DNA from: Parvularcula maris
Lineage (GTDB): Bacteria; Pseudomonadota; Alphaproteobacteria; Caulobacterales; Parvularculaceae
Assembly: GCF_024505085.1 (NCBI RefSeq)
Contig: NZ_JANIBC010000018.1
Location: 1 to 45,544, forward strand
Length of the DNA stretch: 45,544 nt
Direction: 5' to 3'
This document shows positions 1-45,544 of the stretch, piece after piece. Every line of letters begins with the position of its first letter. The first letter of the stretch is position 1. The notes beneath the pieces were generated by a model that saw only the letters and a program-made list of their open reading frames with translations, was not told the origin of the DNA and did no database searches. The translations under genes and the position numbers were made by a program.

Positions 1-8
1 GATAAATC

Positions 9-86
9 GTAGGGCGGCTCGCGAAGCGTGCCGCCGTTCCCAGGTCCGAGCGCTGCACGGCGGCACGCTCTCGCGAGCCGCCCTAC
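9..86. repeat. Large dispersed hairpin repeat
   Basis: Two long arms pair: 9-24 with 71-86 (16 bp, GTAGGGCGGCTCGCGA) and 25-37 with 57-69 (13 bp), leaving one unpaired base at 70 and a 19-base loop. The GTAGGGCGG edge recurs as fragments near 15541-15570, 19968-19980 and 20165-20215, so this is probably a member of a dispersed palindromic family. It lies just upstream of the NUDIX gene and could act as a transcript 3' structure or insulator. Function is not known. Confidence 0.6.
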
Positions 87-132
87 GGCTCTCCCTTGCC
101 GCGCTGCACCATCGCCGCTAGCGCCCCCGGCC

Positions 133-750
133 ATGGAACAAAAGCGCGGACCCTGGACCATCCTCTCCTCCCGCGAGGGCTACAGGAATCCCTGGGTCGA
201 GGTGACCCATCACGAGGTGCTGCGGGCGGACGGCTCGCCGGGCGTCTACGGGGTGGTGGGGTTTCAGAACTTGGCCATCGGCGTCCTGCCGCTCTTCGCC
301 GACGGCACCGTGCCCATGGTGGGGCAGTACCGCTTTCCGCTCAAACGCTTCACCTGGGAGCTGCCCGAGGGGGGCGGGCCTAAGGGGGAGGACCCCCTGC
401 TGTCTGCCAAGCGCGAGCTGAAGGAGGAGACGGGGGCCACGGCGGCGCACTGGCTGGAGTACGGCCAGGCGGACCTCTCCAACTCCGTCACCGATGAGCG
501 GGCGCATCTCTTCCTCGCCTGGGACCTCACCGAGGGGGAGGCGGCGCCGGAGCCCGACGAGGTTTTCCAGTATAAGCGCGTAACCTTTGGCGAGCTTCTG
601 ACGGATATTCATCGCGGCGAGGTGGACGACGCGCTGACGCAACTGCTGGTGCTGACGGCTGTTAGCCGCGCGATCATGGGGGAGTTGCCTGATCGGCCCC
701 GAAACCTCATCTTGGACCAGTTGCCGGAAGCCAGGACCGGCGGGAGTTAA
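133..750 (+). CDS. NUDIX hydrolase, ADP-ribose pyrophosphatase-like
   Basis: Protein of 205 residues. A complete NUDIX box is visible at residues 80-102 (G-x5-E-x7-REL-x-EETGA), the Mg2+-binding motif that cleaves nucleoside diphosphates linked to another group. The proline-rich loop and overall length fit the ADP-ribose/sugar-nucleotide pyrophosphatase branch; the substrate is inferred. The start at 133 was chosen because the in-frame extension to 28 would translate the hairpin repeat. It sits 3 bases before cysE, so the two are probably co-transcribed. Confidence 0.9.
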   Translation: MEQKRGPWTILSSREGYRNPWVEVTHHEVLRADGSPGVYGVVGFQNLAIGVLPLFADGTVPMVGQYRFPLKRFTWELPEGGGPKGEDPLLSAKRELKEETGATAAHWLEYGQADLSNSVTDERAHLFLAWDLTEGEAAPEPDEVFQYKRVTFGELLTDIHRGEVDDALTQLLVLTAVSRAIMGELPDRPRNLILDQLPEARTGGS

Positions 751-753
751 GTG

Positions 754-1587
754 ATGCCAAGCAGCAGCGCCCTTCGCGAGACGCCGAACCTTCAGACGGT
801 GGACAGCATCTGGTCGCGCATGCGCGTCGAGGCGGCCACCGATGCCGCCTCCGAGCCGATCCTGGCCAGCTTCCTCTCCGCCACCATCCTCAACCACCGC
901 GACTTCCAGTCGGCGCTCAGTTACCGGCTCGCCCAGAAGCTCTCGGACGGCGAGATGAACGCCATGCTGTGGCGCGAGGTGGCCGAGGACGCCTACAAGG
1001 ATCAGCCCGCCATCGTCACGGCGGCGCTTGCCGACCTTCAGGCCTATACCGACCGCGACCCCGCCACCCGCTCGACGTCCCAGCCCTTCCTCCACTTCAA
1101 GGGCTACCAGGCGATCCAGTCCCAGCGGATCGCCTGTTGGCTGTGGAGCCAGGGGCGCGAGGCGCTGGCCCTCTACCTCCAGTCGCGCATGTCGGAGCTC
1201 TTCCAGGTGGACATCCACCCCGCCGCTAAGATCGGGCGGGGGCTCTTCTTCGACCACGCCACCGGCATCGTCATCGGCGAGACCGCGCGCATCGGCGACA
1301 ACTGCTCGCTTCTTCACTCCGTGACCCTGGGCGGTACCGGCAAGGAGAAGCATGAGCGCCACCCCAAGCTCGGCAACGGCGTCCTGGTGGGCGCGGGCGC
1401 GAAGATCCTCGGCAATATCGAGGTGGGGGACGGGGCCAAGATCGCCTCGGGCTCGGTGGTGCTGGAGCCGGTCAAACCCTTCTGCACCGTGGCGGGCGTG
1501 CCCGCCGTGCCCGTGGGCCGCTGTGCCAAGGCCGCTGGCGAGCAGATGGATCAGGGCTTAGATAGTCCTGATGAGACACACCGCTAG
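754..1587 (+). CDS. cysE: Serine O-acetyltransferase CysE
   Basis: Makes O-acetylserine from serine and acetyl-CoA, the first step of cysteine synthesis, in the cytoplasm. The N-terminal half is the helical SATase domain; the C-terminal half is a left-handed beta helix of hexapeptide repeats with the hallmark segment FDHATGIVIGETA followed by HSVTLGGTGK. Length (277 aa) is typical. GTG at 751 is in frame, but ATG at 754 lies 7 bases after a GGAG site and is preferred. The 3' end overlaps the next gene by 17 bp, implying translational coupling. Confidence 0.93.
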   Translation: MPSSSALRETPNLQTVDSIWSRMRVEAATDAASEPILASFLSATILNHRDFQSALSYRLAQKLSDGEMNAMLWREVAEDAYKDQPAIVTAALADLQAYTDRDPATRSTSQPFLHFKGYQAIQSQRIACWLWSQGREALALYLQSRMSELFQVDIHPAAKIGRGLFFDHATGIVIGETARIGDNCSLLHSVTLGGTGKEKHERHPKLGNGVLVGAGAKILGNIEVGDGAKIASGSVVLEPVKPFCTVAGVPAVPVGRCAKAAGEQMDQGLDSPDETHR

Positions 1588-2281
1588 CGCCGCCTTCGCT
1601 CTCCTTCTTCTGCCAGCCTTTGCGGCGGCCCAGGAGCCTGCCTTCCCGCGCACCATCTCCGTGACGGGGGAGGGCGAGGTCACGGCGGTGCCGGACATGG
1701 TGCAGCTCAGCTTCTCGGTCACCACCGAGGCGGAGAACGCGGCGGAGGCGTTCCGGGCGGCATCCAAGCAGATGAACGAGGTGTTGGAAGCGGTCAAAGA
1801 CGCTGGCGTCGCCGCCCGTGACCGGCAGACGGGCCAGCTCAGCATCTCCCCCGTCTACGAACAGAAGCGCACCATCGGCAGTACCTCCCGCTCCGAGATC
1901 GCAGGCTACCGGGCCAGCAACACGCTGATGGTCCGCCTGCGCGATGTCGAGGCGGCGGGCGAGGTGATCGACCAGGCGGTGGGCGCGGGCGCCAACGGGC
2001 TCGACAGCTTCTCCTTCGGCTTCTCCGAACCCGGAAAGCTCCAGGATGAGGCCCGCATCAAGGCCGTCGAGGACGCCATGCGCAAGGCCGGCGACATGGC
2101 CGAGGCGGCGGGGGCGGAGCTTGGCCCCGTCATCACGCTCAGTGCGCATCAGAGCTATGGCGGTCCGAGACCCATCGTCCGCACGGCGCGGATGGAGATG
2201 GCCGCGGATGCAGCCCCGGTGATCGAGGCGGGCGAGCAGTCCATGTCGATCACCGTTAATGCCGTCTTCGCGCTGCAGTGA
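1571..2281 (+). CDS. Periplasmic SIMPL-domain (DUF541) protein
   Basis: 236 residues with a clear Sec signal peptide (about 1-20, cleavage after AAA-QEP). The mature part begins TISVTGEGEV, the typical start of the SIMPL/DUF541 fold, and carries the family's repeated Val/Ser-rich strands and a C-terminal ITVNAVFAL strand. SIMPL proteins are exported and poorly understood; some relate to signalling or oxidative stress. The start overlaps cysE by 17 bp, so it is the third gene of the NUDIX-cysE operon. Confidence 0.85.
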   Translation: MRHTASAAFALLLLPAFAAAQEPAFPRTISVTGEGEVTAVPDMVQLSFSVTTEAENAAEAFRAASKQMNEVLEAVKDAGVAARDRQTGQLSISPVYEQKRTIGSTSRSEIAGYRASNTLMVRLRDVEAAGEVIDQAVGAGANGLDSFSFGFSEPGKLQDEARIKAVEDAMRKAGDMAEAAGAELGPVITLSAHQSYGGPRPIVRTARMEMAADAAPVIEAGEQSMSITVNAVFALQ

Positions 2282-2319
2282 CAGGCAGGCGCGGTGCCTG
2301 ACCGAAAGGGTCGCCCATC

Positions 2320-3003
2320 ATGCCGTTCCTTCCCCTTCTTCTCCTCGCCGCGATCCCTGTCTTCTCCGGCAGGGTCATCCTTCCGGCGGGCGAGGGCACC
2401 CTGGCCGTCCCCCTCCGCGCCACCATGGAGGCGGGAGCGGTGACGACCTATGAGGTGGACGTCGACGCCGCCGCGCTGCTGCCCGAGCTAGCCAGGGAGC
2501 TGACGACGGGCGTCGAGGGGCTGGCTGCGTCCTGCCACCAAGAGCTTGCCGCCGGTGAGCCCTCCTTCGCTGGCGCGGGAGGCAGCATCGCGGTCGTCCT
2601 GCCCGTCAGCTTCACGCAGTATCTTTGTACGGAGATGTGGGGCAAGAAGAAGCTGTTCTCGGAGCAGGGGAGAATCCGCTCACTGATCGGCGTCGAGGTG
2701 GAGGGGGGCAGGCCCCGGCTCGTTCTCAAAGAGTTCTCCGTAGACGGCCTGTCCCGCATGGCGGCCACGGCGCGTACAGACCTTCTTCTCAAGGCGGCCC
2801 TCGAACGTGAGATCAAGACGATCAACGAGAGCGACGAGCTGGCTGCCATCACCAGGGGGCTGGACGACGAGGGCTTCTTGCTGACCGGCATCAGGGCGGC
2901 AGAGGATAGGGAGGGCCTCGCTCTCCTACTGTCCATGAGCGGCCCGAGGGGGAAGGAGCATTTCCGCCGTGCCCTGGATAGGACGGCTGCCGCGTTTCAG
3001 TAG
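2320..3003 (+). CDS. Secreted hypothetical protein
   Basis: 227 residues with a short hydrophobic signal peptide (about 1-16, PFLPLLLLAAIPVFSG). The rest is soluble, rich in Ala, Glu and Arg, with a Cys at about 74 and another at about 104 that could form a disulfide in the periplasm. I recognise no domain. It follows the SIMPL gene by 38 bases in the same direction and may share its transcript. Codon use (strong GC3) supports a real host gene. Confidence 0.7.
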   Translation: MPFLPLLLLAAIPVFSGRVILPAGEGTLAVPLRATMEAGAVTTYEVDVDAAALLPELARELTTGVEGLAASCHQELAAGEPSFAGAGGSIAVVLPVSFTQYLCTEMWGKKKLFSEQGRIRSLIGVEVEGGRPRLVLKEFSVDGLSRMAATARTDLLLKAALEREIKTINESDELAAITRGLDDEGFLLTGIRAAEDREGLALLLSMSGPRGKEHFRRALDRTAAAFQ

Positions 3004-3033
3004 GGGAGGGTGGTTTGAAGTAGGAACCTTCCC

Positions 3034-3146
3034 GTCATCCCGGCTGGCGCGCAGCGGAACGCCGGGACCCATGGACTGGGTGGATCGAGCTATGGCGACG
3101 ATTGGTGCCTGGGTCCCGGATAAGCCCAAGGGCTTTCCGGGATGAC
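3034..3146. repeat. 113-bp dispersed palindromic repeat, copy A
   Basis: Begins GTCATCCCGG and ends CCGGGATGAC, with inner GGGACCCATGG and CTGGGTCCC elements, so the whole unit is an imperfect palindrome. A second copy of exactly the same length lies at 26943-27055 in inverted orientation: the right arm of A matches the left arm of B. Sits between two genes and carries no ORF of its own. Confidence 0.8.
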
Positions 3147-3162
3147 GAGAGGTAGAGACCCC

Positions 3163-3918
3163 TCAGCCCGACTTCCGCGCCATCTTCTTGGCGATCACCG
3201 CCTGCATCTCCTCCGAGCGCAGACGACCGGCGAACACCTTCAGCTCGTGCTCCGTATGGGGAAGGATGCTGCCTAGGTCTTCCGTCATCAGTTTTTTCGT
3301 GTCGCGCACGGATTGGGGCGGCAGGGACGCGATGTGGGCCGCCATCTCCTTGCCAGCGGCCAGAGCGTCGCCATCCTCCACGACCTCGGTGATGAAGCCC
3401 CAGCGCTCGGCCTTCTCGGCGGGCAGCACCTTGGAGGCGATCATCATCTCGGCAGCCCGCTGGCGGCCGAAGCGCCTGGTCAGAAGGTGGGACGCGCCCG
3501 CCTCCGGCACCGCGCCGAGCTCGGTGAAGGGCATATGGAAGCGTGCGCTGCGGCCTGCATAGATAAAGTCCGTATGCAGCATCATCGTGGCGCCGATGCC
3601 GACGCACCACCCCTCGACGGCGGCGATCAGCGGTGTCTCGGATTTGAGGCCCGCCTCGATGAGGTCCAGGACCGGAGGCCGCGTGCCCTGGTCCATGGTC
3701 AGCACCGAGGCGAAGGCGGAGAGGTCGTTGCCCGAAGTGAAGCTGTCGCCCTCGCCCGAGAGAAGCACGGCGCAGATGTCGTCTCGTCCGTCCGCCTCCT
3801 TCAGGCCGTCCGCCAACCCTCGGTACATGTCCTCGGTCATGGCGTTCTTCTTCTCGGGCCGGTTCAGCCGCAGATGCAGGACGCCGTTCTCTTCTTCGCG
3901 CTTGATGTGCTCACTCAT
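3163..3918 (-). CDS. Enoyl-CoA hydratase/isomerase family protein
   Basis: 251 residues, crotonase fold, cytoplasmic. Shows the family's HLRLNRPEKKNAM strand, the oxyanion-hole segment AAVEGWCVGIGA, and the FTELGAVPEAG segment that holds a catalytic Glu position. Hydration or isomerisation of an acyl-CoA is the likely reaction, but the substrate cannot be told. Start at 3918 (MSEHIKRE) follows GGGGAG at good spacing; the extension to 3975 would overlap the divergent gene. Its start is 60 bases from that of the divergent amidotransferase. Confidence 0.87.
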   Translation of the reverse strand: MSEHIKREEENGVLHLRLNRPEKKNAMTEDMYRGLADGLKEADGRDDICAVLLSGEGDSFTSGNDLSAFASVLTMDQGTRPPVLDLIEAGLKSETPLIAAVEGWCVGIGATMMLHTDFIYAGRSARFHMPFTELGAVPEAGASHLLTRRFGRQRAAEMMIASKVLPAEKAERWGFITEVVEDGDALAAGKEMAAHIASLPPQSVRDTKKLMTEDLGSILPHTEHELKVFAGRLRSEEMQAVIAKKMARKSG

Positions 3919-3977
3919 TGGCAGCTCCCCGGCTCCTTGGCATGACCTCGACAAGTTCAAAGCCGCCGGAGACATGC

Positions 3978-4682
3978 ATGGTCAAGCTCTACATCGCCGA
4001 AACCGGCGCGCCGCCGCAGGAGCTTGGCGGGACGTGGCCTCGCTACGGCGTCCAGTTCGAGACCATGCTGGAGGAGGCGGGCGGCGGCTTCGAGGTGGTC
4101 TATGTCGATGTCGAGAACGGCGACCCCTTGCCCGAACCCGAAGAGGGTGCGGCGCTTCTGGTGACAGGCTCGCCCAAGGGCTCCTATGAGGGCCACGCCT
4201 TCATCCCGCCCCTGGAGAGTTCCGTGCGGGACTGGGCCGCGGCGAGGCGGCCCGTGGTCGGTATCTGCTTCGGCCACCAGCTCATCGCGCAGGCCTTCGG
4301 GGCGAGGGTGGAGAAGTCCGCCATGGGCTGGGGCGTCGGCGTCCATACCCATGAGATCCTCGGCGAGACCCCGTGGCGAGGCGGCCCGGACCGCTTCGCC
4401 TGCGCGGTCAGCCATCAGGACCAGGTGGTCTTCCTGCCGGACGAGCTCTCGCGGATCGCAGGCTCTCCCTTCTGCCCCAACGCGGCGCTCCTGCACCGAG
4501 AGCTGCCGGTCCTGACTTTCCAGGCCCATCCCGAGTTCACCCACGACTACGCAGCGGCGCTGCTGACGCTGAGGCGCGACCGCATCCCGGCGGACCGGGT
4601 CGAGGCGGGCCTCAGAAGCCTGGAGAACGGCAGCGACCGCGCCCTCATGGGACGCTGGATCAGAGAGTTTCTGCTGAGATAG
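3978..4682 (+). CDS. Class I glutamine amidotransferase domain protein
   Basis: 234 residues. The nucleophile elbow VVGICFGHQL places Cys97, and FQAHPEF supplies the His and Glu of the triad, so the glutaminase site looks intact. Free-standing GATase1 proteins of this size (GMP-synthase-N-like) hydrolyse glutamine or gamma-glutamyl compounds; the acceptor is unknown. Start 3978 was chosen because GGAG lies about 6 bases upstream and residues from MVKLYIAETG fit the fold. Divergent from the enoyl-CoA hydratase. Confidence 0.88.
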   Translation: MVKLYIAETGAPPQELGGTWPRYGVQFETMLEEAGGGFEVVYVDVENGDPLPEPEEGAALLVTGSPKGSYEGHAFIPPLESSVRDWAAARRPVVGICFGHQLIAQAFGARVEKSAMGWGVGVHTHEILGETPWRGGPDRFACAVSHQDQVVFLPDELSRIAGSPFCPNAALLHRELPVLTFQAHPEFTHDYAAALLTLRRDRIPADRVEAGLRSLENGSDRALMGRWIREFLLR

Positions 4683-4694
4683 GGGCGGCGGCGC

Positions 4695-5126
4695 TTACGC
4701 CGCGCAGTCCTTGCACGTGCCGCGGATTTCGACGCGAATCAGATCGGCCTTGAAGTCGAAATTGTCGCTGGCGTGGTGGGCGACATCGTGAAGGCGCTGG
4801 GCACCGTCCTTGATCTCCTCCACCTTCTCGCAGTCGCGGCAGATGATGAAGGTCTCGACCTCATGGGGGTGGCCGTGGCTGCACACCATGAAGGCGCCGA
4901 GGCCATCGAGCTTGTGCACCAGGCCCTGCTTCTGCAGACGGTCGAGGGCACGGTAGACGGTCATCGGCGCGCCGATGCCCTGCACCTTGAGGCGCTCGAG
5001 AAGGTCATAGGCCTTGAGCGGCGCCTCGGCGCTTTCGAGCGCGGTGAGGACCAGACGGTCGTTCTTGGTGAGCCGGGGCTTTCTCCCGGCGACGGAGGTC
5101 TGCTGCTGCGCGAGACTCGACATCAT
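4695..5126 (-). CDS. zur: Fur-family regulator, Zur-like
   Basis: About 143 residues. The N-terminal winged helix (LTKNDRLVLTALES to MTVYRALDRLQKQGL) is followed by a metal-binding half with CSHGHPHEVETF, CRDC and a terminal CKDC. The two CxxC pairs make the structural zinc site and the His-rich segment the sensor site. The HPHEVETFIICRDC pattern is closer to Zur than to Fur, but metal specificity is inferred. Two tandem ATGs (5126 and 5123) follow AGGGG. Divergent from galE; I saw no clear Zur box in the 122-base gap. Confidence 0.8.
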   Translation of the reverse strand: MMSSLAQQQTSVAGRKPRLTKNDRLVLTALESAEAPLKAYDLLERLKVQGIGAPMTVYRALDRLQKQGLVHKLDGLGAFMVCSHGHPHEVETFIICRDCEKVEEIKDGAQRLHDVAHHASDNFDFKADLIRVEIRGTCKDCAA

Positions 5127-5248
5127 CCTGCACCCCTTTGCATGGATCCTGCTGCCCGGCCGATTCGCACGGCCTCGTGAAAAAGGTTGAACCATTCTTC
5201 AGCAAGATACAAGCCGTGTGGAGGACCTCCCAATACAAGGCATGGGCG

Positions 5249-6244
5249 ATGACGAAACACATACTGGTCACCGGCGGCGCGGGCTATATCGGCAGCCATA
5301 CGGTGCATGCGCTCCTCGATGATGGATTTGATGTAACAATCCTCGACGACCTCTCCACGGGGGTCGAGCATGCCATTCCGGCACAGGCGGAGTTCGTTCG
5401 CGGCGACGTGGCCGACACGGCGCTGTTGCGGAAGCTGCTCTCGGGAGGCTTCGATGCGGTGATCCATTTCGCCGGGCGCATCGTGGTGCCGGAAAGCGTC
5501 GAGAACCCCCTCAAATACTACCGCGAGAACACGGCGACCTCGCTCGGCCTTCTGACGGAGATGGTGGCGGCGGGCTCGCCTGCCATCCTCTTCAGCTCCA
5601 CGGCAGCGGTCTACGCGCCGGGGGAGGAGGGCGCTGCCCTCGACGAGGAAGCGGTCAAGGCGCCGCTCTCCCCCTACGGACAGTCCAAGCTGATGACCGA
5701 GATGATGATCCGTGACGCGGGGCTCGCCCACGGTTTGCCGGCGGGCATCCTGCGCTACTTCAACGTGGCCGGCGCCGATCCCGAGGGTAGGGTCGGTCAG
5801 TCCACCCCCAACGCTACCCACCTCCTCAAGATCGCCAGCCAGGTCGCCACCGGCAAGCGGGACCACATGGAGGTCTTCGGTACGGACTATCCGACCAAGG
5901 ACGGAACCTGCATCCGCGACTACATCCATGTCAGCGACCTCGCCTCCGCCCATGTGGAGACGCTGAAGCACGTCCTCGAGCACGGCGGGCAGACCACCAT
6001 GAACTGCGGCTACGGCCGGGGTTCGACCGTGCGCGAGGTCATCGCCGCCGCCGAGGAGGTCACCGGCGGCAAGATCGACGCCCGCGACGCGGACCGCCGG
6101 GCCGGGGACGCAGCGGTCCTCATCTCGGACAACACCCGTATCAAGGAGACCCTGCCGGGTTGGCAGCCGCAGCACGACAGCCTCCAGGAGATGGCCAGGA
6201 CCGCCATCGCCTGGGAGGAGCGGCTCAAGGTGCTGAATTCTTGA
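5249..6244 (+). CDS. galE: UDP-glucose 4-epimerase GalE
   Basis: 331 residues, extended SDR. GGAGYIGSH at residues 9-17 is the NAD-binding glycine motif, and SSTAAVYA then SPYGQSKLM give the catalytic Ser and the YxxxK pair. RYFNVAGADPEGRVGQ is a GalE signature. It interconverts UDP-glucose and UDP-galactose for surface polysaccharide and galactose use. ATG 5249 is preferred over the upstream in-frame start because AAGG precedes it and the protein then starts right at the Rossmann strand. Confidence 0.93.
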   Translation: MTKHILVTGGAGYIGSHTVHALLDDGFDVTILDDLSTGVEHAIPAQAEFVRGDVADTALLRKLLSGGFDAVIHFAGRIVVPESVENPLKYYRENTATSLGLLTEMVAAGSPAILFSSTAAVYAPGEEGAALDEEAVKAPLSPYGQSKLMTEMMIRDAGLAHGLPAGILRYFNVAGADPEGRVGQSTPNATHLLKIASQVATGKRDHMEVFGTDYPTKDGTCIRDYIHVSDLASAHVETLKHVLEHGGQTTMNCGYGRGSTVREVIAAAEEVTGGKIDARDADRRAGDAAVLISDNTRIKETLPGWQPQHDSLQEMARTAIAWEERLKVLNS

Positions 6245-6642
6245 CTTAAGTGGCGCTACCGTCGGGCTGACCGCCCTCCTACTTGAGCGCCGGCTCGACT
6301 TCGCTGCGCTTCGCTCGCGTTCTTGGGGGCGGGGGTTGGGCGTTGGTTCCTCTTCCTGCCAGGGGCTCCGTAGCTGGTTTGCCGAAGGCAAAACTTTCGA
6401 TCCGGTGGATCGGAAGTAAGCGCAGAAGGCCATGGTAGTAGCTGCCCGAAGGGCGCAGGGGGGCTGTCAAACAGAGCGACGGTCACCTTTGCCTCTGGTT
6501 TCCTATGGCGGCGTGAAGCGTCGTCCATAGGATCCATCTCCGGTCGTTCGCTTCCTGCATTCTTCGTTCGGTAATGGGTCCCACGGATCGCTGCGCGACC
6601 GTGGGAAACCGTCCGCTGCAAGTGCTTGGTTTCTGCAGAAAG
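6245..6642. other. Intergenic stretch with a dispersed repeat
   Basis: No convincing gene. It begins with the 70-bp repeat (6251-6320). The rest contains patches such as GGTTTGCCGAAGGCAAAACT (6376-6395), a short inverted repeat, and CCCACGGATCGCTGCGCGACCGTGGG-like pairing near 6580-6604. Galactose and methionine genes converge here, so these hairpins may serve as terminators, but none has a clear T-run. Confidence 0.5.
6251..6320 (+). repeat. 70-bp dispersed repeat, copy 1
   Basis: Starts TGGCGCTACCGTCGG and ends TTCGCTCGCGT. The reverse complement of 22785-22854 matches it over the full 70 bases with a single mismatch (G at 6266 against C). The near identity of two copies more than 16 kb apart indicates recent copying or gene conversion. 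Confidence 0.85.
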
Positions 6643-7704
6643 CTACCCCGTCAGGGTGAAGGGCTCGAGGCCGGACAGCCTCATCGCCCGCTCGCGGCTC
6701 GGCACCTGCCTCGGTGCCTTGCCCTTCACCGCCTCGGCGAAGGCGCGGATGTGGTCAGGGGTGGTGCCGCAGCAGCCGCCGACGATGTTGAGGAGGCCGC
6801 TCTCCGCCCACTCCTCGAGATGCACCGTCATGCTCTCGGGCGTCTCGTCATAGCCGCCGAAGGCGTTGGGGAGCCCCGCATTGGGGTAGGCGTGCACATA
6901 GGTCTCGGCGACGTTGCTGATCTCCTCGACGTAAGGGCGCATCAGGTCCGGGCCGAGGGCGCAGTTGAGGCCGATGGAGAGGGGCTTCGCGTGCGAGACC
7001 GAGTGGACGAAGGCCGTGGCCGTCTGCCCGCTGAGGGTCCGTCCCGACTGGTCCGTGATCGTCGCCGACAGCATGACGGGCCAGAGGTTTCTTCGCTCGT
7101 CGAAGACCTCCTGGATGGCGAAGATCGCCGCCTTGGCGTTCAGCGTGTCGAAGATCGTCTCCACCAGGAGGATGTCGGCGCCGCCGTCGATCAGGCCCTC
7201 GGCGTTCTCCTTGTAGGCCGCCACCAGCTCCTCGAAGGTGACGTTGCGGGCGCCTGGGTCGTTCACGTCCGGGCTGATCGACGCCGTGCGGTTGGTCGGG
7301 CCGATGGCGCCCGCGACGAAGCGGGTGCGGCCATCCTCGGCCTCCGCCGCGTCGGCCGCCTCACGCGCCAGCCTGGCCCCCTCGACGCTCAGCTCGCGGG
7401 CCAGCGCCTCCATGCCGTAATCGGCCTGGGCGATGGTGGTGGAGCTGAACGTGTTGGTCTCGACGATGTCGGCGCCCGCCTCGAGATACTCGGCATGCAT
7501 GGCGCGGATGATGTCCGGCTGGGTGAGGTTCAGAAGGTCGTTATTGCCCTGAACGTCCTGGCCCCAATCGGCGAAGCGTGCGCCCCGATAGGCGGCCTCA
7601 TCGAGCTTGTGACGCTGGATCATCGTGCCCGCCGCCCCGTCGAGAACGAGGATGCGCTGGCGCAGCGCCTCTTCCAGGGCCTTGATACGGTCGGTCATGG
7701 TCAC
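6643..7704 (-). CDS. metH: Homocysteine S-methyltransferase domain of MetH
   Basis: 353 residues covering only the homocysteine-binding (Hcy) domain of cobalamin-dependent methionine synthase. It begins with [14 protein letters not shown], has the CALGPD Cys, and ends with the zinc-ligand pair [10 protein letters not shown]. Full MetH is about 1,200 residues; in several alphaproteobacteria it is split, with folate, cobalamin and activation domains encoded by a second gene. That partner is not in this window. RBS GAGGAGTG precedes the ATG. Divergent from the small membrane gene at 7818. Confidence 0.9.
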
Positions 7705-7817
7705 TCCTCGCCGTGCAGGATGTCGGTTTGCTCATCCCCTAGGGGAACGATCTCCCTTGCCTCGTTAACCCTCCTGTAGCAACATCACGCCATCGTGAGG
7801 TTTTAGGGCAGAAGACC

Positions 7818-8123
7818 ATGGACAATCCGGAGTTCGGGCAACTCTTCAACGACAGCCGCTTCTCGCTGGCCACCGTGCTGGCCGTGTGGATGTCGCTCGC
7901 CAAGCCCATCGTGCTGATCAGCATCGGCGTCGTCGCCATCGGCGGCAGCTTCACGGAGGTGGGCGCCGTGCTCTTCGCCGCCGCGCTGTTCTCGGCGGCG
8001 GACATTCTGGGCCTTCTCCTGCGCGTCCACGACGCCACGGAGGAGGAGAAGTTCGACGCCTCCAAGATCATGGACCTGCCGGTTCCGGCCATGGCCAAGG
8101 TGCTGGAGACGCGCTTCCTCTAG
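7818..8123 (+). CDS. Small inner-membrane protein, hypothetical
   Basis: 101 residues with two hydrophobic segments (about 18-45 and 50-67) and a soluble C-terminal tail containing HDATEEEKFDAS. No family is recognised. The reading frame shows host-like GC3 bias. It follows the divergent metH promoter region (113 bases) and is 64 bases from the next gene in the same direction. Confidence 0.65.
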   Translation: MDNPEFGQLFNDSRFSLATVLAVWMSLAKPIVLISIGVVAIGGSFTEVGAVLFAAALFSAADILGLLLRVHDATEEEKFDASKIMDLPVPAMAKVLETRFL

Positions 8124-8187
8124 CGCTTGAGGCGAACGCTTTGCGGCTCCCCCGTGTCCGTTGGACAGATAGTGGGAGTCCCGATCC

Positions 8188-8532
8188 ATGCGCCAGTTTC
8201 TAGCCGGCCTGTCCGTCCTCGCCCTCGCAGCCGCCTGCAGCGCCGAGGACGTGACCGATAGCGAAGAGTATGAAGAGCTCGAGGAGCAGGCCGAAGGCAC
8301 GGACGCCCCGGCCATGCCGACCGACGAGCAGACCCCCGGCGCCGACCCCGTTCCTTCCGGCGACGCCTTACGCTCCGAAGACATGCCCGACACCGGGGAG
8401 GAGATGACCACCCTCCCCATCGAGCCAGGCACCGACGAGCCAGGCGGCAAGGACGAGCTCACCGAGAAGGAGCTCGAAGCCATGAACAAAGGCGATGACC
8501 CCTCCACGGTGAGCGAGCCTCCGAGGCGGTAG
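8188..8532 (+). CDS. Acidic lipoprotein, hypothetical
   Basis: 114 residues. The signal peptide ends in a lipobox (LALAAAC, Cys17). The mature chain is low-complexity and strongly acidic (runs such as SEEYEELEEQAEG, many Asp, Glu and Pro) and has no recognisable fold, so it is probably disordered and tethered to a membrane. GGGAG lies 9 bases before the ATG. Confidence 0.7.
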   Translation: MRQFLAGLSVLALAAACSAEDVTDSEEYEELEEQAEGTDAPAMPTDEQTPGADPVPSGDALRSEDMPDTGEEMTTLPIEPGTDEPGGKDELTEKELEAMNKGDDPSTVSEPPRR

Positions 8533-8622
8533 GGTTGAGTCTGTGTGAGGATGGGCCGCCTTCACAGCCGACCTCTGTAGCTTTTGGGGGTGCGAGATAA
8601 CCGCGCCTCTAAAGGTATGGGA

Positions 8623-9684
8623 TCAGGCGGGCCGCGAGATAATCAGTTTAGTGAAGGGTTCGGCCAGGGCTTCGGCGGCGTCCGCCCAGGGGACGATTTT
8701 GGTCGTCACCGGAGACGGGTCAAACTCTCCCGATGCGATGAGGTCCAGCGGCTCCTCGATGAAGGCGTGAGTGTGCACCCATCCTGTGTGGAAGCTCATA
8801 GATTTTCGGTACATCGAGTAGACATCCATCGGCACAGAGTTGCCGCGGTAGACGATTCCTGCCGTCGAGACGCAGACGCCTGCGCGTGCGGTGGCCGCGA
8901 TCAAGTCAGGCAGGAAGGCTGCCATGCCGCAGCCATCGACGGTGATGTCGAAGCCGCCCGATAGGGTCTTTTGGTCGGTCGCGTAGGCTTTGAGCGTGTC
9001 CTGGGTCAGCTGCATGGCCTCTGCACCGAGCGCCTCGGCAATCTCGAGGCGTCCGGGATCGCTATCGGCGTAGACGACCCGTTCCGATCCGAGTGCGACG
9101 GCAAAACCCGCTGCATAAAGAGCAATACTGCCAGGAGGGACCATGCCCGTGACGAGGACCGTCCCGCCGGGGCGTTCCTTGAGGAACGGCGCGACGGCGC
9201 GGTAACCGTCGGAGATGTTGTCGGCGACGCCGCAGGCGAGATGCGGATCGACGCCGTCCGGCAGCCGCGTCAGCATGTTGTCCGCCCAGGGCACGAGCAC
9301 AGTGTCCGAGATGAAGCCTCCCCATTTCGGGCTCGTGGGCCCCCAGCCATAGGCGTCTTCCGGGGGAACCGAGAGACACTGAGCGGTATGATGGCGACCG
9401 CAGGACTTGCACGATCCGCAGGCGATCTTCCACGGGATGATGACCCGGTTGCCGACTTTCCACTTGGTCACTGCCGATCCGACCTCGGTAATGACCCCTT
9501 CGCCCTCGTGACCAATAGGGGTGGGACCTTTGAGGGGGACGAACCCCATGATGGCGACGCCGTCCATGTCGCAGGTGGCAACGGTCAAGGGGCGGACGAG
9601 CACGCCGTGATCGTCTTCGAGCGTTGGGGCATCGACCTCATGCCACTCCAGTGTACGAGCCTTGATGAAGTTGAGCTGCTGCAT
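8623..9684 (-). CDS. Zinc-dependent alcohol dehydrogenase (MDR family)
   Basis: 353 residues. Catalytic zinc ligands are visible as Cys38 and the GHEGEG motif (His59, Glu60). The structural zinc lobe is complete: Cys89, Cys92, Cys95 and Cys103. The Rossmann segment follows (GGTVLVTGMVPPGSIAL then YADSDPGRLEIAEALGA). NAD(P)-dependent oxidation of an alcohol or polyol is expected; the substrate is unknown. Divergent from a TetR regulator across an operator-like gap, so it is likely the regulated target, perhaps for detoxification. Confidence 0.88.
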   Translation of the reverse strand: MQQLNFIKARTLEWHEVDAPTLEDDHGVLVRPLTVATCDMDGVAIMGFVPLKGPTPIGHEGEGVITEVGSAVTKWKVGNRVIIPWKIACGSCKSCGRHHTAQCLSVPPEDAYGWGPTSPKWGGFISDTVLVPWADNMLTRLPDGVDPHLACGVADNISDGYRAVAPFLKERPGGTVLVTGMVPPGSIALYAAGFAVALGSERVVYADSDPGRLEIAEALGAEAMQLTQDTLKAYATDQKTLSGGFDITVDGCGMAAFLPDLIAATARAGVCVSTAGIVYRGNSVPMDVYSMYRKSMSFHTGWVHTHAFIEEPLDLIASGEFDPSPVTTKIVPWADAAEALAEPFTKLIISRPA

Positions 9685-9712
9685 GAAATCTCTGATCTCC
9701 GTGCCCTATCTA

Positions 9713-9766
9713 TAGTCGGTCGGTCACCATAGTATTATCACTAGACCGATCGCCATACTACTATCT
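9713..9766. promoter_or_regulatory. Candidate TetR operator region
   Basis: The gap between the divergent dehydrogenase and TetR genes holds an inverted pair of half-sites, TCGGTC at 9720-9725 and GACCGA at 9744-9749, and is AT-rich (CATAGTATTATCA between them). Sites built on AGACCGA halves fit TetR-type operators in general. Assignment to this regulator is inference from position. Confidence 0.4.
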
Positions 9767-9811
9767 ATGCTCCCCACGAGTTTGCTGGATGAGCGCGAGC
9801 CCTGCCGACCG

Positions 9812-10381
9812 ATGCCAAGACGATCTGACGCCAAGCAGAAGATGATCTCAGCCGCGGGTACCCTCTTCGGGCGGAAGGGTTACGATGGCTCAGGGCTGTC
9901 GGATATTCTGGCGGAAAGCGGTGCGCCGAAGGGGTCGTTCTACCACCACTTCCCAGAGGGTAAGGAAGAACTCGCCGAAGCCGTTGTGCTTCAGGCGGGG
10001 GCGGCCATTACGGCGCTGGTGAAAAAGGCTTTTGCTGATACGGAGACCTTCGAGGAGGGTGTGTCTGCCATGTCCGGCTCTATCGCGGACTGGTTTGAGA
10101 CATCCGGGTATGCGGAGGGATGCCCGATCACGTCCGTCCTGCTCGCGACGGTGCCGCAGTCACAGAGGCTGCACGCCGCCTGCCGGTCGGTTCTTTCGGA
10201 CTGGTCCAACGCTGTCGCCGAGGCGGCAAGAAGACATGAACTCGAAGACAAGGCCGAGATGCTCGGCGAAGCCATGGTGCTAGCGATCGAGGGAGCTTGG
10301 GTCCTCTCGCGCGTTGTAGAGAGCACGTCCCCTTTCGAGACCGCAACCAAGATGATCAGTGCTCTGGCAAAGGTGCGGTAG
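9812..10381 (+). CDS. TetR-family transcriptional regulator
   Basis: 189 residues. The N-terminal HTH domain is typical: AAGTLFGRKGYDGSGL, then the recognition region ILAESGAPKGSFYHHFP. The C-terminal half looks like the ligand-binding domain found in NemR/YcdC-type repressors (SGYAEGCPITSVLLA and a downstream Cys). An alternative in-frame start at 9767 exists, but 9812 begins at the conserved MPRRSDAKQK. Likely represses the divergent alcohol dehydrogenase and itself. Confidence 0.85.
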   Translation: MPRRSDAKQKMISAAGTLFGRKGYDGSGLSDILAESGAPKGSFYHHFPEGKEELAEAVVLQAGAAITALVKKAFADTETFEEGVSAMSGSIADWFETSGYAEGCPITSVLLATVPQSQRLHAACRSVLSDWSNAVAEAARRHELEDKAEMLGEAMVLAIEGAWVLSRVVESTSPFETATKMISALAKVR

Positions 10382-10729
10382 GACCGAATGCGCCGCTTCC
10401 GACTTTCTGTCGGCATGACTAAGCTGTCTACGAATACAAGCGGTTTGAAAGTGCGAACATGCTTCGAAGACTAGACGATACGTTACATTGAGCCCTTCGA
10501 CCCCCCCCCAAGGGTTATCGCATGCAGAATATCTCATTGTCATTCCGGGGGCGCTTGAAGAGCGAGTCCGGAATCCAGAATCAGTCAGGCTTGAGGTTTT
10601 AAGCGCGCCACCAGCGATTCAGACTGCTTCGATTCTAAATATCGGGCTCGGCTGGGCCGCCCCGAGATGACAAGGCTTGGTTATATGCGATAGCCCTACC
10701 CCCCAGAGTTAGGTGCCCTATCCGCAAAA
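10382..10729. other. Intergenic region, nothing recognised
   Basis: 348 bases between the end of the TetR gene and the end of the convergent CheB gene. It contains a run of about ten C at 10500-10509 and lower GC than its neighbours. Short frames here lack ribosome sites and coding bias. No terminator with a clear T-run was found. Confidence 0.4.
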
Positions 10730-11746
10730 CTAAACCGCATCCGCCCGCTTGCGGATGATCATCTCGATGGCGCGGGCGTCCTCTTCATAGGATTTCGCCC
10801 GCTCTTCGAGCCGCTTCTTCGCATCGCCCTCATCGTTCGTCATGTCGTTCAGCATGCGGCGGATGACGCTGATCCGGCCTCTGTGGGCGCGCAAGGATTC
10901 GTAGAGGCTGCGCTCCAGCGCCTCTTCCTGTGCCTCGTTGAGGGCGAGGCGTGAGTAGGCATGGCCAGTGTGGCAGCGGTAGCGGACCACCGGGCCGTCC
11001 TTGATCTCCCACAGGACTCCGTTGCAGTCCGGGCAGTTGTAAGGGGTGAGCTCGCCCATCCGCTCGGCATTGGCCATGGTGTTCGCCTCCAGATCCGCGA
11101 TCATCAGCTCCAGTTCGACCTGCTCGGTGACCTCGCCTTCCTGAGGGGCGGGGCTGCCCGCAAGCTCGATCATCCGTGCGGCGATCTTCTCCCCGGTCAG
11201 GACCTCCGCCTCTTCTACCGCTTTGAGGGCCTCGGCCGGCATGGAGGGGAAGGGTGCCTCCTTTGGATCCTGAACGATGGCGAGCCCGCCGCTGCGCCTG
11301 AGCTGGCGAAGGCCCGCGGCACCGTCGTCCAGCATGCCGGTGAGGACGATGCCCACGGCTTGCGAGCGCTTATAGACCGCTGCGGAGCGGAAGAGGGGGT
11401 CGATGGCTGGCCTGAACAGGTTCTCCCGCGGGCCCCGCGCGAGATGGATGTGCCCTCGGCCCAGAAGGAGGTGGCGGTCGGGGGCGGCGAAGGTCACCGT
11501 GCCCTTCTCGATCGGCTGGCCGTCCTCGGCGAGGCGGGTTCTGATCGCAGAGCGGAAGCCGATGATCTCATGGGCGCGGGGCAGGTCGGCGCTCCCCGTA
11601 TGCAGCACGACGAAGACCGCTGCCCCGAAGTCCTCCGGCAGGGCGTGGACGATCTCCTTGACCACGTTGAAGGCCCCGGCAGAGCCGCCGATGAGGAAGG
11701 TGTCGACGGTCCGGCCAGCGGCGGCCTGCGCATCGTCCTGTCTCAT
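10730..11746 (-). CDS. Stand-alone CheB methylesterase with Cys-rich C-terminus
   Basis: 338 residues with no receiver domain. The CheB catalytic domain is intact: Ser22 in GGSAGAF, His49 in VVLHTG, and Asp141 in TGMLDDGAAGL. After about residue 240 a second part carries CPDC and CHTGH, a zinc-binding-like module, then a helical tail. Such proteins occur beside sensory kinases and CheR rather than classical chemotaxis clusters; no CheR is in this window. The start at 11746 follows GAGGAGG at 6-base spacing. Confidence 0.87.
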   Translation of the reverse strand: MRQDDAQAAAGRTVDTFLIGGSAGAFNVVKEIVHALPEDFGAAVFVVLHTGSADLPRAHEIIGFRSAIRTRLAEDGQPIEKGTVTFAAPDRHLLLGRGHIHLARGPRENLFRPAIDPLFRSAAVYKRSQAVGIVLTGMLDDGAAGLRQLRRSGGLAIVQDPKEAPFPSMPAEALKAVEEAEVLTGEKIAARMIELAGSPAPQEGEVTEQVELELMIADLEANTMANAERMGELTPYNCPDCNGVLWEIKDGPVVRYRCHTGHAYSRLALNEAQEEALERSLYESLRAHRGRISVIRRMLNDMTNDEGDAKKRLEERAKSYEEDARAIEMIIRKRADAV

Positions 11747-11904
11747 CGCGTCCTCCTCTTCGAGATCGAGTTTCTGTCCTGTCAGAGAAGGGGTTGATTG
11801 CAAAGGGGGCTGCCCATCCCGCTCCGAGAGCGACGAGCCAGCTCTTGTCACCGGCAGGCCAGCCGGGCTTAGATCGCAGTAGGGCAGGAGAGTAAGGGGC
11901 ACCC

Positions 11905-12432
11905 GTGGACTGGAACACGAGCCGTCATCCGCTGGTCGTTCTTCACTGGTTCACCATCAAGATCATGCTCGGTATCGTCTTCGGCCTTCTGGCGGGCGCG
12001 ATCATGGGCACCATTCTGGCTCTCCTTCTCACCCTTCTTACCATGGGAGAGATTAGCGAGCGCATCCCCTTCGTCACCGACGACTTCGATACGACGTGGG
12101 CGAACTGGATGAAGCTGACCGGTCCCGCCGTGGCGCTTTGGGTCTTTGTCCGTACGCTGTTTCAGCGCCGCTCCGAGCGTCCCAACCTCACGCCGTGGCC
12201 TACGCGGCTGCTCATCGGCATCGTCTTTGCCCTGATGGTCGCTACCGGTCTTCTCATGGTGGCGCAGGGCGGGCTGCCGGTCTCCTGGCAGACCCTCTAT
12301 GCCGGTGCGGTGCTGATCGGGATCTACATCTCCCCCTATATGCAACGGGGAAGGGGCGGGGGCACGGATACCGGCGCGGGCGATAGCGGCGGCGATGGCG
12401 GCTGGAGCGACGGGGGTGGCGGCGGAGACTGA
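11905..12432 (+). CDS. Multi-spanning membrane protein with Gly-rich tail
   Basis: 175 residues, GTG start after AAGGGG. Hydrophobic segments lie at about 20-47, 74-84 and 101-145. The last 25 residues are almost only Gly, Asp and Ser (GRGGGTDTG to GDGGWSDGGGGGD), a tail seen on some short membrane proteins of unknown function. The gene reads away from CheB and is convergent with the hydrolase that follows, 6 bases away. Confidence 0.65.
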   Translation: MDWNTSRHPLVVLHWFTIKIMLGIVFGLLAGAIMGTILALLLTLLTMGEISERIPFVTDDFDTTWANWMKLTGPAVALWVFVRTLFQRRSERPNLTPWPTRLLIGIVFALMVATGLLMVAQGGLPVSWQTLYAGAVLIGIYISPYMQRGRGGGTDTGAGDSGGDGGWSDGGGGGD

Positions 12433-12438
12433 GACTGC

Positions 12439-13494
12439 CTACCGAACCAGCTCTTCGTAGAGGCGAAGAAGCGCCTGGTGGACCTCCTCCTGCACCTCGT
12501 CCTCTTCCAGGTAGACGCAGTGCGTCGCCTCCTCGACGACGGTAACCTCGCAGTTTTCCCCAGCCCTGGCGCAGAGCTTCTCGGCGGCGTCGTTGCGGAC
12601 CACCACCTCCTTGCCTGCCAGAACCATCCGTATGGGCCGCGCGTCCTGACCGAGCGCTTCGCTGCGCAGGAGGTCCCGCCCCGAACGCACCATGCCGTAG
12701 GCCCACTCATTGCTGACCCCGCCGACGCGTAAGGCCGGGTCGAGGGTCATCAGCGCGTCGTTCTTGAAGGCCCGGTCCTCGCGGTCGCCGCAGACCGGCT
12801 CGAAAGTGGCGGGGTCGAAGCGGTCGGGCACCCAGGGTCCGTTATCCGCCATATACTCCGCCCCCTGACCGAAGCGCACGGCGAGCCCCGTGGCGAACTC
12901 GGCCAGACCCAGCGGCACTTTCCCGGTGGTCGGCAGCACGGCGGGCACGATGGGGAAGAGGGCGTCCGCCTCCTCCGCGTCCCCGTCGGCAGCGGCGCGG
13001 AGAAGGGAGTGGCCGCCGAAGCTATCGCCTGCCAGGATCAGGGGACCGCTGCTCATCCTTGCGCGGTCGAACGCCTCGACGGCCGTGCCCACTGCCGCTC
13101 CGAACACGGAGAAGTCGCCGGTATAGGTCTTCTGGTAGTCATCCTGCCGCCTGACCGAGCCGCCCTGGCCGGGCAGGTCCACGGACGCCACCTCGAAGCC
13201 GAGCGCGTACCAGCGCGCCAGGAAGTCCGAGGCCAGCTCGGGCGAGGACGTATAGCCGGGCACGAACAGAACGCTGCCGCGAGGGCTCTCGGGAGAGGCG
13301 GAGCCGAGCCGCAGGAACCCATCCTCGCCAAAGGGGATGGTGCGGAATGTCCACCCCCCTGGCAGCGCGCTCTGCCCCTCGGCGAGGAAGGCGCGAGCAC
13401 GGGCGATCTCCTCCCCGGTGGGCTCGCGCGGCGGCTCAGGCGCGGGATTCTCGGCGCAGGCGGCAAGGAGTAGGGCGGTGAGAAGAAGACGCAT
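12439..13494 (-). CDS. Lipoprotein alpha/beta hydrolase
   Basis: 351 residues. Signal peptide with lipobox LLLAAC (Cys13). The alpha/beta hydrolase fold is indicated by FVPGYTSSPE (oxyanion loop), the nucleophile elbow LAGDSFGGHS, and a C-terminal EATHCVYLEEDE segment bearing the likely catalytic His. It resembles periplasmic serine lipase-like (monoacylglycerol-lipase type) hydrolases; the substrate is unknown. Confidence 0.8.
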   Translation of the reverse strand: MRLLLTALLLAACAENPAPEPPREPTGEEIARARAFLAEGQSALPGGWTFRTIPFGEDGFLRLGSASPESPRGSVLFVPGYTSSPELASDFLARWYALGFEVASVDLPGQGGSVRRQDDYQKTYTGDFSVFGAAVGTAVEAFDRARMSSGPLILAGDSFGGHSLLRAAADGDAEEADALFPIVPAVLPTTGKVPLGLAEFATGLAVRFGQGAEYMADNGPWVPDRFDPATFEPVCGDREDRAFKNDALMTLDPALRVGGVSNEWAYGMVRSGRDLLRSEALGQDARPIRMVLAGKEVVVRNDAAEKLCARAGENCEVTVVEEATHCVYLEEDEVQEEVHQALLRLYEELVR

Positions 13495-13681
13495 AGTCCC
13501 AGCCTATAGCATCCATTGCGCAGCGCAGCCCCCCGCGCTTGGATATCACAGTGCTGTGGGCAATTTCCGCTGCGTTTGCAGGACCTTACCGAACCTGCTA
13601 AGCTCAATATAGCGCTCTCTTCCCGAACGACTCGGTCTTGCGAGCCACTATGCACCGCTTACGGGGGTAGCTGCAGCGAGC

Positions 13682-15148
13682 ATGCCGACAAAAGCCGGTA
13701 CCGATGTCGAGAACCTGACCCTGGCCGCCGCCCTGGCGGCTGCTAAAGGTGTGGGTACGTTCGACTGGCTTGTCTCCGAAGATGTGGTCAGGGTGGACGG
13801 CCGTATCGCTGAACTCTACGGCCTCGATCCCAAGCGCAGCGGTGAAGATGGGTTGCCGGTAGAAGACTATCTGAACTGCATCCATGAGGACGACCGGCCT
13901 CGCGTCGAGGCGACTCTCCAAAGCGCTGTGGCGGATGTGGAGGACTACCAGATCGAGTACCGGATCGTGCAGCCCGATGGTACAGATGTCTGGTGCCGTG
14001 CTCAGGGACAGGTCATGTCCAACGAGGACGGTGGTCCCGCGGTCCGTGTCGTTGGCGTGGTGATCGACATCGATGATGCCAAGAGGACCAACCTGGCTGT
14101 CGAGATCAAAGAGGCACAGCTCGAAGCGGTGCTGGAGGGCGCTGGGCTCGGCTCCTGGACGTGGTCCATCGAAACAGGCCAAGTTCGCTACAACGAGCGG
14201 TGGGCTGGGATGCTCGGCTACCGTCTGGAGGAGTTGGAGCAGACCTTTGATCAGTTCGAACGGCTCCTGCATCCCGGCGATCGGGAGCGGGCTAAACGGG
14301 CGCTCGACGCTCACCTTTGCGGGGACGCTCCGACCTATTCCGAAGAAATCCGTTTAAGGCATAAGGAAGGCCGGTGGGTCTGGGTGAAGACCACGGGGGC
14401 GGTGACCTACCGAAACGATCAGGGCACGCCGCTCGTCGCGTCGGGAACCCATGAGGACATCTCCCTCCGGCGCGAGCAAGAGGCTGCGCTGGCGCAGGCC
14501 AAAGCCCAGGTAGAGCTCGCCCTGCGCGAGGTGAACCACCGGGTGCAGAACCTCTTCGCCCTCGTGCCAGCGCTGGTAAGCTTATCGGCAAACGAGACCG
14601 ACGACGCTGGGGAGCTGGCCGACAAGATCCGCTCGCGGGTCGGTGCTCTCGCACGATCCCATTCGCTTACCCTCAATGCTTACAACCGAGATGAAGGGGT
14701 CGATCTCGAGTCACTGGTGGCGGCCGTTCTCGAGCCCTACGCTGTATCCAGAGCCGAAAGCGGCTTCGCCGTACAAGGGCCGCATGTCAGGCTCAATGAG
14801 GGGGAGGCTAACGCAGCCAGCCTGACCCTTCACGAGCTTGCCACCAATGCCGCCAAACACGGTGCTTTGTCGGTGCCCGAGGGCAGGGTGAGTATCGACT
14901 GGGAGGTGCTGACCGGTGCCGCCGATACGCCGATCATGGCGCTGCGCTGGCTTGAGCGCGCGGGACCTGCGGTTGTCGGGCCACCGTCAAGGCAGGGTTT
15001 TGGAACCCGTCTCATCGACAGTCTCATCCGCAGCCTGAGAGGAGAGATCAGTCGCAACTGGGCGGAGGACGGCCTGACGGTCGACGTTCGGTTCCCTCTG
15101 ATCGGCGCTGTGGGCGAGGTTGCTGCTGAAGGGAACGGCGGTTTGTGA
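13682..15148 (+). CDS. PAS-PAS HWE-family histidine kinase
   Basis: 488 residues with no membrane segment, so probably cytosolic. Two PAS domains (about 15-135 and 145-265) precede the dimerisation box with His286 (REVNHRVQNL). The HWE hallmarks are visible: the N-box THLHELATNAAKHG-type segment with its His (seen as LHELATNAAKHGAL) and the WLE triplet in LRWLERAGP, followed by GFGTRLI. It should autophosphorylate on His286 and pass phosphate to the receiver that overlaps its stop by 4 bp. PAS ligands (light, redox or small molecule) cannot be told. Confidence 0.88.
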   Translation: MPTKAGTDVENLTLAAALAAAKGVGTFDWLVSEDVVRVDGRIAELYGLDPKRSGEDGLPVEDYLNCIHEDDRPRVEATLQSAVADVEDYQIEYRIVQPDGTDVWCRAQGQVMSNEDGGPAVRVVGVVIDIDDAKRTNLAVEIKEAQLEAVLEGAGLGSWTWSIETGQVRYNERWAGMLGYRLEELEQTFDQFERLLHPGDRERAKRALDAHLCGDAPTYSEEIRLRHKEGRWVWVKTTGAVTYRNDQGTPLVASGTHEDISLRREQEAALAQAKAQVELALREVNHRVQNLFALVPALVSLSANETDDAGELADKIRSRVGALARSHSLTLNAYNRDEGVDLESLVAAVLEPYAVSRAESGFAVQGPHVRLNEGEANAASLTLHELATNAAKHGALSVPEGRVSIDWEVLTGAADTPIMALRWLERAGPAVVGPPSRQGFGTRLIDSLIRSLRGEISRNWAEDGLTVDVRFPLIGAVGEVAAEGNGGL

Positions 15149-15516
15149 GCATAAGGGGGCGCGTGATTGCCATTGTTGAGGACGATCCCGTGCTCGGTGC
15201 CGAACTCATCGTATCGCTGGAGCGGATGGGCGCAATCGTGCATGGACCCTTCCGTACCCTTAGTGCTGCGCTGCAAGCGTTCTCCTCAGAGCTTCCCGAG
15301 GGCGCTATTCTCGACGTAGAGCTTCTGGACGGAACAGTGTTTCCTGCCGCCGACCGCCTCAATGATTTAAGCATCCCTTTCGTCTTCTACACCTCGCTCG
15401 CCTCCAAGGGTCGCTCGCGCGCCCATCACTACGAGGTTCCAGTCTTCGACAAGTCCGTAAGCAGCCAAGAGCCCATCGCTTGGCTGGTGCAAACCTTGGG
15501 CAAAGCCTCACCCTGA
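15145..15516 (+). CDS. Single-domain response regulator
   Basis: 123 residues, receiver domain only. Acidic pocket residues sit in AIVEDDPVL, the phospho-acceptor Asp in AILDVELLDG, the Thr in FVFYTSLA, and the invariant Lys in PVFDKSV. The GTG start overlaps the kinase stop (GTGA), so expression is coupled. With no output domain it probably acts by protein contact or as a phosphate sink, as other HWE-kinase partners do. Confidence 0.88.
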   Translation: MSIRGRVIAIVEDDPVLGAELIVSLERMGAIVHGPFRTLSAALQAFSSELPEGAILDVELLDGTVFPAADRLNDLSIPFVFYTSLASKGRSRAHHYEVPVFDKSVSSQEPIAWLVQTLGKASP

Positions 15517-15540
15517 AGCCTCAACGAAGCTGCCTAGGTG

Positions 15541-15570
15541 GGCGGCACGCCGAGGCGAGCCGCCCTACGG
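15541..15570. repeat. Fragment of the GTAGGGCGG repeat family
   Basis: GGCGGCACGC then GAGCCGCCCTACGG match the arm edges of the hairpin at 9-86 (GGCGGCACGC and GAGCCGCCCTACGG). Located between the convergent receiver and FKBP genes, a typical place for such palindromic fragments. Confidence 0.45.
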
Positions 15571-15572
15571 GC

Positions 15573-16691
15573 TTACTCTTCGCCCTCTTCCAGTGTCTCG
15601 GCGGGCTTCACCTCCAGAAGCTCCACTTCGAAGACCAGCGCCTGGTTGGGGCCGATCAGCTCGCCCGCGCCGCGTTGGCCGTAGGCGAGGTTTGCCGGGA
15701 TGTAGAACTTGTACTTGTCGCCCGGCTGCATGAGCTGGAGCCCCTCGTTCCATCCGGCGATGACCCGGCCGAGCTCGAACTCGGTGGGCTCGCCGCGGGA
15801 GTAGGAGCTGTCGAACTCCTCGCCATCGGGCAGCGTGCCCCTATAGTGCACACGGACGATGTCGCCGATGGCCGGGCTCGCGCCGTCATCCTCGCCGCCA
15901 TCGGTCAGCACTTCGTAGACGAGGCCGCTCTCGGTGGTCTCGGTGTCCTCTCGCTCGCCTTGCGTGCGGACATAGTTCTGGGAGCTCGCCGTGTTGACGG
16001 CCGCGATGGTCAGCGCCTGGGCTTGGGCGAGGTTCTGCTGGCGCTGGGCCTCCTCGCTATAGCCTGCGATCTGCGCTTCCGCATCGGCCTTAAGGGCCTG
16101 GAGCGCCTCCTCGTCCTCATTGTCGATGACGTCGAGAAGGTCGAGGTCGAACACCACCACCTCGTTCGCGCCCACCGGGCCGCCCTCCATACCGAAGGCG
16201 CCGAAGGCGAGGGCAGGGGGGATGGCGGCTCTCGCCTTGCCGCCCGCCTTCATCATCTGCACCGCCTCGGCCCAGCCTGGGAGCGTCTGACCGGCAGTCA
16301 GCACGACAGGCGCGCCGTTGCGGTAGGTGCTCTCGAAGGGCTCTTCGTCGCCTGCGCGCCTTGCGACGAAGTGTAGCTTGATGAGGTCGTCGGCGTCCGG
16401 CTGGCGGCCCGTGCCCTCCTCGATAGTCTGAAGAACGAGGCCCGTCTCGGTGGTCTCGGTGTTCTCCAGCTCGGCGAAGGAAGCGAGATAGGCGTCGCTC
16501 TCGCCGGTCGCCTCAGGCGCGGTCTGGAAGGCCTCGGGCGCCTCCACCGAGACGCTGCTTGCGGAGGCGCTCTCCCCCTGCGCAGCGCTGGTTTCGGCCC
16601 GCTCGGGCGCGTCCGTCTCCGCCTCGCCGCCGCCGCAGGCCGTCAGCATCAGGGCACCTACCGCGGCACTCAGGAAAACTCGTTGTTTCAT
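15573..16691 (-). CDS. Tandem FKBP-type peptidyl-prolyl isomerase lipoprotein
   Basis: 372 residues. Lipobox LMLTAC (Cys19), then a Ser/Ala/Glu-rich linker, then two FKBP domains at about 80-185 and 253-362. The second keeps the canonical pocket (VHYRGTLPDG, FDSSY, GWNEGL, IPANLAYG, VFEVELLEV). The first departs from it (LHFVARRAGD, LAFGAFGMEGG). Expected to be an envelope foldase/chaperone, with domain 2 catalytic and domain 1 perhaps for substrate binding or dimerisation. Confidence 0.9.
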   Translation of the reverse strand: MKQRVFLSAAVGALMLTACGGGEAETDAPERAETSAAQGESASASSVSVEAPEAFQTAPEATGESDAYLASFAELENTETTETGLVLQTIEEGTGRQPDADDLIKLHFVARRAGDEEPFESTYRNGAPVVLTAGQTLPGWAEAVQMMKAGGKARAAIPPALAFGAFGMEGGPVGANEVVVFDLDLLDVIDNEDEEALQALKADAEAQIAGYSEEAQRQQNLAQAQALTIAAVNTASSQNYVRTQGEREDTETTESGLVYEVLTDGGEDDGASPAIGDIVRVHYRGTLPDGEEFDSSYSRGEPTEFELGRVIAGWNEGLQLMQPGDKYKFYIPANLAYGQRGAGELIGPNQALVFEVELLEVKPAETLEEGEE

Positions 16692-16822
16692 CTTTGTTCC
16701 TTTTGAAGTCAGGTAGAATCGAAGGATCTGCCCGCCTCCCTAGCGCGGTGAGCATTTTAGTAAACGGAAGGTTGACGCACGCTCAAATTGTTTCGTTGAC
16801 CGGAACACGCGAGTCATGTCGA

Positions 16823-16869
16823 AAACTAGTCCTAGCCTTTGAATGAAACCAGACCCCAAGATATGGTGT
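16823..16869 (+). promoter_or_regulatory. Candidate pair of NrdR boxes upstream of nrdA
   Basis: The segment 16854-16869 read on the minus strand is ACACCATATCTTGGGG, close to the NrdR consensus (acaCwAtATaTwGtgt). A weaker site, AAACTAGTCCTAGCCT at 16823-16838, sits exactly 31 bp upstream, the usual spacing of NrdR box pairs. This suggests repression of nrdA by NrdR when dNTPs are ample. Consensus match and spacing were judged by eye. Confidence 0.5.
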
Positions 16870-16937
16870 CTGTGCCGGGAACAGGGTTACCAGCCCATCG
16901 GGCTCCGCCCAAGCGTGATTGAGAAGAGGGAACGACC

Positions 16938-18794
16938 ATGAGTGCCACGGAAACCACCCTGCTACAGCCCGCCGTCCAGAAGGCCGAGGCGCAGAAGCCC
17001 GAGCTCAAGATCGTCCCCCAGGTGGTCACCGACCCCTCCCGCGACGCGCTTCTGACGGCCTTTGGCAAGAAGACCATGGACGACCGCTACCTCCTGGCCG
17101 GTGAGAGCTACCAGGACATGTTCGCCCGCGTCGCCACCGCCTATGCCGATGGGCCGGAGCACGCCCAGCGCCTCTACGACTACATCTCCAAGCTCTGGTT
17201 CATGCCCGCAACGCCTGTGCTGTCGAATGGCGGGGCGAAGCGCGGCCTGCCCATCTCCTGCTTCCTCAACGCGGTGGATGACAGCCTCGAGGGCATTGTC
17301 GGCACCTGGAACGAGAATGTGTGGCTGGCGTCCAATGGCGGCGGCATCGGCACCTATTGGGGCGGCGTGCGCTCCATCGGCGAGACGGTGAAGGGCTCGG
17401 GCCAGACCTCCGGCATCATCCCCTTCATCCGGGTCATGGACAGCCTGACCCTCGCCATCAGCCAGGGCTCGCTGCGCAGGGGCTCGGCAGCGGTCTATCT
17501 CGACATCCACCACCCGGAGATCGAGGAGTTCCTCGAGATCCGCAAACCCTCGGGCGACTTCAACCGCCGCTCGCTGAACCTCCATCACGGTCTCAACATC
17601 ACCGACGACTTCATGGACGCCGTGCGCGAGGGCCGCTCCTTCGCTCTCAAATCGCCCAAGACCGGCGAGGTGATGAAGAAGGTCGACGCGCGCGAGCTGT
17701 GGCAGAAGATCCTCGAGATCCGCCTACAGACCGGCGAGCCCTACCTCATCTTCTCCGACACGGTGAACAAGGCCATGCCCAAGCACCAGAAGGAGCTGGG
17801 GCTCAAAGTGTCGACCTCGAACCTCTGTGCAGAGATCATGCTGCACACCGGCGAGGACCATCTCGGCAACGACCGCACCGCCGTCTGCTGCCTGAGCTCG
17901 CTGAACGCCGAGACCTATGAGGAGTGGAAGGACGAGGAGCTCTTCGTCGAGGACGTGATGCGCTTCCTCGACAATGTGCTGCAGGACTTCATCGACCGCG
18001 CGCCCTCCGACATGGCCAAGGCCAAGTACTCCGCCCAGCGTGAGCGCTCCGTGGGGCTGGGCCTCATGGGCTTCCACTCCATGCTGCAGAACAAGAATAT
18101 CCCGTTCGAAAGCGCCATGGCCAAGTCGTGGAACATGCGCCTCTTCAAGCATATCCGTCAGCGTGCGGACCAGGCCTCGGTCAAGCTCGCCCATGAGCGT
18201 GGCCCCTGCCTCGACGCCGAGGAGCGCGGCATCATGCAGCGCTTCTCCCACAAGCTGGCGATCGCGCCGACGGCCTCGATCTCCATCATCTGCGGCGGCA
18301 CCTCGGCCTGCGTCGAGCCGATCCCTACCAACTACTACACCCACAAAACCCTGTCGGGCAGCTTCGCGGTCAAGAACCAGGCGCTGGAGAAGCTCCTCGC
18401 CGAGAAGGGCCTCGACGACGACGACATCTGGGCCTCGATCCTCGAGCATGGCGGCAGTGTTCAGCACCTGGACGGTCTGACAGCTGACGAAAAGGACGTC
18501 TTCAAGACCGCCTTCGAGCTCGACCAGCGCTGGGTGATCGAGCTTGCCGCCGACCGCGCGCCCTTCATCTGCCAGAGCCAGTCCATCAACATCTTCCTCC
18601 CCGGCGACGTCGATAAATGGGATCTCCACATGCTCCACTGGACCGCCTGGGAGCGCGGCGTGAAGTCCCTCTACTACTGCCGCAGCCAATCCGTTCAGCG
18701 CACGGCCTATGCCGGCGGCAAGGAGAAAGAGGCGCAGGCTGAGGGGTTCGTGGTCGAGAAGACGGACTATGATGAGTGTTTGGCTTGTCAGTGA
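16938..18794 (+). CDS. nrdA: Ribonucleoside-diphosphate reductase alpha subunit
   Basis: 618 residues. Reduces ribonucleotides to deoxyribonucleotides in the cytoplasm with a radical-generating beta subunit. Visible are GLPISCFLN (redox Cys), the STSNLCAEI segment (active-site Asn, Cys and Glu), a second redox Cys in TAVCCLSS, the radical-transfer YYCRS near the C-terminus, and the ECLACQ tail that exchanges electrons with thioredoxin or glutaredoxin. It lacks the N-terminal ATP-cone of longer NrdA proteins. RBS GAGGGA precedes the ATG. Oddly, no nrdB follows in the window. Confidence 0.93.
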   Translation: MSATETTLLQPAVQKAEAQKPELKIVPQVVTDPSRDALLTAFGKKTMDDRYLLAGESYQDMFARVATAYADGPEHAQRLYDYISKLWFMPATPVLSNGGAKRGLPISCFLNAVDDSLEGIVGTWNENVWLASNGGGIGTYWGGVRSIGETVKGSGQTSGIIPFIRVMDSLTLAISQGSLRRGSAAVYLDIHHPEIEEFLEIRKPSGDFNRRSLNLHHGLNITDDFMDAVREGRSFALKSPKTGEVMKKVDARELWQKILEIRLQTGEPYLIFSDTVNKAMPKHQKELGLKVSTSNLCAEIMLHTGEDHLGNDRTAVCCLSSLNAETYEEWKDEELFVEDVMRFLDNVLQDFIDRAPSDMAKAKYSAQRERSVGLGLMGFHSMLQNKNIPFESAMAKSWNMRLFKHIRQRADQASVKLAHERGPCLDAEERGIMQRFSHKLAIAPTASISIICGGTSACVEPIPTNYYTHKTLSGSFAVKNQALEKLLAEKGLDDDDIWASILEHGGSVQHLDGLTADEKDVFKTAFELDQRWVIELAADRAPFICQSQSINIFLPGDVDKWDLHMLHWTAWERGVKSLYYCRSQSVQRTAYAGGKEKEAQAEGFVVEKTDYDECLACQ

Positions 18795-19347
18795 GGGTCA
18801 TCCTGCCGGAGCAATTGAGCCATACCTGAAGCTTGCTTCAGAACAGTACGGCAAGAAGCTTCGACAGATTGATGCTGAGTACGCCCATCAAGGCCTCTAT
18901 CAAAGCGGCGCGAGAGCTACTGCTCTGGCAAGTGCTGCAAGCGAGGTATTGGGGGAATTCTCAGAGTATGTGTCTAACGATCTTTCCAAGCCGGAAGCAG
19001 AGTTTTCATCATATAGAGCTGCTCACTTCGACGTGCTTCTCGAGGCAATCGAAAGCTTGTTGCTTGATATGAAGCAGCAAGCGGAGAGAGCTTATGTTTC
19101 TAAACAGGGGTCGGATCGTGACCAATATGTTTGGAAGCGCGCTCTCGAAGAAGCTTGGAATCGAGAAGTGTTTGATGCTCAGAAGCAAGTGTATAGAGAG
19201 CGAATTCGCGCAGCCTCAACCGTGATTGCACGCAAGAAATCGTTTTTGTACTGGGCTTTTAGCACGACACAAAAGCGACTTTGGACGATGGCGATCACCT
19301 CAGGGGCTGTACTTTCATGGGGGTTTCTAAAATCCTTTTCCGTGTGA
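18769..19347 (+). CDS. Hypothetical protein overlapping nrdA, C-terminal membrane segment
   Basis: About 192 residues from tandem ATGs at 18769/18772, overlapping the nrdA 3' end by 26 bp. The body is hydrophilic and helical (SEQYGKKLRQIDAEYA, AESLLLDMKQQAERA-like heptads) and ends in one hydrophobic stretch (about 165-187), so it is possibly tail-anchored. No family recognised. Codon use is clearly more AT-rich than nrdA, suggesting an acquired gene. The first codons lie inside nrdA, so the true start could be further downstream. Confidence 0.6.
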   Translation: MMSVWLVSEGHPAGAIEPYLKLASEQYGKKLRQIDAEYAHQGLYQSGARATALASAASEVLGEFSEYVSNDLSKPEAEFSSYRAAHFDVLLEAIESLLLDMKQQAERAYVSKQGSDRDQYVWKRALEEAWNREVFDAQKQVYRERIRAASTVIARKKSFLYWAFSTTQKRLWTMAITSGAVLSWGFLKSFSV

Positions 19348-19400
19348 TCAGCAAGCGTAGTGTGCATGAAGCCACTGGCGTAATGCACCAAACCAAGAAC

Positions 19401-19552
19401 GCCCTCACGCAGTGAGCACCGCTCTCCTCTTGACGCTCACCACGGCGAAGACCGTGGTGCCCATCTCCTACCGGCTCGTCCGGGAACGGAGTTTAGGGAG
19501 ATGGACCCCACGGTCTCCGCTTCGCTGCGCCGTGGGGAGCGCTTGAGGAGAG
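19401..19552. repeat. Nested palindromic element
   Basis: The segment folds into nested hairpins: CTCACGCAGTGAG at 19404-19416; an outer stem CTCTCCTC (19422-19429) with GAGGAGAG (19545-19552); a hairpin CACCACGG (19438-19445) with CCGTGGTG (19452-19459); and CCATCTCCTA pairing with TAGGGAGATGG at 19494-19504. A second copy of the 16-mer GCCCTCACGCAGTGAG occurs at 20322-20337. It resembles REP/BIME-like repeats or a structured RNA. Confidence 0.5.
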
Positions 19553-19649
19553 GCGTGAGATAAAGGGGGAAGTGGTGTCCCAAATGCTTTCACGCGGTGA
19601 GCTGCGCGGCGAGCTTGCGCTTGCTGGAACAATGCGCGAACATCTATCC

Positions 19650-19952
19650 ATGGCCCGGTTCGACTTCATTGCTACCTACATGCTCGCCAACCGCAGGAAC
19701 GGCGCGATCTACACCGGTTCGTCATCGGACCTTCCCGCGCGAATGGGGCAGCATAAAATGAGCGCGGGCGCACGGTTTCCAGCGAAATATGGCTGCATGA
19801 AGCTCGTGTGGTACGAGCGGCATGAGACCATCGGCGCCGCCGTCCATCGGGAGAAGCGGCTCAAGACCTGGCCCAGGCGCTGGAAGGTCGAGCTGATCGA
19901 GGCACGCAACGGTCACTGGAGCGATCTGAGTGCGGAACTGATGCTGGGGTAG
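19650..19952 (+). CDS. GIY-YIG domain nuclease, short form
   Basis: 100 residues from ATG 19650; the upstream in-frame extension to 19572 crosses repeat sequence and is not favoured. The domain is recognised from GAIYTGSSSDLPARMGQHK (a GIY..YIG variant), then KLVWYERHETIGAAVHREKRLKTWPRRWK with the catalytic-type Arg/His/Glu region. Family members are small endonucleases, some in DNA repair; many are repeat-associated. Strong palindromes lie on both sides. Confidence 0.75.
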   Translation: MARFDFIATYMLANRRNGAIYTGSSSDLPARMGQHKMSAGARFPAKYGCMKLVWYERHETIGAAVHREKRLKTWPRRWKVELIEARNGHWSDLSAELMLG

Positions 19953-20774
19953 TAGAGCGCTCCGCGCCGTAGGGCGGCTACCTGTGTACTGATGGTCTGA
20001 GGCGCCGACCTTTCCGGCAGCCGCGTTGCGACGGTTGCTCTTGTTGCACGCCACTGCCGTGGCCTTCTCCGCCTAGAAAAGGTCCCCCGGACCCTTTCTT
20101 TCACCTGCGGTGAACCGGCTACGAAGGGTGCGGGGACCGTTTTGCTTCCATGCTGGCCTCTTCGATGCGCACCCGCCCTACGGCTCGTGTTCCTTGTAGG
20201 GCGGACGCTGGCAAGCGGCCGCGCTTCCCTGGCGGCAAGGGTTGCAAGGTGGCCGGCTTCCGCCGTCCACCCTACGGCAAACCGCCCCCGCGCAGTGAGT
20301 GGGAAACCGGCGCCCAAAAATGCCCTCACGCAGTGAGTTGTCCCCCTGGCTCTCTCCCGGCTTACCATGTTCTCGCTCCTCTTCCCGAAGGCAGGGCGGA
20401 CCGGTCGTCATGGTGCGGGGAAGGGGCGGTGCTTCGGCAGGTGGGCCGGGTGACCCCCGGCGGAGGAGGGCGGCGGCAAGGTGCGTCAGCTTCCTCGCTT
20501 CCTTCTGCCGACGAGAGCTTGAAGCGCTGATCGGCATGCGAGGGACCCAGAGCCTCCTCCCCCGACCGGCCTCTCGCATCAAAAGCGCCGGGAGCGGGCG
20601 GGACGTCCCCGCACACCAACCACTAGACTGAAGCGAGGACCAACGCCCGCTCCAGCCCCTGCCGCTCAACCGCCGCCCACGGGCGGCTCTTCGTGCTGCG
20701 CGCCGCTCGGCCACGTGGCCCGCCCCGCGAACCATCGCCTCCTCTGCCCGTTTCCTCCCCTCGGAGGACCCCGC
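19953..20774. other. Repeat-rich stretch without a convincing gene
   Basis: 822 bases made of short repeats: GTAGGGCGG-type edges (19968-19980, 20165-20215), the second GCCCTCACGCAGTGAG (20322-20337), a related CGCAGTGAGTGGGAAACCGG (20291-20310) and Gly/Pro/Arg-coding filler. Open frames here occur in several phases and lack ribosome sites. No rRNA, tRNA, RNase P, tmRNA or SRP RNA signature was found. Confidence 0.5.
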
Positions 20775-21209
20775 ATGACCGACGCGCCCATGCTCACCTA
20801 CTGGCACTGCCTCACCGGCGAGGACGGCGTGACCACGCAGGTCCGCCGCTGCCTCACCCGCTTTGAGAAGCAGTCCATGGGCGGCTCCTCCGGAGAGCAG
20901 TGGAACGACGTGCTCGGCCGTTTCGAGGGGCGCGTGATCTTCGCCGAGCTGCCCGCGGGCTTCGACGGCGACTGGCACGAGAACCCCAAGCCCCAGTGGA
21001 TCGTGCCTTTGTCGGGCCGCTGGTGGGTCGAGACCATGGACGGCACCCGCGTGGAGATGGGCCCAGGCGAGGTCAGCTTCGGCGGTGACCAGGGAAGCCG
21101 AGGCGGCAAGGGCCACCGCTCCGGCGTCGTCGGCGATGAGCCCTGCCGCATGATGATCGTGCAGGTCGGCGCGGTACCCGGCGAGGTGGCGGGGGCGGAG
21201 GAAGCGTAA
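20775..21209 (+). CDS. Cupin-domain protein
   Basis: 144 residues, small soluble protein. The central part reads WHENPKPQWIVPLSGRWWVE, then MGPGEVSFGGDQ and KGHRSGVVG, the pattern of a single double-stranded beta-helix (cupin) with metal-ligand-like His residues. The reaction is unknown. GGAGG lies 7 bases before ATG 20775. It is 58 bases upstream of the nitrilase gene in the same direction, and may be co-transcribed with it. Confidence 0.75.
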   Translation: MTDAPMLTYWHCLTGEDGVTTQVRRCLTRFEKQSMGGSSGEQWNDVLGRFEGRVIFAELPAGFDGDWHENPKPQWIVPLSGRWWVETMDGTRVEMGPGEVSFGGDQGSRGGKGHRSGVVGDEPCRMMIVQVGAVPGEVAGAEEA

Positions 21210-21267
21210 GGGGGGGCGCAGCCATTCTGACTTGACGCGCAGAGGCCCTGGGGGAGAGGCGGGGGGC

Positions 21268-22254
21268 ATGAGGATCGTCCGCCCCGAAACCCCGCTCGCC
21301 CCCAAGCCCCACGAGGCGCTCACCGTGGCCCTCGCCCAGATCGAGCCGGTCTGGCTCCGGCGCGAGCCGACCCTCGAGAAGATGGTGGAGGCGGTGCGCC
21401 TCGCCGCCTCCGAAGGAGCGAAGCTCGTCTGCTTCGGCGAGGGGCTTCTGCCCGGCTACCCCTTCTGGGTCGACAAGACCGACGGCGCCCGCTTCGAAAG
21501 CGCCCCGCAGAAGGAGTGGTACGCGCACTATCTGGACCAGGGCGTCGATACGGCGCGCGGCGACCTCGCTCCCCTGCAGGACGCGGCGAAGGAGCTCGGC
21601 GTCGCGGTCTATGCGGGGATCATGGAGCGGGCGGCGGATAGGGGCGGGCACACGCTCTACGCCTCGATGGCCTATTTGGCGCCGGACGGGACCATCGGAT
21701 CGGTCCACCGCAAGGTGCAGCCGACCTATGAGGAGCGCCTGGTCTGGGGCGCCGGCGACGGGCACGGGCTCAAGGTGCACGATCTCGGCCCCTTCCGGGT
21801 CGGCGCGCTCAACTGCTGGGAGAACTGGCTGCCTTTGGCGCGGGCGGCGCTCTACGGCCAGGGCGAGAACCTCCACGTCGCCTCCTGGCCGGGCGGGCCG
21901 CAGAACACCGAGGACCTGACCCCCGTGATCGCCAAGGAGGCGCGGAGCTTCGCCCTCTCGGTCTCGGGTTTCCTCAACCCGGCGAGTATCGACCTCGACC
22001 TCCCCGGCGCCAAGGAGCTGGCGGCGGAGAACCGCCTCTTCGCCCGCGGCGGAAGCTGCATCGCGAGGCCAGACGGCAGCTTCCTGATCCCGCCGGTGAA
22101 CGATGAGGAGGCGCTCCTGATCGCCACCATCGACCACGCCGAGGTCAGGCGCGAGCGGCACAGCTTCGACGTGGTCGGCCACTACAGCCGCCCGGACATC
22201 TTCGAGCTCCGCGTAAACCGCAAGCGCCTGAGTACGGTGCGCTTCGAGGACTGA
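21268..22254 (+). CDS. Nitrilase / carbon-nitrogen hydrolase
   Basis: 328 residues. The catalytic triad is intact: Glu58 (CFGEGLLPGYP), Lys149 (HRKVQPTYEE) and Cys183 (ALNCWENWLP). The YEERLVWG and NCWEN contexts place it with true nitrilases (nitrile to acid plus ammonia) rather than amidases such as NitFhit; the substrate remains inferred. Start 21268 follows a purine-rich GGGGG site. Confidence 0.9.
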   Translation: MRIVRPETPLAPKPHEALTVALAQIEPVWLRREPTLEKMVEAVRLAASEGAKLVCFGEGLLPGYPFWVDKTDGARFESAPQKEWYAHYLDQGVDTARGDLAPLQDAAKELGVAVYAGIMERAADRGGHTLYASMAYLAPDGTIGSVHRKVQPTYEERLVWGAGDGHGLKVHDLGPFRVGALNCWENWLPLARAALYGQGENLHVASWPGGPQNTEDLTPVIAKEARSFALSVSGFLNPASIDLDLPGAKELAAENRLFARGGSCIARPDGSFLIPPVNDEEALLIATIDHAEVRRERHSFDVVGHYSRPDIFELRVNRKRLSTVRFED

Positions 22255-22297
22255 GGAGACGGCTCGACACCTTGTCCCCGCGCACCACATAGCGGCT

Positions 22298-22732
22298 ATG
22301 CTTCGCGTCTTCACCCGCCGCAACCGTGCCCTCTACCGCTACTTCAAGGGTAAGTGGGAGGACCTCGACGCCTCCGAGGAGGAGGTCCACCAGGCCGAAG
22401 AGGAGGTGGAGAAGAACCTCACGAGCAAGGTCCTCTCGGTGCTCGGGCGCCTGGCCGAGAGCGTGGTCGAGGACATCCTCGTCGCCTACCACGTGATGCG
22501 CGACCCCGGCACGCCGCTGCCGGTGCGGGCGGCGATGGCGGCGGCGCTGGTCTACTTCATCACGCCGCTCGACGGGGTGGCAGATGTGGTGCCGTTCGGC
22601 CTCGCGGATGACGCGGCGATCCTCGCCAGCGCCCTGACCTTCGCCAGCCGCCACATTACCGAGGAGCACCGCGCCAAGGCGAGGGAGCGGATGGATGCGC
22701 TTCTCAGGCGGAAGGCAAGGGCGGAGGCGTAG
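22298..22732 (+). CDS. DUF1232 (YkvA-like) protein
   Basis: 144 residues. The diagnostic DUF1232 segment AALVYFITPLDGVADVVPF, followed by GLADDAAILASAL, lies at about 84-112 and is the only hydrophobic part. The N-terminus is basic and acidic and the C-terminus (EEHRAKARERMDALLRR) is helical. Family function is unknown; members are thought to be membrane-associated. It follows the nitrilase by 43 bases. Confidence 0.85.
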   Translation: MLRVFTRRNRALYRYFKGKWEDLDASEEEVHQAEEEVEKNLTSKVLSVLGRLAESVVEDILVAYHVMRDPGTPLPVRAAMAAALVYFITPLDGVADVVPFGLADDAAILASALTFASRHITEEHRAKARERMDALLRRKARAEA

Positions 22733-22784
22733 AAGAGCGGAACAGCCCACGGCGAAACTCTGCACCAAGACAGCGAAACGATGC

Positions 22785-22854
22785 ACGCGAGCGAAGCGCA
22801 GCGAAGTCGAGCCGGCGCTCAAGTAGGAGGGCGGTCAGGCCGACGGTAGCGCCA
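22785..22854 (-). repeat. 70-bp dispersed repeat, copy 2
   Basis: The reverse complement matches 6251-6320 along all 70 bases with one mismatch. Lies between the DUF1232 gene and the end of the convergent DUF2270 gene. Confidence 0.85.
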
Positions 22855-22865
22855 AGAAGGAATCC

Positions 22866-23534
22866 TCAACCCATCGAAATCGGGTTGGGGCTCTCGGCGA
22901 AGCGGCGCTTGTCCATGCGCCAGATATAGACGGTGAAGGCGATCAGCCCCAAATAAGCGGCGGCATCGACGGCCGCGAGGATCCAGCCTGGAAACGGGCC
23001 GATGGCGAGGGATTCGAACCCCATTCTCCCACCCGCGCCGCCGAGCACCTTGCCGAACAGGGCCACCGTCTGGACGGTGAAGATCCAAAGGTAGTTCCGG
23101 CGAAGGCGCCGCCCCAGGGCGCGCCGGAACTCGATATGGTGCTCGGGACGCTCATAGTCCTCGGCCAGCCGGTCCATCCAGCCCGATCGCTCCACTTGTC
23201 CCCGGCGCAGCATGGGCGCGTAGAAGTGGATCTCGATCCACCTCGCCCGCGCGCGCCAGACGTTGAAGTAGCGGTAGCGGCGGGCTTCGAGGTAGAGGAA
23301 CACCCCGATCAGGAGCGCCACCAGGAACAGCGGCAGCGCGGAGGCTTCCGAGGACTGGTAAGAGATGGTCAGGGCCAGACCCAGGCTGACCACGGACCAG
23401 TTGGTGGTGGCGTCGAGCCTCGTCCGCCAAATGGTGGAGCGGTAGATCTCGCCGCGATAGAGGTGCGCCATGGCGCCGTACTCAGGACCGGAGAACTCCG
23501 AGCAGCTATCGTCGGTGCTCTTGGTCTTGCTCAA
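22866..23534 (-). CDS. DUF2270 inner-membrane protein
   Basis: 222 residues. The N-terminal GAMAHLYRGEIYRSTIWRTR and LDATTNWSVV are typical of DUF2270. Four hydrophobic segments are visible (about 45-60, 65-83, 150-167 and 180-205) separated by an Arg-rich cytoplasmic loop (YLEARRYRYFNVWRARARW). Function unknown. The start appears to be TTG at 23534, with GGAG 8 bases upstream. Confidence 0.82.
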   Translation of the reverse strand: MSKTKSTDDSCSEFSGPEYGAMAHLYRGEIYRSTIWRTRLDATTNWSVVSLGLALTISYQSSEASALPLFLVALLIGVFLYLEARRYRYFNVWRARARWIEIHFYAPMLRRGQVERSGWMDRLAEDYERPEHHIEFRRALGRRLRRNYLWIFTVQTVALFGKVLGGAGGRMGFESLAIGPFPGWILAAVDAAAYLGLIAFTVYIWRMDKRRFAESPNPISMG

Positions 23535-23628
23535 CGGCCCGCTCCATCCCGCCTGACAAAGGGTCGGCTGAGGGGGAGTTAGACCGAAATGGTGAAGACT
23601 CTAGCGCCTTTCTGCAGCGCTACGGGGG

Positions 23629-24036
23629 TCAGCCCGTATGGTCCTCGGTGCTCTCGTCGTCTTCCTCCGGAAGCTCGGCCTGAACGGGCGGCGGAACCAT
23701 CAGCAGGGGATCGCCGGTGCGCAGATCGCCATTGAAGAAGTAGGTGTTGCCGCTGTCGGGATCGAGGAACCAGTAGCGCCCGCTCTGGGGCTCGAAGCGC
23801 AGCTCCGCATCGACCTCACTTCCGAAGACGTAGCAGAGACGGTTCTCGTCGAGGCAGCCGATGAAGTCGCGGGGGAGCTGTTTCTCGAGGCCCACCAGGG
23901 TGAAGTACTCGCTGCGCTCCTCCTCGGACATGCCCGCATCGAGACCGGGTACGCCGATGCCGTCGTCGGTTCTCGAAGACTGAAGCGAACAGCCGACGAG
24001 CAGACACACCGCACCGGCAAGCAAGAGACTGCGCAT
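23629..24036 (-). CDS. Lipoprotein, hypothetical
   Basis: 135 residues. Signal peptide with lipobox CLLVGC (Cys16). The mature part is acidic, with a Cys pair (about 61 and 68) in FIGCLDENRLCYVFG, an aromatic patch (GRYWFLDPDSGNTYFF) and a disordered acidic tail. No domain recognised. It lies between the DUF2270 gene and the ubiX operon, all on the minus strand but with gaps of about 100 bases, so independent transcription is likely. Confidence 0.7.
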   Translation of the reverse strand: MRSLLLAGAVCLLVGCSLQSSRTDDGIGVPGLDAGMSEEERSEYFTLVGLEKQLPRDFIGCLDENRLCYVFGSEVDAELRFEPQSGRYWFLDPDSGNTYFFNGDLRTGDPLLMVPPPVQAELPEEDDESTEDHTG

Positions 24037-24134
24037 GAAACTTCCGTCCTCCCGAGACCTCCGCCAACATAGAGGTTCGGGGCAGTGCTGGCGAGCTTTT
24101 AGAGGCCAACCTGCAAAAGCTTCACCCGGAAGTT

Positions 24135-24413
24135 CTAGGCGATGATGTCCGGGAACAGCCGGTCGCGCAGCTCCTCGATCTGGTCCTTGAGGACGAGCTT
24201 GCGCTTCTTCATCCGGCCGATGGTGAGGCGGTCATAGGGCATCCGCTCCTCCATGCTGATGATCGCCTGGTCGAGGTCGCGGTGCTCCTCTTCAAGCTCG
24301 GCGATCTTCATCTGCAGCGCCTCGTCATTGGCGCCGCCGGGATCGGGTACGGGCTCCGCCTTGCCAGCATCGCCTTCGATGACGCCGAAGGAGGGTCTGT
24401 CGCCGTCGGTCAT
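24135..24413 (-). CDS. DUF465 (YdcH-like) small coiled-coil protein
   Basis: 92 residues. After a disordered N-terminus, residues 35-92 form the DUF465 helical hairpin: IAELEEEHRDLDQAI, then DRLTIGRMKKRKLVLKDQI and the PDIIA end. Small, cytoplasmic and of unknown function. The ATG overlaps the stop of the TIGR02444 gene (ATGA), making it the last gene of the ubiX operon. Confidence 0.85.
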   Translation of the reverse strand: MTDGDRPSFGVIEGDAGKAEPVPDPGGANDEALQMKIAELEEEHRDLDQAIISMEERMPYDRLTIGRMKKRKLVLKDQIEELRDRLFPDIIA

Positions 24414-24949
24414 GGTCCTTCATCCTCGGCTTGTCGGCAGACGCTGGCGAACAGCGCAGCGGGGCTCAGCGGGCCTTCCTCATCGGCGATCATGGTCGGC
24501 CTGTCCATGGCCTCTCGCGCCAGGGTGAAGAGGCGCTCGGCGCGGAGCTGCATGTCGCCGAGTTCGGGGTTCGGATCGGCAGCGGCTTCGGTGAGCTGGC
24601 CCAGACGGCGGAGCACCATCTCCTCCGCGGTGATCTCCAGGCGCAGCACCTCGTCGCGCAGGGCGCAGAACTCGGCATCGGTGAACCCCTCGCGCGGGGA
24701 GGAGAGGAAGCGGCGGACATTGCGCAGGGGCTTGACGGCATGAAGGGACATGTCGCGCACCCCTTCGAAGATCGCCTCGACCTCGTCCGCCTCGAAGCCG
24801 AAGCCGTAGCGCCCGCACCATAGGCACCAGAGGAGGATGTTCACGTCGAGATAGTAGCGGTCCTGGAGCTTCAGAAGGCGCTCCTTCACCCCGGGCCTTG
24901 TATAGACCTCGATCGCGTAGGCCCAGAGAGAAACGGGCGCTGCGCTCAT
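24410..24949 (-). CDS. TIGR02444 family protein
   Basis: 179 residues. The N-terminus matches the TIGR02444 pattern, LWAYAIEVYTRPGVKERLL followed by LQDRYYLDVNILLWCLW, a helical protein of unknown function found in proteobacteria. Overlaps ubiX upstream by 4 bp and the DUF465 gene downstream by 4 bp, so the three are translated from one message. Confidence 0.85.
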   Translation of the reverse strand: MSAAPVSLWAYAIEVYTRPGVKERLLKLQDRYYLDVNILLWCLWCGRYGFGFEADEVEAIFEGVRDMSLHAVKPLRNVRRFLSSPREGFTDAEFCALRDEVLRLEITAEEMVLRRLGQLTEAAADPNPELGDMQLRAERLFTLAREAMDRPTMIADEEGPLSPAALFASVCRQAEDEGP

Positions 24950-25527
24950 GTCCTGCGGCCTTTCTCTAGGTCCTCGCCCCAGCGCTTCACGCCGGGGGCC
25001 TCGATACCGAAGAGGTCGAGGACGCGGCCTACGGACTGGTCGACCATCTCCAGAATCGAGGAGGGCTCGGCGTAGAAAGCGGGAAGGGGGGGCGCGATGA
25101 TGCCGCCCATCTCGGTCACGGCGGTCATGGAGCGCAGGTGGCCGAGGTGGAAGGGTGTCTCGCGGACCATCAGCACAAGCCGCCTACGGTCCTTGAGGCA
25201 GACATCGGCGGCGCGGGTGAGAAGGGTGGAGGTGACCCCCGTGGCGATCTCGGACAGGGTCCTGACCGAGCAGGGGACCACCACCATGCCCAGTGTCTGG
25301 AAGCTGCCCGAGGCGATGGGCGCGCCGACATCCTGAATGCCGTAGGTGTGGTCGGCGCCTTCGAAACTCATCCCCTCGCTGAGCTCGTAGGCCATGGTCA
25401 TCTTCGCGGCGCGGCTGACCACCAGGTGGGTCTCGCAGCCTGCGGCCTTCGCTACGAGGAGAAGACGCTGGGCGTAGATCATGCCGGAGGCGCCGGAGAC
25501 GCCGACGATAAGGCGGGGTTTGCTCAT
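24946..25527 (-). CDS. ubiX: Flavin prenyltransferase UbiX
   Basis: 193 residues. Makes prenylated FMN, the cofactor of the UbiD decarboxylase in ubiquinone synthesis. Seen: the N-terminal GVSGASGMIYAQRLL phosphate-binding loop, VVVPCSVRTLSEIATG, and LMVRETPFHLGHLRSM with the PP-binding Arg-Glu-Thr-Pro. Length and order are standard. First gene of an operon with TIGR02444 and DUF465 partners; no ubiD is in the window. Confidence 0.92.
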   Translation of the reverse strand: MSKPRLIVGVSGASGMIYAQRLLLVAKAAGCETHLVVSRAAKMTMAYELSEGMSFEGADHTYGIQDVGAPIASGSFQTLGMVVVPCSVRTLSEIATGVTSTLLTRAADVCLKDRRRLVLMVRETPFHLGHLRSMTAVTEMGGIIAPPLPAFYAEPSSILEMVDQSVGRVLDLFGIEAPGVKRWGEDLEKGRRT

Positions 25528-25761
25528 CCAGCGCTCCTAGAGGAAAACCGGAGCGATGCCATCCCGCGCCGCGCAGGCTGCGCCAAAGCGCGCGCCCTCA
25601 ACCGAAAATGCTACAGGCGGTTTAGGAGGGAACCGAAACTGGCGTTAATCGAAGTCAAATCTTCTGAAACATGCAGCGAGGGGGAGTGACAGCGACGTGC
25701 TCCGGGTGCTGAACTAGACACGTTCTCCGGTCCTCGGAGAGCCGCTGAAAAGGAGACCTCT

Positions 25762-25956
25762 ATGTCCATTGAAGCACGCATCGGCACCCTATCGCAGAAG
25801 CATCAGGCCCTTGAGGCCCAGCTCGCGGAAGAGCGCAACCACGCAGCTTTCGACGAGCAGCGTATCAGCGACCTCAAGCGCCAGAAGCTCGCGATCAAGG
25901 ACCAGATGGCCATGCTTCAGCAGCACACGCTTGGGTCTGGGAGAAAGCCGAGCTAG
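25762..25956 (+). CDS. Second DUF465 (YdcH-like) protein
   Basis: 64 residues, almost entirely a helical hairpin: RIGTLSQKHQALEAQLAEE, then FDEQRISDLKRQKLAIKDQ. The arrangement fits DUF465 and it is a paralogue of the protein at 24135-24413. AAGGAG lies 7 bases before the ATG. Its promoter region shares the 234-base divergent gap with ubiX. Confidence 0.8.
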   Translation: MSIEARIGTLSQKHQALEAQLAEERNHAAFDEQRISDLKRQKLAIKDQMAMLQQHTLGSGRKPS

Positions 25957-26060
25957 ACCCCCTGAAAAGGGCGTAAGCTCCGGTCCCGCTTCTGGAGCAT
26001 GCGCCTGGAAAAACCTGCCGGGGGGCTGATCCCCCTCGGCAAACCGAAGGAGCGGGTTTC

Positions 26061-26861
26061 TTGGCCAAACGTACCGTCATCGTCACCGGCGCCGCCGCGA
26101 GCCTCGGGCGCTCGGTCGCCCTTCGCTTCGCGCGCACCTCCAGCAATATCCTCCTCACCGACCCCGACCGCGAGCGCGGCGAGCAGGTGCGCCAGGAGAT
26201 CGAGGCGCGCGGTGTCGAGGTCGCCTTCATCGCTGCCGACCTCCACGAGGCGCTCGACGTGCACAACGTGATGGCGGAGGCGCTGGACAGCTTCGGTCGG
26301 GTGGACGTCCTCGCGCATACGGCGAGCTACTTCTACGCGGCGCCTTTCCTGGAGACATCCGAGGCCGATTTCGACGAGGTGATCGACCGTAATGTCCGCG
26401 CCGCCTTCCTCATCAATCGCGCCGTGGCGAGGCAGTTCATCCGCCAGGCCGAAAGCGCCGCCGAGGCTGTTGCGGGGGATACGGAGGGTGCGGCCATCGT
26501 CAACGTGGTCTCCAACGAGGCCATGGTGGCGACCGCGGACGATGCCATCTTCGCCGCCAGTCAGGGCGCGGTGGTGCAGCTCACCAAGGCGGTGGCGATG
26601 ACGCTCTCCGCCTACGGAGGGAGGGCCAATGCGGTGGCCGTCTCCGGCATCAAGGGCACGTTCGACGAGACCGCCGTCGTCACCGCCGAGCAGCGCCGCC
26701 ACTCCGCCGAGGTCACGCCCATGGGCAGGCGGGGCGAGCCCCGCGAGGTGGCGGGAGCCATCCACTTCCTGACGGCGGAGGATGCGAGCTTCATCACCGG
26801 GCAGGTTCTGTCCGTAGACGGCGGAAGGCTAGCGGTGGCGGCGACCGTTGGCGGGGATTAG
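26061..26861 (+). CDS. SDR-family protein lacking the catalytic Tyr and Lys
   Basis: 266 residues, short-chain dehydrogenase fold. Strand and helix order are clear (TVIVTGAAASLG, RVDVLAHTASYF, IVNVVSNEA, VLSVDGG). But the YxASK active site reads FAASQ, the NNAG motif reads AHTA, and the glycine loop is TGAAASLG. The Ser of the triad seems present in NVVSN. It is probably a non-catalytic or altered SDR. The start is TTG with GGAG upstream; no other in-frame start gives the full Rossmann strand. Confidence 0.82.
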   Translation: MAKRTVIVTGAAASLGRSVALRFARTSSNILLTDPDRERGEQVRQEIEARGVEVAFIAADLHEALDVHNVMAEALDSFGRVDVLAHTASYFYAAPFLETSEADFDEVIDRNVRAAFLINRAVARQFIRQAESAAEAVAGDTEGAAIVNVVSNEAMVATADDAIFAASQGAVVQLTKAVAMTLSAYGGRANAVAVSGIKGTFDETAVVTAEQRRHSAEVTPMGRRGEPREVAGAIHFLTAEDASFITGQVLSVDGGRLAVAATVGGD

Positions 26862-26942
26862 TCGTTATCTTTTCAAAAGCCGCAGGCTCACCTCTGCCTT
26901 CGGCAGATACTCAAGTAGTGTTCGACAACGGATAGTTTTTTC

Positions 26943-27055
26943 GTCATCCCGGAAAGCCGCCAGGCTTATCCGGGACCCATGGACCGGACCGTTGCAATGC
27001 GTGATCCACTCGGTCCATGGGTCCCGGCTCTCCGCTTCGCTACGGCCGGGATGAC
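26943..27055. repeat. 113-bp dispersed palindromic repeat, copy B
   Basis: GTCATCCCGG...GGGACCCATGG on the left and CCATGGGTCCCGG...CCGGGATGAC on the right. Same length as copy A at 3034-3146 and inverted relative to it. Sits between the SDR gene and the end of the convergent topoisomerase gene. Confidence 0.8.
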
Positions 27056-27122
27056 GTTGAAGAATACTGTATACGATAGGCATACCGGAGGAAAAACAGG
27101 TGGTAGGCCGCGACGTCCCCTC

Positions 27123-28184
27123 CTACCGCTCCAGCCAACGCAGGAACGCGCTCTCTTCCCGTCCCAGACCCGATCGTGCACGCATGTTGCAGGGGTTTCT
27201 GCCGAGCCCGGCGAACGTGCCGTCCTTGACCTCCTCGATGATCCGGGGGTGCACATAGCTCGACCTGGCGACGGCCTTGGTGTTGCCGAGCCTGCCGGAA
27301 GCCGCCTCGAGCACGTCGTCCACCTTCGCGCCTTCCCGGCAGGCGGCGGCGAAGGCCGCGACCGAGCCGTGCCAGGTACGGAAGGTCTTGGCGGTCACGG
27401 TGTCACCGAAGAGGCCGTGGAGATAGGCGTTCACGTCCGAAGAGGTGAGGGGGCAGAGCGCTCCCTCCTCGTCCTCGTACTGAAAGAGGCGCTGGCCAGG
27501 CAGGTCGCTCAGGGTGCGGAGCAGGTTCTCGAAGCGCCGGTCGTGAAGCTCCACTTTCTGCAGCTTTCCCGACTTGCCCTTGAACTGGAGGACGAGGTGG
27601 TGGGTCTCGTCTTCCTTGAGGTGACGGGTACGCAGGGTGGTGGCGCCGTAGCTGCCGTTCGCCTCGGCGTAGGTATCGTTCCCCACCCGGACGGCATGGG
27701 TGTCGAGGAGGTGGAAGACCGCGGCCAGCACCCTCGCCCTGCTGGGCTGAAGGCCCCGGCGCAGGCCGTCATTGGTCTGGCGAGCTTCCTTCAGCTTCCT
27801 GCCGAACCCGCCAAGGGCCGAGAACTTCTTCTCGTCGCGGAAGCGGCGCCAGTCGTCGTGGTAGAGATAGGTCTTGCGGCCCCTGACGTCCCGTCCCGTG
27901 GCCTGCAAATGCCCCCTGGCATCGGGGCAGATCCACACATCCTCATAGGCGGGCGGCACGCCCAAGGAGAGGCAGCGCTGGCGCTCGGCCCCATCCGCGA
28001 TGGTGCAGCCTAGCGGGTCCTTGAACGACCAGCCGCGCCCGCGCCTGACACGGCTGATCCCCGGCGCATCGTCCGAGCTATAGACCAGACCGGCGGCTTG
28101 GGCATCGAGGCGGGGATCGAGGACGGCGTTCAGCATCAGGCTGAGGAGACGCTCTTCGGGAGCCGCCGGTTCCCGAAAGGGCAA
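27123..28184 (-). CDS. DNA topoisomerase IB
   Basis: 353 residues, the short bacterial/poxvirus-type topoisomerase IB that relaxes supercoils by a 3'-phosphotyrosyl nick. Seen: SDDAPGISRVRRGRGWSF (N-terminal signature), RVGNDTYAEANGSYGATTLR, KTFRTWHGSVAAF (catalytic Arg and His region), and the nucleophile Tyr310 in ARSSYVHPRI. The first in-frame start is TTG 28184, with a poorly spaced RBS; ATG 28136 is an alternative. Confidence 0.9.
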   Translation of the reverse strand: MPFREPAAPEERLLSLMLNAVLDPRLDAQAAGLVYSSDDAPGISRVRRGRGWSFKDPLGCTIADGAERQRCLSLGVPPAYEDVWICPDARGHLQATGRDVRGRKTYLYHDDWRRFRDEKKFSALGGFGRKLKEARQTNDGLRRGLQPSRARVLAAVFHLLDTHAVRVGNDTYAEANGSYGATTLRTRHLKEDETHHLVLQFKGKSGKLQKVELHDRRFENLLRTLSDLPGQRLFQYEDEEGALCPLTSSDVNAYLHGLFGDTVTAKTFRTWHGSVAAFAAACREGAKVDDVLEAASGRLGNTKAVARSSYVHPRIIEEVKDGTFAGLGRNPCNMRARSGLGREESAFLRWLER

Positions 28185-28319
28185 ACCCCTGAAGACAGGG
28201 TGTTTCCGGCGGTGAAGCTCTCCCGGCGTTAACGGAACGGCGGGCTCGCCTGCGCCGTTGATTCGTCATGGACGGGCCGCGCGCCCGTGCCTCCGGAAAC
28301 CAGAAGAAGGAGACCCGAT

Positions 28320-28760
28320 ATGTCCAAGACCACCAGCGAGCTGAAAAGCGTCCTGACCCGCGTCGTCGACAGTGCCGACGGCTATGAGAGCGCAGCGGAA
28401 AGCGCCGACAATGGCAGCTTCGCCGTCATGTTCCGCGAGCGCGCCCAGGAGCGCCGCAACTTCGCCACCGAGATCAGAAGCCATCTTCAGGCCTCGGGCG
28501 AGAACATCGAGGAGGACGGCTCGCTCCTCGCCGCCGCCCACCGCGCCTTCACCGATATCCGCGATGCGGTGACCGGCGGGCGCGATGATGGCGCGATCCT
28601 CAACGAGGTCGCCCGCGGCGAGAGCACGCTGCTGAACGAGTACGAGGACGCCCTCAAAGACCTCCCGCAGACCGACCCTGCCTACGACCTCCTCGCGCGT
28701 CAGCGCCAGAGCGTCGCTCAGGCTGTCAGCTCGGTGAAGGCTCAGGCGCCGAACCAGTAA
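28320..28760 (+). CDS. DUF2383 / PA2169-type four-helix protein
   Basis: 146 residues, soluble and fully helical. Pattern: SELKSVLTRVVDSADGYESAA, then FRERAQERRNFATEIRSHL, then a C-terminal pair of helices ending QAVSSVKA. This fits the ferritin-like PA2169/DUF2383 family, often stress-induced, function unknown. AAGGAG precedes ATG 28320; an in-frame start at 28287 has no RBS. Confidence 0.82.
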   Translation: MSKTTSELKSVLTRVVDSADGYESAAESADNGSFAVMFRERAQERRNFATEIRSHLQASGENIEEDGSLLAAAHRAFTDIRDAVTGGRDDGAILNEVARGESTLLNEYEDALKDLPQTDPAYDLLARQRQSVAQAVSSVKAQAPNQ

Positions 28761-28778
28761 CCTCCCGGCGCTGTTATG

Positions 28779-28813
28779 AAGAGAGCCGTTGCACCATGGG
28801 TGCGGCGGCTCTT
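28779..28813 (+). terminator. Hairpin terminator after the DUF2383-type gene
   Basis: AAGAG (28779-28783) and GCCGttGCACC pair with GGTGCggCGGC and CTCTT (28809-28813) around a tiny loop. The trailing sequence is ATCTTGTGG, so the T-run is weak. Placement 18 bases after a stop codon supports a terminator. Confidence 0.5.
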
Positions 28814-28845
28814 ATCTTGTGGAAAGTTCCATTAGGGAGAGTCTG

Positions 28846-29649
28846 ATGCCCCGTTTCCGCCGCTCGGCCTTGGCCGTGGTCCTCGCTTCCGTGGCGGGGC
28901 TGACCGCCTGCACCTATAATGAGGAGCTGGGCCGCAGCCAGCTTCTCTTCGCGGGCCGAGACGACATGGCCCAGGCGGCCGCCGGAAGCTGGGAGCAGCT
29001 CAAGAAGCAGCAGCCTATCTCACGAGACGAGCGCTACACCTCGCGCCTCAACCGTGTGGCGCCGAAGCTCATCAGGGCCGCGGGCGGCAACCCGGCCCAG
29101 TGGGAGTACCTGGTGTTCGAGGACAAGAGCCTCAACGCCTTTGCCCTGCCCGGCGGCAGGATCGGCATCCACACCGGCATCATGGACATCATGCAGAACG
29201 ACGCGCAGCTCGCCGCCGTTGTCGGGCACGAGATCGCCCATGTGAACTACCGCCACTCGGGCGAGCGCTACAGCCAGAACATGGTCGCCAGCATCGGCAT
29301 CGGCGCGGCCTCGATCGCGGCGGGAGTCTCCTGTGACGGCACGCCTCAGGAGCGCCGCGCCTGCGAGCAGCGCAGCGGAGCCCTGGTCCAGGCCCTGGGT
29401 ATTGGCGCCGTCTACGGGGCGATCCTGCCCTACAGCCGCAAGCACGAGCTCGAGGCCGATGAGGGCGGCGTGCGCTACATGGCGCGGGCGGGCTATGACA
29501 CCTGCGAGGCGGTGCGGTTCTGGCAGCGGATGCAGGCTTCCTCGGCAGGCCAGCAGCGCCCGCCCGAGTTCGCCTCCACCCACCCGGCCTCCGACACGAG
29601 GATCAACAACCTCCGCCAGATCACCAGCCAGCAGGGCAAGCGCTGCTGA
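28846..29649 (+). CDS. M48-family metalloprotease lipoprotein
   Basis: 267 residues. Lipobox GLTAC (about Cys22). The gluzincin motif HEIAH (His128, Glu129, His132) and the downstream ELEADEGG (third zinc ligand Glu) are intact, as is FALPGGRIGIHTGI before the motif. A periplasmic, lipid-anchored LoiP/YcaL-like envelope quality-control protease is likely. ATG 28846 is preferred to 28789 because it starts directly at the signal peptide. Confidence 0.9.
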   Translation: MPRFRRSALAVVLASVAGLTACTYNEELGRSQLLFAGRDDMAQAAAGSWEQLKKQQPISRDERYTSRLNRVAPKLIRAAGGNPAQWEYLVFEDKSLNAFALPGGRIGIHTGIMDIMQNDAQLAAVVGHEIAHVNYRHSGERYSQNMVASIGIGAASIAAGVSCDGTPQERRACEQRSGALVQALGIGAVYGAILPYSRKHELEADEGGVRYMARAGYDTCEAVRFWQRMQASSAGQQRPPEFASTHPASDTRINNLRQITSQQGKRC

Positions 29650-29732
29650 TCGAGGCGTAAAAAAGGGGGTGACGCGCGGTGTCCCCGGCGCTACACCCCG
29701 CAACCTTCGCAACGCTTGCGTAGCGACCCAGT

Positions 29733-29809
29733 GCCGCCTTAGCTCAGTAGGTTAGAGCGCTTGATTGTGGATCAAGAGGTCCCCCGTTCGAACCGGGGAG
29801 GCGGTACCA
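29733..29809 (+). tRNA. tRNA-His (GTG)
   Basis: Complete cloverleaf: acceptor 29733-29739 (GCCGCCT) with AGGCGGT, anticodon stem CTTGA/TCAAG, anticodon GTG at 29767-29769, T arm CCCCG-TTCGAAC-CGGGG, and encoded CCA. It has A73, a G1:U72 wobble pair and no template G at -1, the alphaproteobacterial tRNA-His form. Its 3' part is the attachment site of the element that follows; the gene stays intact. Confidence 0.96.
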
Positions 29810-29815
29810 CTCCCT
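29765..29815 (+). repeat. attL, 51-bp direct repeat
   Basis: Starts at the anticodon loop of tRNA-His (TTGTGGATCAAG) and runs 6 bases past CCA (GTACCACTCCCT). Identical over 51 bp to 45400-45450. Bases outside the repeat differ on both sides, which defines its ends. Confidence 0.95.
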
Positions 29816-29969
29816 GATACTCTCAGGCACTCCATCCAGTATGAAAACGATGGTCTCCCCGCGAGATGTCGTGGTCCGCGACCGCTCCGCTTCTCGACAT
29901 AATACCTCCGTGTACCCCTGAGCACTCTGTGTCTCAGGGCCGATTTCGGGCCTTAGGAGGTGGTGGAGA

Positions 29970-31103
29970 GTGGTAACGAAGCTAAGCCAAGCGGTGGTGG
30001 ACCGCTGCATGGAAGAGGTGGGCGCGGGCAAACAGCTCTACGACACGCAGGTGAAGGGCTTCAGGGTCGTGGTGGGCAAGAGGTCCGCTTCCTACAAGCT
30101 CGTGACCGGCATCAACGACGGCACGGGCCGCGTGGTCTCGGTGATGATCGGCAGGACCGACGAGGTCAGCCTGAAGACCGCTAGGCAGCTCGCGACCGAG
30201 GCGAACGTCGCCGCACGCCGAGGCGAGGACCCCAGGCGCCTGAAGTCCACCGCACCCACCGTCCGCGAGGCCATGGAGCGCCACGTCGCGACCAAGAGCC
30301 TCAGGCCCACGACGGTCGACTGGTACCGCCACCAGACCGAGGTGCACCTCAAGAAGGTGGCCGACATGCCGATGGACAAGCTCGACCGGGAGACCTGCAG
30401 ATCGCTCCATGAACGGTTGACGAAGGATGTAAGCCCGACGACGGCGAACGGGGCGCTTCGGGTCCTGAAGGCCCTCTATAACGACGTGGCGAGGACCATG
30501 GACCTGCCGCCGAACCCTGTCAGCCTTGCCGTCAGGATGCACAAGGACAAGGAGCGGGACTGGGCCGTCGAGCCGAAGGACATGGCGGAAGCCTGGAAGG
30601 CCATCGACGGCATCGAGAACCCGGTCATGCGAGCGGCGTGGGCGACGATGATGCTGACGGGGCTGAGGGCGAACGACGTCAGGAACCTGCGCTGGGACGA
30701 CATCGACGAGAACGGCGTCGCCTTCATCAGGGAGCCCAAGGGCGGCGAGAGCAGGGCCTTCAGGCTGCCCCTGCCGAGGGCGGTGCTCGATGAGATCGAG
30801 GCCCTCAGGAGCTGGTCGCCATGGGTGTTCCCGGCGAAGTCGAGGAGCGGTCACATCGAGAGCTTCAAGCGGAAGGGCGGCTTCTGGCTCTCGCCCCACA
30901 TGTGCCGTCACACCTACAGGAGCTTCTGCGCCATGACGGGCGTGCCGCTCGAGGTCTGCATGGCCCTGATGAACCACAAGGGTCAGGGCGTGACGTTCCG
31001 CTACGTCACGAGGGCGGCGCTCGAGGAGACGATGCGAGTGCAGGCGGAGAGGGTGGCAGAGGCCATGCTTGCCTATCGTGAGATGGACAGCGCCTTGGTC
31101 TAA
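29970..31103 (+). CDS. int: Tyrosine site-specific recombinase (integrase)
   Basis: 377 residues. N-terminal SAM-like core-binding region about 90-185, catalytic domain 190-360. Catalytic residues seen: Arg in MLTGLRANDVR, Lys in EPKGGESRAF, HMCRHTYRS (His and Arg), and the nucleophile Tyr345 in FRYVTR. The start is GTG 29970 with AGGAGG 9 bases upstream. Lies 155 bases from attL and reads into the element. The leader has an inverted repeat CCCTGAG (29916-29922) / CTCAGGG (29933-29939). It should catalyse integration at tRNA-His. Confidence 0.95.
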   Translation: MVTKLSQAVVDRCMEEVGAGKQLYDTQVKGFRVVVGKRSASYKLVTGINDGTGRVVSVMIGRTDEVSLKTARQLATEANVAARRGEDPRRLKSTAPTVREAMERHVATKSLRPTTVDWYRHQTEVHLKKVADMPMDKLDRETCRSLHERLTKDVSPTTANGALRVLKALYNDVARTMDLPPNPVSLAVRMHKDKERDWAVEPKDMAEAWKAIDGIENPVMRAAWATMMLTGLRANDVRNLRWDDIDENGVAFIREPKGGESRAFRLPLPRAVLDEIEALRSWSPWVFPAKSRSGHIESFKRKGGFWLSPHMCRHTYRSFCAMTGVPLEVCMALMNHKGQGVTFRYVTRAALEETMRVQAERVAEAMLAYREMDSALV

Positions 31104-31183
31104 AACCGAACCAATATCATAACGGACCGGACTTCTAACCTAACCAGAAGAAACGACTTGCTCTAGCATCCCCAGGAGAAAAC

Positions 31184-31860
31184 CTAGTCCAGTTGAAAGG
31201 CTTTCAGAGACCTGGCAATCGCAGCGCTGAAGAAGATTGATGCCACAAAAGGTGCAAGAGCGTAGTAGAAGTCATGTCGCCAAGGCGAAAGCACTCTGTA
31301 TCTGAATTGTATATACTCCTCGACCCAATTGTTCAGTCTTCTGACTGCGTCATCAGCTGCGGAGGCCCGGCCCTTAAAAAAATCTCGCGCATCTGCCGGA
31401 TACTCCGGCCATATGATGGGACCATCAAGTTCGTCAGGAGTTGAAGGCAGTTGTTCAAAAATCGACCGAAGTTCCTTACCCCATTCGCATACTTGCCGAT
31501 CGTAACCGACAATGTCATCAAAATTATCAGGAGAATAGGGCGACCTCACTGCAGTCTCTGCAGCTACACAACTATGTTCCGCAATATTGATCGTTGACTC
31601 GAAGATATTGTGTTGACCTCTCCAATGACCGTCTAATATCTCCAGACGGATAAAGTCGAATCGGTCTTGAGCCGATAAAGTAGGCCTAGTACACTTGATG
31701 CACCAGCAAGCGTAATTACGAAATCAATTAACTTCAAGCGATTACTGTTTCGCCTTTTCGCTCCTAGTAAAAATACCAACGTTGCCAAGAAGGCCCCGCC
31801 GGTCACAGCAGCTGCGAAACTTAAGCTTCCAGTCCAGGCAGGAAGGACATCGACTAGCAC
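31184..31860 (-). pseudogene. Frameshifted membrane protein
   Basis: Two minus-strand frames belong together. 31860-31633 encodes 75 residues with two hydrophobic segments (about 10-32 and 44-62). The second part (31184-31549 and open upstream of it) continues in another frame from about 31670 with SAQDRFDFIRLEILDGHWRG and ends with a hydrophobic segment near the C-terminus. Adding one T in the CTTTATC run near 31678 would fuse them into about 225 residues (GLLLSAQDRF). No family recognised. It could be a decayed gene, a sequencing indel or, less likely, programmed frameshifting. Confidence 0.55.
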
Positions 31861-32099
31861 GAGATAGACACCCTACTCTGAACCTGCTGAACCCCGCTCT
31901 AAGTGAGCCCTTGCTTCATCGCGCATTCAGAAAAGGAACGCAACCAATTCCCTTAGCCAGAAACTATCGTACGACTGCCCGTCGCAATCACAGTGCTGCT
32001 CATCCATACTGAAGGTGCCAGAGAGTACCGACTGATGGTCTGCGCGCCCACTATAATTCAGTACACTGTTTTCCGTAGAGCGAAGTGTGGTGGAAGGTC

Positions 32100-32333
32100 A
32101 TGGAAGAGATCATCAAGAGGCTGGATCGGATCGAGCGGCTGCTCTCCGCCCCGATCGAGTACGTTGACACTGAGGGCGCGGCGACGATCATCGGCCTCTC
32201 GGTCAGGACGCTTGAGGGTCTGAGACTGAAGCGGCAGGGTCCGGCCTACTCGAAGGTCGGCAAGGTAGTCCGCTACGCCGTCCGCGACCTCCACAACTTC
32301 ATGGCCGAGGGCAGGACCGAAGCGCTACGGTGA
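32100..32333 (+). CDS. AlpA/MerR-like small HTH protein 1
   Basis: 77 residues. A helix (IIKRLDRIERLLSA) leads into a winged-helix excisionase-like domain: YVDTEGAATIIGLSVRTLEG, then LRLKRQGPAYSKVGKVVRY with the family's wing. Such proteins act as excisionases or as activators of integrase or replication genes in satellites. ATG 32100 follows GGAAGG; GTG 32085 is also in frame. Confidence 0.8.
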   Translation: MEEIIKRLDRIERLLSAPIEYVDTEGAATIIGLSVRTLEGLRLKRQGPAYSKVGKVVRYAVRDLHNFMAEGRTEALR

Positions 32334-32588
32334 CGGGGACACACTGAGTGCAAACCTTTGGAACTCCAGGCCCAGCCGAGAGTTAAATCGCTCCCGCGTC
32401 GATGGCTAAAACGGCCGCTACTAAGGGCAGCGCCTGTCTACGATCTGCTTAAACCGCATCCGTCGGCAGGTGTCACCTCTTAGAAACAACGTCCAACCGA
32501 TCTTCGTATGAGAGATAGAACGACTGAGGCGGGTGGCAAACCGAGCTGGCGAAGAAGCTGAACGCCTTTGCATGGTCCCATTGATCAG

Positions 32589-33062
32589 TTATGGCACCAT
32601 CTCACCGCCAGCGCTGAACGGCTTTCCCCAGCCAGCCTTGCTGTACTCGCTATCCACCCATCTGACAAACTTCGGGTGGATGCTGAAGACATCCCGTACC
32701 CTGGTCCAGCCGTCGGCGTAGATTTGCCGCCGTAGTCAGCGCCTCAGACCCTGTCTCCAGGTCTTCCAAATCACATCGTTGACCGAGCCCATCTCCCGAA
32801 GCTGGAACTCGTGGAAGATCACGTCGTAGTAGTACTCCATGTACTCCTGAAGCTTCGAAGGGTCGGGATACTCCTCGAACGGTCTGTCGACGTATGCGGA
32901 TAGGTCTTTTGGTCTGTGTCGGTCGATGACAGCGATCATCTTTTCAGAGTACCGAATGGAGGTCTCCGTCTGAATCTGCTGACGAACGCCCCTGATGCCG
33001 ACGTAGATACCTAGGCCGCTCGCCAGGATCGCGGCAGCGTTCAACCAGTCGGATATCTCCAT
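32589..33062 (-). pseudogene. Membrane-anchored protein interrupted by in-frame TGA
   Basis: From ATG 33062 (RBS AAGGGGG) the frame runs 108 residues with an N-terminal hydrophobic segment (AAAILASGLGIYVGI) to TGA at 32736-32738. The same frame then continues open for 48 more codons to TAA at 32589-32591, reading QIYADGWTRVRDVFSIHPKF and KAGWGKPFSAGGEMVP, a well-formed C-terminal domain. The whole unit is 474 bases, exactly 158 codons. It resembles DUF4760-like membrane-anchored proteins in layout. Nonsense mutation is the simplest reading; TGA readthrough is possible. Confidence 0.6.
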
Positions 33063-33220
33063 GGTGTCCCCCTTCTTCGGCGGGGAGAGTATCAAACCGA
33101 GCGACGACGGCAACACTGCCGCCGGGCTGCTCGCTAAGTTACAATGTAGCAAAGAACCTCAAACAATAGGTTCTTCCCGAAACCCGGACTGACACAATCG
33201 ATCCAGCTCACTTCGGAACG

Positions 33221-33252
33221 AAAAAAGCCGCCGCTCCAGAAGGAACGGCGGC
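33221..33252 (-). terminator. Rho-independent terminator, minus strand
   Basis: On the minus strand GCCGCCGTTCC (33252-33242) pairs with GGAGCGGCGGC (33237-33227) around TTCT, with one mismatch, then TTTTTT (33226-33221). A strong classical terminator, yet no minus-strand gene lies upstream of it. It may end antisense transcripts or a small RNA, or act in the leader of the plus-strand operon. Confidence 0.7.
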
Positions 33253-33300
33253 CAGTCGAAGAAGCAGACGTCGAACTCGCTAACCGAAAGGAACAAGTTC

Positions 33301-33531
33301 ATGCATCAGCGTAGCGCGCCGCAAGGCGCGATCGAACCATCGTTGCGCAACTTCCTGACGACGGAGGAAGCCGCAAAAGCAACCGGCCTGACCGTCAGTA
33401 CACTAGACAGCTACCGCTCGTTGAGGCGGAAGGGCCTGGACAAGGGCCCCGAGTTCGTCACACGGGGCCGGGCGGTCTTCTATCCGCTGGCCGCCGTCGA
33501 GGCGTTCCTCGCGACCTCGCTGGAGGTCTGA
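33301..33531 (+). CDS. AlpA/MerR-like small HTH protein 2
   Basis: 76 residues. LRNFLTTEEAAKATGL, then TVSTLDSYRSLRRKGLDKGP and FVTRGRAVFYPLAAVEAFL, is the excisionase-like winged helix with a conserved wing. AAAGGAAC precedes the ATG. It ends 3 bases before the primase-helicase gene, so it is probably a co-transcribed regulator of replication. Confidence 0.82.
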   Translation: MHQRSAPQGAIEPSLRNFLTTEEAAKATGLTVSTLDSYRSLRRKGLDKGPEFVTRGRAVFYPLAAVEAFLATSLEV

Positions 33532-33534
33532 CCG

Positions 33535-35715
33535 ATGGCTCACGACGACAAAGAGGCGCCGGAGGTAGAGCAGCTGAAGGCACACCACATCCACGGGCAC
33601 GACCTCTTCTCCCTCAAACCGCGCTCGAAAGAGCCACAGGGCCCGTGGCGGGAGCCGAAGGCAGGTTTCGATGCCGAGCGCCATGTGCAGAACGGCGGCA
33701 ACTTGGGCGTGAGGCTGACCGCAACCGATCTAGTCGTAGATATCGACCCCCGCAACTTCCCCGAGGGACGCGACATTCTAGCAGAGCTTCGCGAGAGGCT
33801 TGGAACCGATCTGCTCGATGCTGACGAGTTTCCCTTCGTCCGTACGGGAAGCGGCGGCTTCCATGTCTACTTGCGCAAACCCGCCGATCTGCGTGTAGCA
33901 GCCAACCTGAACCGCCACGGTTTACCTGGTATCGATCTGAAGACAGAGGGCGGTTATGTCGTAGCCGCCGGTTCGGTTCATCCCGATGGCGGCATCTACC
34001 GTTGGGCGGAAGACGAGCTCTGGATGCCGTCGGTCAAGGACGCTCCGGCAGCGCTGCTCGAGTTGGCTGTTAGAAACGAGCTGCCAGCTTCGATCAAAAC
34101 CGACTGTCCGCTCACGGTCGAGGAGCTGATCGACCGCCTGAACGGCCTGGACCCGTTGGAGTACGGTAAGGGGCGGTACGAGCAGTGGATCGAACTCCTC
34201 ATCTCGTTCCACGCTGCAGCAGGCGGCGACACGGATGCCATGCTTGCCTTCCAAGCGTGGTCGGAACGTGACCCCGAGTATGCCAATGGTGGGGCCGGAC
34301 CTTCGATCGAGGATAGGTGGCAGGGCCTGGAAGCTGACCGGAAAGGCGGTATCACTTGGCAGACTTTCGCGAGGCACGTTGCAGGCGTTGCCCCTTCGGC
34401 TGAGATCGCAGCAAGCGACTTCGAGGACGATCTTCCTGCGATAGCCGACGAGGCGAAGCCCAAAAAGCCGAAGAAGCCCAACGTCGAGGTTGACCACCCG
34501 GTCTTGCATGACTGGGTGTTCGTAGGGGATGCCAGCTCGTTCATCAGGCGGACGGACTTCAAGCAGTACAAGCAGGAGCAATGGAACGCGATGTTCGCGG
34601 ACCTCTGCCCCGATAGGAACCTTCCTAGCTTGGTCTACAAAAACAAGACGCCGGTCCGGAAGTTCGAGGAACTCGTCTACATCCCCGGCAGACCGCCGAC
34701 CTTCGACAACGCCTTCAATCTCTGGCGGCCCTCAGCCGCCGAGCCGAGGCCTAGCGATACATCGATCATCGAGCGCCATCTGGAGCTGCTGCTGCCTGAC
34801 GAGACGGAACGGGATTACTTCCTCGACTACATGCACTTCCTTGTCTGTCGGCCCGAGGTGAAGATGATGTTCGCCGCGCTTGTCGTGGGTAGCCAGGGAA
34901 CGGGTAAATCGGCCATCGGTTTGCTTCTGAAGCGGACCATCGGCAAGCGGAACGTCTCGCAGCCGAGCAACGGAGAGGTCACCGGCAACTGGACCGCTTG
35001 GCAGCAGGGGGCCTCGCTGGCGATCATCGAGGAGCTAATGACGCTTGGCAAGCTTGAGGTCGCAAACAAGCTGAAGCCGGTCATCACTGACGACACGTTG
35101 CGTATCGAGAACAAGAACATGCCGCTCTACTCGATCCCCAACCACCTGAACATTCTGGCGTTCACCAACCACGACGATGCCGTGCGGCTTGAGGACGGGG
35201 ACAGGCGGTGGATGGTGCTGTCGTCGCCAATGGAGCCTCAGGACGACGCCTATTACGATGACCTCTTCGGCTGGATCGGGAGCGAGGAGGCACCTGGGGC
35301 CTTCATCCACATGCTTCAGCAGAGAACGCCAAAGCTGAACCCGAAGGGCCGTGCGCCGATGACAGCAGGTAAGCTCACTATGCGGGAGGCTTCGAAATCC
35401 GACATCGAGCTGACTATCGAACAGTGGCTTGAGGAGCAGTCCGGCCCCTTCGCGCACGCACTGTTCAGGGTCGATGATGCCTGCGATGAGCTTCGCCGCA
35501 GCGCGGCGACCAAGGTTAGCCAGGCAAAGGTGAGAACGGCACTGAAGCGCTTCGGATGTGTGAAACACCCTCGCAACACGAACGCTGGGGGCGGACTGCC
35601 TACGTGTCAGCTCTGGTCATGCCGCGACCACACGAAGTGGGAGGCTGAAGGACCTGCAGGGAGGGCGAAGGCGTGGCGGAAGATCGAGGAAGCTAACGAT
35701 GCCTTTGACGGCTAA
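33535..35715 (+). CDS. Primase-polymerase / SF3 helicase fusion (P4 alpha-like)
   Basis: 726 residues. The N-terminal AEP primase-polymerase domain has VVDIDPRN (Asp69, Asp71), VRTGSGGFHVYL and GIDLKTEGGYVVAAGSVHPDG. A linker with Lys/Pro repeats (about 305-320) leads to a virulence-associated-E/DUF5906-type SF3 helicase: Walker A GSQGTGKS at 452-459, Walker B LAIIEELM, and LNILAFTNHDDAVRLEDGDR. This architecture initiates replication at iterons in satellite and plasmid-like elements. Directly followed by the iteron cluster. Confidence 0.92.
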   Translation: MAHDDKEAPEVEQLKAHHIHGHDLFSLKPRSKEPQGPWREPKAGFDAERHVQNGGNLGVRLTATDLVVDIDPRNFPEGRDILAELRERLGTDLLDADEFPFVRTGSGGFHVYLRKPADLRVAANLNRHGLPGIDLKTEGGYVVAAGSVHPDGGIYRWAEDELWMPSVKDAPAALLELAVRNELPASIKTDCPLTVEELIDRLNGLDPLEYGKGRYEQWIELLISFHAAAGGDTDAMLAFQAWSERDPEYANGGAGPSIEDRWQGLEADRKGGITWQTFARHVAGVAPSAEIAASDFEDDLPAIADEAKPKKPKKPNVEVDHPVLHDWVFVGDASSFIRRTDFKQYKQEQWNAMFADLCPDRNLPSLVYKNKTPVRKFEELVYIPGRPPTFDNAFNLWRPSAAEPRPSDTSIIERHLELLLPDETERDYFLDYMHFLVCRPEVKMMFAALVVGSQGTGKSAIGLLLKRTIGKRNVSQPSNGEVTGNWTAWQQGASLAIIEELMTLGKLEVANKLKPVITDDTLRIENKNMPLYSIPNHLNILAFTNHDDAVRLEDGDRRWMVLSSPMEPQDDAYYDDLFGWIGSEEAPGAFIHMLQQRTPKLNPKGRAPMTAGKLTMREASKSDIELTIEQWLEEQSGPFAHALFRVDDACDELRRSAATKVSQAKVRTALKRFGCVKHPRNTNAGGGLPTCQLWSCRDHTKWEAEGPAGRAKAWRKIEEANDAFDG

Positions 35716-35745
35716 CTGGCTTCCAGGCGCTGCCGGGTTCCATAC

Positions 35746-35779
35746 GCCGATAAGACAGGGTGGCGCCTGTCTTATCGGC
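35746..35779. repeat. Perfect 14-bp inverted repeat at the iteron edge
   Basis: GCCGATAAGACAGG (35746-35759) pairs perfectly with CCTGTCTTATCGGC (35766-35779) around a 6-base loop. Each arm includes an iteron. It starts 30 bases after the helicase stop codon and could be a terminator without T-run, or a cruciform within the origin. Confidence 0.75.
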
Positions 35780-36061
35780 ATGTGTGTCTTACAGCATGGT
35801 CTTACCCGAAAGCGTTGTTATCGTTACCTTCTTACTGCAATAAGACACCAAGACACCTACAATTATGGTTATGGCAGAAAAGGTACGATGAGCGGCGTTC
35901 GCCTCATCTCGAAAGCCGTGACCATGATTACGACATTTCTGTAGCTTCGAGCATAGCCGTCTTGTGTCTTAGCGGTCCCGGGCACGAAAAGACTATAGCG
36001 AACAGCAGCTTGACCTAAGACACCCCGTCCTGTCCGCACATCCTGATGGTGTCTTTGTCTT
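35746..36061. repeat. TAAGACAC iteron cluster, candidate replication origin
   Basis: About nine copies of a TAAGACAC(C)-type 9-mer in both orientations: 35751, 35766, 35783, 35796, 35841, 35849, 35963, 36016 and 36048 (left ends). Some are exact (TAAGACACC at 35841 and 36016; TGTGTCTTA at 35783 and 35963), others differ by one or two bases. AT-rich sequence (35858-35885) separates two groups. The position right after the primase-helicase gene matches the P4-type layout in which the alpha protein binds iterons to open the origin. Confidence 0.65.
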
Positions 36062-36334
36062 CCTGGGAGACCGGACGCCCACCGTACGCTTCGAGGGCGT
36101 CGAGTGCCATCAGTATGCGTTATGGTTGCTTCTGGCAGCCGCAGAGAGAACGGCAACGCGCTTTGGATTCTGCGGGCGCTGCGTCGCCCGCTGCGCTCTA
36201 CACGCGATCCGGCAGTGTCCGGTGACTGACGATCAGGTGGTCCCCGTGGAGGGACGGAAAGCCCTTCCGGTTCATGCGCTTGGAGGGGCCGAAAAGGCTC
36301 GGCCTTGCATGGGCCTGGGATAGGGGAGGTCAGC

Positions 36335-36904
36335 ATGGTGCAGAGGACGCCGGTCGAGCAGAGGGAGGCGAAGGAGCTGTTCCTCTCGCAGCTGGCCCTG
36401 ACGGGCTCGGTGGCGGAAGCGTGCAGGCGCTCGCAGCTCTCCCGCTCCGTCGTCTATCACTGGCGCACCACGGACAAGGCGGTGGCGGAGGCGTGGGAGC
36501 AGTCCATCGCGATCAGGCTCGATGCCATCCGAGACGAGGTGGTCGAGAAGGCCCTCGTTGCAACGGGGCGCATCGTGGAGGAGGCGCTGATCGGGGAGGA
36601 CGGCATGCCCGTATGGGACGAAGAGCTCGGCGACTTCGTGACGGTCAGGAAGCTCGTGGACTACGACCCCCAGATCCTGAAGAGCCTCGTCAACAAGACC
36701 ATGGTCTCGGCGGACGGCAGGAACGCGCCCTCGGTCACGGTCAACACGCAGCTAAACGTCCAGGCGCAGCAGCGTCCCGAGGTCATCAGGCGCGTCGAAA
36801 GACCGTCCTGGGCACCAAGGGCCGGCGAGGACGACGTCCTGGACGCCGAACCCGTACGCGCCGCCGATGCAGCCACGACCGAGCTGGACGAAGAGGATGA
36901 GTAA
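36335..36904 (+). CDS. Terminase small subunit-like HTH protein
   Basis: 189 residues. An N-terminal helix-turn-helix, FLSQLALTGSVAEACRRSQL then SRSVVYHWRTTDKAVAEAWE, is the DNA-recognition pattern of phage small terminases. The centre is helical, and the C-terminus is acidic and disordered (ending TTELDEEDE). GGGGAGG lies 6 bases before ATG 36335. Small terminases choose the pac/cos site; satellites encode their own to redirect packaging into helper capsids. No large terminase is nearby. A generic HTH regulator is the alternative. Confidence 0.7.
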   Translation: MVQRTPVEQREAKELFLSQLALTGSVAEACRRSQLSRSVVYHWRTTDKAVAEAWEQSIAIRLDAIRDEVVEKALVATGRIVEEALIGEDGMPVWDEELGDFVTVRKLVDYDPQILKSLVNKTMVSADGRNAPSVTVNTQLNVQAQQRPEVIRRVERPSWAPRAGEDDVLDAEPVRAADAATTELDEEDE

Positions 36905-37190
36905 GCCTTGCCCTGACTGCGTGACCGTAGAGTTCGTGTCGCCCTCGGGCGTCGTCTGCCGCCGCTTCGCGGACGGCGCCATGAACGTGCGCATCGCCGT
37001 AGGGCAGCTCTGCCACCCCGAGCATGGGCTTCTGAAGGAGATGGACAGCCTCGGCGATCCCCCGCCCTTCGAGAGCGAGGCGTTGCAGCGACAGGCGCTT
37101 GAGGTGGTCGCGAGGATGGGCGGTGTGGACAAGGCGACACGCCAGCGCCTCAGGCAGTGGGTCGAGTACGCCGGGCACCTGGAGGGCTGA
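36897..37190 (+). CDS. Small CxxC protein, hypothetical
   Basis: 97 residues, overlapping the terminase-like gene by 8 bp, hence co-translated. Begins SKPCPDCVTVEFVSPSG with a CPDC pair, and contains two more Cys (CRRF, LCHPEHG) that might bind zinc with His. A helical C-terminal half follows (ALQRQALEVVARMGG). No family recognised. Confidence 0.65.
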   Translation: MSKPCPDCVTVEFVSPSGVVCRRFADGAMNVRIAVGQLCHPEHGLLKEMDSLGDPPPFESEALQRQALEVVARMGGVDKATRQRLRQWVEYAGHLEG

Positions 37191-37382
37191 GCGGTAGCTC
37201 AGCACCAGTGCTACTGGATGTGGCCGAAGATCCTCCCGCTCAGGAATCACGGGGCAAGTTCGCTGCGAAACGGCTCTCTACTGGACGAAACTAGCCCCGT
37301 TGGTTCGGAACCTGGCTCGCATGCGGTTGACCCCCGTGCTTCTCCATTCTGTAATAGCAGCAGGCAGTGCGAAGGGCGTTCG

Positions 37383-37697
37383 ATGACAGATAATGTGTTG
37401 CGGGATGCATGGAGTACGGGGCTCATGACCTCTATCGTGTTCATCCCTTTTGGCTTCGTCGTCTATTGGGTGGTCTCGCTATTCCATCCAGACGTCCTGC
37501 CTCCCTCTGGAGAACAAGCAGTTTTGGTGGCCATTATCGCTGTCAGTTTAGCAACCTACTGTTCGAACCAAGCGCAGAGTGAAAGACGGCCTCGCGTTGC
37601 AGCTGCGGGCACCGTCTTTGGCGGTCTCGGTGCCCTCGGCGGCGTTGTCGCAACTATATTCTACCCCGAGATTCGTGCGGCTCTCGGCCTTAGTTGA
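37383..37697 (+). CDS. Small membrane protein, hypothetical
   Basis: 104 residues from ATG 37383 (AAGGGCG upstream); the longer frame from 37218 has no start signal. Three hydrophobic stretches are visible (about 16-33, 46-60 and 76-94). Codon use is more AT-rich than the neighbouring terminase-like gene. Function unknown. Confidence 0.6.
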   Translation: MTDNVLRDAWSTGLMTSIVFIPFGFVVYWVVSLFHPDVLPPSGEQAVLVAIIAVSLATYCSNQAQSERRPRVAAAGTVFGGLGALGGVVATIFYPEIRAALGLS

Positions 37698-38049
37698 AGG
37701 GTTCAATAGCACTCCTGATTAGTGACACTTCACATGAGCCAGCTATTGCCGATTCGTTGTAACGCGCAATCAAGCCCGCTCGATTGAACATGCTGTTCGG
37801 TGAGACGGAATTTCGCCTATCGTACTGGCCAACGACGAAGCGAGGCAGCCGCCCGAACATTGAACTCCACCTCATCGCGCATTTTCACCCCAAACCGGCT
37901 GAGCGGGCAGCTCCGCCATGCCCTTGCGATCCTGTCTTCAATCGCAACGACCACGAGGCCTACGGCAATATCTTTCCCGCGCGATACTCGACATTCTGCG
38001 CTTAGAGCAATTGGGCATGACCCGGACCCCTACCGGGCGAGTCGACCGA
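37698..38049. other. Intergenic region, possible gene remnant
   Basis: 352 bases. Minus-strand translation gives a long stretch (DIAVGLVVVAIEDRIARAWR, then SRFGVKMRDEVEFN) that is cut by a stop near 37819, so a decayed gene is possible. No start codon with an RBS and no family match were found. Confidence 0.35.
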
Positions 38050-39225
38050 CTAAAACGTCCGCACGCGGCGTGCCCGCGCTACCAGAGCAAAGAGTCCTGT
38101 GGCCATGATCACGGCGCCTCCGGGAAGCGGGACTTCACCGGCCGAGGGACTGAAGGCCGCGCCTTTAAAGCTCGCTATCTGGGGGTCTGTGTATCCCTCG
38201 AGCTGAAGGTCGTTCCCTATGGTGATCAGAAGGCTGAACAGTGTCAGACCGTCGAGCGACAGGCCTAGAGAAGAAAGGTCCGCATCGGTGATCCCCGACA
38301 GCCCCGAGAGGTCGATGTCCTGAAGGCCCAGCTCGGCCAGGAACGAAGGCATCATGGCCAGGTAGACACCAGCATCATGTTGGTTTTGAAGCCGGTCGCC
38401 CTCGAACATCAGGTGGGCGTCAACCAAGGGGAGGAGCGCCTCATACTCTTCATCGACGATGGCCCCCAACATCTTCTCATAGGTATTGATACTGTGAAAA
38501 CTGCTCGTTCCAAACCGGTCCATAGCTTCTTGGAAAGCGGTGCTGAACTCGTTTGCAAGAGGGTTGAATCCTTCCAACTCTACGAAAGATGTGTTGTAGG
38601 CAGGCACATTAAAATAGTCGAAGTCGGGTGGATCAAGCGCGCGCTTTTGATCACCCTGGGCATGCTGCTCAGTACGATTGGCGACATCCTTCACAAAAAA
38701 TGATATCAGTTTGTCTTTAATGTTATCTACCAAATCATCGAGTGTGTTTGCGAATCGACCGAAAACGTCAGCAGTCAACTGATAACCATGTTTCTCGCTA
38801 CAGCCGGATGAACCAGACAACATGCATTCGTTATAATCAAACCGTTTTGAGTTCGAACTCTGTGACAGCGTGACGGTGTCAATCAATACGGTTTCGCGGA
38901 AATCTACGGTAAGCCCAGGCGTAAAGCCATCCTCAATAGGAACGACGATCCGTACAAAGCTTTGGAGCTGGCCGACGAATGGCGATGGTTCGGAGAATGT
39001 CGTGCCCCGACTTGTTTCTTCGCAGGGTAGCGGATTGCCACCGATACGGCCCTTCGCGACTTGATCCGCCACGTAAGCTTCGGCTTCTTCGCACGAAGTG
39101 ATCCCGAAAGGATTTGCCGAAGCCTTGGCGACAGTGACAGGCTTAGCTTCTGCATCTGGTACAGCGGAAGCTAACGCCCCGACGGTCGCAACAGCTGCCC
39201 ATCCCCAATCGAACTTCACCACCAT
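38050..39225 (-). CDS. Secreted protein with VPLPA-CTERM-like sorting signal
   Basis: 391 residues. N-terminal signal peptide (WGWAAVATVGALASAVPDAEA). The C-terminus reads GEVPLPGGAVIMATGLFALV followed by ARARR: the VPLP motif, hydrophobic span and Arg cluster of PEP/VPLPA-CTERM proteins, which are processed by an exosortase during export. The middle is soluble with four Cys (CEEAEAY, PCEE, NECML, SGCSEK) and acidic; no known domain. GGGGAG abuts the ATG, so GTG at 39219 may be the real start. The exosortase must come from the host. Confidence 0.78.
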   Translation of the reverse strand: MVVKFDWGWAAVATVGALASAVPDAEAKPVTVAKASANPFGITSCEEAEAYVADQVAKGRIGGNPLPCEETSRGTTFSEPSPFVGQLQSFVRIVVPIEDGFTPGLTVDFRETVLIDTVTLSQSSNSKRFDYNECMLSGSSGCSEKHGYQLTADVFGRFANTLDDLVDNIKDKLISFFVKDVANRTEQHAQGDQKRALDPPDFDYFNVPAYNTSFVELEGFNPLANEFSTAFQEAMDRFGTSSFHSINTYEKMLGAIVDEEYEALLPLVDAHLMFEGDRLQNQHDAGVYLAMMPSFLAELGLQDIDLSGLSGITDADLSSLGLSLDGLTLFSLLITIGNDLQLEGYTDPQIASFKGAAFSPSAGEVPLPGGAVIMATGLFALVARARRVRTF

Positions 39226-39237
39226 CTCCCCGCTCGA

Positions 39238-39256
39238 TTAACTTCAGTCAAGTTAA
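39238..39256 (-). promoter_or_regulatory. Inverted repeat upstream of the VPLPA-CTERM gene
   Basis: TTAACTT-CAGTC-AAGTTAA, perfect 7-bp arms, 13 bases upstream of the start codon and just before the ribosome site. Position suggests an operator that blocks transcription or translation initiation. Binding protein unknown. Confidence 0.45.
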
Positions 39257-39578
39257 ACTGGTGAACAATTTGCTTCAAGGGCAAACCGCAGTCTCATGCA
39301 GTTTTGGGTTGTCCCTCTGATCGCATAAGGGGTGTCCGCATCGGTCGCGTAGGATGTAGGCAAGATATTCACGCTTGTTCATGCCTGCCTGTCGCTTCGA
39401 CGATCAAACTTCTCGGCTCAACGGATCATGCAGCCTGCCGATCGCGTCCAGGCACCGTTCGGTCCGTCTGACTGCTTGTGGCGTAAGGTTCGCAATGACC
39501 TGTTCGCTGCTGCATGATCATCATTTGCCCCGCGAGCCCAAACGCTGGCGGACGCCCTGCCTCCCACCGCGTTATCAT

Positions 39579-39594
39579 TCGTGCGCGCACGAAC
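39579..39594. promoter_or_regulatory. 16-bp perfect palindrome upstream of coiled-coil operon
   Basis: TTCGTGCGCGCACGAA is fully self-complementary. It lies 26 bases before the TTG start at 39621, where a repressor would overlap the promoter or leader. No promoter hexamers were convincing. Confidence 0.4.
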
Positions 39595-39620
39595 GCGCGG
39601 GACGGGAAGGAGACGGAAGG

Positions 39621-40175
39621 TTGCTTGAACTGCTGACGAAGAGGAGGCTGGCGGCCGAGGAGCGGCTGGCCGAGCTGAAGGGAAGGATCGCCGCCGCCGT
39701 GGCGGACGGCGACGACAGGACGCTGAAGGCTTTGAGGGCCGAACGCCGCGAGCTGCGGGACGAGGCCGAGGACCTGGACCACGGCGCCGAGCTGCAACGG
39801 TCCCGCGATGCGGATGCTGCGGCAGAGGCCGAACGTACGAGGCAGGCAGAGGCGAGGGCGGTCGCGAAGGAGGGCGCCGAGGCGCTCACCGTCGTGGCGC
39901 GCAACCTAGACGCAGCGTTCGTAGAGCTCGAAGAGGCGTTCCTAGCCTTTCGCGAGCAGGGGATGGAGCTGGCGCAGGAGCTGCGCCATGCGGGGCTGCA
40001 CGATGGCAACAGGATCGTGAGGAGCCTGACGCCGAACCTCAGATGGGCGGCCTACCGCTCCGCTCCCCACTTCGCGCATGCGGCCGAGCTGCCGCGCGCT
40101 CCCGCCCACCGCCGCAGGACGATGGAGGAGCTGACGGGCACGATGCTCCCCGCCATTGAGGGGGAAGCGCAATGA
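39621..40175 (+). CDS. Coiled-coil protein 1, hypothetical
   Basis: 184 residues from TTG 39621, chosen because AAGGAG lies 8 bases upstream and coding character begins here. Residues 1-100 are continuous heptad-rich coiled coil (RRLAAEERLAELKGRIAAAV, RAERRELRDEAEDL). The second half is more globular and ends before a 4-bp overlap (ATGA) with the next gene. Length and position suggest a phage-derived scaffold or structural accessory protein, but that is a guess. Confidence 0.65.
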   Translation: MLELLTKRRLAAEERLAELKGRIAAAVADGDDRTLKALRAERRELRDEAEDLDHGAELQRSRDADAAAEAERTRQAEARAVAKEGAEALTVVARNLDAAFVELEEAFLAFREQGMELAQELRHAGLHDGNRIVRSLTPNLRWAAYRSAPHFAHAAELPRAPAHRRRTMEELTGTMLPAIEGEAQ

Positions 40176-40594
40176 ACGGTTTGCTGACCTGCGAGAACGC
40201 CATCGCCGGGCTCGAACGGGCTGAGCGGGTGCGGGAGGAGCTGGAGAGGCGGAAGGAGGAGACCAGCGCGAGGCTCGCCTCCATCGCCGCCACCCAGGAC
40301 GAGTGGGAACGGGTCGTGGAGCTCAGGCGGCAGATCGAGGCACTGGAGGCCGAGATGCCGAACGCCCTCGCGCTCCTACGTGGCGTGACCGAGCGGGTGG
40401 CGCTGCCGTCCGACCCCGAGCTCAGGAAGGCGTACCGCGCCGCAGAGCCGCGCACGGCGCTGCGCAAGCGTGCCGAGCGGCTGTTCGACGCCGCGATGAA
40501 AGTTGGCGATCAACAGCGCATGGCCAGCTCTTATGAACTCGTGCTCGAAGCGACAAACCTTCAGCAGGTCACGATGCGTAGGGCGACCACCTAG
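40172..40594 (+). CDS. Coiled-coil protein 2, hypothetical
   Basis: 140 residues; ATG overlaps the previous stop by 4 bp, so the two coiled-coil proteins are probably made together and may form a complex. Heptads at about 8-70 (GLERAERVREELERRKEET, VVELRRQIEALEAEM). The last 40 residues are globular and more AT-rich. Ends overlapping the convergent RHH gene by 4 bp. Confidence 0.62.
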   Translation: MNGLLTCENAIAGLERAERVREELERRKEETSARLASIAATQDEWERVVELRRQIEALEAEMPNALALLRGVTERVALPSDPELRKAYRAAEPRTALRKRAERLFDAAMKVGDQQRMASSYELVLEATNLQQVTMRRATT

Positions 40595-40932
40595 CCTCTC
40601 GCACGCGTGACCTTGGCTTCGGCATCGGTTTTCACAGGCTCGCCGTTCTTCCGCAGCCGAGTGCGATACCACGAGATGGAAGCCGGGGTGGGAGAGGAAC
40701 CGGGGCATTTTTCCCGGACACGTGCCATGGTTTCTTCGTTGGTGAGGCCTTCCCTGATCGCCTCTTCTGCAACGTCTTTCACCAATGGGCTAGACGCCTC
40801 CGATCCTTCGCCACCGAATGCGCCTGCCAGTGTCGATCGGATGAGATCGGGCACTGTCATCGCTCGCATATCTGCAACCTGATGCATCGCTGCAAAAGTT
40901 CCTTCCTCAATGGAGACACTGATTTTCTTCAA
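40591..40932 (-). CDS. Ribbon-helix-helix-like regulator, hypothetical
   Basis: 113 residues from TTG 40932 (MKKISVSIEEG after GGGAG, 7-base spacing). The N-terminus looks like an RHH DNA-binding unit: beta strand KKISVSIEE, then helix FAAMHQVADMRAM and TVPDLIRSTLAGA. The C-terminal half (TNEETMARVREKCPG then ASISWYRTRLRKNG) resembles a second DNA-contacting module. Divergent from the gene at 41024, which it may regulate. An upstream TTG at 40962 is in frame but has no RBS. Confidence 0.6.
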   Translation of the reverse strand: MKKISVSIEEGTFAAMHQVADMRAMTVPDLIRSTLAGAFGGEGSEASSPLVKDVAEEAIREGLTNEETMARVREKCPGSSPTPASISWYRTRLRKNGEPVKTDAEAKVTRARG

Positions 40933-41023
40933 GCTCACGCTCCCTTGAACGACCGCAGACAATCATTGATTGACTACCAGAATTTTGTCACTAGATTCTC
41001 CATACCAAACAAGGAGAACTCTT

Positions 41024-41674
41024 ATGGATAGCCATCAATCGATCAATCAACCAACCCCAATGGACTCCGAGCTCAAGACAAAACTAATTGAGTGTCTTGC
41101 TCTGATGTACGTCGATGGGTTCGACTCACTCCGCGCGACGGAGCAACGCCGGGCTTTAGGTGTGGAAGCTATTGGACGACCTGATCCAAGCCGCGTCGAA
41201 ATCGTTATCCACCGGCTGTCTGAGCTTGTGCACGGTAAGCTCTCCGACACTGATCAACTTCACATGCTAGCCTCACTTCAGAAAGCTCTAAAGGGCGTAG
41301 ATTTGAAAGAAGAGTGGCGTTCAGCAATCGTCAGTCTCGCGAGGTCCACCATCACCGCAGAACGCCGATCGCGGGTTTCACTTCTCGACCTTTCTGCGCT
41401 AGAGAAGCCAGAAGACTTTTGGGCTTATGCCGCCGGTATCACCAACTCGCGCGGCTATATCGCTACTGTTCCCCGCGAGCTAGACGGTCTACTTGACACC
41501 GATCCGAGCGCTGACCAGCCGTATACCGAATTTAGCCCGAATGTTACGTCCTTGCTCAAGCAGTTTGAAGGCCTCAGTCCGGACGACCCCGAAAGCCCAA
41601 TCAACGCTGACGATGAGGCTGATGAAGCCATGCGCCTTGGCGTCGTTCATTACCTGTTGGGACGGCTGAACTAG
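41024..41674 (+). CDS. Hypothetical cytoplasmic protein
   Basis: 216 residues; AAGGAG lies 7 bases before ATG 41024. Soluble and mostly helical, no membrane segment or signal. Notable parts: KTKLIECLALMYVDGFDSL, LSELVHGKLSDTDQ and an acidic tail NADDEADEAMRLG. No family recognised. Codon use is more AT-rich than the primase or coiled-coil genes and resembles the restriction genes downstream, hinting at a separate cargo block. Confidence 0.65.
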   Translation: MDSHQSINQPTPMDSELKTKLIECLALMYVDGFDSLRATEQRRALGVEAIGRPDPSRVEIVIHRLSELVHGKLSDTDQLHMLASLQKALKGVDLKEEWRSAIVSLARSTITAERRSRVSLLDLSALEKPEDFWAYAAGITNSRGYIATVPRELDGLLDTDPSADQPYTEFSPNVTSLLKQFEGLSPDDPESPINADDEADEAMRLGVVHYLLGRLN

Positions 41675-41690
41675 CGTTTTCAAGGTTAAC

Positions 41691-41795
41691 ATGATTTCGG
41701 CGATGCTGAGCTCCGTGTCTGCTGCTGGTTCTGAGCTGACTCTGGACGACGGGGGCTATAGCGAACTGATTCCGATCAGTGTACAAAACCACTAG
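41691..41795 (+). CDS. Possible 34-residue small protein
   Basis: ATG 41691 follows CAAGG at 6 bases and starts 16 bases after the previous stop. The frame reads MISAMLSSVSAAGSELTLDD and ends at TAG 41795. The hairpin ACTGAT-TCCG-ATCAGT (41765-41780) lies at its 3' end and could instead be a terminator for the upstream gene. Coding status is uncertain. Confidence 0.25.
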   Translation: MISAMLSSVSAAGSELTLDDGGYSELIPISVQNH

Positions 41796-41921
41796 GTTTG
41801 CTTCGGGTAGGCTTCCGTAGCTCGCTGTCATCGTCTCCACGCTCGCAGGGACCAATGTTCGCGCCACGCTCCCAGCGACCGCCGCCCACTCCGGACGGCG
41901 GCCGAGACTGGAGCATAGGCG

Positions 41922-42306
41922 ATGAAGACCCTGAACGAAATGACCGGTCGCGAGTTGGTCGAGGAGCACAACAGGAGATGCGCGCCGGGGAGATGAGCTG
42001 ACCTACTGGAAGCGCCCGAAGGCGGAGCTTGTTGCGATCGTCGACGCCCTCCGTGAGCCGAAGGTTGCCGACACCGAGCCGGACGCCGCCGATGAGGCCG
42101 ACGGCCAAGACGGTCACGACACGGACGGATTCAGGAACCTGACCGAGATGGTCCGGCACCTGCTCGCCGAGACGGACATGACGTACCCGGCGATCGTCGA
42201 GGCGGTGCGGACCAGGTTCCCCGAGGCGCGGACGACCCGGCGTTCGGTGGCGTCGGTTGCGTGCGCAATGCGACGCTCGGGAAGCCAAATCGACCACCGC
42301 CGATAA
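41922..42306 (+). pseudogene. Frameshifted small gene (hidden coding region)
   Basis: ATG 41922 opens KTLNEMTGRELVEEHNR and stops at TGA 41994. In the next frame, without its own start, translation continues as ELTYWKRPKAELVAIVDAL, then NLTEMVRHLLAETDMTYPAI and VEAVRTRFPEARTTRRSVAS, to TAA 42304. Removing one G from the GGGG run at 41987-41990 joins them (APGDELTYWK). The joined product is about 127 residues with a C-terminal HTH-like helix set; phage-type small protein, family not recognised. Could be a true mutation or an assembly indel. Confidence 0.6.
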
Positions 42307-42420
42307 ACCAAGCCTATCAGCCACCAAGCGTCTGAAGTGGAGAGCTGAGCGGTGACCTGACGAGCTTCTTTATGCAGTGCTGGTCTGGCGGAATCACCAT
42401 CGAAATGACATCCCTTGGGG

Positions 42421-43506
42421 ATGTCTCAGTCTTCCACTCGCGCAGCATCTTTTCGAGTTCAACCCGACACGGGCAACAGGTTCGTGTCAAACATCCAGCG
42501 ATCCAACCTTACCATCTATGATGAGATACCTGTCGGAGACCCAGATCTTTGGATACCAACAGGTGATCTTGAGCAGTTGCTTTCTGATTCTTTGATTGGA
42601 GCAAGCCTTGCGGGACTGCCAATAAGAACAAGGTCGAAAGTCGCGAAGAGCTGGGTAGCAGAAGCAATGGGCTATTCTGCACCGCCCAGCTTTCAAAAAA
42701 CGCAGCCTCGTTTCCCTGGCCAGCTACTTGATACATATGTTCAAAAGGCTAATAACCTACAGATTTGGAACGAAGAGTTATCATCTGCTAGGCGCTATGT
42801 GCTGATCAGAGTAGATAGCGATGATGTAATCACACGAATAAAAGTTGTAAACGGTGACACATTGGCTGTGCTTGACACGACAGGCACACTCACTCAGAAG
42901 TATCAGGCGAGGTTTAGCGAGAGAGGCCAGGGTTGCCAGCTTTTCAGTTCCAGGGATACTGATTTGATTGAACCTCTATGCGATTCAGGTGCCGTGGGGT
43001 CAACTCAAAGGCGTCCAGAGGAACCGCCATCGGTCGAGGAAGGCATCCTACCAATTGCAGATCTCTTCGAGAAACTGCGCGCAATCGTCGGTAACTCATT
43101 CAAGGATTCTGGGGCCGTGTCGGAGAGAAGCCGCGGAGAAGCATTGCATCGACTCGTGTGTAAGGCCCTCGGGTATACACGTTATGGAGATAATGGGCAG
43201 TTCCCTGATGTTCGAAACCAGCTCTTGGAGGTAAAGCTTCAGACTTCCCCCACGATAGACTTGGGCCTCGTATTACCGAACTCAGATGAGTATCTCGATG
43301 TACCGCAGCTTGGTGGCCATCAGATCAGGCATTGTGATGTGCGGTATGCTGTTTTTGACGCGAAGACCGACGGGACAGCGGTGGCCGTGACTGGACTGGT
43401 ATTGATTACAGGACGGGACTTCTTCAACCGGTTTGTTCAATTCCAAGGTCGTAGACTGAACAAAAAACTCCAAATCCCGTTGCCGTCAAATTTCTTCAGC
43501 GCTTAG
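42421..43506 (+). CDS. Type II restriction endonuclease (PD-D/ExK)
   Basis: 361 residues from ATG 42421 (TTG 42415 is in frame). The C-terminal nuclease motif is FPDVRNQLLEVKL: Asp263, Glu270 and Lys272 form PD-x6-ExK, with helix Glu240 (SRGEALHRLV) upstream. The N-terminal half is probably target recognition. Paired with the convergent N6-adenine methyltransferase, their 3' ends overlapping by 21 bp. AT-rich codon use marks the pair as recently acquired. Specificity cannot be read. Confidence 0.8.
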   Translation: MSQSSTRAASFRVQPDTGNRFVSNIQRSNLTIYDEIPVGDPDLWIPTGDLEQLLSDSLIGASLAGLPIRTRSKVAKSWVAEAMGYSAPPSFQKTQPRFPGQLLDTYVQKANNLQIWNEELSSARRYVLIRVDSDDVITRIKVVNGDTLAVLDTTGTLTQKYQARFSERGQGCQLFSSRDTDLIEPLCDSGAVGSTQRRPEEPPSVEEGILPIADLFEKLRAIVGNSFKDSGAVSERSRGEALHRLVCKALGYTRYGDNGQFPDVRNQLLEVKLQTSPTIDLGLVLPNSDEYLDVPQLGGHQIRHCDVRYAVFDAKTDGTAVAVTGLVLITGRDFFNRFVQFQGRRLNKKLQIPLPSNFFSA

Positions 43507-45189
43507 GCCGAACGCTGACCAGACCAATAGATCAATCTGGTGATGGCGATGTTCGATATCGGCATCTGCCGGTTGAGCATGCGCATCCCTCGCATGCTTT
43601 ACAATCGCCCTGCTTACATTCGATGCGGGATCTGGAAGTGGGAATTTCTCAACGTACTGAGTGATAAAGCGTCGCCTGCCGGCGTATAGTTTGTTTGGAA
43701 AGGAAGCGTCATAGTATTTCTCGATGAACGATGAGTTGCCAACGGCAACTGCAAGCCATAGTAGATCTTCACTACTTTGATCATCTACTGCTATCCAGTA
43801 GCAATCACCATTTACGACAGCACCTTCTAGGTCTATCCAAAATGTTGGTTCGTCAGCGATATCTCGAAACACGAGCTTAGGTTGTGACCAGGCACTCGGG
43901 TCTTGCGGAACCCAGAGCTCATACCACTTCCGTCCTGCCTCTAGGACATACTTACGTTTCTCTAGAGCTTCCTGATTCTGTCGGAGATAGGTCTCTGATC
44001 GTGGGTATTGAGAAATATCAACTGCGAATCTCTGCCCATTAGTCGAGCCATGTGGATATAGAATTTCTCGCTTCTTCTTGGGAATGCCCTCTCGATATCT
44101 CCTTGCAGAATGGTGAGTGATGAGGGGGCGTAACAGCTCGGGTGATCCTAACTGTTCCCAGTCTGATCGTATAAAAATCTTATCAGCGCACGTCTTTACG
44201 CCCACGCGCACCTTTCCGATGTCGCCGAAGTAAGAATCCGTGTGGTTTCGGACGGTTTCGAGCCAGCTGTCTACGCGCGAACTTGAAAGACGCCATACCC
44301 CGTCAGATGATCTACCATTGTCGAGTTTCCCATGCTGCACCATGAAAACTCGATCATCACTTATTCGGACGTTGCCCTCTGATGAAAGAGCGTCAATTGG
44401 ATCGGATGCGACTTCGTCAGTTTCCCCGTCAGCTTCGTAGATGGAACTGAATACTATCTCCTCATCGTTCTGTGGACCGAGAAACAGAAGTGCAGGAAGG
44501 ACCGCAGCATCGAAAATTTTTGTATCGCCTAAGTCAATTACCTTCTTGAGCCTTCTTTGTTCGATGAGCGACTTTCGCATAACGGCACCGGTCTTGGTGG
44601 ACATGAAACGATTGGATACAATCAGACCAGCCGCACCTTTATTGTCCAAAATTCTGCCGATCGCGATTACGAACGCCTGATATAAATCAATTCGGCCAGA
44701 AAGGCCGAAGACCCGCGCAAGCTCCTTTGCCTGTTTCGTGCCTAGTATCTGAGTGCGAACATAGGGTGGATTCGCGACGATTAGATCGTACTTTGGTGGT
44801 TCTGCGGAGCTGAATAAATTACTACCTGCCAGTTTTTCGGCAATGTGCTCAAGAAAACTTCCATGCTGGACCTCAATTTTACATTCTGGGAATTGGTCTT
44901 CAACCCGAGCCCGAGCGATACTGAGAGACGATAGATCGGTGTCGAACGCAACGATTTCGCAATGCCGCCGCTCCTCAGGGGCCAGCGCGCGCAGGAGCGC
45001 TAACAGAAGCTCTCCATCGCCGACTGCTGGTTCCAAGATTCTAAGCCGGCTTCCCCGTTGGTTCCGCTCCTTTAGCGTTTGAGTTGCAAGGAAATTTGCC
45101 AGGAGCATCGGCGTGAACGTCGCGCCGGAAGACTTCTTCTCGTCAACCTCGCTGTAGCGATGAGAGAATTTGGGGAGAGGTGCGCTCAT
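43486..45189 (-). CDS. N6-adenine DNA methyltransferase (Eco57I-like)
   Basis: 567 residues. Motif I EPAVGDGE at 53-60 (AdoMet binding), IVAFDTDLSS (motif II), and catalytic ANPPYV with NPPY at 140-143. An Eco57I-like insert and a C-terminal TaqI/target-recognition part (FPLPDP region) follow. Methylates adenine in the site cut by the convergent endonuclease, protecting the host and holding the element. ATG 45189 starts MSAPLPKFSH; upstream frame to 45264 has no RBS. The gene ends the element, 211 bases before attR. Confidence 0.88.
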   Translation of the reverse strand: MSAPLPKFSHRYSEVDEKKSSGATFTPMLLANFLATQTLKERNQRGSRLRILEPAVGDGELLLALLRALAPEERRHCEIVAFDTDLSSLSIARARVEDQFPECKIEVQHGSFLEHIAEKLAGSNLFSSAEPPKYDLIVANPPYVRTQILGTKQAKELARVFGLSGRIDLYQAFVIAIGRILDNKGAAGLIVSNRFMSTKTGAVMRKSLIEQRRLKKVIDLGDTKIFDAAVLPALLFLGPQNDEEIVFSSIYEADGETDEVASDPIDALSSEGNVRISDDRVFMVQHGKLDNGRSSDGVWRLSSSRVDSWLETVRNHTDSYFGDIGKVRVGVKTCADKIFIRSDWEQLGSPELLRPLITHHSARRYREGIPKKKREILYPHGSTNGQRFAVDISQYPRSETYLRQNQEALEKRKYVLEAGRKWYELWVPQDPSAWSQPKLVFRDIADEPTFWIDLEGAVVNGDCYWIAVDDQSSEDLLWLAVAVGNSSFIEKYYDASFPNKLYAGRRRFITQYVEKFPLPDPASNVSRAIVKHARDAHAQPADADIEHRHHQIDLLVWSAFGLSAEEI

Positions 45190-45399
45190 CAGGGTTCTCA
45201 CGTGGAGTACGAATCGGAAAGGATGAGAGATGTTGCGGCGGACCGGCGGGAATGTACACGCCATAGACTCCCTCGGTTTTCCTCAGCCGGGCATTTCATC
45301 CAAGACGTCAGACGGTCAAAGGCTTAGTTCGAGCTTCGTTTCGCTCGCAACGCCTTCAAAGTTTTGATCTGGTTGTGCTTTTTGTCCCGAGGTCCCGAC

Positions 45400-45450
45400 T
45401 TGTGGATCAAGAGGTCCCCCGTTCGAACCGGGGAGGCGGTACCACTCCCT
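45400..45450 (+). repeat. attR, 51-bp direct repeat
   Basis: Exact copy of 29765-29815: the 3' part of tRNA-His from the anticodon loop through CCA and 6 more bases. The 5' half of the tRNA is absent here, so this is a remnant and not a second gene. Chromosome resumes after 45450; the final 94 bases hold nothing I can identify. Confidence 0.95.
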
Positions 45451-45544
45451 TCCACGCAAATTGCAGTGTGCAGATCATTCCATGATGGAGCAGCTCGGCA
45501 CATGTCTAGACGCCGACCATCTAACCAGACCAAGCTAGAACCGT

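What the first reader, a model, noticed from the sequence alone, without database searches (positions are those of the whole stretch)
29816..45399. Possible phage satellite (PICI/P4-like) in an alphaproteobacterium
Integrase, AlpA-like regulators, primase-polymerase/SF3 helicase with iterons and a small-terminase-like protein, but no capsid, portal, tail or large terminase. That combination is the hallmark of satellites that borrow a helper's particles. Such elements are much better known in Firmicutes and Gammaproteobacteria than in this group, so this may be an undescribed satellite family.
Basis: partly seen in the sequence, partly recalled or inferred. Interest (0 to 1): 0.75.

Follow-up and report, generated by a model that had tools for sequence, protein, structure and literature searches.

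The report
Undescribed alphaproteobacterial phage-satellite family
A 15.6-kb stretch inserted in a tRNA gene looks like a parasite of bacterial viruses: it carries genes to copy itself and to mark its DNA for packaging but none for a virus shell, and similar elements, many with predicted anti-virus genes, turn up in bacteria where such parasites were hardly known.

Summary
A 15,635-bp element lies between exact 51-bp repeats, the left one in the 3' end of tRNA-His. It carries an integrase, two AlpA-like regulators, a Prim-Pol/SF3-type primase, an iteron cluster after the primase, a small terminase (TerS), a gene overlapping TerS, and a BseCI-like restriction pair. No large terminase, portal, capsid or tail gene was found. 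I found 13 further bacterial elements and 12 viral-database contigs with integrase, primase and TerS. Nine, all at tRNA genes, have att repeats 10.4-15.6 kb apart. By profile search of 13 host genomes, one element holds a large terminase and none a portal or HK97 capsid. Satellites and phages separate on a primase tree. A helical protein ('cl6') occurs in most relatives and in none of 50,697 phage records; the window's TerS subgroup lacks it. The layout is PICI-like, yet against one E. coli PICI only the integrase matched, weakly. Best reading: a satellite that replicates itself and uses its own TerS to steer a siphophage-type helper's packaging motor. Helper and packaging are inferred, not shown. 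Novelty: new variant of a known kind.

The parts
29733..29809 (+). tRNA-His (GTG), integration target
   Evidence: ARAGORN; intact in the 8 same-genus genomes whose stretch was fetched, without element DNA beside it
29765..29815 (+). attL, 51 bp
   Evidence: exact repeat of 45400-45450
29970..31103 (+). tyrosine integrase
   Evidence: Pfam 1e-11, phrog_1 1.1e-47; 51% to L046, 44% to L018
31184..31549 (-). unknown ORF, possible cargo
   Evidence: no family match
31633..31860 (-). unknown small ORF, possible membrane protein
   Evidence: weak matches only
32085..32333 (+). AlpA-like HTH regulator 1
   Evidence: HTH_17 1.6e-5, under cut-off; 42-46% in L018, L045, L046
32736..33152 (-). unknown ORF, possible cargo
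   Evidence: no significant family match
33301..33531 (+). AlpA-like HTH regulator 2
   Evidence: phrog_66 1.3e-6; 39-48% in L018, L041, L045, L046
33535..35715 (+). Prim-Pol/PriCT-2/DUF5906 (SF3-type) primase-helicase
   Evidence: Pfam 2e-20 and 1e-17, phrog_1156 2.6e-65
35741..36062 (.). iteron cluster (TAAGACA in both orientations), probable replication origin
   Evidence: position as in PICI origins (PMC6092414 section 6)
36335..36904 (+). small terminase TerS
   Evidence: phrog_4044 2.6e-12; model HTH + long helix + beta hairpin; top PDB hits Sf6 TerS, not significant alone
36867..37190 (+). small protein overlapping the end of TerS
   Evidence: 37% over 73 aa to the gene after TerS in L041, E 8e-15 for that pair
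37377..37697 (+). small ORF that reads as a membrane protein (start by inspection)
   Evidence: read directly; the longer ORF 37218-37697 gave weak matches only
38050..39225 (-). exported, PEP-CTERM-like protein, cargo
   Evidence: N-terminal signal and VPLPGG C-terminus read directly; no family match worth counting
39375..40175 (+). ORF that looks coiled-coil, function unknown
   Evidence: no significant match
40172..40594 (+). ORF that looks coiled-coil, function unknown
   Evidence: weak matches only
40591..40962 (-). ribbon-helix-helix-like protein shared with relatives
   Evidence: 29-35% over about 110 aa in L018, L038, L046, L078; phrog_17205 3e-15
40970..41674 (+). unknown ORF
   Evidence: no match
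42415..43506 (+). type II restriction endonuclease
   Evidence: PADLOC REase_II 3.3e-138
43486..45264 (-). type II adenine methyltransferase, M.BseCI-like
   Evidence: PADLOC MTase_II 4.7e-178; BseCI structure 1.3e-122
45400..45450 (+). attR, 51 bp

Best explanation
The element is an integrated phage satellite. Shown by sequence: att repeats of site-specific integration at tRNA-His, and genes for its own integrase, replication protein, a probable origin and a small terminase, with no particle genes found. Inferred: when a helper phage grows in the cell, AlpA-like regulators switch on excision and replication; the primase-helicase starts replication at the iterons just downstream; the satellite's TerS binds a satellite packaging site and docks on the helper's large terminase, so that helper heads are filled with satellite DNA; the particle injects it into a new cell, where it integrates again. 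The restriction-modification pair at the distal end protects the host from other phages and pays for carriage. The helper is probably a siphophage with a primase-TerS-TerL module like that of Pamexvirus or of the phage-like contig L019.
For: Exact att repeats in a tRNA gene. The same int-primase-TerS set, mostly with AlpA-like genes, in relatives. Nine att-bounded members with repeats 10.4-15.6 kb apart. TerS called as terminase small subunit by PHROGs in 9 of 9 elements scanned. TerL inside 1 of 13 elements, portal and HK97 capsid in 0 of 13. Satellites and phages separate on the primase tree: 3 changes against 11.4 when shuffled, 0 of 500 as low; the window's smallest starred set is 6 rows, all satellites. 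TerS dN/dS 0.10-0.54 in the 20 pairs of lowest dS, all among viral-contig members. Iterons after the primase in 8 of 14 elements, before it in 0 of 14. Predicted restriction or defence genes in 10 of 14. TerS and primase not found in the 9 other same-genus genomes searched.
Against: No helper was identified: the host's only portal and capsid hits are its GTA-like cluster. No particle, attP junction or packaged DNA was seen; the 8 whole viral contigs among 15 loci tested have no terminal repeat, 5 of them labelled satellites. No capsid-size factor is recognised, and the window lacks the cl6 protein of most relatives. TerS matches in structure searches are not significant on their own. Selection on TerS was measured only outside the window's subgroup. 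An empty site with both flanks was not shown, because the right flank lies elsewhere in same-genus genomes. Iterons are rare in the viral-contig satellites (1 of 11). Large-terminase families other than phrog_2 and PF03354 were not sought in the own genome.
Confidence: 0.81

Rival explanations
1. A decayed prophage: a phage with a primase-TerS-TerL-portal module lost its particle genes by deletion and what remains is a fossil.
For: The primase and TerS are shared with true phages: Pamexvirus has primase, then TerS and TerL, and L019 has primase-TerS-TerL-portal.
Against: The same compact set recurs in 14 bacterial elements and 12 viral contigs, with an open TerS frame in all 12 of the latter. 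Att repeats stay 10.4-15.6 kb apart, satellites group apart from phages on the primase tree, TerS is under purifying selection in the viral-contig members, and cl6 was not found in 50,697 phage records.
Confidence: 0.11
2. An integrative island that does not travel in particles: it moves by its integrase alone, by conjugation or by chance transduction, and the TerS-like protein is a DNA-binding regulator.
For: TerS proteins are HTH proteins and the structural match is weak. The Pleomorphomonas plasmid pSM30-2 has a related primase and an integrase, and its only TerS-like score is 0.0015. Loci L020-L025 have a related primase without a TerS match.
Against: Three different TerS groups occupy the place after the primase, as expected if the function is packaging, and the window's TerS group sits near TerL in 29 of 55 viral loci. 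One member also carries a TerL of 451 aa. No relaxase was matched in the element.
Confidence: 0.07

Closest known systems
Gram-negative phage-inducible chromosomal islands (PICIs, e.g. EcCICFT073)
   Same: int at the left end, AlpA-type regulator, primase/Rep, origin with iterons just 3' of it, TerS in some, accessory genes (PMC6092414 passages and section 6).
   Different: Only the integrase gives a BLASTP match to the element I take to be EcCICFT073, E 6e-4; primase, TerS and cl6 profiles find nothing in the 18 of its proteins compared. EcCICFT073 lacks TerS (paper), and the record annotates a major capsid and a head decoration protein there.
P4-like satellites
   Same: integrase in a tRNA (recalled), AlpA/Vis-type regulator, P4-family primase C-terminal domain (TIGR01613 9.5e-7, under its cut-off).
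   Different: P4 uses the helper's terminase on cos sites and the scaffold Sid (PMC10690885 passage); here a TerS is encoded and no P4 capsid or packaging gene was matched.
Capsid-forming PICIs
   Same: own packaging genes; G085 has TerS and TerL.
   Different: cf-PICIs encode capsid, protease, portal and connectors (PMC10690885 passage); portal and HK97 capsid were not found in the elements of 13 genomes.
Pamexvirus siphophages (PaMx28 and kin)
   Same: primase gene followed by terS and terL; TerS 35% over 99 aa.
   Different: Records of 55-59 kb; PaMx28 has terL and portal; the window element has neither and carries an integrase.

Membership tests
Phage satellite (general) | integrated element with its own integration and replication genes and no complete particle set | tested here: met
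Phage satellite (general) | DNA packaged and transferred in helper particles | not testable with these tools
   needs induction and transfer experiments
Gram-negative PICI | int, AlpA or MerR regulator, primase/Rep in that order | tested here: met
   order given in PMC6092414
Gram-negative PICI | origin with iterons immediately 3' of rep, two sets round an AT-rich stretch | tested here: inconclusive
   iterons met; the AT-rich part is modest, 53% AT between the sets against 45-47% in them; origin function not tested
Gram-negative PICI | unidirectional rightward transcription | tested here: inconclusive
   int, alpA, primase and terS are all on +, but several other ORFs are on -
Gram-negative PICI | PICI-specific genes homologous to a reference PICI | tested here: not met
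   17 window proteins against 18 proteins of one E. coli element: only the integrase, E 6e-4; one reference only, taken to be EcCICFT073 from its place and gene order
Gram-negative PICI | interference with helper phage | not testable with these tools
   no helper known
P4-like | Sid/Psu/Delta-type genes and use of helper packaging without an own TerS | tested here: not met
   no such match in Pfam/PHROGs scans; TerS present; part of the definition is recalled
Capsid-forming PICI | own capsid, portal and both terminase subunits | tested here: not met
Family described here (int + primase + TerS, compact, att-bounded) | all three genes within one element of 10-16 kb, no portal or capsid | tested here: met
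Family described here | cl6 helical protein | tested here: not met
   absent in window, L018, L032, L041, L046; present in the other 9 of 14, so it marks a subgroup

The most novel reading that the evidence does not exclude
A widespread family of phage satellites, so far undescribed, spans Alphaproteobacteria and probably reaches Gammaproteobacteria and a Binatia MAG. Its members exchange at least three TerS types to match different helpers, most carry a satellite-only helical protein (cl6) that takes over the helper, and some (G085; perhaps an IMG/VR contig) even bring their own large terminase and thus a whole packaging motor, borrowing only the shell and tail.
Probability: 0.53. Interest if true: 0.76.

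Novelty: new variant of a known kind. Interest (0 to 1): 0.63.

Why it matters
Phage satellites move defence and virulence genes and shape phage-host conflict, but the families named in the review passages seen here come from a limited set of bacteria. A family with clear att ends, a shared gene set and predicted defence cargo in Sphingomonadales, Rhodobacterales, Hyphomicrobiales and others would add a large bacterial class to satellite biology, explain part of how restriction systems spread there, and give a concrete list of proteins (TerS variants, the TerS-overlapping gene, cl6) to test as new hijacking factors. Carriers named as strains, such as Martelella limonii NBRC 109441 and Sandaracinobacteroides sayramensis RS1-74, make it testable.

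Tried and rejected
Single-protein scans of the viral and genome collections found nothing; a two-row primase alignment did. PF03354 TerL in the own genome gave nothing; phrog_2 found only the GTA-like TerL and a weak hit inside a 256-aa ORF that I read as PhoH. The Pleomorphomonas plasmid was considered as a free form of the satellite and dropped: its candidate ORF scores first as an excisionase (phrog_66 8e-6) and as TerS only at 0.0015. Roseobacter phage RDJL3 (primase 30%) shows no annotated TerS near the primase. A two-flank empty site was sought and not obtained. The cl6 model (pLDDT 88.5) has no significant fold match in viral or PDB libraries, and of its 18 aligned members only one or two each match any of 6 PHROG families at E up to 0.1, best 1.1e-4 to an Rz-like spanin; no mechanism is claimed for it. 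Its one hit among 72,556 plasmid records is a Rhizobium plasmid. ATCGAT avoidance in the element was checked as a sign of the restriction system and is not convincing: 4 seen, 2.6 or 7.4 expected by two models. The promoter and terminator scan was not informative. TerS of L046 matched no phage record.

Weak points in the counts. One search drew random sequences by a first-order chain and took the best of the 15 commonest 8-mers; L043 was entered there on the wrong strand, but neither side was significant. In one search, 3 of 25 named satellites (L043, L018, L118) and the phage L019 are not in the tree, and 21 of 57 rows were left unlabelled; it is a quick tree with long branches, the window's among them. 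The phage and satellite labels rest on genes within the fetched flank: several viral contigs (L077, L078, L080, L110) are longer than what was fetched. ORFs were called by a simple longest-ORF script, not by a gene finder. Of the 17 loci, six were left out of the 14: L036, L042, L044, L045, L047 (no integrase or TerS match) and L040 (primase, TerS and cl6, no integrase match). L020-L025 share a related primase but no TerS or integrase matched. The record names are as deposited; MAG contigs such as the Binatia one may be misbinned. Text searches listed 20 of 29 and 20 of 34 papers.
Full report
Check of the observation. The window holds a complete integrated element. Exact 51-bp direct repeats lie at 29765-29815 and 45400-45450, 15,635 bp apart. 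The left copy covers the 3' end of tRNA-His 29733-29809, so the target gene is left intact. GC is 0.576 inside and 0.652 in 1-29764. The tRNA-His gene is intact in the 8 same-genus genomes whose downstream stretch (2.4-4.7 kb) was fetched, and none shows element DNA beside it. The TerS was found in 1 of 61 genomes searched, the window's own; the primase was not found in the other 9 same-genus genomes.

Gene content. From left to right: tyrosine integrase (Pfam 1e-11, phrog_1 1.1e-47), AlpA-like regulators at 32085-32333 and 33301-33531, a Prim-Pol/PriCT-2/DUF5906 primase at 33535-35715, TerS at 36335-36904 (phrog_4044, terminase small subunit, 2.6e-12), and at the right end a type II restriction pair (PADLOC REase_II 3.3e-138; MTase_II 4.7e-178). 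The methyltransferase matches the structure of M.BseCI at 1.3e-122; BseCI reads ATCGAT, as I recall. Eighteen chosen element ORFs were scanned, 17 with Pfam and 17 with PHROGs, and none matched a capsid, portal, tail or large terminase. A 107-aa gene that overlaps the end of terS is 37% identical over 73 aa to the gene in the same place in a Paracoccaceae element, L041.

Is it TerS? The PHROG match is clear and the Pfam Sf6_terminase match is under its cut-off. A viral scan with this TerS group fetched 55 loci; 29 of them also show a large terminase by my few references, often several hundred bases downstream. The AlphaFold2 model (pLDDT 74.6, residues 135-181 of low confidence) has an HTH, a long helix, a beta hairpin and a helix. 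Its best PDB matches are Sf6 small terminases, and other small terminases stand in the list beside unrelated regulators, but no match is significant alone (E 0.39 at best). A profile search of PDB sequences puts Sf6 TerS first at E 0.025. Together these make TerS likely.

Iterons. The stretch just after the primase holds 9 copies of AAGACA/TGTCTT in 640 bp against 6 in the rest of the element. For 14 elements I compared the most repeated 8-mer in 700 bp after and before the primase with 200 random sequences: 8 of 14 were at or under 0.005 after it (window, G085, L034, L038, L039, L041, L046, L018) and 0 of 14 before it. The repeated word differs from element to element. Among satellites in viral contigs it was 1 of 11 at 0.01 or less, and among related phages 1 of 12 after the primase (two phages had such a word before it). 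The published Gram-negative PICI origin lies in the same place (PMC6092414 section 6, read).

The family. The closest primase in 299 genomes of the order was in G085, 42% identical. G085 carries a 14,399-bp element between 49-bp repeats at tRNA-Arg with int, primase, TerS (phrog_309 8.8e-15), a large terminase of 451 aa (phrog_2 9.6e-30; the profile match runs a little past its stop, so its end may be short), unknown genes, a DNA methyltransferase and genes that I read as McrBC-like. A genome scan with the two-row primase alignment gave 17 loci. Of these, 11 have int, primase and TerS: Binatia MAG, Hyphomicrobiales, Sandaracinobacteroides, Martelella, Beijerinckiaceae, Sphingorhabdus, Erythrobacteraceae, Paracoccaceae, Sphingomonadales, Roseobacter and Parvibaculum records. 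With the window, G085 and G261 (L018) that makes 14. Exact att repeats were found in 6 of 14, 13.3-15.6 kb apart, each at a tRNA gene; in L037 the repeat is only 20 bp. Some other records are cut by contig ends. A viral-contig scan gave 73 relatives; 12 distinct contigs have int, primase and TerS, and three of the 15 viral loci tested have att-like repeats at a tRNA-Thr, 10.4, 11.6 and about 15.3 kb apart. Gammaproteobacterial reach rests on L040 (Xanthomonas arboricola), which has primase, TerS and cl6 but no integrase match.

No particle genes. In 13 genomes that hold such elements, the TerL hits (phrog_2) lie outside the element in all but G085, and portal (PF04860) and HK97 capsid (PF05065) hits lie outside it in all. 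Contig numbers do not name the records, so placement was read from contig lengths and positions; where a position alone could have fallen in a fetched locus (L033, L037, L039, L048) I checked the locus: seven of those eight places have stops in all three frames, the eighth (L048) lies before the integrase and so outside the element, and TerL, portal and capsid proteins of the window's own GTA-like cluster find nothing in any element locus. L032 was checked only with reference proteins. In the window's own genome the only portal and capsid hits are in a GTA-like cluster near C1:505-517 kb, so no resident helper was seen with these families.

Old lineage or recent decay? On a 57-row primase tree, 22 satellites and 14 phages need 3 changes of label against 11.4 in shuffles, 0 of 500 as low; the smallest starred set that holds the window is 6 rows, all satellites. 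In the 20 pairs of lowest dS, all among viral-contig members, TerS dN/dS is 0.10-0.54 and cl6 0.29-0.53. A fossil would not be expected to keep TerS under constraint. This could not be measured for the window, which has no close relative here.

Subgroups. The 14 elements carry three TerS groups. Every element with the window's group (window, L018, L032, L041, L046) lacks cl6, and all 9 others have it; 11 of the 12 viral-contig satellites have it too, the twelfth (L080) being cut just after TerS. cl6 has a core of about 240 aa, modelled as all helices at pLDDT 88.5, with no significant fold match and no match in 50,697 phage records from either of two queries. A few single members match PHROG families weakly, best 1.1e-4. 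It is a candidate takeover factor of the other subgroups; what takes its place here is unknown. Predicted restriction or defence genes were seen in 10 of 14: the window, seven with a methyltransferase of one cluster (searches confirm three), L018 and L035.

How it most likely works. Shown: att repeats of integration, gene set, a probable origin, no particle genes found, selection on TerS in relatives. Inferred: induction by a helper through the AlpA-like proteins, replication from the iterons, redirection of the helper's packaging by TerS, and protection of the host by the restriction pair. The candidate helper type is a siphophage with a primase-TerS-TerL module, as in Pamexvirus or in the phage-like contig L019 of the same order.

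Against the known. It works like a PICI, but by gene content it is not shown to be one: of 17 window proteins compared with 18 of the element that I take to be EcCICFT073, only the integrase matched. It is not P4-like or capsid-forming by the tests above. Ten searches of the text library (two listings capped at 20) listed no paper on such elements in Alphaproteobacteria. I saw passages of PMC6092414, PMC11389934, PMC10690885, PMC8682789, PMC11131426 and PMC12946183, one section of the first, and otherwise listings only. The library lacks most subscription papers, so an unseen description is possible.

Changes on checking.

Noticed in passing
window 45544, continuing in L026 (G000:C18:45545): The contig has an N at 45545 with the same 94 bp on both sides, as if an assembler left an overlap unresolved; the right flank beyond it is slightly less sure.
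   Followed up: partly
L026:5175-6599: A gene that reads as another tyrosine recombinase stands next to tRNA-Gly about 5 kb beyond attR, perhaps the start of a second element.
   Followed up: no
G000:C1:505182-517243: A GTA-like cluster (TerL, portal, capsid, a 1253-aa protein) supports an alphaproteobacterial host; the GTA label is my reading.
   Followed up: partly
L085:8674-11753: This viral contig holds a cl6 gene on each side of a tRNA-Thr, with a large terminase on one side: perhaps two satellites at one site, one of them with its own TerL.
   Followed up: partly
window 38050-39225: A protein with an export signal and a PEP-CTERM-like end, unusual as satellite cargo.
   Followed up: no
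L015 (Pleomorphomonas plasmid pSM30-2): A 21-kb plasmid with a related primase split in two, an integrase and a gene annotated as a type I restriction subunit, but no clear TerS.
   Followed up: partly
[not shown]
   Followed up: no
L035:17117-19895: The Martelella element carries a CARF6-type protein (PADLOC 2.7e-80) next to a 607-aa protein that reads as an ATPase; possibly a little-studied defence pair.
   Followed up: no
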